A stretch of DNA of 64,000 bases from Phlebopus portentosus (Eukaryota; Basidiomycota; Agaricomycetes; Boletales; Boletinellaceae), in NCBI GenBank assembly GCA_037892935.1, contig JAYXKI010000004.1, positions 2,108,001 to 2,172,000 on the forward strand, read 5' to 3'. Positions within the stretch are counted from its first letter, which is position 1. Every line of letters starts with the position of its first letter. Positions 1 through 64,000 of the stretch are shown piece by piece. Both the position numbers and the translations under genes were made by a program. The notes under the pieces were generated by a model. The model had not been told where the DNA came from. It saw only the letters and a list, made by a program, of their open reading frames with translations, and did no database searches.

Positions 1-477
1 CGGTACCTTCGCTAACCACGACACCGACTGCGTTTCTCCTGGCTTGTTGAAGGCCGTTGTACGCAGCAACAAGCTTTTTCAGCTATAGAATTGATCAGCA
101 CCGTCAGGCACTGGCTTTTACCCCTACTCACTCTATTTTCTGGAGCCATCGTACGCGGTGCAGGTCAAGTGAAAGTGCAATAAATTACAGGGAGACTTGA
201 ATCGGGGGCGGTGGTTTGATCTGAGAGCCAGCTCGAAATGATCAGGAAAGTTATCCTGGAGCAACTTGGGAGGGCGTCCGTCCGTCATAATGATTGCCTT
301 TATAACAAAAGGTACACTGTAGAAGTAACCAAGGCAGACGAAAAACAAAGACGGAACAACAGAGTTTGTGAAATTTCCCACGGTAGGCCAGGGACCCCGA
401 AAGCCTTGAGTCTTTGTTCTACTTCGCGTTTTTGTTTTCCTCCGTTCACACTACACTACACCCTCTACGTTGCCCCT

Positions 478-1835
478 ATGCGTACACCACGGTCTCGCGA
501 GAATGCAAGCCCTTTGCATAGTGGAGAAATTGTGTGGAGAGACAGATATTCCATGCTGGAATCGCACGGATATCGCCTGCGTCAGCGATACAAGCCCGGC
601 TGGAAGCGCTCCTGGCTTGGAACAAAAAAGCCACTGTTTCTACACGAAGATTTCCACTTCCGTACCGTAAGTAGATTGTTGTACAGCGAAGTTATGCGTC
701 ACCATTCAGCTCTACAGAACTGCTCCATAATGGACGCCGTGAGAATTTCAGATGGTCGAAGAGTCGTCCTGAAGCGCGTGCGGTCCAATAGCGGAGAGCT
801 CGATATCCATCGCTTCCTGTCGGAACCTCAAAGACTTGAAGATCCTAGAAACCACACGGCGGGTCTGCTTGATGAGTTTGCTGATGACGAGGATCCGAAC
901 TTCACTTATATCGTTCTGCCCTTGCTGCTGTACTACTATCGGCCCGATTTCTACTTTGTCGACGAGGTGGTAGACTTCTTCAGACAGCTATTGGAAGTAA
1001 GCTGTCGCATCTGATGTTTTACTTTAGTCTCTGACGGGTCTCAGGGAGTTCAATTTATGCATGAAGTTGGCGTAGCACACAGGTAAGTGCGCAGAATGAA
1101 GACGATTCACTGCAACTGACCGGACTTTTCACAGAGATTGTTCCATCCTAAATATCATGATGGATGCCGAGCCTTTGTATCCAAAGGGTTTTCATCCCGT
1201 GGCTTCAATACTGGATGCATCCGGTACCAAGCGCGCGCACCGGAAGCGCCGCCGGGACGTTGGAGGGGTGCGATATTATTTCATCGACTTCGGGATCTCG
1301 TCGAAATTCGAACTTGGAGAAGAGAGGAAGGTGATTGGTATACATGGACAAGATGATGAGGTTCCGGAACTATCAGGATTTGTGCCATACGATCCGTTCT
1401 TGACAGATGTCTTCATCATCGGAAACTTGATTGGAAAGGAATTTCTCAAGGTCGGTAATCCCTCTTTACACAGAACCGTCATTGAATGAGACCTAGAAAT
1501 ACATGAATCTAAGCTTCCTCTCGCCGTTAGTCGAGCAGATGACAAAATCTAACCCAACGGAGAGGTGCACTTCCGAACAGGCCATAGCGATTTTCGACCG
1601 CATCATATCCGAGCAGTCGTGGTTCACGCTTCGATGGAGACTGAAGGAGCAAGACTCCGGTCCGGTTACACACTTCCTGCAAGACGTCGGATCCATCTCC
1701 AGAGAAACCATCAGTCTCGCTAGAACCACACTGGGTATGATCTCTATGCTACACGTTAATCAGTACCTGCTTATTGTCCTGATTACAACAACTCATAGCA
1801 TCGAAATATCGCAACTCAGCACAATTCCTTCTTAA
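478..1835 (+). CDS. Fungal protein-kinase-like protein, spliced
   Basis: This is a eukaryotic protein-kinase-fold protein of about 386 aa. The coding sequence is interrupted by four short introns that I place at 667-717, 997-1044, 1083-1134 and 1451-1496 (46-52 bp, GT...AG). Splicing gives one open frame. Kinase signatures occur in order: the VLK lysine strand in exon 2, then HRDCSILNIM assembled across the intron 3 junction (catalytic loop), then YYFIDFGIS (DFG Mg-binding motif) in exon 4, then a C-lobe ending with a PTERCTSEQA-type helix. No glycine-rich loop is obvious. The layout (motif RRVVLKRV, DEVVDFFRQLLE, MMDAEPLYPKGFHP) is typical of kinase-like genes expanded in mushroom-forming fungi; that assignment is from memory of the family. 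The ATG at 478 is chosen because the frame then runs cleanly into exon 1. A fifth intron starting at 1735 is possible and would change the last 30 residues. The substrate is unknown. Confidence 0.8.
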
Positions 1836-2220
1836 TCACCGAAAGATAAAGAAGCAGAGCTAGGCAATTTTCATGCCAGAGTTCCTTGTCAATCGATGAT
1901 ATGCGCCCTTCATTCCGGGACTTGCTGTACAAGAAAGATCAGATCTTTTGTTTTGTACATTCCAAAAGTTGTTGTTAAAATATATATTGCGTTATCGAGT
2001 GGTGCGAAGAAGGAGGAGGGAGCCACTGTAAGCGGCTCCGCCTCTCATCGTCCCGCCCGGACCTACTGTACAAATGTGTACTCTCATTGATATCAATAAT
2101 ATTTCATCAGATTTATTTGGCGACGCAAAAACGTACACGTGCTGATGATTAATAAACTCACGATAAAGGAAGCAATCTGAAGCAATCTGGTCATTATTGT
2201 ACTTCCACCATCGCGTCCTT

Positions 2221-4047
2221 ATGGTGTCGCCTAGTGAGTTGCCCGCATTCATCGAGAGTCTCGTCAAGACATGGCGGGCGATCAAGGATTATAGCGAGCT
2301 CGATGAAACCCACAAGGCGCTTATGAAGCGATGCGTAGAGAATTCACAAAGATTCGAGCATCTCATGACTTTTGTTCACGATCGTGCCTATTACTCGAAA
2401 CCGACGTGGAAATATATACACGAGCTCATTGCTGACGCACAGGTTGCAATCCGTCGGACCTTGACCATCGCTCTAGATTGGAAAAGACGGCTTGGGATTA
2501 GCGAGAGAAGGATAGGCTCAAGAGCATGGAGGCTTATCCCATGGTTGCCAAAGCGCCTCGGAACGAAGATGCTACTTGAATGGAAGGAGATAGAGAAAGC
2601 AATAGCTCAAGTTGAGCACAAGAAAGACTCGGACGACGATGGCGACAACGATGAGGGAGAGGAGGAGTATACATCACCAGACGCAAAGAGATGCCCAGGG
2701 AAAAGGTTGGACGAGAAGCGTACGAAGCGGCCTTCGTATCTCAAGGAACGGTTCTCGGAGGCAGTATACTTGATCGTTGGTAGGAAAGAACTTACCTCAG
2801 CCTTGATCGAGTTGGAACGACTGGTCGAATGTCTGAATTTCGCCATCCTTACTTCCGCTTCCATCCCCATCAGTCCGCGTGATACTAGAGACGCCCCGGA
2901 TATACTCAGATTCGTTGCTCGTGCCAAACGCAGACGCGACAGAGCCGTACCTGTGACCTTTATCGAGGAGAACGACATAGATGCTTGGGATTTATTTGAC
3001 ATTGACCCCAGTGCCAAGACGGGGATCTATCGTCTCTCATCTGGTCCATATACAGGATGCATAGTCGATCCCCGAGACATTTTTCAGTATGCTAAACTAC
3101 AGCAAGAGGAGGCCGCCCTCAAAGAAACACAAGATATTGTGAGGCTATTCGCTGAAGATACAGGAGCACCGGAGTCACAGCTGTCTTCCACTGCAGGCAT
3201 TCTGCCATCCTGCGCATACACGAACCTCGAGAACTGTCTCCATGCGATTATATTTCGCTTTCCTTCAGGTTGCGCCCCCCCACGTACTTTGCGCAGCTTG
3301 CTCATGGAGGGGACAGTTGAGCATTCCTTAAACGATCGCGTCGAGTTCGCAATCAAACTAGCGACCTCCGTGCTTGTTGTACACTCGTTGGGACTTGTGC
3401 ATAAGAACATCAAACCGGATGCGATACTCGTTACGGAGAGCATAGTTGGCGAGGAAAAGAAGCTTTACCCATATAAGCTTGGGAAGCCATACCTTCTTTC
3501 TTTCGACTCTTCGAGATCCAGCCGTGGACCGACTATGAAAAGGCTCTATCAATACCCTTCAGGGGCGAACTGGGAAACGCTATACACCCACCCGCGGCAT
3601 TTTGGTTCGCGACAGCACAAGTACGAGATGCGCGACGACGTCTTTAGTCTTGGAGTCTGTCTCCTCGAACTCGCACTATGGAAATCGTTTTTCCGGTGGA
3701 ATGCGACGAAGGGAAAGTATGAGGACAATACCGAAGTCATCGACCTGACTCCGGCCAGATTGCGACAGGAGGCAATCGCGCAAGGAAAGCCGATTAGCGC
3801 CGATACAACGTGGCTGCGACAGCATATCATGATTGAGACCGCGGAAGTGCGTGTTCCTGCGACTATGGGCGATCTGTTCAGGGATGTCGTTGTGGCATGT
3901 CTGATATTTGGTGATCCACACAAGCTGGCAAAAAGCGAAGTGTTCGAGTCGAGGTTCAGAGATTATTCACACCTTCCTCCAGATGAGCAGAGTGTACAAT
4001 TTGTTCAGGACGTACTGACGAAATTGAAGAGTATAATTTTGTCGTAG
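2221..4047 (+). CDS. HeLo-like N-terminus plus C-terminal pseudokinase
   Basis: This is a single-exon frame of 608 aa from the first ATG at 2221; the open frame starts slightly upstream, but only at a TTG. The N-terminal third is helical, with an acidic run (DSDDDGDNDEGEEE) near residue 140. The C-terminal part is kinase-like but degenerate. VHKNIKPD near residue 393 replaces HRDxKxxN, SFD near 427-429 replaces DFG, and RDDVFSLGVCLLELALW near 471 matches the alpha-F helix of kinases. This combination resembles the fungal HeLo/prion-inhibition proteins that end in a kinase-like domain and work beside NLR-type incompatibility receptors. The C-terminal resemblance is clear by eye, while the HeLo call for the N-terminus is inference. 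It follows the kinase gene on the same strand, 385 bp downstream. It is predicted to be catalytically dead. Confidence 0.7.
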   Translation: MVSPSELPAFIESLVKTWRAIKDYSELDETHKALMKRCVENSQRFEHLMTFVHDRAYYSKPTWKYIHELIADAQVAIRRTLTIALDWKRRLGISERRIGSRAWRLIPWLPKRLGTKMLLEWKEIEKAIAQVEHKKDSDDDGDNDEGEEEYTSPDAKRCPGKRLDEKRTKRPSYLKERFSEAVYLIVGRKELTSALIELERLVECLNFAILTSASIPISPRDTRDAPDILRFVARAKRRRDRAVPVTFIEENDIDAWDLFDIDPSAKTGIYRLSSGPYTGCIVDPRDIFQYAKLQQEEAALKETQDIVRLFAEDTGAPESQLSSTAGILPSCAYTNLENCLHAIIFRFPSGCAPPRTLRSLLMEGTVEHSLNDRVEFAIKLATSVLVVHSLGLVHKNIKPDAILVTESIVGEEKKLYPYKLGKPYLLSFDSSRSSRGPTMKRLYQYPSGANWETLYTHPRHFGSRQHKYEMRDDVFSLGVCLLELALWKSFFRWNATKGKYEDNTEVIDLTPARLRQEAIAQGKPISADTTWLRQHIMIETAEVRVPATMGDLFRDVVVACLIFGDPHKLAKSEVFESRFRDYSHLPPDEQSVQFVQDVLTKLKSIILS

Positions 4048-4899
4048 GATCCAGGTTTTATCATGTAGCTCTCAAAGACTTCCTGTCACTCTCAGAAAAA
4101 TCAACAGGCAGTCGTCGGTTCTCGCCTTCAGACTAGAGTATTTCTTCCAAATTTCGACTTGATCGATCAGTTAATGAGTCTGTTACTTGCTGAGCAGTCA
4201 CAAGCTGAAGACTGTCGTAGCAAATACATCGTATCCTGTGATTTTGTTGTGTCACCTTTTTCACGAATCATGAATCACTGGGTCTGTCAAGCACATACAG
4301 CCAGTACCCTGTTACCAAGCGAACGCGTATACAAGACAATGCGTTGCTTTACTATTGTTCCAAATGTCACATTTGCGCACACTTTATCAGACGTGTTTTA
4401 TCATTGACGATTGAACAACAATAGCGATACGCCTTGTATCATCCGTCTCCCAATCTAGAAGAACACCTCGTGTAGGATCGTTCCGAGCAGGCGGCTAACA
4501 CGAATTTCAAGAAAGTCCAGATTAGCCACGATCCTCGCAACCGAGAAGGCCAGGTCGCCGCGCTCTTGTTCGAGACAAAGGGAAATGGCTCCGCTATGGG
4601 AGACCCTATGATGACACGCTTCTTTGGGACGAAGGGAAGGATAAGTGTATCAGAACTTCTGATTCGAGACAAGGGGAAAGCGAAGATAAATTATCGTGAT
4701 AATCTCACACGAGGAGACGGTCGGCCATTTGTTACATGGCATCTGATTATTTCAATTGCCTCGACGGAAGCAGATCATGCTTGGACCCCAGACAGTGCAT
4801 GGATCTCAAGATGAGTCCATGGCGCATCGCAAAATTATGCACGGGTTTATAACCACTTATGAGGGACACAGCGGGCAATGATGCATCTCGAAGGCACTA
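4048..4899. other. Intergenic, no gene seen
   Basis: There are only short unrelated frames in both strands, with no domain, no intron-joined frame and no repeat recognised elsewhere in the window. It may contain the 3' region of the pseudokinase gene. Confidence 0.5.
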
Positions 4900-5300
4900 A
4901 GATAACTCCCGAGATGTATGTAAAAATTTAAAATCTTGTGATGTGTCTCGCCGCATGAGAGATTTTAAATTTCTATGCTGGAGAGATTCTGAAATCTTCC
5001 TGGCATCAAGATCCTTTCTAAGATATTAAATCTTGGCCTTATGGAGACTTAAAATTTAGCTAAGCATTTCATCAGGGATAAGATTTAAAATCTCTTTGTT
5101 AGGATCTTGATATGTCCAAAATCCTCTGCAAGATGCTAAATCTCATTGGATCCAAGATGTAAAATTTAATTGACAGATCTCATAAACACCGAGATTTTGA
5201 CACACTCATTGCACAATCAATGTGTAATTGGTGCATGATCAGAGTGCAATTGATGCACTATCAGAGTACGACCATTGCATGCTGGTTGCACAATGAGTGA
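4900..5300. repeat. Degenerate AT-rich short-motif repeats
   Basis: Many variants of AGATTTTAAAT/ATTTAAAATCT occur in both orientations between 4920 and 5200. They are followed by repeated TGCACAAT, TGCAATTGATGCA and TGCACTATCAGAG words up to 5300. No coding potential is seen. It is probably an old, decayed short repeat or MITE-like region. Confidence 0.5.
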
Positions 5301-5422
5301 TTTTCTTTATTGCTTCTCTCATCCTCAGTTTTCTACTTTTAACATTGACCTCCTTACTTGTATGTAATTTACAGTCTGTGATTGACTTACTCTCCATTCT
5401 TTATGTGCCTTTCAATGATCCA

Positions 5423-5857
5423 TTGAAAGGATCCGCTCAAAAACTCACATCAACACAATCAGCAGATCAACAGAATCAGCATTTCTAATATAACTAGTAA
5501 CAGGACCAGCAATCACTGGAACCAAACTACTGTTCACACGACTAAGGCAATAGTTATCAGCATCAATGGTAATACATGAGCACCTGAGAAGCACACTACA
5601 AGTATGTAACCCTGTGGGCTACTTAACACTGCTGACTTATTACTGCTGACCGTCACCTTAATACTGCCAACCAAACTCCTAATCTGACCTGATCAAAAGA
5701 AGTCAAGAAGCAATCAAACTACCAGAAGCCTAAGAAGCCTAGAATATGACTACCAAAGCCTAAGGCCTAACAACTAAAGTCTAAAGGCTAATCTGAGCCC
5801 AATAGAGATATCACTGACATTCTAGCACTGTCAGACTTGTGCCCAAACATACATGGT
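5423..5857 (-). repeat. Repeat F, copy 3 (inverted)
   Basis: This is the reverse complement of the approximately 450-bp repeat seen as F1 and F2 near 50.2-51.1 kb. Shared landmarks are GAGCGGATCCTTTCA at one end, and the words CAAGTCTGGCAGTGCTGGAA and ATGTCTCCATTGGG near the other. No ORF is present. The class is unknown; it could be a solo LTR with eroded ends. Confidence 0.65.
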
Positions 5858-5900
5858 CCTTTTTAAGATATACTTTGCAGTATGCCACACTGTAAGTGAG

Positions 5901-6842
5901 TGTTAGAGGTTTAGGTCTGAGGTTATACCAGTTTCGATTCTTTTGTCTAAGCAGCAGTATGTTGTGCAGAGGTGATCTATCTACTCATGTTTAGCTGTAC
6001 CACACAGTCCCCTTACTATCCTTCCTAGTTGCAGTCCTGGTTAGGGATGCTTTCAAAGACAAGGTAAAGTAAGAGCAGATTGGGATTTCCAAGAGGCATA
6101 GTAGTACAAAGCACACAATGGATAATGTTTAAGACACTATCGCTGTATGTTAAGAGGATCAAAAGATGGAGGAAAGAGGGCCTACTTCTAACACTATTTA
6201 TGCTTTCTAGATAATTCATTTTTCACCCTATTTCTTACTCATCTTCTCTCCACTTTACTCTACTTTGCTCCATCTTTCTCCACTTCTCTCCACTATTACA
6301 TCACTTTTTTCATCATTCTGCTCCACTGAGTGCCACTTTGCTCTAATGTATCTCCACCATAACAGAATTCTGTGGGGTTACTGACTGAGACAATAGAGGT
6401 GTTGTTCCAGTATGGAAGGCTCTACTGTCAGTGCTCCATTATGATGTCAATTCCATCACCAGATAGGATTGTAGCTCTTGGTGTAATGTAGGCAGCTCAA
6501 TATATAACTCTTTACTATTCATCTTATGGTCTGAAGGGTGTAAGCACAACTTGTACATTGGTATTGAGATGTCAAGTTGGTGTCGAGTATGGTCTAATGC
6601 ATACCATGAACTATATGAGTTCAGCTGGGGGATGCAGTTGTGTTTGAGTGACTAGCTATGCTTTGCCTGAGAGTCGGATATCACAAATGTACTGCCATAT
6701 CCTTCATTGGAGTACCAGTTGTAGTTGCTTGGTGCCCTAGTTTACATTCCTTGGTAAATAAAGGTTTGCTTACACTATAGAGGCTGAACATAGATTATGC
6801 AGCTCTGGCTTGTACCATCCTAGTATCTTCTAAGTTATCGGG
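5901..6842 (+). repeat. Repeat X, copy 1 (truncated)
   Basis: It begins TGTTAGAGGTTTAGG and runs 942 bp directly into a second copy. The two copies are about 90% alike by eye, with many C/T and G/A differences. It lacks the last roughly 125 bp present in copies 2 and 3. It carries a pyrimidine-rich stretch of CTCCACTT-type words (about 6240-6360). No ORF is convincing. Confidence 0.65.
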
Positions 6843-7907
6843 TGTTAGAGGTGTAGGTCCAGAGTTACACTAGTTTTGATCCTTTTGCCTAAGCAGTGGT
6901 ATATTGTGCAGAGGTGATCTATCTACCTACATTTAGCTGTACCATGCAGTCCCCTTACTATCCTTCCTAGTTGCAGTCCTGGTAAGGGATGCTTTCAGAG
7001 ACAAGGTAGAGTAAGAGCAGATTGGGATTTTCAAGAGGCATAGTAGTACAAAGCACACAGTAGATCATGTGTTAAGACGATATCACCAGTGTTAAGAGGA
7101 TCGAAAGATGGGGGAAAGAGGGCCTACTTCTAACGCTATTTATGCTTTCTAGATAATCCATTTTCTGTCCTATTTCTTACTCATCTCCTCCCCACTTTAC
7201 TCCACTTTGCTCCACCTTGCTCCACTTCTCTCCACCATTACTTCACTTCCTTTGTCATTCTGCTCTACTGAGCGCCACTTTGCTCCAACATATCTTCAGT
7301 ATGACAGAATTCTGTGGGGTTGCTGACTGAGACAATAGAGGTGCTGTTCCAGTATGGAAGGCTCCACTATCAGTGCTCCACTATGACGTCGATTCCATCA
7401 CCAGGTGGAATTGTAGCTCTTGGTGCAATGTAAGCAGCTTGATATGTGACTCTTCACTATTCATCTTATGGTCCAAAGGGTGTAAGCACAACTCGTACAT
7501 CGGTATTGAGATGTCGGGTTGGTGTAGAGTATGGTCCAATGTATACCATGAACTGTATGAGTTCAGCTGGAGGATGCAGTTGTGTTTGAGTTACTAGCCA
7601 TGCTTTGCCTAGAAGTCTAATGTCGTGAATGTATTGCCATATCCTTCATTAGAGTACCAGTTGTAATTGCTTGGTGTCTAGGTTCGCATTCCTTGGTAAA
7701 TAAAGGTTTGCTTGTACTGTAGAAGCTGGACATGAGTTGTGTAGCTCTGGCTTGTACCATCCTAGTATCCTCCAAGTTATTAGGTCTGCAGCTCGAGGGG
7801 TTTGAGTTGTAACAATGAGTTCCTCATATTGCTTGGGTATTATAGGATTTGGTGGATTGGTATGTAATGCTTCTTATGTGTGACATTGAACTTCGATCTG
7901 GCAGTCA
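6843..7907 (+). repeat. Repeat X, copy 2
   Basis: It begins TGTTAGAGGTGTAGG and ends near GGCAGTCA, about 1065 bp. It is tandem with copy 1 and is repeated a third time, inverted, as X3 (51065-61200). TG...CA ends and this length suggest an old LTR, but I found no target duplication and no coding part. Confidence 0.6.
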
Positions 7908-7954
7908 TGCGTTTTGCTTGTAGCATGATATACTGTAAAGTATATCTCATAAAG

Positions 7955-8026
7955 GACCATGTATACTCGGACACAAGTCTGACAGTGCTGGAATGCCAGT
8001 GATGTCTCCATTGGGATCAGATTAGC
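7955..8026 (+). repeat. Repeat F, copy 1, left piece
   Basis: This is the left end of the F1 copy, broken by insertion of Gypsy element D. It continues at 50212 after the TTAGC target duplication. The junction sequence matches the uninterrupted copy F2, where the same TTAGC occurs once. Confidence 0.75.
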
Positions 8027-8491
8027 TGTTAGGCAGACGGCTCAAGGACTGAGTCGAGGCAGGCCAACACAACAACAAACAAGCGTGGATGAGATAATCC
8101 CAAACACATCGCTCAGGTCAAGACAGCTAAGATGAGGCTTAAGTCCAGACCGTCGAACGCTAAGTCGTCGTGAAGGTAAGTAGATTATTCACAACTAAAT
8201 AGTACAAGGGGAGTAGATACCTAAGTCGTCGTGAAGGTAAGTAGAATAGTAAGACGGGGAAACAAGAAGGTCAGACTAACTACTTATATAGACGTCGACT
8301 GTGGGAAAGGTCTACTCTATTAAGGGATCACATGATAAAGGAGAGGGATGCTTAGTGAGCGTGATAGAACCTCGTGGAATGTTCTAGCGAGAGGATGCAT
8401 AAGCGCATAAGGAAAATAAAAGAAAAGGAAAAGAATATTAAAAATGAATGATGATATAAGAAAAGAAAAGGAAAATGTTCGAGTCCTTACA
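8027..8491 (-). repeat. Element D 3' LTR
   Basis: This 465-bp terminal repeat pairs with 49746-50211. Read on the element's strand it starts TGTAAGGACTC and ends GCCTAACA. It contains two copies of CTAAGTCGTCGTGAAGGTAAG about 70 bp apart. TTAGC lies immediately outside. Confidence 0.9.
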
Positions 8492-8507
8492 TCACCCCCC
8501 TCTCAAG
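8492..8507 (-). other. Element D polypurine tract
   Basis: On the minus strand, GAGAGGGGGGGTGA sits directly before the 3' LTR. This is the expected place and composition for the plus-strand primer. Confidence 0.75.
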
Positions 8508-11500
8508 GTTGGGCGTCCCGACCAACCACATAAGCCTTCCGAGGACGTGAACTTGTACAGCGCTCGCAGGCTTTGTCGAGGTATTGTTAACTTCCTTGGA
8601 GCTCCAGGGTGTTTGCGATAGAAGTCTTGGATTGATTCCTGCACATTATCCTTGACGTTGGAATCTGGCTGCCAAGTCGCTTCCTCATATCCAACCCACT
8701 TGACCAAGAATTGGAGCTTGCCTCGATGCAGATGCGAGTCAAGTATTTCTTCAACCTCGTACTCTTCCTGCTCATCAATGATCACTGGCGGTGGTGGAGG
8801 TGACTTCTTCTGAGATTCGAAGGATGGTTGGACGGCTGGTTTGAGCAAGATCTCATTGAAAACTGGATAGACCTTCTTCCAAGTCTTCAGTAGTTTGAGT
8901 CTGTATGCGCTGGCATCAACCTTTTCCACTACCTCGAAGGGACCAAACCATTTATCATCCATCTTCTTTGTCGGTCGGATCATCTTGATATTTCGTCCAT
9001 CTAAGAAGACTTTCCACCCTGCCTCATAGGAAAAGGACTTCCCAGCATGACGGTCGTAGAAATGCTTCATGTCTTCGTTCGCTTGGGTTAGGTTTCCTTG
9101 GGCGAGTTCATGCACTTCCTTGACATGCTTGGCAAATTCTTCTGCTGACAGGTTTGATGATGCTGTTCCAACCCCTGTGAAGTCTAAGGGGTGCATTCCC
9201 GTGTTAATGAAGAAGGGAGATAGCTTCGTTGCTGAATGTTCACGGTTGTTGTATGTGAATTCTGCGAGAGCCAGCCAGTCTGCCCAGTCCGACTGCCGAT
9301 GGTTGACGTATAGTCGAAGGTACTGTTCAAGTTCTTGATTAACTCGTTCCGTCTGCCCATCCGTTTGAGGGTGGTATGCCATTGACAGATTGCCTTCAAT
9401 GTGAAGGAGTTTGTATAACTCCTCATCATCTTCGCATTGAACTGTACTCCTCGGTTGTGGATGATCTTTCGAGGTAAACCGTACAACCGGAAGACATGGT
9501 CCCTGTAAATCCTGGCCATTCCTTCTGCCATCAATTTTATCATCATTGGTATCGCATGGATTTGTTTGCTGAAGCGATCAACTACCACACAAATTGCGTT
9601 AAATCCATTTGACTCCGGCAACTCTCCGATCAGGTCGACCGTGACAATCTGCTATGGCGCCTCCGGCACCTCGTTAGGGTGCCAAACCTTTGCTCTCGTT
9701 GTCCTTAGAGCCTTCGTCCGCTGACAATGATCACACCTCCGCACATACACCCACACGTCTGCACTCATCCTTGGCCACCAGTACCTGCGTGCTATCAGCT
9801 GGATCGTCTTCGTCGCTCCTAGATGTCCTGCCAGGGTCGAGTCATGGTGTTCTTTCATGATGTTCTCTCTGATGCTCACTGGTATGTATAGCCGATGGCC
9901 CTTTCTCCATATGTCCCCTCTCTTCTCGACGTCCTTTGGCCTCACTCCCTCATCCTCTTGTCTCTGTACTTCTACGACCTTTTCGACGAGTACCTCTCTT
10001 GACGTCTGAACTGTTCCTCTAACCAGCCATTTCTTCTTGACAAAAGTCACGTTCTCGTTATCGCACTCGCCCTTGTCATAATCAGCCCGGTGTGATAACA
10101 GATTGGCTTTTCCCAATGTCTTTCCAGGTTTATGGACTAGCGTGAAATCAAACTCAGCTAAATCGAGTTGCCAACGAGCTTGTTGACGATTTAGCTTCTG
10201 CGGCAATCAGAAGTACGTTAGATTTGCATGGTCTGTCCATACCTCAAAAGGTTGGTCAGCTCCCTGGAGATATTGTCGCCATTCCTTTAGGGCTTGAACA
10301 ATGGCGAGCATTTCCTTGTCGTAGATCTCATAATTTTGCTCTGCCTCTAGGAATGTTGACGACCGATAAGTGATCACCTTCCATTTGCCATCTTGTTTCT
10401 GGAGAAGGACTCCACCAGTTGCAAAGTCCAATGCATCTGCTTCTACATGGAAAGGGTCCTCGTTGTTGGGTATCGCTAACACAGGAGGACTACTCAAATG
10501 ACGCTTCAATTCCTCGAACACTGCCTTCTTGTCTTCGCCCCACTTCCATTCCACCTTACCCGTCAGTGTAGTCAAGGGTTTGACGACCGAACTGTAATCC
10601 TTAACAAAATGTCGCAACCAATTTCCTAATCCCAGGAATTGTTGCAGTTCGTGGACGTTCTTTGAAATTGGCCAGTCCTGTACCACTGCCGTCTTCTTGG
10701 GATCCATTTGAACTTCACTATTGCCAATGATGTGCCCGAGGTACTTGACTGTGTCGACTTCGAACTCGCACTTCTGTGGCTTTAGGAAAAGTCTATTTTG
10801 GCGAAGAATTTCAAAGACTCGTTTGGTGCGCCTGCGGTGTTCCTCTAGATCATTCGAGAAAATGAGAATGTCATCGAGGTAAATGATGACAATACCCTCA
10901 TGAATTAACTCCTGAAAGATGTCATTCATGAAGCCTTGGAACATCGCTGGCGCATTACACAAGCTGAAGAACATGACCGTGGGTTCGAATAATCCCAAAT
11001 TCATCCAAAACACTGCCTTCCACTCGTCTCCCTCACGAATCTGGATGTTGTAGTATCCCCAACGAATGTCAAGCTTCATGATGTACCTTGCATCCTTGAC
11101 CTTGTCGATGAGCTCATTTATTAGTGGCAATGGGTATTTGTTCTTGACCGTCCCTTCGTTGAGCTTTCAATAGTCTTGGATTACTCATAAGCTCCCATCC
11201 TCTTTCTTGATAAAGAAGAATGGTGACGCCATTGGAGACTTCGACTGTCGGATATGTCCTGACGCTAGGTTTTCCTCAATGAATTCCCTCATTGCTTCTT
11301 GTTCTTTTGGCGATAGCGGGTAAACCTTGCAGTCGCTAGGTTTGAAATCCAGTTTCAGGTCAATAGCGTGGTCCCACGTTCGGTGGTTTGGTAAGCATTC
11401 AAACGATTCCTCACTAAAGACGTCGGCGTATTCCTCCAGGTAAGGTGGCCATCTTGCCGCTTCCTTCATCCGCACATTCCTCACAAACTCTTCATCTATC

Positions 11501-11630
11501 TCCTTGCTCGATAGTGACGTCTCACAATCATCCAGGCAACGGGTGAACTTAACTGTTCCTAACCTCCAATCAATCTCAGGATTATGCTTCGTCAACCAGT
11601 CATGTCCGAGGAAGATGTTGCTTGACGCTA
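8508..11630 (-). pseudogene. Element D pol: RT, RNase H, integrase, chromodomain
   Basis: These are broken frames of a Ty3/Gypsy polyprotein on the minus strand. From upstream to downstream they are: the protease tail [16 protein letters not shown] near 11.6 kb; RT, with LDIRWGYYNIQIREGDEWKA and the YLDD catalytic motif near 10.88 kb; RNase H (the VEADALDFATGGVLLQ strand); the integrase zinc finger ending CDHCQRTKA; the integrase core with VVVDRFSKQ and the YHPQTDGQTERVNQELEQ helix; and a chromodomain (EYEVEEILDSHLHRGKLQ, FLVKWVGYEEATWQPDSN) ending near 8.6 kb. In-frame stops occur between RT and RNase H (TYF-stop-LPQ), before integrase, and twice near the RT start where arginine codons are expected. 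A frameshift lies near 9.38 kb. It is inactive. Confidence 0.9.
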
Positions 11631-11648
11631 CATCAGGAAATCAGTCCA
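11631..11648 (+). repeat. Element E left TIR
   Basis: CATCAGGAAATCAGTCCA, preceded by CTA. It matches the inverted right end with two mismatches. Confidence 0.8.
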
Positions 11649-11689
11649 TTTGAGTTATTAATGGATAGTGAGTTATAACACCATAGTAG

Positions 11690-12270
11690 TTCATAGTAGT
11701 GCATAGTATACTATAGTAATATATAGTAATATATAGATACATATAGATAGTATTCTATAGCAATACATAGTATATAGATATGAATAGCAATTAATAGTAT
11801 CACATAGTTTGATACCTCTGTATAGGGCCTGGTAGACAGTTATAGGTAATAGTTCAAAGAAGTATATAGCTGTTTATAGTGGTGAGCAATTCATAACAGT
11901 ATTTAGATAGCAATAGAGGTTAGTAATATATAGTCAATGTATGATTAGTTATATATAGTAATATATAGTAATATATAGATGCATATAGATGATATCCTAT
12001 AGTAACATATACTACATAGATATAAATAGTAATCAATAATAGTATATTGTCTGATATCTCTGTATAGATCCTAATAAATAGTTATAGTCCATAGTTTAAA
12101 GAAGTATATAGTTGTTTATAGTGGTAAACTGTCTATATTACTGGATAGAGATTAGTAATACATAGTCAATATATGACTAGTAATATATAGTAATATATAA
12201 ATGCATATAGATGATATTCTATATCAATATTAGTACATAGTTATGAATAGCAATCAATCACTGCATATTG
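11690..12270 (+). repeat. AT-rich subterminal tandem repeat of E
   Basis: About 2.4 copies of a 220-245 bp unit, each starting with ATATATAGTAATATATAGAT and containing GAAGTATATAG plus GTTTATAGTGGT. A related TATAG-rich stretch borders the other end of E (about 45585-46138). Subterminal repeats of this type are usually transposase-binding regions. Confidence 0.65.
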
Positions 12271-12689
12271 GAGATCCTTAACACATGCCTGTGTAGCTGA
12301 ACATACCCAAGATAAGGAAATCTACACAAAAATCTGTCTTACATTACACAGAAAATTTGTGTAGAACAAGGTACATTAGGTACACAAATATATGCATTTC
12401 TGTGTAGATCACCTAACATAAATGTCTGTGTAGTTTCATCTAGCTGACATGGTGTTTGATTAGGTTTTGAGAGTTGATATACAAGAACTGGACTAGATTT
12501 GCATAATAAAACTATGTAAATCTACACAGATCTACATGGGCCAGTGCCAGTATTTGACGAGCTTAGATTCATTTTGAGATGTTGTCCTCTTTGTCTCTTG
12601 CCACCACTGTCATGCCACTCTTTTCACCCTCAGCACCTACAAATTATCTCCATCCCTGCTTTATCCTCCTCATTCATGACTGTTTTACA
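12271..12689. other. Subterminal region with ATCTACACA motifs
   Basis: Six or more copies of TGTGTAGA/TCTACACA in both orientations occur between 12290 and 12535. This may be a second set of subterminal sites. No gene is seen. Confidence 0.45.
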
Positions 12690-13463
12690 GCACTGTCACT
12701 GAGGCCATCATCACTGTTCCTGCTTACTTTAACAACTCATAATGTCAGGCAACACCAGTGTCATCTCTGGCCTCAACTTCTTCCGACTCATCAATGAACC
12801 CACAGTGGCTGCTATCATGTATGGTCTTGACAAGAAGCTCCAAGGCAAGTGCAATGTCCTCATTTTTGACCTTAGTAGAGGTACCTTTGATGTGTCACTC
12901 TTGACTATTGAGGAGGGTATCTTCGAAGTCAAGGTAACTGCTAGCAATAGTCACTTGGGTGATGAGAACTTTGACAATCATCTTGTAAACTACTTTAATC
13001 AGGAGTTCAAGTGCAAGAATAAGAAGGGTATGTAATTTAAGTTATTCCGATGGCGTATGATCATGGTATTGACACTGATTTTCTTAGATCTTTCATTGAA
13101 CCCTTATGCTCTTTACTGACTCCATACCGCTTGCAAGTGTGTGAAGCGTACACTGTCATCAGCAGTGCAGATGACATCAAAATTGATTCACTCTATGAGG
13201 GTATCAACTTTTACACCTCGATCACCCATGCACAATTTGAGGAGTTATGCCAAGATCTCTTCTGGTCTATGCTTGAGCCTGTTGAGAAGGTTCTCTGGGA
13301 CTCCAAGGTCGATAAGTCCAATGTACACGAGATGGTCCTTGTCGGAGATTCCACCCATATCCTCTGTATTGTTAAGCTCTTTTCTGACTCCTTTAATAGC
13401 AAGGCGCCATGCAGGTCTGGCAACCCAGATGAGGCTGTTGCGGACATCTACATGGTAACTTGA
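12690..13463 (+). pseudogene. Hsp70 fragment 1 (ATPase domain)
   Basis: This is a piece of a cytosolic Hsp70 chaperone gene. It begins at [14 protein letters not shown] and then shifts frame after QAT into [18 protein letters not shown]. It continues with [19 protein letters not shown] (canonical DLGGGTFDVS, phosphate loop glycine pair changed) and ends NKKGM-stop. After a gap it resumes with [20 protein letters not shown] and the [14 protein letters not shown] segment (canonical VGGSTRIPRI). The start and the linker are absent. The frameshift, stop and lost glycines make it non-functional. It sits inside element E, next to an RPB1 piece, so it is read as a captured gene fragment. Confidence 0.85.
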
Positions 13464-13487
13464 TAGGGAAATGTATTAATTTTTTGG

Positions 13488-14107
13488 CACATACTGTCAT
13501 CACCGGAGACCCAAATCTGGAACTGGACGAAGTTGCTGCACTGAAGAGCATCATCATGCCTCTCATGTACCAAGAAAGAGGTTAGTAGGAAGAGCATCTT
13601 GGTTGATGTGTGATTTAAAATTGTTTGACAGTGACTCTGTACAATATCGCGTACTTATAAGAGCTCGTGCAGAATGGATCGAGAGAATACCCTCAAGTGC
13701 AATATGTGATTCAAGATACCGGAAAGTGTATAGATCTTTGGTACAATAAGCATATGGACATCTTTCTTCAGTATCAATATAGTTACATCGTCTTCAACTG
13801 ACAGCCATCATTGCACAAGATGTCTATGGTGTGTCTCTAGGTCTGACTAGTGCCCTATTTGAGTGCATACCCAACCTATATGTTCATGTCTGAACTCTGA
13901 CCAATTTTATGCAGGCTTTCATCTCAATCTTTCCGTCACTCCTCTGTACAATGTTGGCTTCCATGGTGATGAATGAACATGCAGTATGTCGTATCGCTTC
14001 CACTTTGTGTTATTGTCTCTGATCTCTGTGTGGCATTCCTCAGAGCAAGGAGACTGGGGCCAAACTCAGTCAAATAGCATGAGTCTCCAGGCAGATCATT
14101 TTGCTCT
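13488..14107 (+). pseudogene. RPB1 fragment (RNA polymerase II largest subunit)
   Basis: Conceptual translation gives VITGDPNLELDEVAALKS, then across an intron (about 13582-13631) VTLYNIAYL, QNGSREYPQVQYVIQDTGKC, IDLWYNKHMDIFLQYQ and QPSLHKMSM. After a second intron (about 13830-13914) comes LNLSVTPLYNVGFHGDE. This is the region of the polymerase active centre, where the canonical motif is NADFDGDE(M); here two of the three metal-binding aspartates are changed. Stops stand where the family has arginine (FN-stop-QPSLHK) and tryptophan (SQIA-stop-V). Introns are still present, so the piece was captured from genomic DNA, not from mRNA. It is flanked on both sides by Hsp70 pieces. Confidence 0.85.
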
Positions 14108-14529
14108 AAGCGAACAAGATTATTGGCTGCTATCCTCAAGGGCAACACCTCGGAGAAGACCCAAGACCCCTTCTTGCTCGATATCGCTCCTCTGTCGCTT
14201 GGTATCAAGACCACTGGTAGTGTCATAACTGCATTTATTAAGCATAATATGACTGTCCCAATGAAGAAGTCAGAGATCTTCTTGACGTATGCCGACAATG
14301 ATTCAAGGAGCTGTGCCAGGATCTCTTCCATTCTATGCTTGAGCCTGTTGAGAAGATTATCTGGGACTCCAAGATAGACAATTCCAATGTACACAAGATC
14401 ATCCTCGTCAATGGTTCCACCTGTATACCCCGAATTGTCAAGTTCATGCCTGACTTCTTCAATGGCAAGGAGCTATGCAAGTCTATCAACCCAGATGAGG
14501 CTGTTGTGTACGGTGCCACCATCCTCTAA
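14108..14529 (+). pseudogene. Hsp70 fragment 2
   Basis: It starts in the substrate-binding domain ([48 protein letters not shown]). It then jumps backwards to a second copy of the ATPase-domain end ([55 protein letters not shown]). The second block repeats the segment already present in fragment 1 and is closer to the canonical sequence. The order is not that of a functional gene. Confidence 0.85.
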
Positions 14530-15182
14530 GCTTGCATGTATTTTGATAATTTCTAATCAAATATAATTATAAATTGGTCTGAAAGCGGAAAACAAAATTT
14601 CTAAATGTTGAGGCTGCAGAGCCTGTTAACAAAGCAGAGAGTAAATGTATGCAGGCCTACACATAGAGATGTAGGTCATGTATGCATATCTATATGTATG
14701 TACAACCTATTTCATCTAGACGGTCTATGCTAACCTAGTGCTGGTTATACATTTGCAATTTAATATGGATCTCGTGTAGATGATGTACAAAGCTAGTGTA
14801 GTCACAGGTTACATGACCTACCCAAATACACACCTCCTAAGAGTAAGAGCAACGGATGTGTACGCATCCGAGTTTTTGAAGACTTTCCCACAATCACATG
14901 ATAGAGTTAAATAACACCTTAAATATAGTACAGTACTTTCTGGTTATGCTGACCTTCTGAGCTTGCTTTGTTTACATCAGGCAGCTTTAGAAAGTGCTAT
15001 AATGATATAAATTTAGGTTCAATTTTATCAAGATTTGTTTGTTATCATTAGGACTTGTGAACATGAGGAGCATCAATCTTGTCTTTTTTTTTCGGTCTTA
15101 CCCTTTTGTTGCACGTGACAAAGTTGACTTTGCAACTCGCAACTCACACAAGTCACATCCCTCCTTCCCCATCCTCACCTCC
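14530..15182. other. AT-rich interval, no gene seen
   Basis: This lies inside element E between the Hsp70 and Argonaute pieces. It contains ATGTAGGTCATGTATGCATA-type words but no coding frame or known motif. Confidence 0.5.
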
Positions 15183-15518
15183 TTACTGCCCTCGACCGGC
15201 GACATCACCTTGCACATGCTTGACTTGCCAGTAGGCTGGCAGTTTCAGGCTCACACCCTTCGTTGATGCTGACCACAGGTATGAGATTTCATTGATGCCT
15301 TGCTGTAGGGTGTTGGGAGATAACTTCTTGTCCTTATGGAGGACGGTGTAGTGAACTGCACGAGTGATACCTTGCATGCCTGCATGAGCCTGCAAAGAGA
15401 AATTGTAGTCGTAAATGCTCATCATGCCCTGGTCTATGCTCATTCCCACCATAGAGCACAAGGTCTTGTCAGTCATCGTGATGTGCAGGATGCGTCTGAT
15501 GAACTTCAGTGACTTCAC
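15183..15518 (-). pseudogene. Argonaute PIWI C-terminal segment
   Basis: Minus-strand frame with IYDYNFSLQAHAGMQGITRA, VHYTVLHKDKKLSPNTLQQG and VSLKLPAYWQVKHV. These match the end of the PIWI domain, canonically F-Y-L-Q-S-H-x-G-x-Q-G-T-x-R-P-x-H-Y and then the V-x-x-P-x-Y-Y-A-D strand. It stops early at GDVAGRGQ, without the usual CxRxR tail. It is separated from the preceding PIWI piece by about 630 bp of unrelated sequence. Confidence 0.8.
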
Positions 15519-16145
15519 AGAGACTCAGGCATTTGCCAGAGATCGCTCTCGAGCTGTACGCAACAGTTTCATGATTCAGCAAGACAACAGACCAATAGCT
15601 ATTGAGTCTCACAAACGATGTACACATTTTCATATCCTTTCACTCTATCTCATGTATGATGTACCTACGTTTGATCAAGCTTTGGAGATCCAGCAGCTTA
15701 TGAACTGTGAGTCCTCAACCTTGCTGTCAAGTTGTTGTCTGGATCTTTACGCCTGCAAAAGCTCTGCTGTCTCTAAAGGAGTTCTGTGATGATCAAAGAG
15801 GAAAGGCTGAATCACCTAACAAATAGGAGATGCATGTATACCGTTGTCTCAGCCTCATCCATGACCAGCACGAAAAAAATGACAGACCTCCACCACATAT
15901 TGCCGCCGACCTAGCCTTCCAGCTTATATCCCATTTCTGCAGTGAAGTCCAGGCTGCCACAGTCCGATCACGAAGACTTCGAAGCTCAGAGTCAATGGGG
16001 CTGCCATGCAAACGTTTGCCGAACTAGCAACCACCACTGACAGTCGTCAACATCATCGACACTTGTTTGACGGGCAGCCTCGGGAATATGCAAGTTCCAG
16101 TGTTTTCGTACAGCAACTCAAGAAACTGTATAGGGACATTTCGAA
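15519..16145. other. Unidentified segment interrupting PIWI
   Basis: This splits the Argonaute PIWI domain. Plus-strand frames with a coding look occur (for example LMYDVPTFDQALEIQQLM near 15650 and VFVQQLKKLYRDISNLG near 16110). They may be exons of another captured gene, but I do not recognise it. Confidence 0.4.
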
Positions 16146-17321
16146 CTTAGGATCGTCTGCAGCTGGGGTAGAACCGAGTCTGATGACCTTTGCTACAAGT
16201 GATGTAAGTCAACTTTGGTTTATATTTCTTCAGTTCACCGAATGCTTCATTCAGCTGCTTGATCTCGGTGGCCATTACCCGCGTGTGCTGGCCGTCTGAA
16301 ATACTGGCACGGAATATAAGGATCTGTTCAGGGAACGAGCCCATGCTTTGACGGTAGTTCTTTAAGCATTCCAGAATCATACCACGTAAGTTTTCAACTG
16401 TCTATGAATAGCTGCATCAGGCGCCTGCATAATAGCATAAAAACGAGAGCTCACCTCTTCTTTTACTCCCTGAAGGGAGACACTTGTATGGCACTGGGGT
16501 GAAGTTCACGTTGCACAACACCACGACCGCTGCGATACCAGGCGCGCCCTTGACCACATTCCCACCTGGCTTAATCACATTGAACCTGACCACCATCATG
16601 TTTGCCAGCCGTTTCAGAGAAGCAGGCTCCAGCCGATGGTTGACCCCACCGAGCTTTGTGTTAACCTTGAGCACGAGATTCGGCAGATACTGATCGTGGC
16701 CCTCCTTGTCGGGCATGTTCTCGATGAGGCCAATCATGGACTGGAAGTCCTGGCCGACATCAAAGTACCAGTGGAGTCCTGTATAGATGTGCTTATTTTC
16801 ATTTGACATGAGGGCAAGAACCATTTGGGGCCTGCCTGGCAGCGATTCGAACAACCTTGATACTTTGTCCACATCCTCATCACGGTATGGATCCTCTCGA
16901 CTCAGATGGCAGAGCTGCAGGACCTGCATGATGAAGTCCGAGTTGACATTCATTCCACATGCGTGACATTTTCCGATCAGAGCCTTCACTGCCTCGTGCA
17001 CCTGCACCTCGAGCGAGCTGTCAGACTCTTCTATATTCCCATCCTTTAAGACCACAACTGCAAGGTGTTTAAGCTCTGCAAGCCTCACAAACTGAATGCC
17101 ACGTGCCGTCCAAGATCCATTGACAATTTGTGCACAGCCCGAAGGATAAATCACCAACGGTGCAGGGAGAACACGAGCCGCGACAACAGCCATATTTGTC
17201 AGGATTTTGATTCTGAAGCTGGCCATCAGAGGTGTGCCCTCCTCAAAGCCTAGGAGACGGAGACCCTTGATAGTGATTGTCTGTGCATGACCGGCTGGCG
17301 TCTTGTTGTTTGCAGCACACA
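16146..17321 (-). pseudogene. Argonaute fragment: PAZ end, linker 2, MID, PIWI
   Basis: Minus-strand Argonaute exons: CAANNKTPAGHAQTITIKGL (linker 2), a MID domain with LALMSNENKHIYTGLHWYFD, and then YLPNLVLKVNTKLGGVNHRL, the hallmark entry to PIWI. After an intron at 16398-16454 (57 bp, frame kept) comes GMILECLKNYRQSMGSFPEQ, LIFRASISDGQ and KLTYITCSKGHQTRFYP. Two of the slicer aspartates are missing: RFNVIKPG stands where GADVxHP is expected, and FRAS where YRDG is expected. The upstream end is cut by element A at 17321. It is read as a captured, catalytically dead fragment within element E. Confidence 0.88.
17317..17321. other. TSD of element A, left
   Basis: ACACA, repeated at 30024-30028 immediately after the 3' LTR. 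Confidence 0.9.
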
Positions 17322-17345
17322 TGTTACGAAAATTGTGGATATACA

Positions 17346-18329
17346 ATGCGGCGTGGTATCAGACGCTTTACACACCGAATTATGCAGCCCAATCCAGAGC
17401 ATTTCGAAAGGCTTCAAGGACAGAATAGTGGAGACGATTCTCACCCACTAGTACAGCAAGGGCCTGGGGAGGTCGCTGTGGAATATATTCAAGAGGAACC
17501 CGATCGACGATATTACGAGGACGAACGCGACGAAAGGGAGGACCCATACGATTTACAGCAAGGACTAGCTGGAATGCATATTGGGCATACTCCTCCACCC
17601 GAGCGAAGCTACGTGGACATGGAAGAACGGAACATCGCAAGATACGTGGAACTCCTGCAGAAAAGACGATATCGACATAGTGCAACCAGACGCTTTGTTC
17701 ATGAAAGCCTGGTCTGTACAAACTGCTATTTGGCATACCAAAGGAGTTGGGTTCTTTCGGAGTGGCTCCTCAAGAACTTCGTGGAGCGCTTAGTAACTAG
17801 GGAAGGAGCCGATGTCAAGATTCGGCATAAACCCGGACCCTCAGAACGAACGTTTGACCAACCATTACCGAACCGCGGAATGAGCGCATACGACCACGAG
17901 GTATCTGTATGGCTCGGCGATAGGGATATCTATGCACTAAAGGTTGGCGTGAGAGCTTGGATCAATCAGCATCGTCACCAGACCTTGTGTCGAAACACTG
18001 CAGTGGAAGTCGATTGGCCGATCTATTACAGGGCGCCATCGGACGTCGAAAGTCTTATCGAAGAAGCAACGGATCGAATGCTAGAAGCATGGGAACGATC
18101 GGAAGAAGGGGTTATTACAGTCGACGAATGGCGCGGGACGAATCACCTGGGAAGAAGATACAGGTTAACGTCGGGTACCGGACTACAATTCTCCGACATC
18201 GATATCGCGGCTAGGCACAGAAGGGTGTCTGCTAAATTTACACAGCCGCCGAGGTTAATCTCCGATGATCGGCAGGGGTTGCCGATCCCAAATCCCGAGA
18301 TAACGGTCAGCCCCATGATGGAAGACTAA
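17346..18329 (+). CDS. LTR-encoded protein (U3 ORF), element A 5' copy
   Basis: A 327-aa frame starting 24 bp inside the LTR (ATG at 17346). It has an acidic N-terminal part (YIQEEPDRRYYEDERDERED), then a CTNCYLAYQRSW block (C124, C127, W135) that could be half of a metal site. Next come YDHEVSVWLGDRDIYALKVG and VEVDWPIYYRAPSDVESLIE, and a charged helical stretch ending in EEGVITVDEWRG. I recognise no known domain. It is open in all four LTR copies of A and B although they differ by several amino-acid changes. Motifs recur with the same spacing in the unrelated LTR H. As U3 it is upstream of the LTR promoter, so in the 5' copy it would need another promoter. Confidence 0.75.
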   Translation: MRRGIRRFTHRIMQPNPEHFERLQGQNSGDDSHPLVQQGPGEVAVEYIQEEPDRRYYEDERDEREDPYDLQQGLAGMHIGHTPPPERSYVDMEERNIARYVELLQKRRYRHSATRRFVHESLVCTNCYLAYQRSWVLSEWLLKNFVERLVTREGADVKIRHKPGPSERTFDQPLPNRGMSAYDHEVSVWLGDRDIYALKVGVRAWINQHRHQTLCRNTAVEVDWPIYYRAPSDVESLIEEATDRMLEAWERSEEGVITVDEWRGTNHLGRRYRLTSGTGLQFSDIDIAARHRRVSAKFTQPPRLISDDRQGLPIPNPEITVSPMMED

Positions 18330-18633
18330 CGGCAGAAGCTCGGCCGGAGTAACGGAGCGCCGGCGAAGCGAGATCGCGGCACATGAAAGAAGTCTCTCGT
18401 GGGAGGATTGGCGTTAAGGATTAACATGTGATAGGAATGGAGATCGATAGAAGCCTGGGGAAAGCTTCTTCGGAATGGAAGGAAATTAGGGCCTGCCTAA
18501 TAGGGAAGGAAGTAGTCGGTGGTGCAACCAGGAGTTTCGGTAGCACCACCAGAGTTGTCAGTGGTACTACAGACTCAAGAGAGTAGTAGTGACACCAGCT
18601 GAAACACATTGTCCTAACCAATAGCGAGGCATG

Positions 18634-18700
18634 GTCGGTAGTATTTGGTAGTCGGTAGTATTCAGTAGAAACTTTATTTAAGGCGCCAGCTGAGCGGGGT
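18634..18700 (+). promoter_or_regulatory. LTR promoter, element A
   Basis: Three GGTAGT repeats (TCGGTAGTATT twice) lie at 18634-18667. TTTATTTAAG, a TATA-like box, follows at 18673-18682. The same arrangement occurs in every A/B LTR. The transcription start is probably 25-60 bp downstream, dividing U3 (with the ORF) from R/U5. Confidence 0.6.
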
Positions 18701-19063
18701 GTTGTCCCTCAGCAAAATTATTTTGTACTTTCAATCATAACTGTACCCCTTTGATTGAACCTCTGCTCTACTGCTGGGTCAAGCTTGAGCCTATAGCTCG
18801 CTTCTTAGTAGTACATCTAACCTTTGCTACTCTACTCTCCAATTATACATTGTCAGAAGGAGGAAGCAGGGACTTGTTCCGGTACGCTCGGACTAACCAC
18901 CTCGTCCGAAAATACTGGTCCTAACATTATAATTTTGCTCCAATCCTGGGATAATCAATCTTGCTGTTTCCTAGTGCAATACCCACTATCGATCAGTAAG
19001 TATTGCTCTGCCCTGGGAGGGTTTCGCCTGTGCCTGTTAATACAATTAGCTGATCACCGATAA

Positions 19064-19981
19064 GCGTATCGTCAACGGCTAAAGCAGGCTTACACACTCC
19101 ATCGGAGTTTTGTTAGAGCGCTCCATACATTCGAAGAAGAAGTCAATTCGGCGTTTCGCACGATAAACTTCTATCGAGGTAAGAAGCACTCAAACACCCC
19201 TATCCTAGAACCCTACCGGTCGGTTATACTATCCGCCCTGGAGCTTCGAATCAACGCCGAAAGACACGAAAGAGTTGGAAGGAAGTTCTTGCTTGTACAC
19301 GCGGACAACCTATTGAACGGACACAGTTTTAATTGGGAAGCACTCAGAGGTCCAACGCCGGTGGAAGAAGAACTACTCGCTCTGTGTCAGGAATATAAAG
19401 CGTTCGAATACACCCTACTCGAACATTCTCATTTCCTCCATCAAGTCCTTTTACAAGTTTATCAAGGCAACTATACTACTGCGAAACAACTATGTCACCG
19501 ATGGAACTGTGGCAAGTTGGTTGGTCTAGTCTCTGGTTTACACTCTGCATCGTCTGGTTTTCTTCCATGGTATACGTCATTGCTCAACAACTCCGAGGTC
19601 GAATCAGCCTTCTTCGAGGCTTTGGAACGCTATGGACGTGGGTGGAACGGCAAGACAACGAAAGAAGTTCCCCATTCCGTCGTGCCGGTCAGAGATTTCT
19701 ACTCCAAACTCAACGACTGGCAGTTCCTCAACCCGGACCTGGAGAACGTATGGAATCCGCTCTGGCACGCATCAGCGAACGACTCGACAGTCTACACGGA
19801 CGCTTGGACCGAATGGTCAGTGCTGACGGGCAACCCAACCAAGTTGTCTCCGCCCTGCGACACGCCGTCGTCGACCTCGACAATCGACTTACTAGCGTTG
19901 ATCAGTCCCTCAGAACTCTCACAACTACTGTCGCTCGACTCTATGACATGGGCTCTCAATACTCCGAGAACCTTACCATAG
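19064..19981 (+). CDS. ORF1 upstream of gag, element A, unknown
   Basis: A 305-codon open frame without a usable ATG. The first part looks coding (YTLHRSFVRALHTFEEEVNS, EEELLALCQEYKAFEYTLLE, HFLHQVLLQVYQGNYTTAKQ). After 19492 it overlaps ORF2 in another frame, and its composition becomes serine/threonine/proline-rich, like a shadow. It may be a separate exon spliced to an upstream start, or the N-terminal part of ORF2 reached by a frameshift. The same open frame exists in element B (33240-34157). I recognise no domain. Confidence 0.4.
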   Translation, partial: AYRQRLKQAYTLHRSFVRALHTFEEEVNSAFRTINFYRGKKHSNTPILEPYRSVILSALELRINAERHERVGRKFLLVHADNLLNGHSFNWEALRGPTPVEEELLALCQEYKAFEYTLLEHSHFLHQVLLQVYQGNYTTAKQLCHRWNCGKLVGLVSGLHSASSGFLPWYTSLLNNSEVESAFFEALERYGRGWNGKTTKEVPHSVVPVRDFYSKLNDWQFLNPDLENVWNPLWHASANDSTVYTDAWTEWSVLTGNPTKLSPPCDTPSSTSTIDLLALISPSELSQLLSLDSMTWALNTPRTLP

Positions 19982-21399
19982 AAGGACAGACACTGGGGGA
20001 GTTTCTGGCGCATATTCAGGGACATGTCGGGGATGCGATTGCCGAGGCAGTCATCACCAACCTCAGGCGAGAAGGCGAACAGCGAGACGTTCGAATCAAC
20101 TACGCGTTTGGTATTCTTCAGGCTCGTATTCTGGGAGCGGTAACAATGGCCATTCAGGGCAGTCAGTCAGCCCTTGCTCAACAAGTGGTCAACTCCCAGC
20201 AAGAGATTATTCGGCTTACTGGTGCGGACTTCCTGCAGTTACACACGCAGGCTAGCTACCTGGTCGAACAGGTTGAGGCTATTCGAGCCCGGATCAGCAA
20301 TGCCGAGGAAGAACTCGCGGCCCAGTACTCGATCACGGAAGGCATTCGTCGGATCCAACAAACGATTAGGCTTCGTCAATCCTACCTGACGCAGCGAGCT
20401 AGGCGAGGAGGGGCAAGGTTGAGCCCTGACTCCCCGCTGCAAGGTAGAGGCCTAGGTCTAGCCAGCCGCTTCGAAAGCGTGAGCTCGGACTCCAACGACG
20501 ACCAGATGCCCTACCTGATCCCAGCAAGTGAACGCTTTGTGGATCAGATGGTTGAGATTATTTGCCAGAGCAGGGAACCAGGAGGAACGGACACTCGAAC
20601 AGGACAACCATCGTCGCAGTTGCGACAGCAGGCAGTAGAAGTTGGAAGGAACTATGTCGCTGAGGTAGTTGCGGAAGGAGGGCTGGTAGCGCCTACTGCG
20701 CTCGCCCAAGAGGAACAGGAAGTCGAAGGAAGCATCGAAGTTGAAGAAGATCTCCCGGACTACGTCTCCACAGAAACGCAACCCGGAAGCCTGGACCAGC
20801 AAGCAGAAGAACTGCTGAGGGAGGTGATTCCCGAGTCATCACAGCCCTGGCCATCCAATGACGGATGGGGGCTGCCTCCCGATGCTGGGGAAGCATGGGA
20901 GGCGGACAACACGGCGGAAACTGGTCATGGCACAGGAATCCGGGAGCTCATGTGGAATGAGCAGGGAGAACTCGTCGAGGGAGCAATTCAACAGCTGGGA
21001 TGGAATGGCCACTACGTCGAAAGGAACCACATTCAATACCCGCACCAGGACTCGCCACCAGGATCGCCTACTCCAAGTGCTCTTGAGCTTGAGGAGAGAG
21101 AAGCAAGGCTCCAGGCGGTCAGTGAGTACTCCCCAGACTCTGATTATATCTATGATCCTATCATTCGTCCTAACAGCTGCCCTATACCATCGGACTTTCT
21201 CGACATACGAGAGGGACCACCGAGGCAGGGGGTAGCGAACATGGCGATGGTAGTTTGGGTGCGAGGTAACAATGTAGAAGAGCCAACCAGCGAGGATCAA
21301 GAGTACTTCGATGCCAACGACGAATGGGAGACAGAAGAGGAAAGCGAGGAACACGAAAGCGGCGAGGAACGATACGAAGCTCGGGAAGAAAGGAGATAG
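19492..21399 (+). CDS. ORF2 upstream of gag: membrane-anchored coiled-coil protein, element A
   Basis: A 635-aa protein; a second ATG at 19501 has the better context (ccgATGg). Residues about 10-32 are hydrophobic (SSLWFTLCIVWFSSMVYVIA) and are followed by basic residues, as in a signal anchor. Residues about 85-330 form heptad-rich coiled coils (ERMESALARISERLDSLHGR, DLDNRLTSVDQSLRTLTTTV, VEQVEAIRARISNAEEELAA). The C-terminal 300 residues are acidic and low-complexity, ending EEESEEHESGEERYEAREER. It lies 193 bp upstream of gag on the same strand. Extra genes in Gypsy elements usually follow pol, so this position is unusual. A structural or envelope-like role is only a guess; it has no receptor-binding or fusion motif I can identify. 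Confidence 0.75.
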   Translation: MSPMELWQVGWSSLWFTLCIVWFSSMVYVIAQQLRGRISLLRGFGTLWTWVERQDNERSSPFRRAGQRFLLQTQRLAVPQPGPGERMESALARISERLDSLHGRLDRMVSADGQPNQVVSALRHAVVDLDNRLTSVDQSLRTLTTTVARLYDMGSQYSENLTIEGQTLGEFLAHIQGHVGDAIAEAVITNLRREGEQRDVRINYAFGILQARILGAVTMAIQGSQSALAQQVVNSQQEIIRLTGADFLQLHTQASYLVEQVEAIRARISNAEEELAAQYSITEGIRRIQQTIRLRQSYLTQRARRGGARLSPDSPLQGRGLGLASRFESVSSDSNDDQMPYLIPASERFVDQMVEIICQSREPGGTDTRTGQPSSQLRQQAVEVGRNYVAEVVAEGGLVAPTALAQEEQEVEGSIEVEEDLPDYVSTETQPGSLDQQAEELLREVIPESSQPWPSNDGWGLPPDAGEAWEADNTAETGHGTGIRELMWNEQGELVEGAIQQLGWNGHYVERNHIQYPHQDSPPGSPTPSALELEEREARLQAVSEYSPDSDYIYDPIIRPNSCPIPSDFLDIREGPPRQGVANMAMVVWVRGNNVEEPTSEDQEYFDANDEWETEEESEEHESGEERYEAREERR

Positions 21400-21592
21400 G
21401 CCCTGGGTTAGAGCTGAGAGCTTGCCAGGAGGAAGAAAGATGCCCAAGAACCGACCGGGGAGGAAGGGTAAGGTGGCTAGTTGGAAAGCGGAGGTGGTAC
21501 TCGCTGGATAACTTAGCTACTAAACCATGTATTATTGTAATGCGCTGAATGAAGGTGATACTCATAAAAATGTTGAATTCGTCTAGGTCATT

Positions 21593-22615
21593 ATGTCAAA
21601 CAAAGATATCATGAAGTATCCCTTGTTTAAGGGAAACCCTTATGAGTCACTTGAAAACTTCCAGAATCAAATGATCAGCCGGTTGAATGAAAAACATCCG
21701 AGCAACCCAGTCAAGAGGGTTAAGATTATTTTGGAATGTCTGCGAGGTCAAGCTCAGACTTGGGTTAATGGCAAGTGGGCCGTGAACAGAAATCAATTAG
21801 TCTCCACCTACAAGCGAGATGCGGATGGCAAGCTTGTTATAGACAAGAAGGGTGGATGGGACAGCGAGGACGATCTATGGAACGAATTAGCGCTCAACCA
21901 CAATGGCATTTTTGGACTTCAAGAAGAAGCCGAGCGGAATATTAGGACAATTTATCAGGAACGGGCGCGGGTGAAGCAGTATAACAGGGCCTTTGACGAC
22001 ATTAGGATGAGGCTGCCAAAGCACTACGACCATCAGGCACTGATTTACGAGTACAAGAGAGGACTCAATCAAACGATCCTAAAGGCCCTACTTACGAATA
22101 CAGACCACCCAGAATGGGACCTGAACCAATGGAAGGAGAACGCTAGTAATCTGGAGGCCAGTCTGATGGCTGCCAAGGTGATAGGCAGCAATAGGAAGTA
22201 CACCCCTATGTTTAAAGATGGGCAGGCAGTATCGTACACGCCAGTGCCCCCAGAAGCTCACCGTCCAGCTGAGTTTCTGGGTGAGCCTATGGACATCGAC
22301 ATGTCTAGGCGCTTTACTAGGGGGTCCCGAGGAGATGCCGGGATATGCTGGGCATGCGGCAAGACAGGTCACTTCGCACGGGACTGCAATAATGTAGGGC
22401 GAGACACACAGGGAAGCCGTGGACACCGAACCAACTACAAGAGACGGGTGCAGAAGAGACGATCTGGCAAGACTGGCCGCTTCCTAAAACGCCGGGAAGT
22501 TGGGATTAGCAGCGATTCTGAAATGGAGGAACTACTGGACAAGAAAACGAAGTTACCAAGGCGTAAGGAACGGGCTTTGTATGCCCTCGAGGAGGATTCT
22601 GAGGAGGATTTTTGA
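21593..22615 (+). CDS. gag: Gag, element A
   Basis: A 340-aa capsid/nucleocapsid protein. The N-terminal part has the retrotransposon Gag fold (FKGNPYESLENFQNQMISRL, IILECLRGQAQTWVNGKWAV, IYQERARVKQYNRAFDDIRM). One CCHC zinc knuckle, CWACGKTGHFARDC, occupies residues 252-265, followed by a basic tract (RRVQKRRSGKTGRFLKRR). It ends at TGA 22613-22615 within a frameshift site that leads into pol. Confidence 0.95.
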   Translation: MSNKDIMKYPLFKGNPYESLENFQNQMISRLNEKHPSNPVKRVKIILECLRGQAQTWVNGKWAVNRNQLVSTYKRDADGKLVIDKKGGWDSEDDLWNELALNHNGIFGLQEEAERNIRTIYQERARVKQYNRAFDDIRMRLPKHYDHQALIYEYKRGLNQTILKALLTNTDHPEWDLNQWKENASNLEASLMAAKVIGSNRKYTPMFKDGQAVSYTPVPPEAHRPAEFLGEPMDIDMSRRFTRGSRGDAGICWACGKTGHFARDCNNVGRDTQGSRGHRTNYKRRVQKRRSGKTGRFLKRREVGISSDSEMEELLDKKTKLPRRKERALYALEEDSEEDF

Positions 22616-25600
22616 AGGGCCGCCAGTCAACATCGGACACTGGCGAGGGCTCGAAGGACACACAAGAAATAAAGCGCCGATGGACTATTGCTAGACCTAA
22701 CTCCAACCATCCCACTATACCCATTGACGTCATTCAGGGACAGAAAAAGGTTAATCTCTCGGCTATGATTGACTCCGGATCTGCGATCACTACTATTAGC
22801 CCCACGGTTGTACAGAGCCTAGGGCTGAGAACAGTGCCTGCAGAAGGTAATTATACCATCCGGAATGCCGATGGATCGATTAATCATGGTGGATGGACTC
22901 GGAACGTCAGAGCAATAGTGGACACAGGGATTACAAGAGGTCTAATGGACATCGCAGTGGTGGATACACACGAAGACAAGTTTCTCATAGGAAATGATTG
23001 GCTTGAACAGCATAAGCCAACTATCGACTGGACAAAGGGGATTCTTCGCAAAGGCGGAAAGGAAATTGCATTTAATGGAACGGCACGATTGCGTTCCATA
23101 CAGCTAATCCTAGCCCCAAGGAAGCTCCGGAAACGCAGAAGATGGCGAAGAATTCCAGACTACATTCCACCCGAATGGGATGCCGATGATGAAAAGGAAG
23201 AAGCTTGGGAAACTAGGGTCTATTACCACAGCGACATCGAAACAGGACTAGAAACCGAGAAGGAAGACATAGAAGAAGAACCTACGATCGTACCACCAGA
23301 CAAAGGAAAAGAAAAGGAATCAGCAGCACCGCTTGTCACGTTCGAAGAAGTCATGCACAAGCCGCCAGAACTCTCCTTCGCTAAGCAAGAAGGAAGATGG
23401 AAATTCTTTCGGTTCGGGGACAAGTGCCAAATAACAAAGGACGATCAAAACTGGCACAACTTTAACAGTCTCGAGGATGCAGATAGTGCAGTATATCGCA
23501 CCATGGTCAGAGAAATGGACAAGGGCGCCAAACATGATGAACTCCTCGATGAATATGGCGGCATGTATATGGCGCGTCTTCAGCTGATAGCGATTCAGGG
23601 AGGCCTGGGAACAATGACCTCACCAACAACATCTGAAGACCAAGCAAGAGTGCGGGAAGAAATTCAGGCACAAATGACAATCGACGCAGAAGGATCTGAT
23701 ACGAGTAGAAGGAAGAAGCCTAGTGTACCACCTAAAGGAGGAAAGCCTGGACACTACGCACCCGATCCTCTCAAGATGCGTCGACAGAAGAGCGGAGGAA
23801 GTGGTACGGATTCAAACCCTGTCATAAGAAGTATAAGGGTGGAGTGGACTCCTCCATCCGTGCACGAGGGCCACAATGACTCAACCCTGGCAGTGCAAAA
23901 GCAGTCGGTAAGCTTCACCACACGAAGCAGAGGTACAAGCAGGAGTACTTCGGGTCGGGAGCGCCGTGGAACTAAGGCCACGAAGCGTACTAGGTTCGGC
24001 CACCTAGTGAGAACTCCTCCTACGAGAAACCGAGGAGTGACTAGACATGAGACGCCGTTCAAGGGTAGGCTAGTGTCTAGGAAAGTGGTCCACCCCAAAG
24101 GGAGGGTAGTCCCACTCAATTGGCACAGGGCCGAAGTTAGTACGCCGCAATCATCAAGTAGGCTAGCTTCGGGAGCTCAAGTGTGCCCGCGAAGACCATG
24201 GCTTAAGAACCAAATGCAGGGCCCTGCTCCGACAGGGAAAACAAACGGTAAAGGTAACAGGTTCATTTTGAACTATGCCGCGATGGAGCAGGGGCTCTCG
24301 CAGGGGCAGAAGAGGCGCCGATGGTGCACGCCTGTTGACGCGGTCATGCAGCCGCCCAAAGTGGAAGGAAAAGTGCTAGAGAGAAGAGCTGGATCTGAGA
24401 CGGAGTTCAAGGGTATCCTAGGATCGCACAAGCCTGCTACCTTAGGGGAAGCAGAGGACGCCTCTCGAAGAGGAGAGCCACCCAAACCTCCTCACTGGAT
24501 CCGCCGCCTAGAGCATCGACAAGTCGCATCACGGAGAGAACGCCTTCTCAAGTACAACAGCATAGCTCAAAAATACGCACAAGAGAAAGCACTCGATGAA
24601 AGGATGGCAGGCTCTGCTGGCAACAAATCTCTCGAAGACCTTCTTCCAAAACAAATATGGGAGTTCAGGGATAGGTTCGACAAGGATGCTGCTAAGCGGC
24701 TACCTAAGTCGGGACAATGGGACATGAAGATCGAGCTCCTACCAGGAGCAGAGCTCCCGAAACCTGGACCGGTATATCCACTCGCTCCTGCTGAAAAGCG
24801 AGCGGTAGAAGAATGGATTCGCGAGGACCTGAAGAAGGGATGGATTCGTGTTGTAGGAAACCGAGTACCAGCTGAAGAAAAGGCGAACACTTGCGCACCA
24901 GTATTTGTCATAGCCAAGAAGACAATAGGGAAGGATGGCAAGCCGGAGTATAGGATTGTTATCGACTATAGAGGACTGAATGCGGTGGTCATTCCAGACC
25001 ACCAACCGATGCCTCTATTACATATGCTCCCGGACGACCTTGCACATGCCAAATGGTTCTCTACACTGGATTTGCGAAGCGGGTATAACAACATCAGAAT
25101 ACACCCTGGGCACGAGAAGTATGCCGCCTTCAGGACTCACATGGGAGTATACCAGCCGATGGTAATGCAGTTTGGATTAATGAATGCACCTGCGGTATTC
25201 CAACGTGCAATGAACGAGCTCTTTCAGGACATGATTGGGCAGGGCATACTCATTTATTTGGACGACATTATAGTCTATGCGGAAACGGAACAGGAACATT
25301 GGGACCTGTTAGCAGAGGTATTGCGCAGGTTGAGGGAAGCAGACTTCTTCTGTAAACCAGAGAAGTGCTACTTCGGAAAGAAGGAACTCGACTATTTAGG
25401 ATTTGTGGTTAACCAGTTGGGCATGCAGATGGATCCCTACAAGGTAAAGGCAGTTCAAGAATGGCCAGATTTGTCAAGCAAGCGAGACATTCGAAAGTTT
25501 ATTGGTTTTGCAAACTTCTACCGAAAATTTATTGAAGGCTTCGCCAAGATCGCTAGGCCACTAACGGAACTTATGTCCGGCAAGAAGACGTTTACCTGGG

Positions 25601-27903
25601 GAGAACGACAACAAGAGAGCTTTAGGAAACTTAAAGAAGCTTTTACCACTGCACCAATGCTAGTACGACCGGATCATGAGAAGCAATTTGTGCTGGAAAC
25701 CGACGCGTCAAACTTTGCGATGGGAGCCGTGCTCTCGCAGCTTGGGGACGATGAAATTTTGCACCCCATTGGATATTGGTCGAACACCTATCGAGACGCC
25801 GAGAATAACTATCCAGTAATGGACAAGGAATTACTAGCGATTGTCAAGGCCTTGAGCAACTGGAGGCACCACTTAGAAGGAGCTAAACATGAGATTCGAG
25901 TGGTCAGCGATCAAGCTAACCTTCGATATTTTATGGGAGCTAGGAAGCTAAGTGGCCGCCAAGCAAGATGGGCAACATTTCTCAGCAGATTTCGATTTCG
26001 AATCGAGTATCGACCTGGAACCAAGAATTCACGAGCGGACGCATTATCAAGGAGGCCAGACTATGAGCAGGGCCAAGAGGACCAGCCAGAACAAGTCCTA
26101 CTTCCTCCGCAATTGTTCAGAACATCGAACTTGCCCATGCGCACAGTACGGGTATTTGAGCTTACAGGGGGTCCTGAACTGGGAGAGAAGATTCGAGACG
26201 CCTATGAACGATCCAAAGAGCCAGCAATCGGAACGTTCGAAGAAGGATATTGGTGGAAGGATGATAAATTGGTTATCCCACCAGATGAAGAAGTTAAGAA
26301 GGAAATTGTACGACAGTGCCATGACGCACCGGCGTCAGGACACCCGGGGTTACAGAAGACTATAGATAAACTGGAAAGAAGAGTTTGGTGGCCAAAGATG
26401 AGGGAATGGGTCGAAGAATATGTGCGCACATGCGACGTGTGCCAAAGGACGAAAGCGCGACGAGGAAAGACTCAACCACCGCTACAACCATTGCAGATAG
26501 CGACAAAGCCCTACGACGAGATTACTATGGACTATGTCACCGGACTTCCAACGACGAGCAAAGGAAACAATGCGATACTAGTGGTGGTAGACAGGTTCTC
26601 TAAAATGGGAACTTTTATACCTACTACAGTAAATGCAAACTCGAAGACCACTGCGGACTTGATGATCAATCATGTCTACAGCAAGGTCGGAACTCCGAAG
26701 ACAGTAATCAGCGACAGGGGACCTCAATTCGCTAGCCGGTTTACAGAACAGGTGAACCAGGCCCTCGGGATTGAAACAAAGCTTAGCACGGTGTATCATC
26801 CACAAACAGATGGTCAAACAGAGCGGGTAAATCAAGAAATGGAACAGCTGCTACGTTGCTATTCCAGCTTGCAGCAAGACGATTGGGACGAACATCTACC
26901 TATGGCAGAATTCGCCTATAATAGTCGCTCTCACTCTAGTACAGGCAAGACACCGTTTGAATTGGTGTATGGGTTTCAGCCGGAATTAGGATTCAAGCTT
27001 CCGATCCGAGAAACACAGGACTATGTGGCTATGCGAAAGAAGAATCAAGAGGAAGCAACAAAGGCGCTGGAGAAGGCACGAGACGCAATGAAGAGATTCG
27101 CAGACAGACACCGAGGCCCGATGCCGTCATTCGAAGTTGGCGATAAAGTTATGTTAGATGGTCGGAATCTAACCTTGCTAGTTCCCACTAGGAAGCTAGG
27201 GGATAGAAACCTAGGACCGTATCAAGTCATCGCAAAGCATGGGCTAGTCAACTACGAGTTGGATCTTCCGAAGGAATTAAGGATCCACCCGGTGTTCTAT
27301 GCAGGACTGTTGATTCCCTATCGAGAAAGAAAAGATCCGGCACAGAGAACGAGACCACCACCAGAAGTTATCGCTGGAGAAACCGAGTATGAGGTTGAAG
27401 CGATCCGGGACATGAGGAAAAGGCACGGAAAATGGGAATATCAGGTTAAATGGCTCGGCTACCCGGAGGAAGAAAATACCTGGGAACCTGTAGAAGGGCT
27501 GCGCAATGCCCCAGAGAAATTGCGGGAGTATCACGAGAGGAATCGTTGGCCGGACACGATAGATCTTCCCTCTAGAAAGAAGATCGCAGATATTATAGAC
27601 TCTACGCAGAGGGTAATCGACATTAAAAAGGAGGATGACGAGTTCCTGAGGACGGCACTAGGAGAGTCCGTAGCTCAGAGGGTAATTAGGAGAAGAAGAT
27701 ACCAGAGCAAGACAGGTATCAAACAGCGAGATTTCGGTTATCCGGAATGGCACAAGCGTCATTGGAGAGCCGCAAAAAGGCCGTTCACTCGAAACAAAGC
27801 GCTGCCGGTTCGCAGATGGGATCTGCTAGAAGAAAAAGGGGATCCTTCATACAAGGATTGGTTTTGGGCTGACTCCTCGGATAGTGAGTACAGCGAGGCT
27901 TAG
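22603..27903 (+). CDS. pol: Pol polyprotein with chromodomain, element A
   Basis: This frame is open from 22603 in the -1 frame relative to gag and has no ATG in the overlap. Counting from 22612: protease DSG at 54-56 (LSAMIDSGSAIT); RT with FSTLDLRSGYNNIRIHPG and YLDD at 882-885; RNase H ETDAS with the aspartate near 1031; integrase HHCC finger (H1237, H1244, C1274, C1277); integrase core D1307, D1368, E1404 with 35 residues between the last two; a GPY/F-type module (LGPYQVIAKHGLVNYELDL); and a chromodomain at about 1592-1645 (EYEVEAIRDMRKRHGKWEYQ, VKWLGYPEEENTWEP). All catalytic residues are present. The C-terminal 100 residues are basic. The chromodomain suggests targeting to methylated histone H3; that is family knowledge. 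Confidence 0.95.
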   Translation, partial: GGFLKGRQSTSDTGEGSKDTQEIKRRWTIARPNSNHPTIPIDVIQGQKKVNLSAMIDSGSAITTISPTVVQSLGLRTVPAEGNYTIRNADGSINHGGWTRNVRAIVDTGITRGLMDIAVVDTHEDKFLIGNDWLEQHKPTIDWTKGILRKGGKEIAFNGTARLRSIQLILAPRKLRKRRRWRRIPDYIPPEWDADDEKEEAWETRVYYHSDIETGLETEKEDIEEEPTIVPPDKGKEKESAAPLVTFEEVMHKPPELSFAKQEGRWKFFRFGDKCQITKDDQNWHNFNSLEDADSAVYRTMVREMDKGAKHDELLDEYGGMYMARLQLIAIQGGLGTMTSPTTSEDQARVREEIQAQMTIDAEGSDTSRRKKPSVPPKGGKPGHYAPDPLKMRRQKSGGSGTDSNPVIRSIRVEWTPPSVHEGHNDSTLAVQKQSVSFTTRSRGTSRSTSGRERRGTKATKRTRFGHLVRTPPTRNRGVTRHETPFKGRLVSRKVVHPKGRVVPLNWHRAEVSTPQSSSRLASGAQVCPRRPWLKNQMQGPAPTGKTNGKGNRFILNYAAMEQGLSQGQKRRRWCTPVDAVMQPPKVEGKVLERRAGSETEFKGILGSHKPATLGEAEDASRRGEPPKPPHWIRRLEHRQVASRRERLLKYNSIAQKYAQEKALDERMAGSAGNKSLEDLLPKQIWEFRDRFDKDAAKRLPKSGQWDMKIELLPGAELPKPGPVYPLAPAEKRAVEEWIREDLKKGWIRVVGNRVPAEEKANTCAPVFVIAKKTIGKDGKPEYRIVIDYRGLNAVVIPDHQPMPLLHMLPDDLAHAKWFSTLDLRSGYNNIRIHPGHEKYAAFRTHMGVYQPMVMQFGLMNAPAVFQRAMNELFQDMIGQGILIYLDDIIVYAETEQEHWDLLAEVLRRLREADFFCKPEKCYFGKKELDYLGFVVNQLGMQMDPYKVKAVQEWPDLSSKRDIRKFIGFANFYRKFIEGFAKIARPLTELMSGKKTFTWGERQQESFRKLKEAFTTAPMLVRPDHEKQFVLETDASNFAMGAVLSQLGDDEILHPIGYWSNTYRDAENNYPVMDKELLAIVKALSNWRHHLEGAKHEIRVVSDQANLRYFMGARKLSGRQARWATFLSRFRFRIEYRPGTKNSRADALSRRPDYEQGQEDQPEQVLLPPQLFRTSNLPMRTVRVFELTGGPELGEKIRDAYERSKEPAIGTFEEGYWWKDDKLVIPPDEEVKKEIVRQCHDAPASGHPGLQKTIDKLERRVWWPKMREWVEEYVRTCDVCQRTKARRGKTQPPLQPLQIATKPYDEITMDYVTGLPTTSKGNNAILVVVDRFSKMGTFIPTTVNANSKTTADLMINHVYSKVGTPKTVISDRGPQFASRFTEQVNQALGIETKLSTVYHPQTDGQTERVNQEMEQLLRCYSSLQQDDWDEHLPMAEFAYNSRSHSSTGKTPFELVYGFQPELGFKLPIRETQDYVAMRKKNQEEATKALEKARDAMKRFADRHRGPMPSFEVGDKVMLDGRNLTLLVPTRKLGDRNLGPYQVIAKHGLVNYELDLPKELRIHPVFYAGLLIPYRERKDPAQRTRPPPEVIAGETEYEVEAIRDMRKRHGKWEYQVKWLGYPEEENTWEPVEGLRNAPEKLREYHERNRWPDTIDLPSRKKIADIIDSTQRVIDIKKEDDEFLRTALGESVAQRVIRRRRYQSKTGIKQRDFGYPEWHKRHWRAAKRPFTRNKALPVRRWDLLEEKGDPSYKDWFWADSSDSEYSEA
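22609..22645 (+). promoter_or_regulatory. Putative -1 ribosomal frameshift signal, gag-pol, element A
   Basis: Gag ends GAT TTT TGA. The phenylalanine tRNA on TTT can re-pair with TTT one base back (22609-22611), and pol then continues TTG AAG GGC. After a 5-nt spacer there is a 7-bp hairpin, CGCCAGT (22621-22627) with ACTGGCG (22639-22645). Element B has CGCCGGT on the 5' arm, which still pairs through a G-U. The overlap window allowed by stops is only 22603-22615. Confidence 0.7.
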
Positions 27904-27907
27904 GAAG

Positions 27908-28060
27908 GCCATATTTGACCTGAACAAGTCATTAAACTATTCCAAGCGTACTGGGACGTACCTTGTAAGTTGGGACCGACACTATCGAGGTCATATTTGA
28001 CCTGAACAAGTCGTTAAACTATTCCTAGCATATTGGGAAGCATCTAGTATGTTGGAAGCC
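27908..28060 (+). repeat. Direct repeat after pol, element A
   Basis: Two units of about 75 bp share GACCTGAACAAGTCRTTAAA, CTATTCC, TTGGRA and the word CCGACACT. The same pair is present in B at about 42040-42200. The function is unknown. Confidence 0.7.
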
Positions 28061-28095
28061 GACACTCAGCGAGGCTTTGAGTTATTGAGCAAGTG

Positions 28096-28233
28096 TCACG
28101 TGACCGCCGCCTTTCTCTGAGAACAGGTTGAGCGTCAATCACGTGATTGCCAGCCTCTCGTCTAAACAGGAAGTGTTTAAGTCACATGACTGCCGCACTT
28201 TTGTTCGAACGAGTTGTGCGTCAGGTCACATGA
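28096..28233 (+). promoter_or_regulatory. Four TCACRTGA boxes at 43-bp spacing, element A
   Basis: The palindrome TCACGTGA occurs at 28096 and 28139, and the near-copy TCACATGA at 28182 and 28226. The spacings are 43, 43 and 44 bp, and each box lies in a degenerate unit with GCCGC or TGCC following. CACGTG is the core site of bHLH factors. It lies between pol and the 3' LTR. Confidence 0.6.
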
Positions 28234-28407
28234 TCAATAATAAGTGGAGGACTCTGGATGTACAGTGCTACAGTTATTCCAGGCAAGAGGAATGAGACAC
28301 TAGTACACAAGAAGGGTCTGGTCTAGGAAGCAACAATACGAAACAGCAAGATTATGGCTATCACAATTAAGGGATCCACACTCTCCTTGCAGTCCGAAGT
28401 GGATCTT

Positions 28408-28418
28408 AAGGGGAGGAA
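28408..28418 (+). other. Polypurine tract, element A
   Basis: AAGGGGAGGAA immediately precedes the 3' LTR. Confidence 0.85.
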
Positions 28419-30023
28419 TGTTACGAAAATTGTGGATATACAATGCGGCGTGGTATCAGACGCTTTACACACCGAATTATGCAGCCCAATCCAGAGCATT
28501 TCGAAAGGCTTCAAGGACAGAATAGTGGAGACGATTCTCACCCACTAGTACAGCAAGGGCCTGGGGAGGTCGCTGTGGAATATATTCAAGAGGAACCCGA
28601 TCGACGATATTACGAGGACGAACGCGACGAAAGGGAGGACCCATACGATTTACAGCAAGGACTAGCTGGAATGCATATTGGGCATACTCCTCCACCCGAG
28701 CGAAGCTATGTGGACATGGAAGAACGGAACATCGCAAGATACGTGGAACTCCTGCAGAAAAGACGATATCGACATAGTGCAACCAGACGCTTTGTTCATG
28801 AAAGCCTGGTCTGTACAAACTGCTATTTGGCATACCAAAGGAGTTGGGTTCTTTCGGAGTGGCTCCTCAAGAACTTCGTGGAGCGCTTAGTAACTAGGGA
28901 AGGAGCCGATGTCAAGATTCGGCATAAACCCGGACCCTCAGAACGAACGTTTGACCAACCATTACCGAACCGCGGAATGAGCGCATACGACCACGAGGTA
29001 TCTGTATGGCTCAGCGATAGGGATATCTATGCACTAAAGGTTGGCGTGAGAGCTTGGATCAATCAGCATCGTCACCAGACCTTGTGTCGAAACACTGCAG
29101 TGGAAGTCGATTGGCCGATCTATTACAGGGCGCCATCGGACGTCGAAAGTCTTATCGAAGAAGCAACGGATCGAATGCTAGAAGCATGGGAACGATCGGA
29201 AGAAGGGGTTATTACAGTCGACGAATGGCGCGGGACGAATCACCTGGGAAGAAGATACAGGTTAACGTCGGGTACCGGACTACAATTCTCCGACATCGAT
29301 ATCGCGGCTAGGCACAGAAGGGTGTCTGCTAAATTTACACAGCCGCCGAGGTTAATCTCTGATGATCGGCAGGGGTTGCCGATCCCAAATCCCGAGATAA
29401 CGGTCAGCCCCATGATGGAAGACTAACGGCAGAAGCTCGGCCGGAGTAACGGAGCGCCGGCGAAGCGAGATCGCGGCACATGAAAGAAGTCTCTCGTGGG
29501 AGGATTGGCGTTAAGGATTAACATGTGATAGGAATGGAGATCGATAGAAGCCTGGGGAAAGCTTCTTCGGAACGGAAGGAAATTAGGGCCTGCCTAATAG
29601 GGAAGGAAGTAGTCAGTGGTGCAACCAGGAGTTTCGGTAGCACCACCAGAGTTGTCAGTGGTACTACAGACTCAAGAGAGTAGTAGTGACACCAGCTGAA
29701 ACACATTGTCCTAACCAATAGCGAGGCATGGTCGGTAGTATTTGGTAGTCGGTAGTATTCAGTAGAAACTTTATTTAAGGCGCCAGCTGAGCGGGGTGTT
29801 GTCCCTCAGCAAAATTATTTTGTACTTTCAATCATAACTGTACCCCTTTGATTGAACCTCTGCTCTACTGCTGGGTCAAGCTTGAGCCTATAGCTCGCTT
29901 CTTAGTAGTACATCTAACCTTTGCTACTCTACTCTCCAATTATACATTGTCAGAAGGAGGAAGCAGGGACTTGTTCCGGTACGCTCGGACTAACCACCTC
30001 GTCCGAAAATACTGGTCCTAACA
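28419..30023 (+). repeat. Element A 3' LTR
   Basis: 1605 bp. I noticed five substitutions relative to the 5' LTR, for example a Gly-to-Ser change in the ORF (LGDRD versus LSDRD). ACACA follows at 30024. Confidence 0.95.
28443..29426 (+). CDS. LTR-encoded protein (U3 ORF), element A 3' copy
   Basis: 327 aa, same frame as 17346-18329. This copy would lie at the 3' end of the genomic transcript, downstream of pol, so it could be expressed from a spliced or internal RNA, as the LTR-encoded Sag of mouse mammary tumour virus is. It ends IPNPEITVSPMMED. The PPT and LTR start are only 24 bp upstream of its ATG, leaving almost no leader. Confidence 0.75.
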   Translation: MRRGIRRFTHRIMQPNPEHFERLQGQNSGDDSHPLVQQGPGEVAVEYIQEEPDRRYYEDERDEREDPYDLQQGLAGMHIGHTPPPERSYVDMEERNIARYVELLQKRRYRHSATRRFVHESLVCTNCYLAYQRSWVLSEWLLKNFVERLVTREGADVKIRHKPGPSERTFDQPLPNRGMSAYDHEVSVWLSDRDIYALKVGVRAWINQHRHQTLCRNTAVEVDWPIYYRAPSDVESLIEEATDRMLEAWERSEEGVITVDEWRGTNHLGRRYRLTSGTGLQFSDIDIAARHRRVSAKFTQPPRLISDDRQGLPIPNPEITVSPMMED

Positions 30024-30130
30024 ACACAGGGCTGCGCTCTCCCCAGACTTCAGCTCACCCGCGAAAAGGGTCCCTGGTACAATCTTGCACAGCTCAGCTG
30101 GTACGAAAACGTCCTTGCCCTCTTTTCCGA
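30024..30130 (-). pseudogene. Argonaute PAZ fragment between A and C
   Basis: On the minus strand this reads KEGKDVFVPAELCKIVPGTL then FAGELKSGESAALC, the second half of a PAZ domain. It is in frame with the linker 2 segment on the other side of element A once one ACACA is removed. Its upstream edge is the CCGA duplication of solo LTR C (30127-30130). Confidence 0.85.
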
Positions 30131-31474
30131 TGAAACTCCTGTGCACTGTCTGATAGCTGAGGAGTGTCACAGTTCTTGGGGGCTGTTCGGTAAGATTAAA
30201 ACGAGTGGAAAGAGAAGGGTGACTCTTGGGGGGGGAAAACTAGAGAAGCGCTGATGCGTCGATCTGGGTTCCGGAGCGGTTCCGGAAGGGATGGAGGAGA
30301 AATGGGATTGAAGGCTGCTGGATGTATGCGAGGGGGGGGATTGGATTAAAGGAGATAGGCGAAGAAGCAAGGCGGGAGAAGTCGAAGCAAGGGGGATTGG
30401 CGGTGGCGGTGCAAAGGTAATTGATGTCCTCACAGGTAATCCCTCGATGGATTCGAACCCTGGAGGCGGAAGACGATGGGACGAAGCTTAGAGAAGGACT
30501 TCCCCTAAGTGCTGACGATTCGAAGGTGATCCCTTCGAGGATCCGACACGATATAACGGGTTACGACAAGTTACGACGAGTTTTGGTGGGTTACAAAGCG
30601 AAACGGAGCTATACGACGCGGAACGAAGCGATACGCAAGGGACTCAAGTGAGACCTTGCGTAGAGGCGTAGGGAGGAGAGATGAGGGTCTCTGACTTCAA
30701 CACGGGTTGAACTGATCACACTGGGCTCGGGTACGACTGCAGAGCAGGAGACTCGAGGCATATGAGACAGAACTATCGTGTATTTGTGGGAGATAGAGTC
30801 GAGGAGAGTACAGGAAGAGTCGAATTGGTCTCGACTGTAGCTGAAGTGGGTTCAAGCCCGAGCTAAACTGTTTTCTGCTAAAACTCTCCGGGCTAAAAAC
30901 TGGGCTCCTACTACAAGTTGCTCGCCTATTTATAACTTTGTCTGAACCTGAGCCATCGGAGCGTCAGGGAGCATAACGAAAGGAAATCGGAAGTGAAAAT
31001 CATAAGGGAACGCACGGGAACAAGGTACGAGGTGAGCATATCTGGAAGGTGGCGAGATAATGACCATAGAGCATAATACGACATGTGAGCGCACACGGAA
31101 TAATGAGCATAAGAATCATAAGGAACAAAACAAAATATGAACGCATATGGGACTCAAAAGGGGAAAAGCCGGAGTGCGTCGCGTCGCGTCGAAACTTGGG
31201 AGGTGTCGGGGGCCGATTGCGGATCCTTCAATTTACCTCTCGTGCCTGGGTTTAGTAAGACGAGCTAGCTAAGTCAGCCTTTGTAAGTTTTCGACTGGGT
31301 GGCTCGAGCATCCGAAGGTTCTTCCTACGCAGCGGTCGAGTGCGAGAGGCTACAGTAGTCCGTTCCACTTCGAATCGAATCGATCCGCACTGAGTTCCGC
31401 TGTTACGATGCTGATCACCGCGGAACACGTGTCACGTGCGCGATCTCGGACCTAGCGTGTCGATGCTTCTTACA
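30131..31474 (+). mobile_element. Solo LTR C (TGAAAC family)
   Basis: 1344 bp, TGAAACTCCTG...GCTTCTTACA, flanked by CCGA at 30127-30130 and 31475-31478. Excision restores the Argonaute frame VNVGKEGKDVFVPAELC. It is CpG-rich and has no convincing ORF. A decayed copy (J) and more distant relatives (L, M) occur in the window. No internal region is present, so it is either a solo LTR or a non-autonomous element. Confidence 0.85.
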
Positions 31475-31497
31475 CCGACATTCACTATGGGCAGGTC
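31475..31497 (-). pseudogene. Argonaute PAZ sliver between C and B
   Basis: Nineteen to twenty-three bases encode part of DLPIVNVG on the minus strand. They link the upstream PAZ exon beyond element B to the PAZ half beyond C. The AGGTC duplication of B occupies 31493-31497. Confidence 0.85.
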
Positions 31498-33102
31498 TGT
31501 TACGAAAATTGTGGATATACAATGCGGCGTGGTATTAGACGCTTTACACACCGAATTATGCAGCCTAATCAAGAGCATTTCGAAAGGCTTCAAGGACAGA
31601 ATAGTGGAGGCGATTCTCGCCCACTAGTACAGCAAGGACCTGGGGAGGTCGCTGTGGAATATATTCAAGAGGAACCTGATCGACGATATTACGAAGACGA
31701 ACGCGACGAAAGGGAGGACCCATACGATTTACAGCAAGGACTAGCTGGAATGCATATTGGACATACTCCTCCACCCGAGCGAAGCTATGTGGACATGGAA
31801 GAACGGAACATCGCAAGATACGTGGAACTCCTGCAGAAGAGACGATATCGACATAGTGCAACCAGACGCTTTGTTCATGAAAGCCTGGTTTGTACAAACT
31901 GCTATTTGGCATACCAAAGGAGTTGGGTTCTTTCGGAGTGGCTCCTCAAGAACTTCGTGGAGCGCTTAGTAACTAGGGAAGGGGCCGATGTCAAGATTCG
32001 GCATAAACCCAGACCCTCAGAACGAACGTTTGACCAACCATTGCCAAACCGCGGAATGAGCGCATACGACCACGAAGTATCTGTATGGCTTGGCGACAGG
32101 GATATCTATGCACTGAAGGTTGGCGTGAGAGCTTGGATCAATCAGCATCGTCACCAGACCTTGTGTCGAAACACTGCAGTGGAAGTCGATTGGCCAATCT
32201 ATTACAGGGCTCCATCGGACGTCGAAAGTCTTATCGAAGAAGCAACGGATCGAATGCTAGAAGCATGGGAACGATCGGAAGAAGGGGTTATTACAGTCGA
32301 CGAATGGTGCGGGACGAATCACCTGGGAAGAAGATACAGGTTAACGTCGGGTACCGGACTACAATTCTCCGACATCGATATCGCGGCTAGGCACAGAAGG
32401 GTGTCTGCTAAATTTACACAGCCGCCGAGGTTAATCTCCGATGATCGGCAGGGGTTGCCGATCCCAAATCCCGAGATAACGGTCAGCCCCATGATGGAAG
32501 ACTAACGGCAGAAGCTCGGCCGGAGTAACGGAGCGCCGGCGAAGCGAGATCGCGGCACAGGGAAGAAGTCTCTCGTGGGAGGTTTGGCGTTAAGGATTAA
32601 CATGTGATAGGAATGGAGATCGATAGAAGCCTGGGGAAAGCTTCTTCGGAACGGAAGGAAATTAGGGCCTGCCTAATAGGGAAAGAAGTAGTCGGTGGTG
32701 CAATCAGGAGTTTTGGTAGCACCACCAGAGTTGTCAGTGGTACTACAGACTCAAGAGAGTAGTAGTGACACCAGCTGAAACACATTGTCCTAACCAATAG
32801 CGAGGCATGGTCGGTAGTATTTGGTAGTCGGTAGTATTCAGTAGAAACTTTATTTAAGGCGCCAGCTGAGCGGGGTATTGTCCCTCAGCAAAATTATTTT
32901 GTACTTTCAATCATAACTGTACCCCTTTGATTGAACCTCTGCTCTACTGCTGGGTCAAGCTTGAGCCTATAGCTCGCTTCTTAGTAGTACATCTAACCTT
33001 CGCTACTCTACTCTCCAATTATACATTGTCAGAAGGAGGAAGCAGGGACTTGTTCCGGTACGCTCGGACTAACCACCTCGTCCGAAAATACTGGTCCTAA
33101 CA
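31498..33102 (+). repeat. Element B 5' LTR
   Basis: 1605 bp, nearly identical to 42550-44154, and more diverged from the A LTRs. Confidence 0.95.
31522..32505 (+). CDS. LTR-encoded protein (U3 ORF), element B 5' copy
   Basis: 327 aa. Compared with element A it has changes such as NPEHF to NQEHF, SGDDSHP to SGGDSRP and KPGPS to KPRPS, plus many silent ones, yet stays open. The C124-C127-W135 block and the DWPIYYRAPSD block are unchanged. One change (DEWRG to DEWCG) is private to this copy. Confidence 0.75.
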   Translation: MRRGIRRFTHRIMQPNQEHFERLQGQNSGGDSRPLVQQGPGEVAVEYIQEEPDRRYYEDERDEREDPYDLQQGLAGMHIGHTPPPERSYVDMEERNIARYVELLQKRRYRHSATRRFVHESLVCTNCYLAYQRSWVLSEWLLKNFVERLVTREGADVKIRHKPRPSERTFDQPLPNRGMSAYDHEVSVWLGDRDIYALKVGVRAWINQHRHQTLCRNTAVEVDWPIYYRAPSDVESLIEEATDRMLEAWERSEEGVITVDEWCGTNHLGRRYRLTSGTGLQFSDIDIAARHRRVSAKFTQPPRLISDDRQGLPIPNPEITVSPMMED

Positions 33103-33239
33103 TTATAATTTTGCTCCAATCCTGGGATAATCAATCTTGCTGTTTCATAGTGCAATACCCACTATCGATCAGTAAGTATTGCTCTGCCCCGGGAGGGTTT
33201 CTCCTGTGCCTGTTAATTCAGTTAGCTGATCAACGATAA

Positions 33240-34157
33240 GCGTATCGTCGACGGCTAAAGCAGGCTTACACACTCCATCGGAGTTTTGTTAGAGCGCTCC
33301 ATACATTCGAAGAAGAAGTCAATTCGGCGTTTCGCACGATAAACTTCTATCGAGGTAAGAAGCACTCAAACACCCCTATCTTAGAACCCTACCGGTCGGT
33401 TATACTATCCGCCCTGGAGCTTCGTATCACCGCCGAAAGACAAGAAAGAGTTGGGAGGAAGTTCTTGCTTGTACACGCGGACAACCTGTTGAACGGACAC
33501 AGTTTCAATTGGGAGGCACTCAGAGGTCCGACGCCAGTTGAAGAAGAACTACTCGCTCTGTGTCAAGAATATAAAGCGTTCGAATACACCCTACTTGAAC
33601 ATTCTCATTTCCTCCACCAAGTCCTACTACAAATCTATCAAGGCAACTACACTACTGCGAAACAGCTATGTCACCGATGGAACTGTGGCAAGCTGGTTGG
33701 TCTAGTTTCTGGTTTACACTATGCTTCATCTGGTTTTCTTCCCTGGTATTCGTCGTTGCTCAACAACTCCGAGGTCGAATCAGCCTTCTTCGAGGCTTTG
33801 GAACGCTATGGACGTGGGTGGAACGGCAAGACAACGAAAGAAGTTCCCCATTCCGTCGTGCCGGTCGGAGATTTCTACTCCAAACTCAACGACTGGCAGT
33901 TCCTCAACCCGGACCTGGAGAACGTATGGAATCCGCTCTGGCACGTATCAGCGAACGACTCGACAGTCTACACGGACGCTTGGACCGAATGGTCAGTGCT
34001 GACGGGCAACCCAACCAAGTTGTCTCCGCCCTGCGACACGCCGTCATCGACCTCGACAATCGACTTACTAGCGTTGATCGGTCCCTCAGAACTCTCACAG
34101 CTACTGTCGCTCGACTCTACGACATGGGCTCTCAATACTCCGAGAACCTTACCGTAG
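33240..34157 (+). CDS. ORF1 upstream of gag, element B, unknown
   Basis: Equivalent of 19064-19981 with the same frame and stop and again no start codon in the good part. The first 140 codons are conserved (HFLHQVLLQIYQGNYTTAKQ). The overlapping part with ORF2 is probably a shadow. Confidence 0.4.
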   Translation, partial: AYRRRLKQAYTLHRSFVRALHTFEEEVNSAFRTINFYRGKKHSNTPILEPYRSVILSALELRITAERQERVGRKFLLVHADNLLNGHSFNWEALRGPTPVEEELLALCQEYKAFEYTLLEHSHFLHQVLLQIYQGNYTTAKQLCHRWNCGKLVGLVSGLHYASSGFLPWYSSLLNNSEVESAFFEALERYGRGWNGKTTKEVPHSVVPVGDFYSKLNDWQFLNPDLENVWNPLWHVSANDSTVYTDAWTEWSVLTGNPTKLSPPCDTPSSTSTIDLLALIGPSELSQLLSLDSTTWALNTPRTLP

Positions 34158-35575
34158 AAGGACAGACACTGGGGGAGTTTCTGGCGCATATTCAGGGACA
34201 TGTCGGGGATGCAATCGCCGAGGCAGTCATCACCAACCTCAGGCGAGAAGGCGAACAGCGAGACGTACGGATCAACTACGCGTTCGGTATTCTTCAGGCT
34301 CGTCTTCTGGGAGCGATAACAATGGCCATTCAGGGCAGTCAGTCAGCCCTTGCTCAACAAGTGGTCAACTCCCAGCAAGAGATTATTCGGCTCACTGGTA
34401 CGGACTTCCTGCAGTTACACACGCAGGCTAGCTACCTGGTCGAACAGGTTGAGGCTATTCGAGCCCGGATCAGCAATGCCGAGGAAGAACTCGCGGCCCA
34501 GTACTCGATCACGGAAGGCATTCGTCGGATCCAACAAACGATTAGGCTTCGTCAATCCTACCTGACGCAGCGAGCTAGGCGAGGAAGGGCGAGGTTGAGC
34601 CCTGACTCCCCGCTGCAAGGTAGAGGCCTAGGTCTAGCCAGCCGCTTCGAAAGCGTGAGCTCGGACTCCGACGACGACCAGATGCCCCACCTGATCCCAG
34701 CAAGTGAACGCTTTGTGGATCAGATGGTTGAGATCATTCGCCAGAGCAGGGAACCGGAAGGAACGGACACTCGAACAGGACAACCGTCAGCACAGTTGCG
34801 ACAGCAGGCAGTAGAAGTTGGAAGGAACTATGTCGCGGAGGTAGTTGCGGAACGTGGGCTGGTAGCACCTACTGTGCTTGCCCAAGAGGAACAGGAAGTC
34901 GAAGGAAGCATCGAAGTGGAAGAAGATCTCCCGGACTACGTCTCCACAGAAACGCAACCCGGAAGCCTGGACCAGCAAGCAGAAGAACTGCTGAGGGAGG
35001 TAATTCCTGAGTCACCACAGCCCTGGCCATCCAACGACGGATGGGGACCGCCCCCCGATGCTGGGGAAGCATGGGAGGCGGACAACACGGCGGAAACGGG
35101 CTATGGCACGGGAATCCGGGAGCTCATGTGGAATGAGCAGGGAGAACTCGTCGAAGGAGCGATTCAACGGCTGGGATGGAATGGCCACTACGTCGAAAGG
35201 AACCACATTCAATACCCGCACCAGGACTCGCCGCCAGGATCGCCTACTCCAAGTGCTCTTGAGCTTGAGGAGAGAGAAGCAAGGCTCCAGGCGGTCAGTG
35301 AGTACTCCCCAGACTCTGATTATATCTATGATCCTATCATTCGTCCTATCAGCTGCCCTATACCATCGGAGTTTCTCGACATACGAGAGGGACCACCGAG
35401 GCAGGGGGTAGCGAACATGGCGATGGTAGTTTGGGTGCGAGGTAACAACGTAGAAGAGCCAACCAGCGAGGATCAAGAGTACTTCGATGCCAACGACGAA
35501 TGGGAGACAGAAGAGGAAAGCGAGGAACACGAAAGCGGCGAAGAACGATACGAAGCTCGGGAAGAAAGGAGATAG
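33668..35575 (+). CDS. ORF2 upstream of gag: membrane-anchored coiled-coil protein, element B
   Basis: 635 aa, the same length as in A. The hydrophobic segment is kept but with several replacements (SSFWFTLCFIWFSSLVFVVA versus SSLWFTLCIVWFSSMVYVIA); all are hydrophobic for hydrophobic, which supports selection for membrane insertion. Coiled-coil and acidic tail are conserved. Confidence 0.75.
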   Translation: MSPMELWQAGWSSFWFTLCFIWFSSLVFVVAQQLRGRISLLRGFGTLWTWVERQDNERSSPFRRAGRRFLLQTQRLAVPQPGPGERMESALARISERLDSLHGRLDRMVSADGQPNQVVSALRHAVIDLDNRLTSVDRSLRTLTATVARLYDMGSQYSENLTVEGQTLGEFLAHIQGHVGDAIAEAVITNLRREGEQRDVRINYAFGILQARLLGAITMAIQGSQSALAQQVVNSQQEIIRLTGTDFLQLHTQASYLVEQVEAIRARISNAEEELAAQYSITEGIRRIQQTIRLRQSYLTQRARRGRARLSPDSPLQGRGLGLASRFESVSSDSDDDQMPHLIPASERFVDQMVEIIRQSREPEGTDTRTGQPSAQLRQQAVEVGRNYVAEVVAERGLVAPTVLAQEEQEVEGSIEVEEDLPDYVSTETQPGSLDQQAEELLREVIPESPQPWPSNDGWGPPPDAGEAWEADNTAETGYGTGIRELMWNEQGELVEGAIQRLGWNGHYVERNHIQYPHQDSPPGSPTPSALELEEREARLQAVSEYSPDSDYIYDPIIRPISCPIPSEFLDIREGPPRQGVANMAMVVWVRGNNVEEPTSEDQEYFDANDEWETEEESEEHESGEERYEAREERR

Positions 35576-35772
35576 GCCCTGGTTTAGAGCTGGGAGCTTG
35601 CCAGGAGGAAGGAAGACGCCCAAGAACCGACCGGGGAGGAAGGGTAAGGTGGCTAGTTGGAAAGCGGAGGTGGTACTCGCTGGATAACTTAGCTACTAAA
35701 CCATGTATTATTGTAATGCGCTGAATGAGAGTGATACTCATAAAAATGTTGGTTGAATTTGTCTAGGTCAAT

Positions 35773-36795
35773 ATGTCAAACAAAGACATCATGAAGTATC
35801 CCTTGTTTAAGGGAAACCCTTATGAGTCGCTTGAGAACTTCCAGAATCAAATGATCAGCCGGCTGAATGAAAAACATCCGAGCGACCCAGTCAAGAGGGT
35901 TAAGATTATTTTGGAATGTCTGCGAGGTCAAGCTCAGACTTGGGTTAATGGCAAGTGGGCCGTGAACAGAAATCAATTAGTCTCCACCTACAAGCGAGAT
36001 GCGGATGGCAAGCTTGTTATGGACAAGAAGGGTGGATGGGACAGCGAGGACGATCTATGGAACGAATTAGCGCTCAACCACAATGGCATTTTTGGACTTC
36101 AAGAAGAAGCCGAGCGGAATATTAGGACGATTTATCAGGAACGGGCGCGGGTGAAGCAGTATAACAGGGCCTTTGACGACATTAGGATGAGGCTGCCAAA
36201 GCACTACGACCATCAGGCACTGATTTACGAGTACAAGAGAGGACTCAATCAAACGATCCTAAAGGCCCTGCTTACGAATACAGACCACCCAGAATGGGAC
36301 CTGAACCAATGGAAGGAGAACGCTAGTAATCTGGAGGCCAGTCTAATGGCTGCCAAGGTGATAGGCAGCAATAGGAAGTACACCCCTATGTTTAAAGATG
36401 GGCAGGCAGTATCGTACACGCCAGTGCCCCCAGAAGCTCGCCGTCCAGCTGAGTTTCTGGGTGAGCCTATGGACATCGACATGTCTAGGCGCTTTACTAG
36501 GGGGTCCCGAGGAGATGCCGGGATATGCTGGGCATGCGGCAAGACAGGTCACTTCGCACGGGACTGCAATAATGTAGGGCGAGACACACAGGGAAGCCGT
36601 GGACACCGAACCAACTACAAGAGACGGGTGCAGAAGAGACGATCTGGCAAGACTGGCCGCTTCCTAAAACGCCGGGAAGTTGGGATTAGCAGCGATTCTG
36701 AAATGGAGGAACTACTGGACAAGAAAACGAAGTTACCAAGGCGTAAGGAACGGGCTTCGTATGCCCTCGAGGAGGATTCCGAGGAGGATTTTTGA
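35773..36795 (+). CDS. gag: Gag, element B
   Basis: 340 aa, almost identical to Gag of A, with the same CCHC knuckle and the same stop within GAT TTT TGA. Confidence 0.95.
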   Translation: MSNKDIMKYPLFKGNPYESLENFQNQMISRLNEKHPSDPVKRVKIILECLRGQAQTWVNGKWAVNRNQLVSTYKRDADGKLVMDKKGGWDSEDDLWNELALNHNGIFGLQEEAERNIRTIYQERARVKQYNRAFDDIRMRLPKHYDHQALIYEYKRGLNQTILKALLTNTDHPEWDLNQWKENASNLEASLMAAKVIGSNRKYTPMFKDGQAVSYTPVPPEARRPAEFLGEPMDIDMSRRFTRGSRGDAGICWACGKTGHFARDCNNVGRDTQGSRGHRTNYKRRVQKRRSGKTGRFLKRREVGISSDSEMEELLDKKTKLPRRKERASYALEEDSEEDF

Positions 36796-39700
36796 AGGGC
36801 CGCCGGTCAACATCGGACACTGGCGAGGGCTCGAAGGACACACAAGAGATAAAGCGCCGATGGACTATTGCTAGACCAAACTCCAACCATCCCACTATAC
36901 CCATTGACGTCATTCAGGGACAGAAACAGGTTAATCTCTCGGCTATGATTGACTCCGGATCTGCGATCACTACTATTAGCCCCATGGTTGTACAGAGCCT
37001 AGGGCTGAGAACAGTGCCTGCAGAAGGTAATTATACCATCCGGAATGCCGATGGATCGATTAATCATGGTGGATGGACTCGGAACGTCAGAGCAATAGTG
37101 GACACAGGGATTACAAGAGGTTTAATGGACATCGCAGTGGTGGATACACACGAAGACAAGTTTCTCATAGGAAATGATTGGCTTGAACAGCATAAGCCAA
37201 CTATCGACTGGACAAAGGGGATTCTGCGCAAAGGCGGGAAGGAAATTGCATTTAATGGAACGGCACGATTGCGTTCCATACAGCTAATCCTAGCCCCAAG
37301 GAAGCTCCGGAAACGCAGAAGATGGCGAAGAATTCCAGACTACATTCCACCCGAATGGGATGCCGATGATGAAAAGGAAGAAGCTTGGGAAACTAGGGTC
37401 TATTACCACAGCGACATCGAAACAGGACAAGAAACTGAGAAGGAAGACATAGAAGAAGAACCTACGATCGTACCACCAGACAAAGAAAAAGAAAAGGAAT
37501 CAGCAGCACCGCTTGTCACGTTCGAAGAAGTCATGCACAAGCCGCCAGAACTCTCCTTCGTCAAGCAAGAAGGAAGATGGAAATTCTTTTGGTTCGGGGA
37601 CAAGTGCCGAATAACGAAGGACGATCAAAACTGGCACAACTTTAACAGTCTCGAGGATGCAGATGGTGCAGTGTACCGCACCATGGTCAGAGAAATGGAC
37701 AAGGGCGCCAAACATGATGAACTCCTCGATGAATATGGCGGCATGTATCTGGCGCGTCTTCAGCTGATAGCGATTCAGGGAGGCCTGGGAACAACGACCT
37801 CACCAACAACATCTGAAGACCAAGCAAGAGTGCGGGAAGAAATACAGGCACAAATGACAATCGACGCAGAAGGATCTGATACGAGTAGAAGGAAGAAGCC
37901 TAGTGTACCACCTAAAGGAGGAAAGCCTGGACACTACGCACCCGATCCTCTCAAGATGCGTCGACAGAAGAGCGGAGGAAGTGGTACGGATTCAAACCCT
38001 GTCATAAGGAGTATAAGGGTGGAGTGGACTCCTCCATCCGTGCACGAGGGCCACAATGACTCAACCCTGGCAGTGCAAAAGCAGTCGGTAAGCTTCACCA
38101 CACGAAGCAGAGGTACAAGCAGGAGTACTTCGGGTCGGGAGCGCCGTGGAACTAAGGCCACGAAGCGTACTAGGTTCGGCCACCTAGCGAGAACTCCTCC
38201 TACGAGAAACCGAGGAGTGACTAGACATGAGACGCCGTTCAAGGGTAGGCTAGTGTCTAGGAAAGTGGTCCACCCCAAAGGGAGGGTAGTCCCACTCAAT
38301 TGGCACAGGGCCGAAGTTAGTACGCCGCAATCATCAAGTAGGCTAGCTTCGGGAGCTCAAGTGCGCCCGCGAAGACCACGGTTTAAGAACCAAATGCAGG
38401 GCCCTGCTCCGACAGGGAAAACAAACGGTAAAGGTAACAGGTTCATTTTGAATTATGCCGCGATGGAGCAGGAGCTCTCGCAGGGGCAGAAGAGGCGCCG
38501 ATGGTGCACGCCTGTTGACTCGGTCATGCAGCCGCCCAAAGTGGAAGGAAAAGTGCTAGAGAGAAGAGCTGGATCTGAGACGGAGTTCAAGGGTATCCTA
38601 GGATCGCACAAGCCTGCTACCTCAGGGGAAGCAGAGGACGCCTCTCGAAGAGGAAGGCCACCCAAGCCTCCTCACTGGATCCGCCGCCTAGAGCATCGAC
38701 AAGTCGCATCACGAAGGGAACGCCTTCTCAAGTATAACAGCATAGCTCAAAAATATGCGCAGGAGAAAGCACTCGATGAAAGGATGGCAGACTCTGCTGG
38801 CGACAAATCTCTCGAGGAAATTCTTCCAAAACAAATATGGGAGTTCAGGGATAGGTTCGACAAGGATGCCGCCAAACGGCTGCCGAAGTCAGGACAATGG
38901 GACATAAAGATCGAGCTCCTACCAGGAGCAGAGCTCCCGAAACCTGGACCGGTATATCCACTCGCTCCTGCTGAAAAGCGAGCGGTAGAAGAATGGATTC
39001 GCGAGGACCTGAAGAAGGGATGGATTCGTGTTGTAGGAAACCGAGTACCAGCTGAAGAAAAGGCGAACACTTGCGCACCGGTATTTGTCATAGCCAAGAA
39101 GACAATAGGCAAGGATGGCAAGCCGGAGTATAGAATTGTTATCGACTATAGAGGGCTGAATGCGGTGGTCATCCCAGACCACCAACCAATGCCTCTGTTA
39201 CATATGCTCCCGGACGATCTTGCGCATGCCAAATGGTTCTCTACACTGGATTTGCGAAGTGGGTACAACAACATTCGAATACACCCTGGGCACGAGAAGT
39301 ATGCCGCCTTCAGGACTCACATGGGAGTATACCAGCCGATGGTAATGCAGTTCGGATTAATGAATGCACCTGCGGTATTCCAACGTGCAATGAACGAGCT
39401 CTTTCAGGACATGATTGGGCAGGGCATACTCATTTATCTTGACGACATTATAGTCTATGCGGAAACGGAACAGGAACATTGGGACCTGCTAGCAGAGGTA
39501 TTGCGCAGGTTAAGGGAAGCAGACTTCTTCTGCAAACCAGAGAAGTGCTACTTCGGAAAGAAGGAACTCGACTATTTAGGATTTGTCGTTAACCAGTCGG
39601 GCATGCAGATGGATCCCTACAAGGTTTATCGGTTTCGCAAATTTCTACCGAAAATTTATCGAAGGCTTCGCCAAGATCGCTAGGCCATTAACGGAACTTA

Positions 39701-42030
39701 TGTCTGGCAAGAAGACGTTTACCTGGGGAGAACGACAACAAGAGAGCTTTAGGAAACTTAAAGAAGCTTTTACCACTGCACCAATGCTAGTACGACCGGA
39801 TCATGAGAAGCAATTTGTGCTGGAAACCGACGCGTCAAACTTTGCGATGGGAGCCGTGCTCTCGCAGCTTGGGGACGATGAAATTTTGCACCCCATTGGA
39901 TATTGGTCGAACACCTATCGAGATGCCGAGAATAACTATCCAGTAATGGACAAGGAGTTACTAGCGATTGTCAAAGCCTTGAGCAACTGGAGGCACCACC
40001 TAGAAGGAGCGAAACATGAGATTCGAGTGGTTAGCGACCAAGCGAACCTTCGGTATTTCATGGGAGCTAGGAAGCTAAGTGGCCGCCAAGCAAGATGGGC
40101 GACATTTCTCAGCAGATTTCGATTTCGAATCGAGTATCGACCTGGAACCAAGAATTCACGAGCGGACGCATTATCAAGAAGGCCAGACTACGAACAGGGC
40201 CAAGAGGACCAGCCAGAACAAGTCCTACTTCCTCCGCAATTGTTCAGAACATCGGACCTGCCCATGCGCACAGTACGGGTATTTGAGCTTACAGGGGGTC
40301 CAGAACTGGGAGAGAAGATTCGAGACGCCTATGAACGATCCAAAGAGCCAGCAATCGGAACGTTCGAAGAAGGATATTGGTGGAAGGATGATAAATTGGT
40401 TATCCCACCAGATGAAGAAGTTAAGAAGGAAATTGTACGACAGTGCCATGACGCACCGGCGTCAGGACACCCGGGGTTACAGAAGACTATAGACAAACTG
40501 GAAAGAAGAGTTTGGTGGCCGAAGATGAGGGAATGGGTCGAAGAATATGTGCGCACATGCGACGTGTGCCAGAGGACGAAAGCGCGGCGAGGAAAAACGC
40601 AACCACCGCTGCAACCATTGCAGATAGCAACGAGGCCCTACGACGAGATTACTATGGACTATGTCACCGGACTTCCGACGACGAGCAGAGGAAACAATGC
40701 GATACTAGTGGTGGTAGACAGGTTCTCTAAAATGGGAACTTTTATACCTACTACGGTAAACGCAAACTCAAAGACAACTGCGGACTTGATGATCAATTAT
40801 GTCTACAGCAAGGTCGGAACTCCGAAGACAGTGATCAGCGACAGGGGACCTCAATTCGCTAGCCGGTTTACAGAACAGGTGAACCAGGCCCTCGGGATCG
40901 AAACAAAGCTTAGTACGGCATATCATCCACAAACAGATGGTCAAACGGAGCGGGTAAACCAAGAAATGGAACAGCTGTTACGTTGCTATTCCAGCTTGCA
41001 GCAGGACGACTGGGACGAACATTTGCCTATGGCAGAATTCGCCTATAACAGTCGCTCTCACTCCAGCACTGGAAAGACACCGTTTGAATTGGTATATGGA
41101 TTTCAGCCGGAATTAGGATTCAAGCTTCCGATCCGAGGAACTCAGGACTATGTGGCTATGCGAAAGAAGAATCAAGAAGAAGCAACGAAAGCGCTGGAGA
41201 AGGCACGAGACGCAATGAAGAGATTTGCAGACAGACACCGAGGCCCGATGCCGTCATTCGAAGTTGGCGATAAAGTCATGTTAGATGGTCGGAATCTAAC
41301 CTTGCTAGTTCCCACAAGGAAGCTAGGAGATAGAAACCTGGGACCTTATCAAGTTATCGCGAAACATGGGCTAGTCAACTACGAGTTGGATCTCCCGAAG
41401 GAATTAAGGATCCACCCGGTGTTCTATGCAGGACTATTAATTCCCTATCGAGAAAGGAAAGATCCGGCACAGAGAACAAGACCACCACCAGAAGTTATCG
41501 CTGGAGAAACCGAGTATGAGGTTGAAGCAATCCGGGACATGAGGAAAAGGCACGGAAAATGGGAGTATCAGGTTAAATGGCTCGGCTACCCGGAGGAAGA
41601 GAATACCTGGGAACCTGTAGAAGGGCTGCGCAATGCCCCAGAGAAATTGCGGGAGTATCACGAGAGGAATCGTTGGCCGGACACGATAGATCTTCCCTCT
41701 AGAAAGAAGATCGCGGATATCATAGACTCTACGCAGAGAGTAATCGACATCAAGAAAGAAGATGACGAGTTCCTGAGAACGGCACTGGGAGAGTCCGTAG
41801 CTCAGAGGGTAATCAAGAGAAGAAGATACCAGAGCAAGACAGGTATCAAGCAGCGGGATTTCGGTTATCCGGAATGGCACAAGCGTCATTGGAGAGCCGC
41901 GAAAAGGCCATTCACTCGAAACAAAGCGCTGCCGGTTCGCAGATGGGATCTGCCAGAAGAAAAAGGGAATCCTTCATACAAGGATTGGTTTTGGGCTGAC
42001 TCCTCGGATAGTGAGTGCAGCGAGGCTTAG
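36783..42030 (+). pseudogene. pol: Pol polyprotein of element B, frameshifted in RT
   Basis: It matches A's pol throughout, but 53 bp are missing at 39625/39626, just after the RT palm/connection segment KKELDYLGFVVNQSGMQMDP. The frame then runs to a stop at 39683. The correct frame resumes from IGFANFYRKFIEGFAK and stays open to 42030 through RNase H, integrase (D,D35E intact) and chromodomain. The missing piece in A begins GTAAAG at 25444 and ends AAAG at 25497, so it resembles a small intron by one base; a plain deletion is simpler. B probably depends on A-like copies for RT. Confidence 0.9.
36789..36825 (+). promoter_or_regulatory. Putative -1 frameshift signal, gag-pol, element B
   Basis: T TTT TGA at 36789-36795, then a 5-nt spacer and the hairpin CGCCGGT/ACTGGCG (36801-36825). 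The A-to-G difference from element A keeps pairing by wobble. Confidence 0.65.
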
Positions 42031-42226
42031 GAAGGCCTGAGAAGCTGACCTGAACAAGTCATTAAACTATTCCAAGCGTACTGGGACGTACCTTGTAAGT
42101 TGGGACCGACACTAATCGAGGTCATATCTGACCTGAACAAGTCGTTAAACTATTCCTAGCATGTTGGGAAGCATCTAGTATGTTGGAAGCCGACACTCAG
42201 CGAGGCTTTGAGTTATTGAGCAAGTG

Positions 42227-42364
42227 TCACGTGACCGCCGCCTTTCTCTGAGAACAGGTTGAGCGTCAATCACGTGATTGCCGCCCTCTCATCCAAACAG
42301 GAAGTGTTTAAGTCACATGACTGCCGCACTTTTGTTCGAACGGGTTGGGCGTCAGGTCACATGA
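42227..42364 (+). promoter_or_regulatory. Four TCACRTGA boxes, element B
   Basis: Same arrangement as 28096-28233: TCACGTGA twice and TCACATGA twice at 43-44 bp steps. All four boxes are unchanged although the intervening bases differ between A and B (for example CTCGTCTAAAC versus CTCATCCAAAC). Confidence 0.6.
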
Positions 42365-42538
42365 TCAATAATGAGTGGAGGACTCTGGATGTACAGTGCT
42401 ACAGTTATTCCAGACAAGAGGAATGAGGCACTAGTACACAAGAAGGGTCTGGTCTAGGAAGCAACAATACGAAACAGCAAGATTATGGCTACCACAATTA
42501 AGGGATCCACACTCTCCTTGCAGTCCGAAGTGGATCTT

Positions 42539-42549
42539 AAGGGGAGGAA
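42539..42549 (+). other. Polypurine tract, element B
   Basis: AAGGGGAGGAA directly before the 3' LTR. Confidence 0.85.
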
Positions 42550-44154
42550 TGTTACGAAAATTGTGGATATACAATGCGGCGTGGTATTAGACGCTTTACA
42601 CACCGAATTATGCAGCCTAATCAAGAGCATTTCGAAAGGCTTCAAGGACAGAATAGTGGAGGCGATTCTCGCCCACTAGTACAGCAAGGACCTGGGGAGG
42701 TCGCTGTGGAATATATTCAAGAGGAACCTGATCGACGATATTACGAAGACGAACGCGACGAAAGGGAGGACCCATACGATTTACAGCAAGGACTAGCTGG
42801 AATGCATATTGGACATACTCCTCCACCCGAGCGAAGCTATGTGGACATGGAAGAACGGAACATCGCAAGATACGTGGAACTCCTGCAGAAGAGACGATAT
42901 CGACATAGTGCAACCAGACGCTTTGTTCATGAAAGCCTGGTTTGTACAAACTGCTATTTGGCATACCAAAGGAGTTGGGTTCTTTCGGAGTGGCTCCTCA
43001 AGAACTTCGTGGAGCGCTTAGTAACTAGGGAAGGGGCCGATGTCAAGATTCGGCATAAACCCAGACCCTCAGAACGAACGTTTGACCAACCATTGCCAAA
43101 CCGCGGAATGAGCGCATACGACCACGAAGTATCTGTATGGCTTGGCGACAGGGATATCTATGCACTGAAGGTTGGCGTGAGAGCTTGGATCAATCAGCAT
43201 CGTCACCAGACCTTGTGTCGAAACACTGCAGTGGAAGTCGATTGGCCAATCTATTACAGGGCTCCATCGGACGTCGAAAGTCTTATCGAAGAAGCAACGG
43301 ATCGAATGCTAGAAGCATGGGAACGATCGGAAGAAGGGGTTATTACAGTCGACGAATGGCGCGGGACGAATCACCTGGGAAGAAGATACAGGTTAACGTC
43401 GGGTACCGGACTACAATTCTCCGACATCGATATCGCGGCTAGGCACAGAAGGGTGTCTGCTAAATTTACACAGCCGCCGAGGTTAATCTCCGATGATCGG
43501 CAGGGGTTGCCGATCCCAAATCCCGAGATAACGGTCAGCCCCATGATGGAAGACTAACGGCAGAAGCTCGGCCGGAGTAACGGAGCGCCGGCGAAGCGAG
43601 ATCGCGGCACAGGGAAGAAGTCTCTCGTGGGAGGTTTGGCGTTAAGGATTAACATGTGATAGGAATGGAGATCGATAGAAGCCTGGGGAAAGCTTCTTCG
43701 GAACGGAAGGAAATTAGGGCCTGCCTAATAGGGAAAGAAGTAGTCGGTGGTGCAATCAGGAGTTTTGGTAGCACCACCAGAGTTGTCAGTGGTACTACAG
43801 ACTCAAGAGAGTAGTAGTGACACCAGCTGAAACACATTGTCCTAACCAATAGCGAGGCATGGTCGGTAGTATTTGGTAGTCGGTAGTATTCAGTAGAAAC
43901 TTTATTTAAGGCGCCAGCTGAGCGGGGTATTGTCCCTCAGCAAAATTATTTTGTACTTTCAATCATAACTGTACCCCTTTGATTGAACCTCTGCTCTACT
44001 GCTGGGTCAAGCTTGAGCCTATAGCTCGCTTCTTAGTAGTACATCTAACCTTCGCTACTCTACTCTCCAATTATACATTGTCAGAAGGAGGAAGCAGGGA
44101 CTTGTTCCGGTACGCTCGGACTAACCACCTCGTCCGAAAATACTGGTCCTAACA
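42550..44154 (+). repeat. Element B 3' LTR
   Basis: 1605 bp, TGTTACG...CTAACA, followed by the AGGTC duplication. Confidence 0.95.
42574..43557 (+). CDS. LTR-encoded protein (U3 ORF), element B 3' copy
   Basis: 327 aa, identical to the 5' copy apart from the DEWRG position. It is preceded by only 24 bp of LTR. Confidence 0.75.
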   Translation: MRRGIRRFTHRIMQPNQEHFERLQGQNSGGDSRPLVQQGPGEVAVEYIQEEPDRRYYEDERDEREDPYDLQQGLAGMHIGHTPPPERSYVDMEERNIARYVELLQKRRYRHSATRRFVHESLVCTNCYLAYQRSWVLSEWLLKNFVERLVTREGADVKIRHKPRPSERTFDQPLPNRGMSAYDHEVSVWLGDRDIYALKVGVRAWINQHRHQTLCRNTAVEVDWPIYYRAPSDVESLIEEATDRMLEAWERSEEGVITVDEWRGTNHLGRRYRLTSGTGLQFSDIDIAARHRRVSAKFTQPPRLISDDRQGLPIPNPEITVSPMMED

Positions 44155-45001
44155 AGGTCATCTGCGTGGCGGAGTGTGATGTGGAACTCTGTGCAATAGT
44201 CAGCACAATTCCTATTCGATCCACGAATGACTTACTTTTCTGGAAATATTCCTCCACTGTGATATTGCCGAATTTTTCACTCTGGATCTTTATCCGTCTC
44301 GCCATACCGGGTCCAATCGCCTTCACGGTGTTGTGCCTATCGTACCTGAGGTAACTTGTAACTACCCTCATATTACCGAAGAATTTCTGAGGTACGGCAC
44401 CACAAGATTGCTGCATGAACTCGCGCAGTGCATTGGCCATGCTTCGCGGGACATGGAATGCGCTCATGTACGTATTCACGCTGACCATGAGGGACTTGTG
44501 AACTGGACAGATAGAAGCGAAGAAGCCGTTGATGACCTTGATGCTAGGGCGAGTAGGCATGCCTGTATCTGCATTAGGGTCGAAATAGTATGCATCCTTG
44601 GTGAGTGCACGAAAACCAGTGTGAGCGGCATGTGCCATAACGATCAGGTTGAAGGCCGAGATGATAGGTGCAGGATTGTAGTCGGGATTCTCACCACGTA
44701 GGTACCTGTTGAAGAAAGAAGTCAGTATTACTATTAGATTACGGTCGAAGGGCAAGCCTTACCCAGCGAGGTCCGCTGATTTAAGAGGATTAGGTCCGAC
44801 AAGTGTGACAAAGTACGGGATATCGTGCGTGCGTGCGCCCAGTTCCTCGGATGATGGGGCCGGTGCCATCACCGTGACCTGAAAGTTTTTCGGCAGCGGC
44901 AGCTTTGCGACGAGGCAACCGACGCCATCATGCACGATGCCCTGCACGTTCTGCGACAGTTCCTGAGACTGAGCAAATTTGGCAACAATGTGCCTGCGCA
45001 A
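44155..45001 (-). pseudogene. Argonaute fragment: N domain, linker 1, start of PAZ
   Basis: On the minus strand: GIVHDGVGCLVAKLPLPKNF (N domain), an intron at 44706-44762, then YLRGENPDYNPAPIISAFNL, an N-terminal GLELWRG-equivalent region GFFASICPVHKSLMVSVNTY (linker 1/ArgoL1), and VEEYFQK. An intron at 44189-44235 follows, and the frame continues FHITLRHADDLP into the PAZ sliver beyond element B. The N-terminus is not complete: upstream sequence turns into a partial duplication of the linker 1 exon. Together with the pieces at 31475, 30024, 17321 and 15518 it forms one truncated Argonaute gene on the minus strand. Confidence 0.88.
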
Positions 45002-45009
45002 GTCAACGG

Positions 45010-45115
45010 CCTCCTAGGTACGGCACTGCAAGATTACTGCATGAACTCGCGCAGTGCATTGGCCATGCTGTGTGGGACATGGAATGCACTCATGCATGTC
45101 TCCAGGCTGGTGCTG
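45010..45115 (-). pseudogene. Duplicate Argonaute linker-1 fragment
   Basis: About 100 bp closely match 44390-44490 (shared CATGAACTCGCGCAGTGCAT and GGACATGGAATGC). It is on the same strand and lies just upstream of the Argonaute N-domain piece. It may come from a paralogous Argonaute gene or from internal duplication during capture. Confidence 0.75.
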
Positions 45116-45584
45116 AATGGACCTGTAAGGTAATTGGCTCCTTATGTTGAGCCACCGAATTGTGGATGTGTACGCATTCACATTCTGAACCATCTCTCAC
45201 CTTGCAGATTGCAATGGCTTCAGGCCACTTCATTACCTTTTCTTTTAATTGTTGTTCTGGCTGTTGGGAGGTCTGTGGTTCTTGGACACCTCTGTCCCTG
45301 TCGCAGCAGGCAGCCGAGGTGTAGAGGCAGTATGTTGAGTGCTGCTGAACCTGTGCACTTAGCCAGGGTGGCACCTATTATACTGTGGCTGTTTGCCAGC
45401 CAGCTGGAGGTGTGCTATGCACTGCTGAACCTGTGCCACTTAGCTGGGGCGGCGCTAGTGCACTCTGACCTTGTGTTAACCAGTTTGGGCCTTGAAGCCA
45501 GTGGAAGTTCCTTTGTCCTGTTAACAGTGTCTAGTGTTAACACTTTTGACCATTTATTATCTCCGACAAGTAGCATTGGTCTAT
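45116..45584. other. Captured or unique sequence at the right side of E
   Basis: It includes two imperfect copies of CTGCTGAACCTGTGC(C)ACTTAGC (about 45342 and 45422). No gene is recognised. Confidence 0.4.
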
Positions 45585-46138
45585 ATTAGTATAGGTGTAT
45601 ATGAGTGTATGCCTAGCTCACATAGATTCTGTAGTAAGCTGTACATGTAATTAGTTACATGCTTGTATGGGTCTGTAAGTAGTATACTATCGATATATTT
45701 AAATTTAATAAAAATTAAATATGTTCTCCAATATGCTCGTGGTCTCTAATAAGTGCTATCTATGATAATATATGACTATCTATATCTTTAATATGCTATG
45801 GCAATATATCACCTATAAGAACTATCAACTATAAGCATCTAGTATCAGCTATAAACTCATACTAATTACTATAAGGCACTATGCACTATGCGCTAGTAGC
45901 ACTATAAATCTGTATCAATTGCTACAGGTTGCTATATATTATGCACTATTCATCTCTTTCTAGTACTATGAATAAATATTAACTATAGCATCTATACACT
46001 GTTACAGCCCTCTCTATAGTAGGGGGGTCACGATAAATCACTATGGACTACTAACCTACTATAGGCTGCTATATAGCAGCCTATAGTAGTGAGTAGCTAT
46101 AAGTAGCTATGGGTAGCTATGGGTAGCAGTGGATAATT
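45585..46138. repeat. Right subterminal AT-rich region of E
   Basis: TATAG/CTATA-rich sequence with repeated AGCTAT(A/G)(A/G)GTAGCTAT units near 46090-46125 and a palindromic TAGGCTGCTATATAGCAGCCTA centred near 46072. It is the counterpart of the left subterminal repeats. Confidence 0.6.
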
Positions 46139-46157
46139 TGGACTGTTTTCCTAATGC
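46139..46157 (-). repeat. Element E right TIR
   Basis: Reverse complement reads (G)CATTAGGAAAACAGTCCA. CTA of the target duplication follows at 46158-46160. Confidence 0.8.
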
Positions 46158-46160
46158 CTA

Positions 46161-49100
46161 AGGATGTTACTGCCAGTCGAATCTCTTCCTCATGTTTCCC
46201 AAAGAACATTCGTACGACTATGTATTCCTTGATCAATCCAGCCTCATTGCTTGTTCCATCAGCATTGAAGACTGGTCTAGGCCGAATGTACCTTTGAGTA
46301 GAGAAACCATACCGTTTGACAAAACGTTCATCAATGCATGAGCCTGTGCATCCTGAGTCGATCAGTGCATGAGCATCAATGAAGATTTCCTCTTTGAGTA
46401 GGGGGTTCGACAAGTCCACTTCATCATCACCTGCTACCTTTGGGTGTACGATGCTAACGAAGGCGTCCAACTCTTTTCCTCCCACCCGTCGCATGAACTG
46501 GTCTGCGTCCACAATGCCCTTGCGCCATACCTCAGCTGCGCGTCTGCCTACCACATCCCACACTGCTTTAGTGACGTTCGCCTGAGCAACAACATTCTCG
46601 TGGTAAGGTGCTTCTGCCACAACCTCATTTTTTATAGCGGTTTGATTCTGCTCTTCCTCTTTCCATTCGCCTGCTTGTGCATCTGTTCTTCTGACAAATA
46701 AATCTTCATAGACTTCGAAATCATTGTCGTCATCTTCAGATTCATCTGGCAGCACATCGGTAAGGATCTTTTGAAGGGTAAAACCGTCACTGCTATTCGC
46801 ATCTTGATATTGTACAACCGGATGATTATATTTTAATGAGTCCAATGAAAAGAGTCCTTTAGGAGACCGACCAGTCGTTCCGACGTCTACGCCTGGTCTT
46901 CTGGAAAACCCTCACCGTCCACTAACTCTTCCAGCTCAGCAGGCACTGCTCGGACCTCGACCTCTTCGAAGGAGGATTCCTTTGCTTGACCGAGCTCTTC
47001 GAGGAGTGCTTCTCTGTCTTCTGGAACAAAAGCTGCAATGATGGCACGTATCACTTCACGACCTCATGGGCATTCCCTGATGTAGTGGCCCACCTGACCG
47101 CACTTGTAACAAGCACATGTATGATGTGCCTGGTTCATCATCACGTCCATTGGCTGTCCTAAGCCTCCATACATTACTCTTATTGCGTCACGACGATCTT
47201 GGGCAGGGGGCATGAAGGGACGAGCTGCTTGTTGAGGTGGCACCAGGCGTCGCAGTGGTGGTACTGGAGCCGGTGTAGAGATACCTGCGGATTTGAGCTC
47301 AGATCTACTCTATTTGGACGATCTGACATGCCGATCATCAGAACGATTGACCTTGACCATATGTGGAAGGATCTGCAGTGTGGATCAGTAGGTTGTGCAT
47401 TTACGGTTCAGCAGCCTTCTGTTCCCCTCCATCCAGCCTCACTCTCTATTGTCTACCCCTTTCAGGCGACAGGCTGTGATGCAGATGACTTGGTTGGATG
47501 TCCATATTTACATTTTATTTGGTTTCTTTCCTTATTTATCTTCCTGAATCATGTTTCGAGCCTTTGTTGTATGGGTGGCTCACTACTGTATATAAGCCTC
47601 CTGTGCCGCTCTAATGAAAAGGGGGAGCCCCAGAACGCCCCAGTTTCGACTCATATCATCTCCAGTCAAGTTCCCTAGTCTCCCAGCTTTGTCTTAGTCC
47701 GTTCCCTCGAGTTCCAGTCCAGTTCCGACAGTTGCACCAGTTGTGCATATACTCCAGCCCAGCAGATCGTCGATTTTGCTATATCTCCATCAGTTCTCCA
47801 CCGATCACCTCGGTCCAGCATTCGTTCGATTCGTCTCATTGTTCTTCATCTTCGAGTATTTTCACCCACGAGTTCCGCAGAGTTCCGCTTCATTTAGCCA
47901 AGTTCCGATTTTACGATAGTTTTCCGATATCTTGTTCAGTCTGTATCTCCCTCATTTCTTATCCGTTCATTGTGATTCTTGATCTGTCAGGATCGTGTCG
48001 ACGAGTACTTTTGATCTCTTATTTTACATCATCGTCTTAGCTAGCTAGTTTTCGACCTCAGAGTAGGTGGCTCAGTTTACACTTCTGACACGGCACCCTT
48101 TTGTATTTTGTTTCCCCCTTCTCTAAGCCATTCCCCTCGACTCCAGCATACACTCCTCACATTTTAGACACTCCCTCTTACATTGTACACATCTGGTTGA
48201 CCCCCAGAGGTCGAACTCAGACCTTCAGACTGTCAGTTGGCCTTCAGAGCCAGCAGACACGTTTCACCGGCTTCGTCATAGTCGAGCTTGTCGCCTTCCG
48301 CCGACGTTCAGCCATCAGATCCCTGATTTAGCATTCAACCCTGTCGACTTTGACGGCAGCCTTCTTGAACTCTTCGTACAACGTCAGTTCATTAGGCAAC
48401 CTCATGACGCCTTCAACAACCTTGGGGTTTAGTGCCCTCTTTAGGCGACTCATCAACCATTCGTCATGCGCTTCCGTTGCTAGACCAGCGTCCACTCGAC
48501 AAATGTCAAACTTGTTGAAGAACTCATCAGTGTTGAGGTCTCCTTGGTACATCGCATCAAGTCATTTGAAAGCTTTCTGAGACCTGGCGGGGTCGTCGAA
48601 CGACGTGTCCAGCTTCTTCAAGAAGGCGTCCCAGCTGTCAGTAAATTTCAAGTTGCCATCTTCGTTGACCACCCCACTGGTATAGCTTTCCACCCAGCGA
48701 GCTACAGCACCACTCTTCATGTACGACAGGGCAAACATAATCTTACTCTTGTTCGTCCTGAACTCTGACTCAGATGCGTAGATGTAGAGGTGCAGCTCTC
48801 GCTTGAAGTCCACATAGTCGTGTTTGCCATCAAAATCTCTCAGTTTGGCAACATGGACCTTCTTTGATGCCTTCAAACCTTGGTGCGCACCTTTGCCTGT
48901 GGCTTGGAGTGCTAACGTGACCGCTGTTGCAAGGTCGGTCATTGCTTCCTTCAATAACGACATCTCATTTTCTTCCTCTTCTTCTTCTTCTTCTTCACTT
49001 GGTATGAGTGGCACTGGTTCTCAGAATTTGCCAAATGACGATGAAGGTTCGATATGAGGGGCAGTCATCTGAGTAGTTGAAGTTGACGGTCCTGGTAAGG

Positions 49101-49329
49101 AGACCATTGATTGGGTTGGGGTAAGGGGCGTAGGTTCGTCTACGTCGTCTTCTCGCTTCACTCTCCAATAGAGAGACTTTTCTCCCCTCTGGGAGTACCA
49201 CTTCTTTGCAGCTTTGTCCCACCAGGCGTCGAAGACTTGATCCCCTGCTTTGATGATGTAGTGACCTTGCGAAATGCTCCACCTAGAGTTTACCGGTAGG
49301 GCCGCTCGTTGGTCGTCAGTTAGCTCCAC
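46161..49329 (-). pseudogene. Element D gag and protease
   Basis: Minus-strand reading from 49329: TDDQRAALPVNSRWSISQGH at the start; a poly-Glu tract near 48.98 kb; capsid-like FDGKHDYVDFKRELHLYIYA and SYMKSGAVARWVESYTSG; after solo LTR M is removed, a proline-rich linker and the zinc knuckle CYKCGQVGHYIREC near 47.1 kb; then an acidic stretch and the protease active site HALIDSGCTGSCIDERFV near 46.35 kb. A stop directly after the knuckle, one before the protease and shifts in gag make it inactive. The protease frame is cut at 46160 by element E and continues at 11627. Confidence 0.85.
47274..48266 (-). mobile_element. Solo LTR M (TGAAAC family) in gag of D
   Basis: 993 bp flanked by CCGG at 47270-47273 and 48267-48270. 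Read on the minus strand it starts TGAAACGTGTC and ends TCTCTACA. Deletion joins gag as MTKPAPVPPLRRLVPP, restoring the frame into the zinc knuckle. It shares GTTCCG-rich stretches with L and CTAGCTAG plus neighbouring words with C. Confidence 0.8.
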
Positions 49330-49745
49330 CTTAATAGGCTGGGGGTGGAATGGGGATTGGGATGGAGTTCGGACGGGTCCTACTTCAGATGATCAGCTCG
49401 TCTTTGAAATTGATAACTAAGTGAAAGGCTCCGAGGTATATGATGAATGAGATACTGGTCGACGATTGGACTCTATGCGTCACCCACGAGAACGTTTGAT
49501 GTTGGTTCTAAAGGAGGGTAATTCTGAGCACTACAGTGATGTGATTGGTTGATACTTTGGGTATTATTGGGTCACGTCGGAGTCAATCAGACTTCGACGG
49601 GCAAGATAGGGGTTTGTTGTTTGCACAGTAGAAACTAGGTTTTGTTCGATGCCATCCTTCGAAGGTATACTTCAGGAGACACGTCACAGGCGAGCGCTCG
49701 ATGACAACAGAATTGGGCGTGAGCCAGAGGTAGGTCTTACTATTA

Positions 49746-50211
49746 TGTTAGGCAGATGGCTCAAGGACTGAGTCGAGGCAGGCCAATACAACAACAAACA
49801 AGCGTGGATGAGATAATCCCAAACACATCGCTCAGGTCAAGACAGCTAAGACGAGGCTTAAGTCCAGACTGTCGAACACTAAGTCGTCGTGAAGGTAAGT
49901 AGATTATTCACAACTAAATAGTATAAGGGGGAGTAGATACCTAAGTCGTCGTGAAGGTAAGTAGAATAGTAAGACGGGGAAACAAGAAGGTCAGACTAAC
50001 TACTTATATAGACGTCAACTGTGGGAAAGGTCTACTCTATTAAGGGATCACATGATAAAGGAGAGGGATGCTTAGTGAGTGTGATAGAACCTCGTGGAAT
50101 GTTCTAGTGAGAGGATGCGTAAGCGCATAAGGAAAAGAAAAGAAAAGAAAAAGAATATTAAAAATGAATGATGACATAAGAAAAGAAAAGAAAAATGTTT
50201 GAGTCCTTACA
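49746..50211 (-). repeat. Element D 5' LTR
   Basis: 466 bp, pair of 8027-8491, with a few transitions between them. TTAGC follows at 50212. Confidence 0.9.
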
Positions 50212-50598
50212 TTAGCCTTTAGACTTTAGGCGTTAGGCTTTGGTAGTCATATTCTAGACTTCTTGGGCTTCTAGTAGTTTTGATCGCTTCTTGACTTCTT
50301 TTGATTAGGTTGGATCGGGAGTTTGGTTGGTAGTGTTAAGGTGATGGTCAGCGGTAATAAGTCGGCGGTGGTAATTACTGGTCGGCAGTGTTAAGTAGTC
50401 TGTGGGGTTACATACTTGTGGTGTGCTTCTTAGGCGCCCATATATTGCTGTTGATGCCCATGACCATTGCCTTAGTCATGTTAATAGTAGTTTGGCTCTA
50501 GTGACTGCTGGGCTGTTACTAGTTGCATTTGGAATGCTGATCCTGTTGATCTGCTGATTGTGTCGATCTTGATGTGAGTTTTTGAGCGGATCCTTTCA
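50212..50598 (+). repeat. Repeat F, copy 1, right piece
   Basis: Continuation of 7955-8026 after element D. It ends GAGCGGATCCTTTCA. Confidence 0.75.
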
Positions 50599-51057
50599 CC
50601 ATGTACACTTGGGCACAAGTCTGGCAGTGCTGGAATGCCAGTGATGTCTCCATTGGGCTCAGATTAGCCTTTAGACTTTAGTCATTAGGCATTAAGCTTT
50701 AGTAGTCATGTTCTAGGCTTCTTGGACTTCTAGTAGTTTGATTGCTTCTTGACTTCTTTTGATTGGGTTGGATCGAGAGTTTGGTCAGTGGCGTTAAGGT
50801 GACAGTTGGCAGTAATAAATCAGCGGTGGTAATTGCCAGTCAGCAGTGTTAAGTAGTCTATGGGATTATGTACTTATGGCATGCTTCTCAGGCGCCTATA
50901 TATTGCCATTAATGCCCGTGACTATTGCCTTGGTCACATGAACAGTAGTTTGGCTCCAGTGATTGTTAGCCTATTACTAGTCACATTTGGAATGCTGATC
51001 CTGTTGATCTGCTGATTGTGTTGATCTTGATATGAGTTTTTGAGCGAATCCTTTTAG
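50599..51057 (+). repeat. Repeat F, copy 2
   Basis: Uninterrupted 450-bp copy in tandem with F1 (CCATGTACACTTGGGCACAA...GAGCGAATCCTTTT). It shows the TTAGC site where D inserted in F1. Differences are mostly transitions. No ORF. Confidence 0.75.
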
Positions 51058-52439
51058 TGAGACATGTGACTATCAAATCAAAGTCCAACATCACATGCAG
51101 GAACAATTACATACCAATCCACTAAATCCTATAGTACCCAAGTGACATGAGAAACTTATCATTATAACTTAAACTCCTCGAGCTACAGACCTAATAACTT
51201 AGAAGATACTAGGATGGTACAAGCCAGAGCTGCACAATCTATGTCCAGCTTCTATAGTACAAGTGAACCTTTATTTACCAAGGAACGCAAACCTAGACAC
51301 TAAGCAATTACAACTGGTACTCTAATGAAAGATATGGCATTACATTTGTGACATTCAACTTTCAGGCAAAGCATGGCTAGTCACTTAAATATAACTGCAT
51401 CCTCCAGCAGAACTTATACAGTTCATGGTATGTATTGGACTATACTCCACACCAACCTGACATCTCAATATCAATGTGCAAGTTATACTTACACTCTTCA
51501 GATCATGAGATAAATAGTAAAGAGTCACATATCGAGCTGCTTATATTGCACCAAGAGCTATAATCTCACCTGATGATGGACCTAATATTATAATGGAGCA
51601 CTGACAGTGGAGCTTTCTATACTGGAGCAGCACCTCTATTGTTTCAGTCAGCAACTCTATAGAATTTTATTATGGTGGAGATATATTGAAGCAAAGTGGC
51701 ACTCAGTGGAGCAGAATGACAAAGGAAGTGATATAATGATAGAGTGAAGTGGAGCAAGGTAGAGCAAGGTAGAGAAAAGTGGAGAGAAGATGAGTAAGAA
51801 ATAAGATAGAAAATAGATTATTTAGAAAGCATAAATAGCATTAGAAGTAGGCCCTCTTTCTCCCATCTTTCGATCCTCTTAATACATAGTGACAGTGTCT
51901 TAATACACTATCCACTATGTGCTTTATACTACTATGCCTCTTGAAAATCTTAATCTGCTCTTACTCTACCTCATCTCTGAAAGCATCTCTAACTAGAACT
52001 GTGACTAGGAAAGTTAGTAAGGGGACTGCTGAAACTCCTGTAAACTGTCTGATAGCTGAGGAGTGTCACAGTTCTTGGGGGCTATTTGGTAAGATCAAGA
52101 TAAGTGGGAAAGAGCTGGGTGACTTTTAAGTAATATCAGAGTGAGACTAATGTGTTGATCTGGGTTCCGGAGCAGTTCTGGAAGGGATGGAGGAGAAATA
52201 GGATTGAAGGCTGTTGGATATATGTGAGAGGGGAATTAGATTAAAGGAGATAAGTGAAGAAGCAAAGCGAGAGAAGTTAAAGTAAGGGGGATCGGCAGTA
52301 GTAGTACAAAGGTAAATGAAGCCCTCTGTTAGAAATTGCTTTAGTCAGCAGTATAGTGTGCATGTGACAGCATATAACCAAGATGTTCACATGACAAGCA
52401 AGAATGCTAGAAACTACATTAAAGAGAATAATTAATCAA

Positions 52440-53123
52440 GGACGAGCCAGTCAATGGCCAGAAGTGAAGGATGACTGTGAGAAATGCAAACAAGCACAGC
52501 AGATAGGATGGGACATTTATTGTACAATAATCTCATCGCTCTTGATGATAGAGGTATTAGCAATGAACTTTGACATATGAGGGACACATAGAGTATTTCC
52601 AGGATACGTTACTCAAGAAGGCATACAACAGCCTAATACGAATTATGTGACATTTGAACATATGGTAGCAGTATTCTCACATGACGAACGAGACTATCTA
52701 ATGAACACAGGAGTACAGATTAAATTCCCAAAGCGGAAATACAAAGAAGAATGTCAATTTATATATATTAATATTGATATACCATACAGAAGGGGAGCTA
52801 ACGAAATAGTACAACGTATAGCAGAAAATACGATAACTAGAGTTAAAGAATTCATTAGACTTATTGATGCAGAAGGAGTATCAGTCATGGACGAGCGAGT
52901 CACAGAGATATCAATAGAACACAGGATCAAGTTTGTGATTAGTCCAATTAAGATTCTAATGCCACCGGAAGAAGGGTTCACAAGAATGATGACATATCTT
53001 TACAAGAGAAGCTTTCCGGTAGATGATAGAACATCGGTGGGAAAAACCCCAGGACTTCCAGAAGAAGATGTAGTACCCCACAGGCACCGAACCTCGGAAG
53101 CTATGGAGATCGATGATCACTGA
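52440..53123 (+). pseudogene. LTR H U3 ORF, related to the A/B LTR protein
   Basis: The frame runs from about 52440 to TGA 53121-53123 with one in-frame TGA at 52578. The uninterrupted part from ATG 52662 is 153 aa. Upstream of the stop is CEKCKQAQQIGW, with the same C-x2-C-x2-A-x-Q-x2-W spacing as CTNCYLAYQRSW in A. Downstream, TFEHMVAVFSHDERDYLMNT with GVQ matches AYDHEVSVWLGDRDIYALKV with GVR. INIDIPYRRGANEIVQRI matches VEVDWPIYYRAPSDVESLI, and EGVSVMDE matches EGVITVDE. I therefore read it as a homologue. The single stop looks like a decayed arginine codon. Function unknown. Confidence 0.65.
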
Positions 53124-53632
53124 TAAGAAAAGTTAATCTAATCAGGAAAGCGATAAGAAGGGAAGCGATGTGTATGCATCCACAGAAGTAGTAGATGAGA
53201 GGAAAGCTTTTACAACTAGCTCAGGTAAAGTAGCAGCATCAGTCAGCCATCCGAGTCACCGAGTCGGAAGAAGAACATAAGTCCTAACTTCAAGAAGAGA
53301 AGGCCATAGAACAGTAGTGAATAAACCAGTGGAGCTCAGAACCAGTACAGATGCCAGCAGAGTAGCTGAGGATAGTAAGTATGCACCAGAAAGTGCTAGA
53401 GTCATTAGACCATAACAGTAGAGCTCAGATGTTGAAGTACACAGCAAGAAACTAGTAGAATGAACTAGAATATACAGTACAATCAGAATTGACAAGAAAT
53501 GCATGGAATTGATAAGGAAAGGGTGGAGCAAAGTGGAGCACCTTGTAGAAGGTGCTGAAAGGTATACATGGTCAGTAGAAAGACTGAGGTAGATAGTTAT
53601 AGTAGTAGCCTAGCATAGCCACACCTGTAGAG

Positions 53633-53640
53633 TATAAAAG
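53633..53640 (+). promoter_or_regulatory. TATA box of LTR H
   Basis: TATAAAAG, 510 bp after the ORF stop and about 200 bp before the LTR end. Confidence 0.65.
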
Positions 53641-55878
53641 GAGGCCAAACAAGCCATCCTGAGTAGCAGTTTAATTCATCTCTCCAAACGCCCCTCAAGT
53701 GAGTTGGAGCTTTCTCTCATATAAACACTAGTCTGATACTTGTCTTTGCCTGATTCTTTGACATCACTTACCAATCAGTAGTGTGAGACACTTGCTTCAG
53801 TAGTAAGCCATATATTACTCTTCTTACTCTGATTCTAACACCCTCACAGGTAATCCCTCATTAGATTTGAACTCTGGAGGTAGAAAACGATGAGATGAAG
53901 CTTAGAGAAGGACTTTCCCTAAGTGCTGATGATGCAAAAGTGATCCTTATAAGGATCTGATATAATATAATGAGTTATGACAAGTTATGATGGGTTATGA
54001 CATGAAACAAAGCAATATGATGTAGAAATTAAGTAATATGAAAAGGACTCAATTGAGACCTTTGCATGGAGGTATAAGGAAGAGTGATGAGGGTCTCAGA
54101 CTTTAACACAAGTCAAACTGATTACACTGGACTCAGGTACAACTGCAGAGCAGAAGACTTAAGGTATATAAGATAGAGAGTTGAAGTGAGTACAAAAAGA
54201 GTCGAATTAATCTCAACTATAGCTAGAGCAGGATTCTGGTCTGAACTGAACTTCAAACTAAGCTGAACTCACTGTCTAGGGCTGAACTCGCTGTCCAGAG
54301 CTGAACTGAGCTCCTACTATAAGTAGCACATCTATTTATAACATTGTCTGAACCTGAGCCTTCAGAGTGTCAGGAAGCATAATGAAGGAAAATCAGAAGT
54401 GATAAACATAAGAGAACACATGAGAAACAAAAGACAAAGTGAGCATATCTGGAAGGTGGCAAGCATAATGACTATAGAGCACAATATGAAATATGAACAC
54501 ATATAGAATAATGAGCATAAGGATCATAGGGGACAAAATAAAATATGAATGCATATGGGACTTAAAAGAGAAAAGTCGGAGTGCATTATGTCAGGTCAAA
54601 GCTTGGGGGCATTGGGGGCCAGTTGTGAATCCTTCAATTTATCTCTCATACCTAGGCTTTAGTAAGACAAGTGTTAGGACCAGCGTTTTCAGACAAAGTG
54701 GGTAGTCTGAGCATACCGGAACAAGTTCCTGCTTCCTCCTTCTGACAATGTATAATTAGAGAGTAGAGTAGCAAAGGTTAGATGTACTACTAAGAAGCAA
54801 GCTATAGGCTCAAGCTTGACTCAGCAGTAGAGCAGAGTTTCAATCAAAGGGGTACAGTTATGATTGAGAGTATAAAATAATTTTGCTGAGGGACAACACC
54901 CCACTCAGCTGGCACCTTAAATAAAGTTTCTACTGAATACTACCAACTACCAAATACTACCAACTATACCTTGCCATTGGTCAGGACAATACATTTCAGC
55001 TAGTGTCACCCCAACTGTCTTTAGTTGGCGGTACCACTGACAATCCTAGTAGTGCTACCAACATTCCTGGTAGACCACTATCTACTTCCTTCCATATTAG
55101 GCAGGCTTCTATTTACCTCCGTTGCTCCGAAGCTTCTTCCACGCTTCTTCCGATCACCATTCCTATCACATGCTAGTCCTGTCTGCAAATCCTCCCATAA
55201 GAGACTTCTTCTATGTGCCAAGATCTTGCTTCTTTGGTGCTCTATTTTCTCAGCCAAGCTTCTGCCGCTAATCTTCTATCATTGGTGACTGGCATTCTCT
55301 ATATTACATGTGTGCCAAGAAATTTATGTCGGAGCTTTTATATTTTCTATATAAGGTGCAAAATGTCGATCTCAGTTGTCCACTTTCTTGAATGATGGAT
55401 GTACAGTGCTCAATGCTCCCAAACATCAAGAAGTGGGATCTTTGAGTTCATAATGATATGAAAATGTGATGAAATGGTATAATATGGCATTTGCTAGTCT
55501 ATCTCATTAAAATACATGACTAATATGAAAGATATTATGACTGGTGATCATACTGAAGCTATATTTCCCTGAATTTGAATGGTCAGACCTTTAGGAGAAA
55601 AATTAGGACTCTCATGCCTCAATATGAGCACATGAAATAGTTCTAGAAGACTTTTGCAGCATCAAAAAATTGTAGAGAGAGTCGGCTTTTTGTCTTTTCA
55701 AAACTCAATATTTCATTACAAAAAGTACCTGGAAGCAGTTTCATCTTTCCTAGAAACCTTATTGTATATATATATGTACTATATTTATGTCAGAAGAAAT
55801 TGTTTCTTGTCTGGTATATGTCAATTCAAGTACCTTCACCATGAAAGTTCAAGTCACATGACCGATACTTTCCTTTTC

Positions 55879-58800
55879 CACTACGGGCAATTTAGTATTT
55901 TTTAGGTGATGATAAATGATCGGAAATTGAAATTGATATGCATTATATAAGTATGAATATCTCCATTCAGGATATTAAAAATATACACATGCATCTAAAC
56001 CTAGTTTATATATTCAATATTATGTCGCATTTCTTTAATGATGATATTTATTATATCATCGTGATCAATATGGATATAAAAATCTAAATTGATATTTTCT
56101 TTATCAGCAAAGAATATCATTGAGGTAGATATTTTTTTGATGATATTTTTAATATCAAAGTGTCTGTTATTTGAAATATCATTCTATATATCAATGTCAA
56201 TGATAATTTATACAATGAGTGGGTGATGAGCGGGTGCGATGAGGGTGCACAGTGGGCATGTTGTGGCCACACAGGGGGCAGAGAGAGGGTGAACTGTGGG
56301 TGGGATGGGGGCACACTGTGGGCACTGTAAGAGCACACTGGAGGCACATAGTGGGCGCAGAGAGGGCACAGAGAGGGTATACAGTATGTGCGGGTGCGTG
56401 AAGAGTGTCCGGAGCACACAAAAGGAGTCAGAGAACATAGAACTCACAGCAGGCAGGCTGTTATTTACTGCCTTTTTCATATGTATTGTCACTTGCAACT
56501 TCTGTGATTTTTGTCACACAAAACACCTCATAATATAAAAATCACCATATCTCATTCAATTCTTGACCGTTTTGCATGATCTAAGTCGGTAAATCCATAG
56601 TTTTGATATCTGCTTCAAACTCCAACAAGGATGAAGAGAAATGAGCAAAGAATGAGTGAGATATGTTGCAAAAGGCCGATTTTAGACACATCTTTCATGT
56701 GCAGTTTTTCCTGCCCTCATCCCTGCTTCTACAGTCCTACAGGCAAGTCCAAAATGATATAATAATTTTATTGTAAATTTACAGACTGACTCTGAGCTCT
56801 ATTCTGTGTTGTATCTGCTGGTTTGATACATGTCTGAGCTGAGCTCAAACCTACCTTTTCTCAAGGGCCCCCAAACCTCAAAATAAATTTATTCTTAGGC
56901 AATCTTATGTCTGTAAATTCATATTATGCCAATAGTACCACTCTGGTGCAGTCTAGATTGTTGTAGCACCCAGTCTGAGGGGAGGAAAAAATGCACATGA
57001 AGGAAGTGTCTAAAATCGGCCTTTTGCAACATATCTCACTCATTCTTTGCTCATTTCTCTTCATCCTTGTTGGAGTTTGAAGCAGATATCAAAACTATGG
57101 ATTTACCGACTTAGATCATGCAAACCGGTGAAGAGTAAGTCTGAAGCTTGGGAATGTACGGAGTCGTTACGACCAGTTCCGCGGTGTTCCGACTGGTTTC
57201 GCTCGGTTTCGACTGGTTTCGATCGAACGAGTAGACTTAGCAAGAACGCCATAGTCCAGATGGCACGTGCACCGTTCTTTGATCGGCCATCAAGACAGGA
57301 GAATCACGGCATCGAGTTTGCACGCGTCGATCACAAGTCTCCGGACCTCGGATCCGCATTCCAGACAAAGAGATTTGACCCTGCAACCTCGTCCTCAGTC
57401 CCTCTCCTTTGTTAAACATCGCAGACTTACTTTGTCAGGCTAGCCAGAGCCCTTCCGAGTCGTTTCCCCGAGTTCCGCTTCGTTCCGCTCAAAGAGACCC
57501 AGTTCTGAAGGTTTCGCATGTATTCTGACCTTTCTATATGCGTCCCCTTTAATCTATTATGCTCTCGTTCCAGACATGCTTAGTATTGTTCCTTTTGACC
57601 TATGTGTCCCTTAAACCATTCATATGCGCTCCTCTCCTTTGTAGATAGCGATATGCGTTCCCTTTTCTTTATGACGTAGGTTCTCTGACCGCTGGGAGGC
57701 TCAGTCTTGGACGTTTAGTATAAATATAGCACGACTCTCGTAGTAGAGGGACAGCTTAGTCGGAGCCTAGTGGGAGCTTAGCTTGCAGTTCTCACATCGT
57801 CTCAAAGCCTCTCGACCTCTAGTCTACTTGTTCGTAGTGGACTCTCTCGTCTCTATAGTCTAATATACGACATTTCGTGTTCTGTACAGTCGATCGGTGA
57901 TCTCTCTTTGCAGTAGAGCTGTTCGTGCGTTTGTATAGTTCGCCGTCATTGTATAAAGGCTTCTCTATCTCCTCTCACCCGAAACAAGACCCCCTCACGT
58001 GTTTCGATCCGTTTCGCCCGGTTTCGCTCGTAACCCAGTTACTCTGCGTGCCGCTCGCATTTGGTCTCGCAACACCTTCTCCTCTCCATTGTCGTCGGGA
58101 AAGAACACCATATCACCCCTTTCCTCTTGACTTTCCACTCTCCGCTTCCTCAAGACCAGCCCAGTGCTATTCCACATCGTTTCGATCGGAAACGGTCGGT
58201 ATCATCATCCCACACATATCCATCGATTCTCTCAGTCCCCTTCCGTCATCGTTTCGCACCTCCATCCCTCGCATCACATTTCGACACACTCAGCAATTGT
58301 CCTTCGTCCATCAAATCGCGTTTCGAATCGTTACGCCGCGTTCCGACACTTTAGACTATGAGTGAGATCGGCTGCAGTCGCTTACCAGTGTGTTAGCACA
58401 GTCGATTAGTCACGTTCAGGTTGGTGGTTCGACTAGCGTAGCTTAGTTAAATTAGTTCTTGTGCCTGGGGTTAGTCGGCTTTAGTCCAGAGCTTGCAGCT
58501 GAGCCGGAGAGTCGATTTAGCCTTTGCACCGCCACCGTCGATCTCGGGAGAAGCCTACCCTCGGAATTCCTCCTCGAGCGCTTCCCTCATATCCCCAGTT
58601 CTCACCAAGCCCTTCCATTGTATATCCCTATTTCCCTCCGCTCCTTCGTGCCCTTAGCTCGGGTGTAACTCTCTGCTGACCGCTTGAAGGTATTCTAGGG
58701 CAGCCCCTCGAACTATACACTCCCTGTCTGGCATCAGAACATCCACAGGAGTTTCACCGGTCAAGAATTGAATGAGATATGGTGATTTTTATATTATGAG

Positions 58801-59448
58801 GTGTTTTGTGTGACAAAAATCACAGAAGTTGCAAGTGACAATACATATGAAAAAGGCAGTAAATAACAGCCTGCCTGCTGTGAGTTCTATGTTCTCTGAC
58901 TCCTTTTGTGTGCTCCAGACACTCTTCACACACCCACACACACTGTATGCCCTCTCTGTGCCCTCTCTGCACCCGCTATATGCCTCCAGCATGCTCTTAC
59001 AGTGCCCACAGTGTGCCCCCATCCCACCCACAGTTCACCCTCTCTCTGCCCCCTGTGTGGCCACAACATGCCCACTGTGCACCCTCATCGTGCCCGCTCA
59101 TCACCCACTCATTGTATAAATTATCATTGACATTGATATACAGAATGATATTTCAAATAACAGACACTTTGATATTGAAAATATCATCAAAAAAATATCT
59201 ACCTCAATGATATTCTTTGCTGATAAAGAAAATATCAATTTAGATTTCTATATCCATATTGATCACGATGATATAATAAATATCATCATCAAAGAAATGC
59301 GGCATGATATTGAATATATAAACTAGGTTTAGATGCATGTGTATATTTTTAATATCCTGAATGGAGATATTCATACTTATATAATGCATATCAATTTCAA
59401 TTTCCGATCATTTATCATCACCTAAAAAATACTAAATTGTCCATAGTG
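55879..59448. mobile_element. Element P: palindromic CACTA-ended element
   Basis: Ends are CACTACGGGCAATTTAGTA (left) and, reversed, CACTATGGACAATTTAGTA (right). TSD TTC at 55876-55878 and 59449-59451. Inverted arms of about 820 bp (55879-56705 against 57005-57128 plus 58761-59448) flank a centre of about 300 bp. CACTA ends and a 3-bp duplication are hallmarks of the CACTA/CMC superfamily. The arms include a G-rich, GGGTGCACAGTGGGC-type repetitive stretch at 56210-56410. No transposase. Confidence 0.75.
57129..58756 (-). mobile_element. Solo LTR L (TGAAAC family) in P
   Basis: 1628 bp flanked by CCGG at 57125-57128 and 58757-58760. On the minus strand it starts TGAAACTCCTGTGGATG and ends TTACTCTTCA. 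It interrupts P's right arm exactly at a sequence found intact in the left arm (TTGACCGTTTTGCATGATC, inverted). CpG-rich, so young. GTTTCGA and GTTCCG words recur many times. No reliable ORF. Confidence 0.82.
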
Positions 59449-59855
59449 TTCTAACTCTTCATCCCTCAAGAAGATAATTCTCTTTCGCTCAATTGCAACC
59501 AAGAATCATCACCAGAAATCCTTCATTGGTATTTTATGGTCCTAATCTTTAAATTGTTGAAAAAAAAATTTCAAGGATTTGCTTGGTTCTTTCAATATTG
59601 CTTGTGACTATGCTGTATCTTGCTCATTTTTCAGAAAATTTTTGATATTTTCAATACAATATATACCATCAGCTCAGAAATACACAAATCAGAAGTTTTC
59701 TGGCCATAACTATGTGTAGTACAGGTCTTTGTATGCATGGTAAGTCAGATTCAAAAAGTGGAGAATAAGCGAGTCATGGCATCTCATCGGCATGTGATGC
59801 TGGGGCCCATGAGAATAAACATTTTTATATGGGGATTGCCAGTCACCACTATCAT

Positions 59856-60825
59856 GGGGCTGACTGTGATCTCAGTGTTCAGAATTGGCAGTCCCTGCCG
59901 ATCTTCTGAGGTTAATCTTGGCAGCTGTGTAAACTTGGCAGATACCCTTCTATACTATGCCGCTATGCTGATATCAGAGTACTGTAGTCTGGTGCCCATC
60001 GTTAACCTGAACCGTTGTCCCAGGTGATTCATTCCACACTATTCGTCTACTGTAATAACCCCTTCTTCCAAGTGTTCCCATGCTTCTAGCATCCATGCTA
60101 TCACTTCTTTTGTAAGATCTTTAACATCCGATGGCACCCTGTAATATACTGGCCAATCAACTTCCACTGTAGTATTTCGGCACAAGGTCTGGTGACAATG
60201 CTGATTGATCCAAGCTCTCACACAGACCTTCAATATATAGATATCCCTATCCCCGAGCTATATAGATACCTCATGATCATATGCACTCATTCTGCGATTC
60301 AGCAATAGTTGGTCAAACATTCATTTTGAGAGTCTGGGCTTATATCAAATCTTGGCATCAGCTGCCTCCTTTGTTACTAAGCGCTCCATGAAGTTCTTGA
60401 GGAGCCACTCCAAAAGAACCCAACTCCTTTGGTATGCTAAATAGCAGTTTGTACATACCAGGCTTTTATGAATAAAGCATCTGGTTGCACCTCGTCAATA
60501 GCGTCTCTTCTGCAGGAGTTCTACATATCTTGCAATATTCTGGTCTTCCATCTGTATGTAGCTTTGTTCCGGTGGAGAAGTATGTCCAATATGCATTCTA
60601 GATAATCCTTCTTGCAAATTATATGGGTCCTCCCTCTTGTCACATTTGTCTTCATAATATCGTTGATCAGGTTTCTCTGGAATGTCTTCAGCAGCTACCT
60701 CCCCAGGTACTTGCTGCATTAGTGGGCGAGAATCGCCTTCACTATTCTATCTCTGAAGCCTTTTGAAATGTTCTTGATTAGGCTGCATAATTTGGTGTAT
60801 AAAGCATCTGATTCCACATCGCATT
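59856..60825 (-). pseudogene. Decayed LTR ORF in A'
   Basis: Minus-strand remnant of the 327-aa LTR protein. Recognisable pieces are KVCVRAWINQHCHQTLCRNT, VEVDWPVYYRVPSDV and QYIPEKPDQRYYED-like sequence with IARYVELLQKRRY. It has several stops, many at former CGA or CAG codons. Confidence 0.85.
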
Positions 60826-61206
60826 GGATATCCACAATTTTTGTAACAACAAGCTAGCTAAGCCAGCCTTTATAAGTTTCAACTAGGTGGCTTAAATGTC
60901 CAATTGGCCACTCTTAGTGGATTCTGAACATTAAAAGTTCTCCCTATACAGCGGTCAAATGTAAGAGACTGCAATAGTCCATTCCACTTTAAATTGAGTC
61001 GATCTGCACTGAGTTCTGCTGTTATAATGCAGATTACTGCAGAACATATGTCACATGCACGATCTTAGACCTAGCATGTTGATGCTTTTTACACTACATA
61101 GTACAGCTAAACATGGGTAGATAGATTATCTCTGCACAATATACCACTGCTTAGGCAAAAGGATCAAAACTAGTATAACCCCAGACCTACACCTCTAACA
61201 TCTATT

Positions 61207-61500
61207 CATACTGAAGAAATATATCTGCATACTTATTGTACTGAAGATCTATACACTCCCTGGTATCTTGAATCACATATTGTGCTCCAGGGTACTCTCT
61301 TAGTCCATTCCAAACAAACTCTTGTAAGAACACAATATTGTATAGAGTCAGTGTCAATTGGTATTAAATAGCATATCAATCAATATGTTCTTTCTACTAT
61401 TCTCTTCTATGGTACTCAAGAGTTATGATGATACTCTTTAGCATACTAACTTCATCAAGTTCCAGGTTTGGGTCTCTGGTGATGACAATATGTGCCAAAA
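61207..61500 (-). pseudogene. Second RPB1 fragment, decayed
   Basis: This is the reverse complement of the RPB1 piece in element E (about 13490-13780). Shared runs include ATCTTGAATCACATATTG and CTTATTGTAC, and the inverted GGGTCTCTGGTGATGACA block near 61470. It is more decayed than the copy in E. Part of another E-type element, or an independent fragment. Confidence 0.7.
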
Positions 61501-62507
61501 AATAGACACTTTTTCCATCAAGTTACTATATAGATGACCCTCTTTGCCCTTTACTGTAAATAAGCACAAATAGCTTTGACAGGTCAACTAGACTTTTGCA
61601 GAGCTTAAGGTGTCCCAGCCCAGCAACATCATTGTCTTTCTTGCAAGGCAAGCTATCAGTGAGCAAATTGCATCTTAAATCACCTCTCAGTACATCTCAA
61701 CTAACTTCTTCAGCTTCAAGCACAAGCAATGTTGTATGCTTTCTGCAAAAGCACATTTGATTGGATCAGAAGGGCTGATGTGTTCTACTGTTATTTATTC
61801 AGATCCTGGATAGTTGAAAAGATAGCCTTGCTATTATTATCCTATGAGTATATAGAATATATTATTCTAGAAAGTCAAAATCCAGTATCTGGAATGTGGA
61901 TTATAATATCAAACAACTTTCCATTCCACATCAGTCTCAGTAAAGACGTTTGGAACATTTTGACTCAGAATAGTGGCAATGATCATCCTTTGCACTTAAC
62001 TCATACATATCTGTTAAACAGTAGATTGGATCTGTATCAGCCTAATCTACAGTGGTGACTTAAAGGGAAAGGTTGATGTGCTGAGCCCAATATGACTTTA
62101 AATTAAAGCTGACAGCAAGAGGATGCCTTACTAAAGAGGTCATGTTGGTTATATAATACTATTTATATTGCACACAACCTTCTTCTGTTATTATTCTTCT
62201 CCATGTGCTAAATTACCAATCCTTCTTTACACAACCCAAAGGTGGCAAAGATGAGAGCTGTGAATTTTTGTTCAGTCAAGTTATAATATGTTTGTGTCTT
62301 CCTTCTTCAATCTTAATGAATTTTACAGTGCAAACTGTATTAGAGACCCTCCGTCAGCTATCTAATCAACTGAGAGAATGTGAAGTTATCTATAGGGAGG
62401 AATAGAACCTTATCACTATCGCTTGAGTCAAGTAACAAACCTGAATGGAAGCCATCTTGGCTCCCCATGACAATGAACTGTCATTTATTTTTGCATGATA
62501 ACTTTAT
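61501..62507. other. AT-rich interval, no gene seen
   Basis: Short frames only (the longest is about 109 codons at 61729), without a domain or codon pattern that I trust. It may be further decayed transposon sequence. Confidence 0.45.
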
Positions 62508-63577
62508 AGCTAGTTGCAAAATTGTTGGCAATCATGTGATTTCACCACTTTTCATATTACAAATGCTCTAAAACACAGATAAAATCATATCTCACCCAAA
62601 ACTCAATAGTTTCACATCATCTAAGTTGCTAAATTCATATTTTCAAAAGAGCTTTCTTTAAGAAACAAAGATTGAGAAAATAGAGCAAAAAATGATCCTA
62701 AAATAGCGAAAATATTCTTTTTTACCTCTTTTTTTGCATATACATTTTTTTTATACTCCCTGCTGGTCCAGCACCTCCCCAAAGCTGTCCAAAATAATAA
62801 CATGATTATACTATGAATTTAAAGTCTGAATGTGAGTTGAATTATATACCAGAATGTACTGCTTTGAGGCATGCTTAAATTACTCAAAACTTATCATTTC
62901 CTCCTAGCCTCCCAAGCTCCAGAAAAAATTCTTACAGGTCAGATTCATATATATAAATTCATTTCAGATGTAATAGACTAGGTTTATATATTAGCTAGGG
63001 TCTCAGCTTGCACTGGTGAGCTGAGAAGATGCTGTCTAAAATGGTGCATACAATCAGAACTACTTGTTCAGCACAGCTCCCTAGTAGATCCTACAGCAAC
63101 AGGTGGTGCTCAAAGCCCATGTATTTAATCTATAGTGAATTTACATACATGAATATGACCTGTAAGATTTTTTCTGGAGCTTGGGAGGCTAGGGGAGAAT
63201 GATAAGTTTTGAGTAATTCAGGCATGCCTCAAAGCAGTACATTCTGGTACACAATTCAACTGAAATTCAGACTGTAAATTCATAGTATAATCATGTTATC
63301 ATTTTGGACAGCTTTGGGGAGGTGCTGGACTAGCAGGGAGTACAGAAAAAAATGTATATGCAAAGAAGAGGTAAAAAACAATATTATCACCATTTTTTGC
63401 TCTATTTTCTCAATCTTTGTTTCTAAAAGAAAGCCCTTTTAAAAATATGAATTTAGCAACTTAGATGATGTGAAACCATTGAGTTTTGGGTGAGATATGA
63501 TTTTATCTGTGTTTTGAGGCACTTGTGACATGAAAAGTGGTGAAATCACATGATTGCCAACAATTTTGCAACTAGCT
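62508..63577. repeat. Foldback element N
   Basis: Inverted arms of about 470 bp (62508-62985 and 63118-63577) share AGCTAGTTGCAAAATTGTTG, GGTGAGATATGATTTTATCT and other blocks in opposite orientation around a 130-bp centre. I found no matching target duplication. It resembles palindrome P in build but not in sequence. Confidence 0.7.
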
Positions 63578-64000
63578 GTAGCACCGGTAGGGCTCTGCAC
63601 ATATCCATAATTTACAGATATGGGCCGCATCATATATAGATACAACTGTGTCTGTCCTCGTTGCGACAGACTAAATGTATGGGCCATAAATATACGACCG
63701 TATCCAGCCCAAAAGTGAAAAAAAATGCCGGATATGGCATATATGGCGTATCCGGCAAATCATTTATTGCCAATCCCACCACATGACGGTTGCCAGCTGT
63801 TATTGGTCCATTGGTCCATCACGACATATTTTCCCCCTATCTCTCTCCCTCACTCCGTCATGTCATATCCCTTCCCCTGCCCTCTGCGTCTATCTTTTGC
63901 AAATGGCTGAACTTGCCTGCTTGCCTGGGACAGATTTTGACTGATGCAAGCTTGATGTCTTTATATTTCTTTGAGCTATCCAGGTAAGTGTTAATGACTT
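63578..64000. other. Window end, no gene seen
   Basis: It contains CCGGATATGGCATATATGGCGTATCCGG, a near-palindrome around 63729, and pyrimidine-rich sequence after 63820. Two short frames, neither supported. Confidence 0.4.

What the first reader, a model, noticed from the sequence alone, without database searches (positions are those of the whole stretch)
17346..53123. A family of proteins encoded inside LTRs, shared by two different LTR families
The 1605-bp LTRs of elements A and B each carry a 327-codon ORF in U3, starting 24 bp from the LTR edge; it is open in all four copies. A separate solo LTR, H (52327-53840), also has a U3 ORF in the same place relative to its TATA box. The two proteins share C-x2-C-x2-A-x-Q-x2-W with exact spacing, then D/E-H-x-V-x-V, a V/I-D-x-P-x-Y/R block and E-G-V-x-V-x-D-E, in the same order. 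LTRs that encode proteins are rare (MMTV Sag is the known animal example), and I know of no described fungal Ty3/Gypsy family with one. Because the ORF occurs at both ends of the element, gene conversion by reverse transcription would keep both copies identical.
Basis: partly seen in the sequence, partly recalled or inferred. Interest (0 to 1): 0.88.

Follow-up and report, generated by a model that had tools for sequence, protein, structure and literature searches.

The report
Fungal retrotransposon gene inside its LTR
Two related families of jumping genes in a medicinal bracket fungus carry a conserved protein gene inside the repeated ends that normally hold only control signals, an arrangement best known from a mouse tumour virus.

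Summary
LTR families A (elements A and B) and H each carry a protein-coding gene at the start of U3. The window's own H copy is broken (two in-frame stops), but its family has intact 246-codon copies. The host is Sanghuangporus-like (best protein hits S. sanghuang 97%, S. vaninii 65%).

A and H proteins are homologous (45.8 bits; best of 2000 shuffles 24.6). A third homologue, P0009, finds both families in the whole genome. In-frame pN/pS is 0.09 (A) and 0.17 (H), against 0.5-0.9 in the rest of the LTR. A, H, P0009 and the longer S. vaninii protein keep C-x2-C ... H-x3-C. By RT, H is nearest to A in this genome (65-69% identity; other families 56% or less), so the gene was probably inherited, not captured twice.

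Mechanism: a splice-acceptor-like motif ends exactly 26 nt before the 3' LTR in both families, suggesting a spliced subgenomic mRNA as for MMTV Sag. That step and the protein's function are inferred; no RNA data were available. No clear match to a known family, fold or paper was found.

The parts
17322..18926 (+). 5' LTR of element A (1605 bp)
   Evidence: TGTTACG...TAACA ends, duplication ACACA
17346..18329 (+). U3 ORF, A 5' LTR, 327 aa
18673..18682 (+). TATA-like box of the A LTR
   Evidence: read by eye; consensus resemblance only
18996..19001 (+). splice-donor-like GTAAGT, starting 70 nt past the end of the A 5' LTR
   Evidence: present at 15 of 15 distinct A 5' junctions found in the fetched loci and window (19 rows; places merged)
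19064..19981 (+). leader ORF; no ATG before 19492 in this copy; strongly constrained in frame
   Evidence: pN/pS 0.094 for 19064-19489; ATG count
19492..21399 (+). ORF with an N-terminal hydrophobic segment (by eye), 635 aa
   Evidence: only sub-threshold Pfam hits
21593..22615 (+). gag, 340 aa, CCHC knuckle
   Evidence: Pfam
22765..27903 (+). pol, 1712 aa: RT, RNase H, integrase, chromodomain; protease-like start just below the Pfam cut-off
   Evidence: Pfam
28382..28395 (+). splice-acceptor-like TCTCCTTGCAG|TCC, AG ends 26 nt before the 3' LTR
28408..28418 (+). polypurine tract AAGGGGAGGAA
   Evidence: read
28419..30023 (+). 3' LTR of element A
   Evidence: 5 differences from the 5' LTR
28443..29426 (+). 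U3 ORF, A 3' LTR, 327 aa
31498..33102 (+). 5' LTR of element B
31522..32505 (+). U3 ORF, B 5' LTR, 327 aa
42513..42526 (+). same acceptor-like motif upstream of the B 3' LTR
42550..44154 (+). 3' LTR of element B
   Evidence: 1 difference from the 5' LTR over the 1604 bases compared
42574..43557 (+). U3 ORF, B 3' LTR, 327 aa
52327..53840 (+). solo LTR H (1514 bp)
   Evidence: duplication CCCTC
52383..53123 (+). U3 frame of H, 246 codons, broken here by two TGA; intact copies exist elsewhere in the genome
53633..53639 (+). TATA-like box of the H LTR
   Evidence: read by eye

Best explanation
The ORF is a genuine accessory gene of a clade of chromodomain-bearing Ty3/Gypsy retrotransposons, sitting just 3' of the polypurine tract. 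Because everything 3' of that tract becomes U3, reverse transcription copies the gene into both LTRs. The 5' copy lies upstream of the element's own TATA-like box and is a by-product. The copy in the 3' LTR is the last ORF of the genomic RNA and is most likely translated from a spliced subgenomic mRNA, whose acceptor is the TCTCCTTNNAG|TCC motif 26 nt before the 3' LTR. The product is an alpha/beta protein with a probable zinc site (C-x2-C ... H-x3-C) that helps the element in trans, most likely by handling its RNA (for example export of unspliced RNA) or by countering host silencing. Shown: the gene, its homology across the two families and its purifying selection. Supported but not shown: splicing. 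Inferred: zinc binding and the function.
For: Homology. Selection: dN/dS 0.091 over 24 distinct A sequences and 0.149 over 24 distinct H sequences; in-frame pN/pS 0.086 and 0.172 against 1.5-2.5 (A) and 0.7-1.2 (H) in the other two sense frames, and 0.59-0.90 and 0.53-0.60 in the rest of the LTR. Sites whose rarer base is in at least 4 sequences fall on codon positions 1/2/3 as 0/3/22 (A) and 8/3/25 (H), against 2/6/5 and 10/13/7 outside the ORF. Splicing: acceptor-like motif at the same 26 nt at 15 of 15 distinct A and 7 of 7 distinct H 3' junctions found (places merged with the coordinates); 12 of 14 bases shared between A and H, reached in 2 of 5000 shuffles. The A leader has no ATG over 787 nt. 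Zinc site: the only three cysteines of A and of P0009 are those of the motif.
Against: No RNA evidence. The acceptor-like motif could instead be a pyrimidine-rich signal for plus-strand priming. An intron of about 9 kb is unusual for a fungus (recalled knowledge). No clear donor was recognised in H. A short upstream ATG at the LTR edge precedes the U3 start in both families. The 97% hit P0004 starts at the second Met. The A loci were mostly the best matches by protein score, so its dN/dS is biased low; the H loci were all the matches. Sites at intermediate frequency (2-3 sequences) are less skewed: A 11 synonymous to 6 nonsynonymous, H 22 to 24 with 5 stops. Fold matches are weak, so the function is open.
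Confidence: 0.62

Rival explanations
1. [quoted passage not shown]
For: H has a TATA-like box and small ORFs after pol in both full copies examined. MMTV makes Sag from two transcripts, one from a promoter inside env (PMC3026287 passages).
Against: Only about 515 nt separate pol from the LTR in A, and no TATA box was recognised there by eye; no promoter scan was run.
Confidence: 0.25
2. The U3 ORF is a host-derived or domesticated gene that LTRs happened to capture, with no role for the element.
For: No Pfam match above cut-off and no significant PDB relative, so the origin is unknown.
Against: Selection acts between element copies and is strongest in variants shared by many copies. Both families keep the gene in the same place although their pol has diverged to 57% identity.
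Confidence: 0.05
3. The open frame is a chance or recent feature kept open because the copies are young.
For: Many A copies are 98-100% identical to one another in DNA.
Against: Frame-specific pN/pS of 0.09 and 0.17, the distant homologue in H and the 40%-identity homologue P0009. 77 of 122 listed A matches have no stop in the matched stretch.
Confidence: 0.02
4. The antisense frame is the gene.
For: The antisense frame that shares third positions also shows low pN/pS, 0.10 in A and 0.29 in H.
Against: That follows from mirrored codon positions. The longest antisense frame listed inside the A U3 ORF is 129 codons, and A-H homology was found with the sense-strand protein.
Confidence: 0.02

Closest known systems
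Sag of mouse mammary tumour virus (MMTV)
   Same: Protein gene inside a long LTR (about 1.3 kb there). [quoted passage not shown]
   Different: Retrovirus of mice, not a fungal Ty3/Gypsy element. No Sag family appeared among Pfam matches at E up to 1. A superantigen role makes no sense in a fungus.
CERV of the C. elegans Ty3/Gypsy element Cer1
   Same: Extra lineage-specific protein from a spliced mRNA of a Ty3/Gypsy element, needed for nuclear export of genomic RNA (PMC10309623, abstract and passages).
   Different: [quoted passage not shown] No comparison of the sequences was run.
brtn of Botrytis Boty-like elements
   Same: An additional gene in a fungal Gypsy element (title in the reference list of PMC8365987; that paper was not read).
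   Different: Described in the title as antisense; nothing seen here says that it is in the LTR.
ORF3 genes of bdelloid rotifer LTR retrotransposons
   Same: Additional ORFs, typically expressed from spliced messages (PMC5408684, passages).
   Different: Described there as ORF3 in addition to gag and pol; no mention of LTR-encoded ORFs in the passages read.

Membership tests
Ty3/Gypsy chromovirus (elements A and B) | RT and RNase H before integrase, with a C-terminal chromodomain | tested here: met
   Pfam order in the pol of A: RVT_1, RNase H, H2C2, rve, SH3, Chromo; B not scanned
Ty3/Gypsy chromovirus (elements A and B) | LTRs with TG...CA ends and a short target-site duplication | tested here: met
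   TGTTACG...CTAACA, 5-bp duplications
LTR-encoded accessory gene, MMTV-Sag type arrangement | Protein-coding ORF wholly inside the LTR, upstream of the promoter | tested here: met
   ORF and its selection; promoter position rests on a TATA-like box read by eye
[quoted passage not shown]
   Conserved acceptor-like motif at 26 nt; use not shown
MMTV Sag protein family | Sequence homology to Sag | tested here: inconclusive
   No such family among Pfam matches at E up to 1 for P0001, P0003, P0005, P0007, P0009 or P0010; that Pfam holds a Sag model is recalled, and no direct comparison was made
Retroviral-type envelope protein | Signal peptide, membrane anchor and fusion features | not tested
   No dedicated predictor was run on the U3 protein; no envelope family among Pfam matches
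Phage tail terminator fold (best structural match) | Same fold | tested here: inconclusive
   [not shown]

The most novel reading that the evidence does not exclude
A lineage of fungal Ty3/Gypsy elements has evolved a complex-retrovirus-like genome on its own: a translated leader ORF without ATG, a membrane/coiled-coil ORF before gag, small ORFs after pol (in H), and an LTR-encoded zinc protein made from a spliced subgenomic mRNA that governs the element's RNA. The gene duplicated in the LTR would be the fungal counterpart of the MMTV arrangement, reached independently.
Probability: 0.4. Interest if true: 0.88.

Novelty: new variant of a known kind. Interest (0 to 1): 0.78.

Why it matters
LTRs are usually treated as non-coding, used as molecular clocks and masked in annotation. 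Here 984 bases of each 1605-base A LTR are under protein-level selection, which would bias such clocks and probably leads gene predictors to call LTR copies as host genes (the S. sanghuang and S. vaninii hits are named 'hypothetical protein'; their LTR context was not seen). It also offers a fungal case of an LTR-encoded accessory protein, so that the reason for putting a gene in U3 can be tested outside mice.

Tried and rejected
Chance openness, antisense coding and captured host gene were considered and rejected or ranked low (see rivals). Similarity of the U3 proteins to A's own leader, TM, gag and pol proteins was tested; nothing significant was found (best E 0.20).

Further U3-ORF families in this genome: the rows listed for P0009 are places also found as H or A, except four weak rows (C1:2715289, C2:2955564, C1:2226336, C4:2471734) that I did not check; more matches were not listed. 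The other RT families were not examined for LTR ORFs.

Structure: the P0009 model (mean pLDDT 70.5, pTM 0.68) has the order helix, four strands, helix, three strands after a weak N-terminal part. The A model (pLDDT 51) has the same order with one extra short helix, but is too weak to search with, and both alignments held the same nine sequences. PDB sequence search: 2 hits up to E 10, at E 0.14 and 1.3.

Literature searches covered an open-access library by phrase only. None of the listings or passages that I saw described an LTR-encoded protein in a fungal LTR retrotransposon; subscription papers are mostly missing. Passages seen without such a case: PMC3248453, PMC8365987, PMC2774666, PMC6875170, PMC10787394 (authors suggest promoter function for U3 variation), PMC12037069, PMC4016481; in PMC7264820 none of six terms was found.

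A frame slip for the H U3 protein made its U3 comparison and shuffles void; they were redone. The pol, gag and leader comparisons stand. An earlier count of junctions (21, 11 and 19 rows) counted some places more than once; with the coordinates gives 15, 7 and 15 distinct places.
Full report
What is there. Elements A and B are full-length Ty3/Gypsy elements; A's pol has a chromodomain. A: LTRs at 17322-18926 and 28419-30023, differing at 5 of 1605 positions, duplication ACACA; B: LTRs at 31498-33102 and 42550-44154, 1 difference over the 1604 bases compared. H is a solo LTR with its own duplication. The 327-codon U3 ORF starts 24 bp inside the LTR in all four A/B copies. Elsewhere the H family has intact 246-codon copies; in each of the two full elements examined (C1 and C9) one LTR copy is open throughout and the other has one stop. 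Ten of 24 distinct full-length ungapped H sequences are free of stops. In A, 77 of 122 listed protein matches show none (counted by hand from the table; at least one match is partial, and the tool calls its counts lower bounds).

Where it is from. The closest annotated proteins are hypothetical proteins of Sanghuangporus sanghuang (97% identity) and S. vaninii (65% and 63%). A profile of A and H then brought in three more proteins from short ENA contigs without a named organism; P0009 is 40% identical to H and begins with the same M-F-T-R-Q. A further profile search found no others.

Homology. A against H: 23% identity over 157 residues, E 2e-10; 45.8 bits against a maximum of 24.6 in 2000 shuffles. 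P0009 alone, searched against the six-frame genome, gave H at E 1e-57 and A at about 3e-8; apart from four weak rows that I did not check, every listed row is a place also found as A or H. The cysteines of A and P0009 are exactly those of C-x2-C and, 84-85 residues on, H-x3-C; H and P0005 have one more each. The short proteins P0010, P0011 and P0003 keep only the second half, the only half they contain; P0006 has the first half and lacks the stretch with the second. A zinc site is inferred from this.

Selection. Pairwise dN/dS is 0.091 over 24 distinct A sequences and 0.149 over 24 distinct H sequences. Most A loci were the best by protein score, so that value is biased low. Loci were made for all 30 H matches, which avoids this bias; gapped and truncated rows were dropped. 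Controls: the other sense frames give 1.5-2.5 (A) and 0.7-1.2 (H), and the rest of the LTR 0.59-0.90 and 0.53-0.60. The antisense frame with mirrored third positions is low too, 0.10 and 0.29, as expected from the overlap. With the mutation spectrum of the rest of the LTR, neutrality predicts 2.0 (A) and 2.3 (H) nonsynonymous per synonymous change. Nonsynonymous to synonymous counts by the number of sequences with the rarer base: at least 4, A 3 to 20, H 5 to 23 plus 1 stop; 2-3, A 6 to 11, H 24 to 22 plus 5 stops; singletons, A 23 to 29 plus 2 stops, H 41 to 33 plus 5 stops. Constraint is strongest in the widely shared variants and weakens towards singletons, most clearly in H. This is what a gene needed for transposition looks like: selected while copying, decaying after insertion. 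Element A against B agrees: U3 ORF 18 synonymous, 5 nonsynonymous differences.

Relation of the families. A and H pol are 57% identical over 865 residues, gag 29%, leader ORF 25% (weak, E 0.006); the TM ORFs gave no match. By RT, seven places inside or beside H elements are at 65-69% from A, and all other families at 56% or less (the 56% row is partial; most are 41-54%), with the best 150 of 530 candidates scored. The U3 gene is therefore best read as present in the common ancestor of A and H.

How it is expressed. The ORF is upstream of the LTR's own TATA-like box, so only the copy in the 3' LTR should lie in the element's RNA (inference from standard LTR biology). Immediately before the 3' LTR both families have TCTCCTTNNAGTCC with the AG ending 26 nt from the LTR, at 15 of 15 distinct A and 7 of 7 distinct H junctions found with an intact edge and tract. 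Copies within a family are young, so the comparison between A and H carries the weight: they share 12 of 14 bases there, while sequence further upstream is at random level; 2 of 5000 shuffles reached this. A has a GTAAGT starting 70 nt past the 5' LTR at 15 of 15 distinct junctions. The A leader (18705-19491) holds no ATG where about 11.5 are expected; the H stretch of 901 nt holds 1 of about 14.7. Other copies are not wholly free: 4 ATG in 14 distinct A leader rows and 3 in 8 H rows. This is the layout of MMTV Sag mRNA, whose two transcripts use an acceptor just upstream of the ORF in the 3' LTR (PMC3026287 passages). Against it: no RNA, a long intron for a fungus, no clear H donor, an upstream ATG at the LTR edge, and the possibility that the motif serves plus-strand priming.

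Novelty. LTR-encoded proteins are a known kind (MMTV Sag); a conserved, seemingly unrelated protein family in the LTRs of fungal Ty3/Gypsy elements was not found in the searches listed. Hence a new variant of a known kind.

Noticed in passing
19064-19981 and L070 (reverse strand) 2648-3148: Leader ORFs of A and H lie between the 5' LTR and the next ORF in a nearly ATG-free stretch, yet are under strong in-frame constraint (pN/pS 0.094 over 14 distinct A rows, 0.172 over 8 distinct H rows). How they are started is unexplained: non-AUG start or an unseen exon.
   Followed up: partly
19492-21399 and L070 (reverse strand) 3115-4035: A second ORF before gag with an N-terminal hydrophobic segment (by eye), in the same relative frame to the leader ORF in A and H; the H version shows no Met in the printed frame.
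   Followed up: partly
L071 (reverse strand) 3753 and 4167; [quoted passage not shown]
   Followed up: no
G000 RT families: Further Ty3/Gypsy families at 41-56% RT identity to A; whether their LTRs hold ORFs was not checked.
   Followed up: no
8027-8497 and 49746-50217; 5900-6447 and 6842-7389: Other long direct repeats in the window (96-97% and 89% identical pairs), not examined.
   Followed up: no
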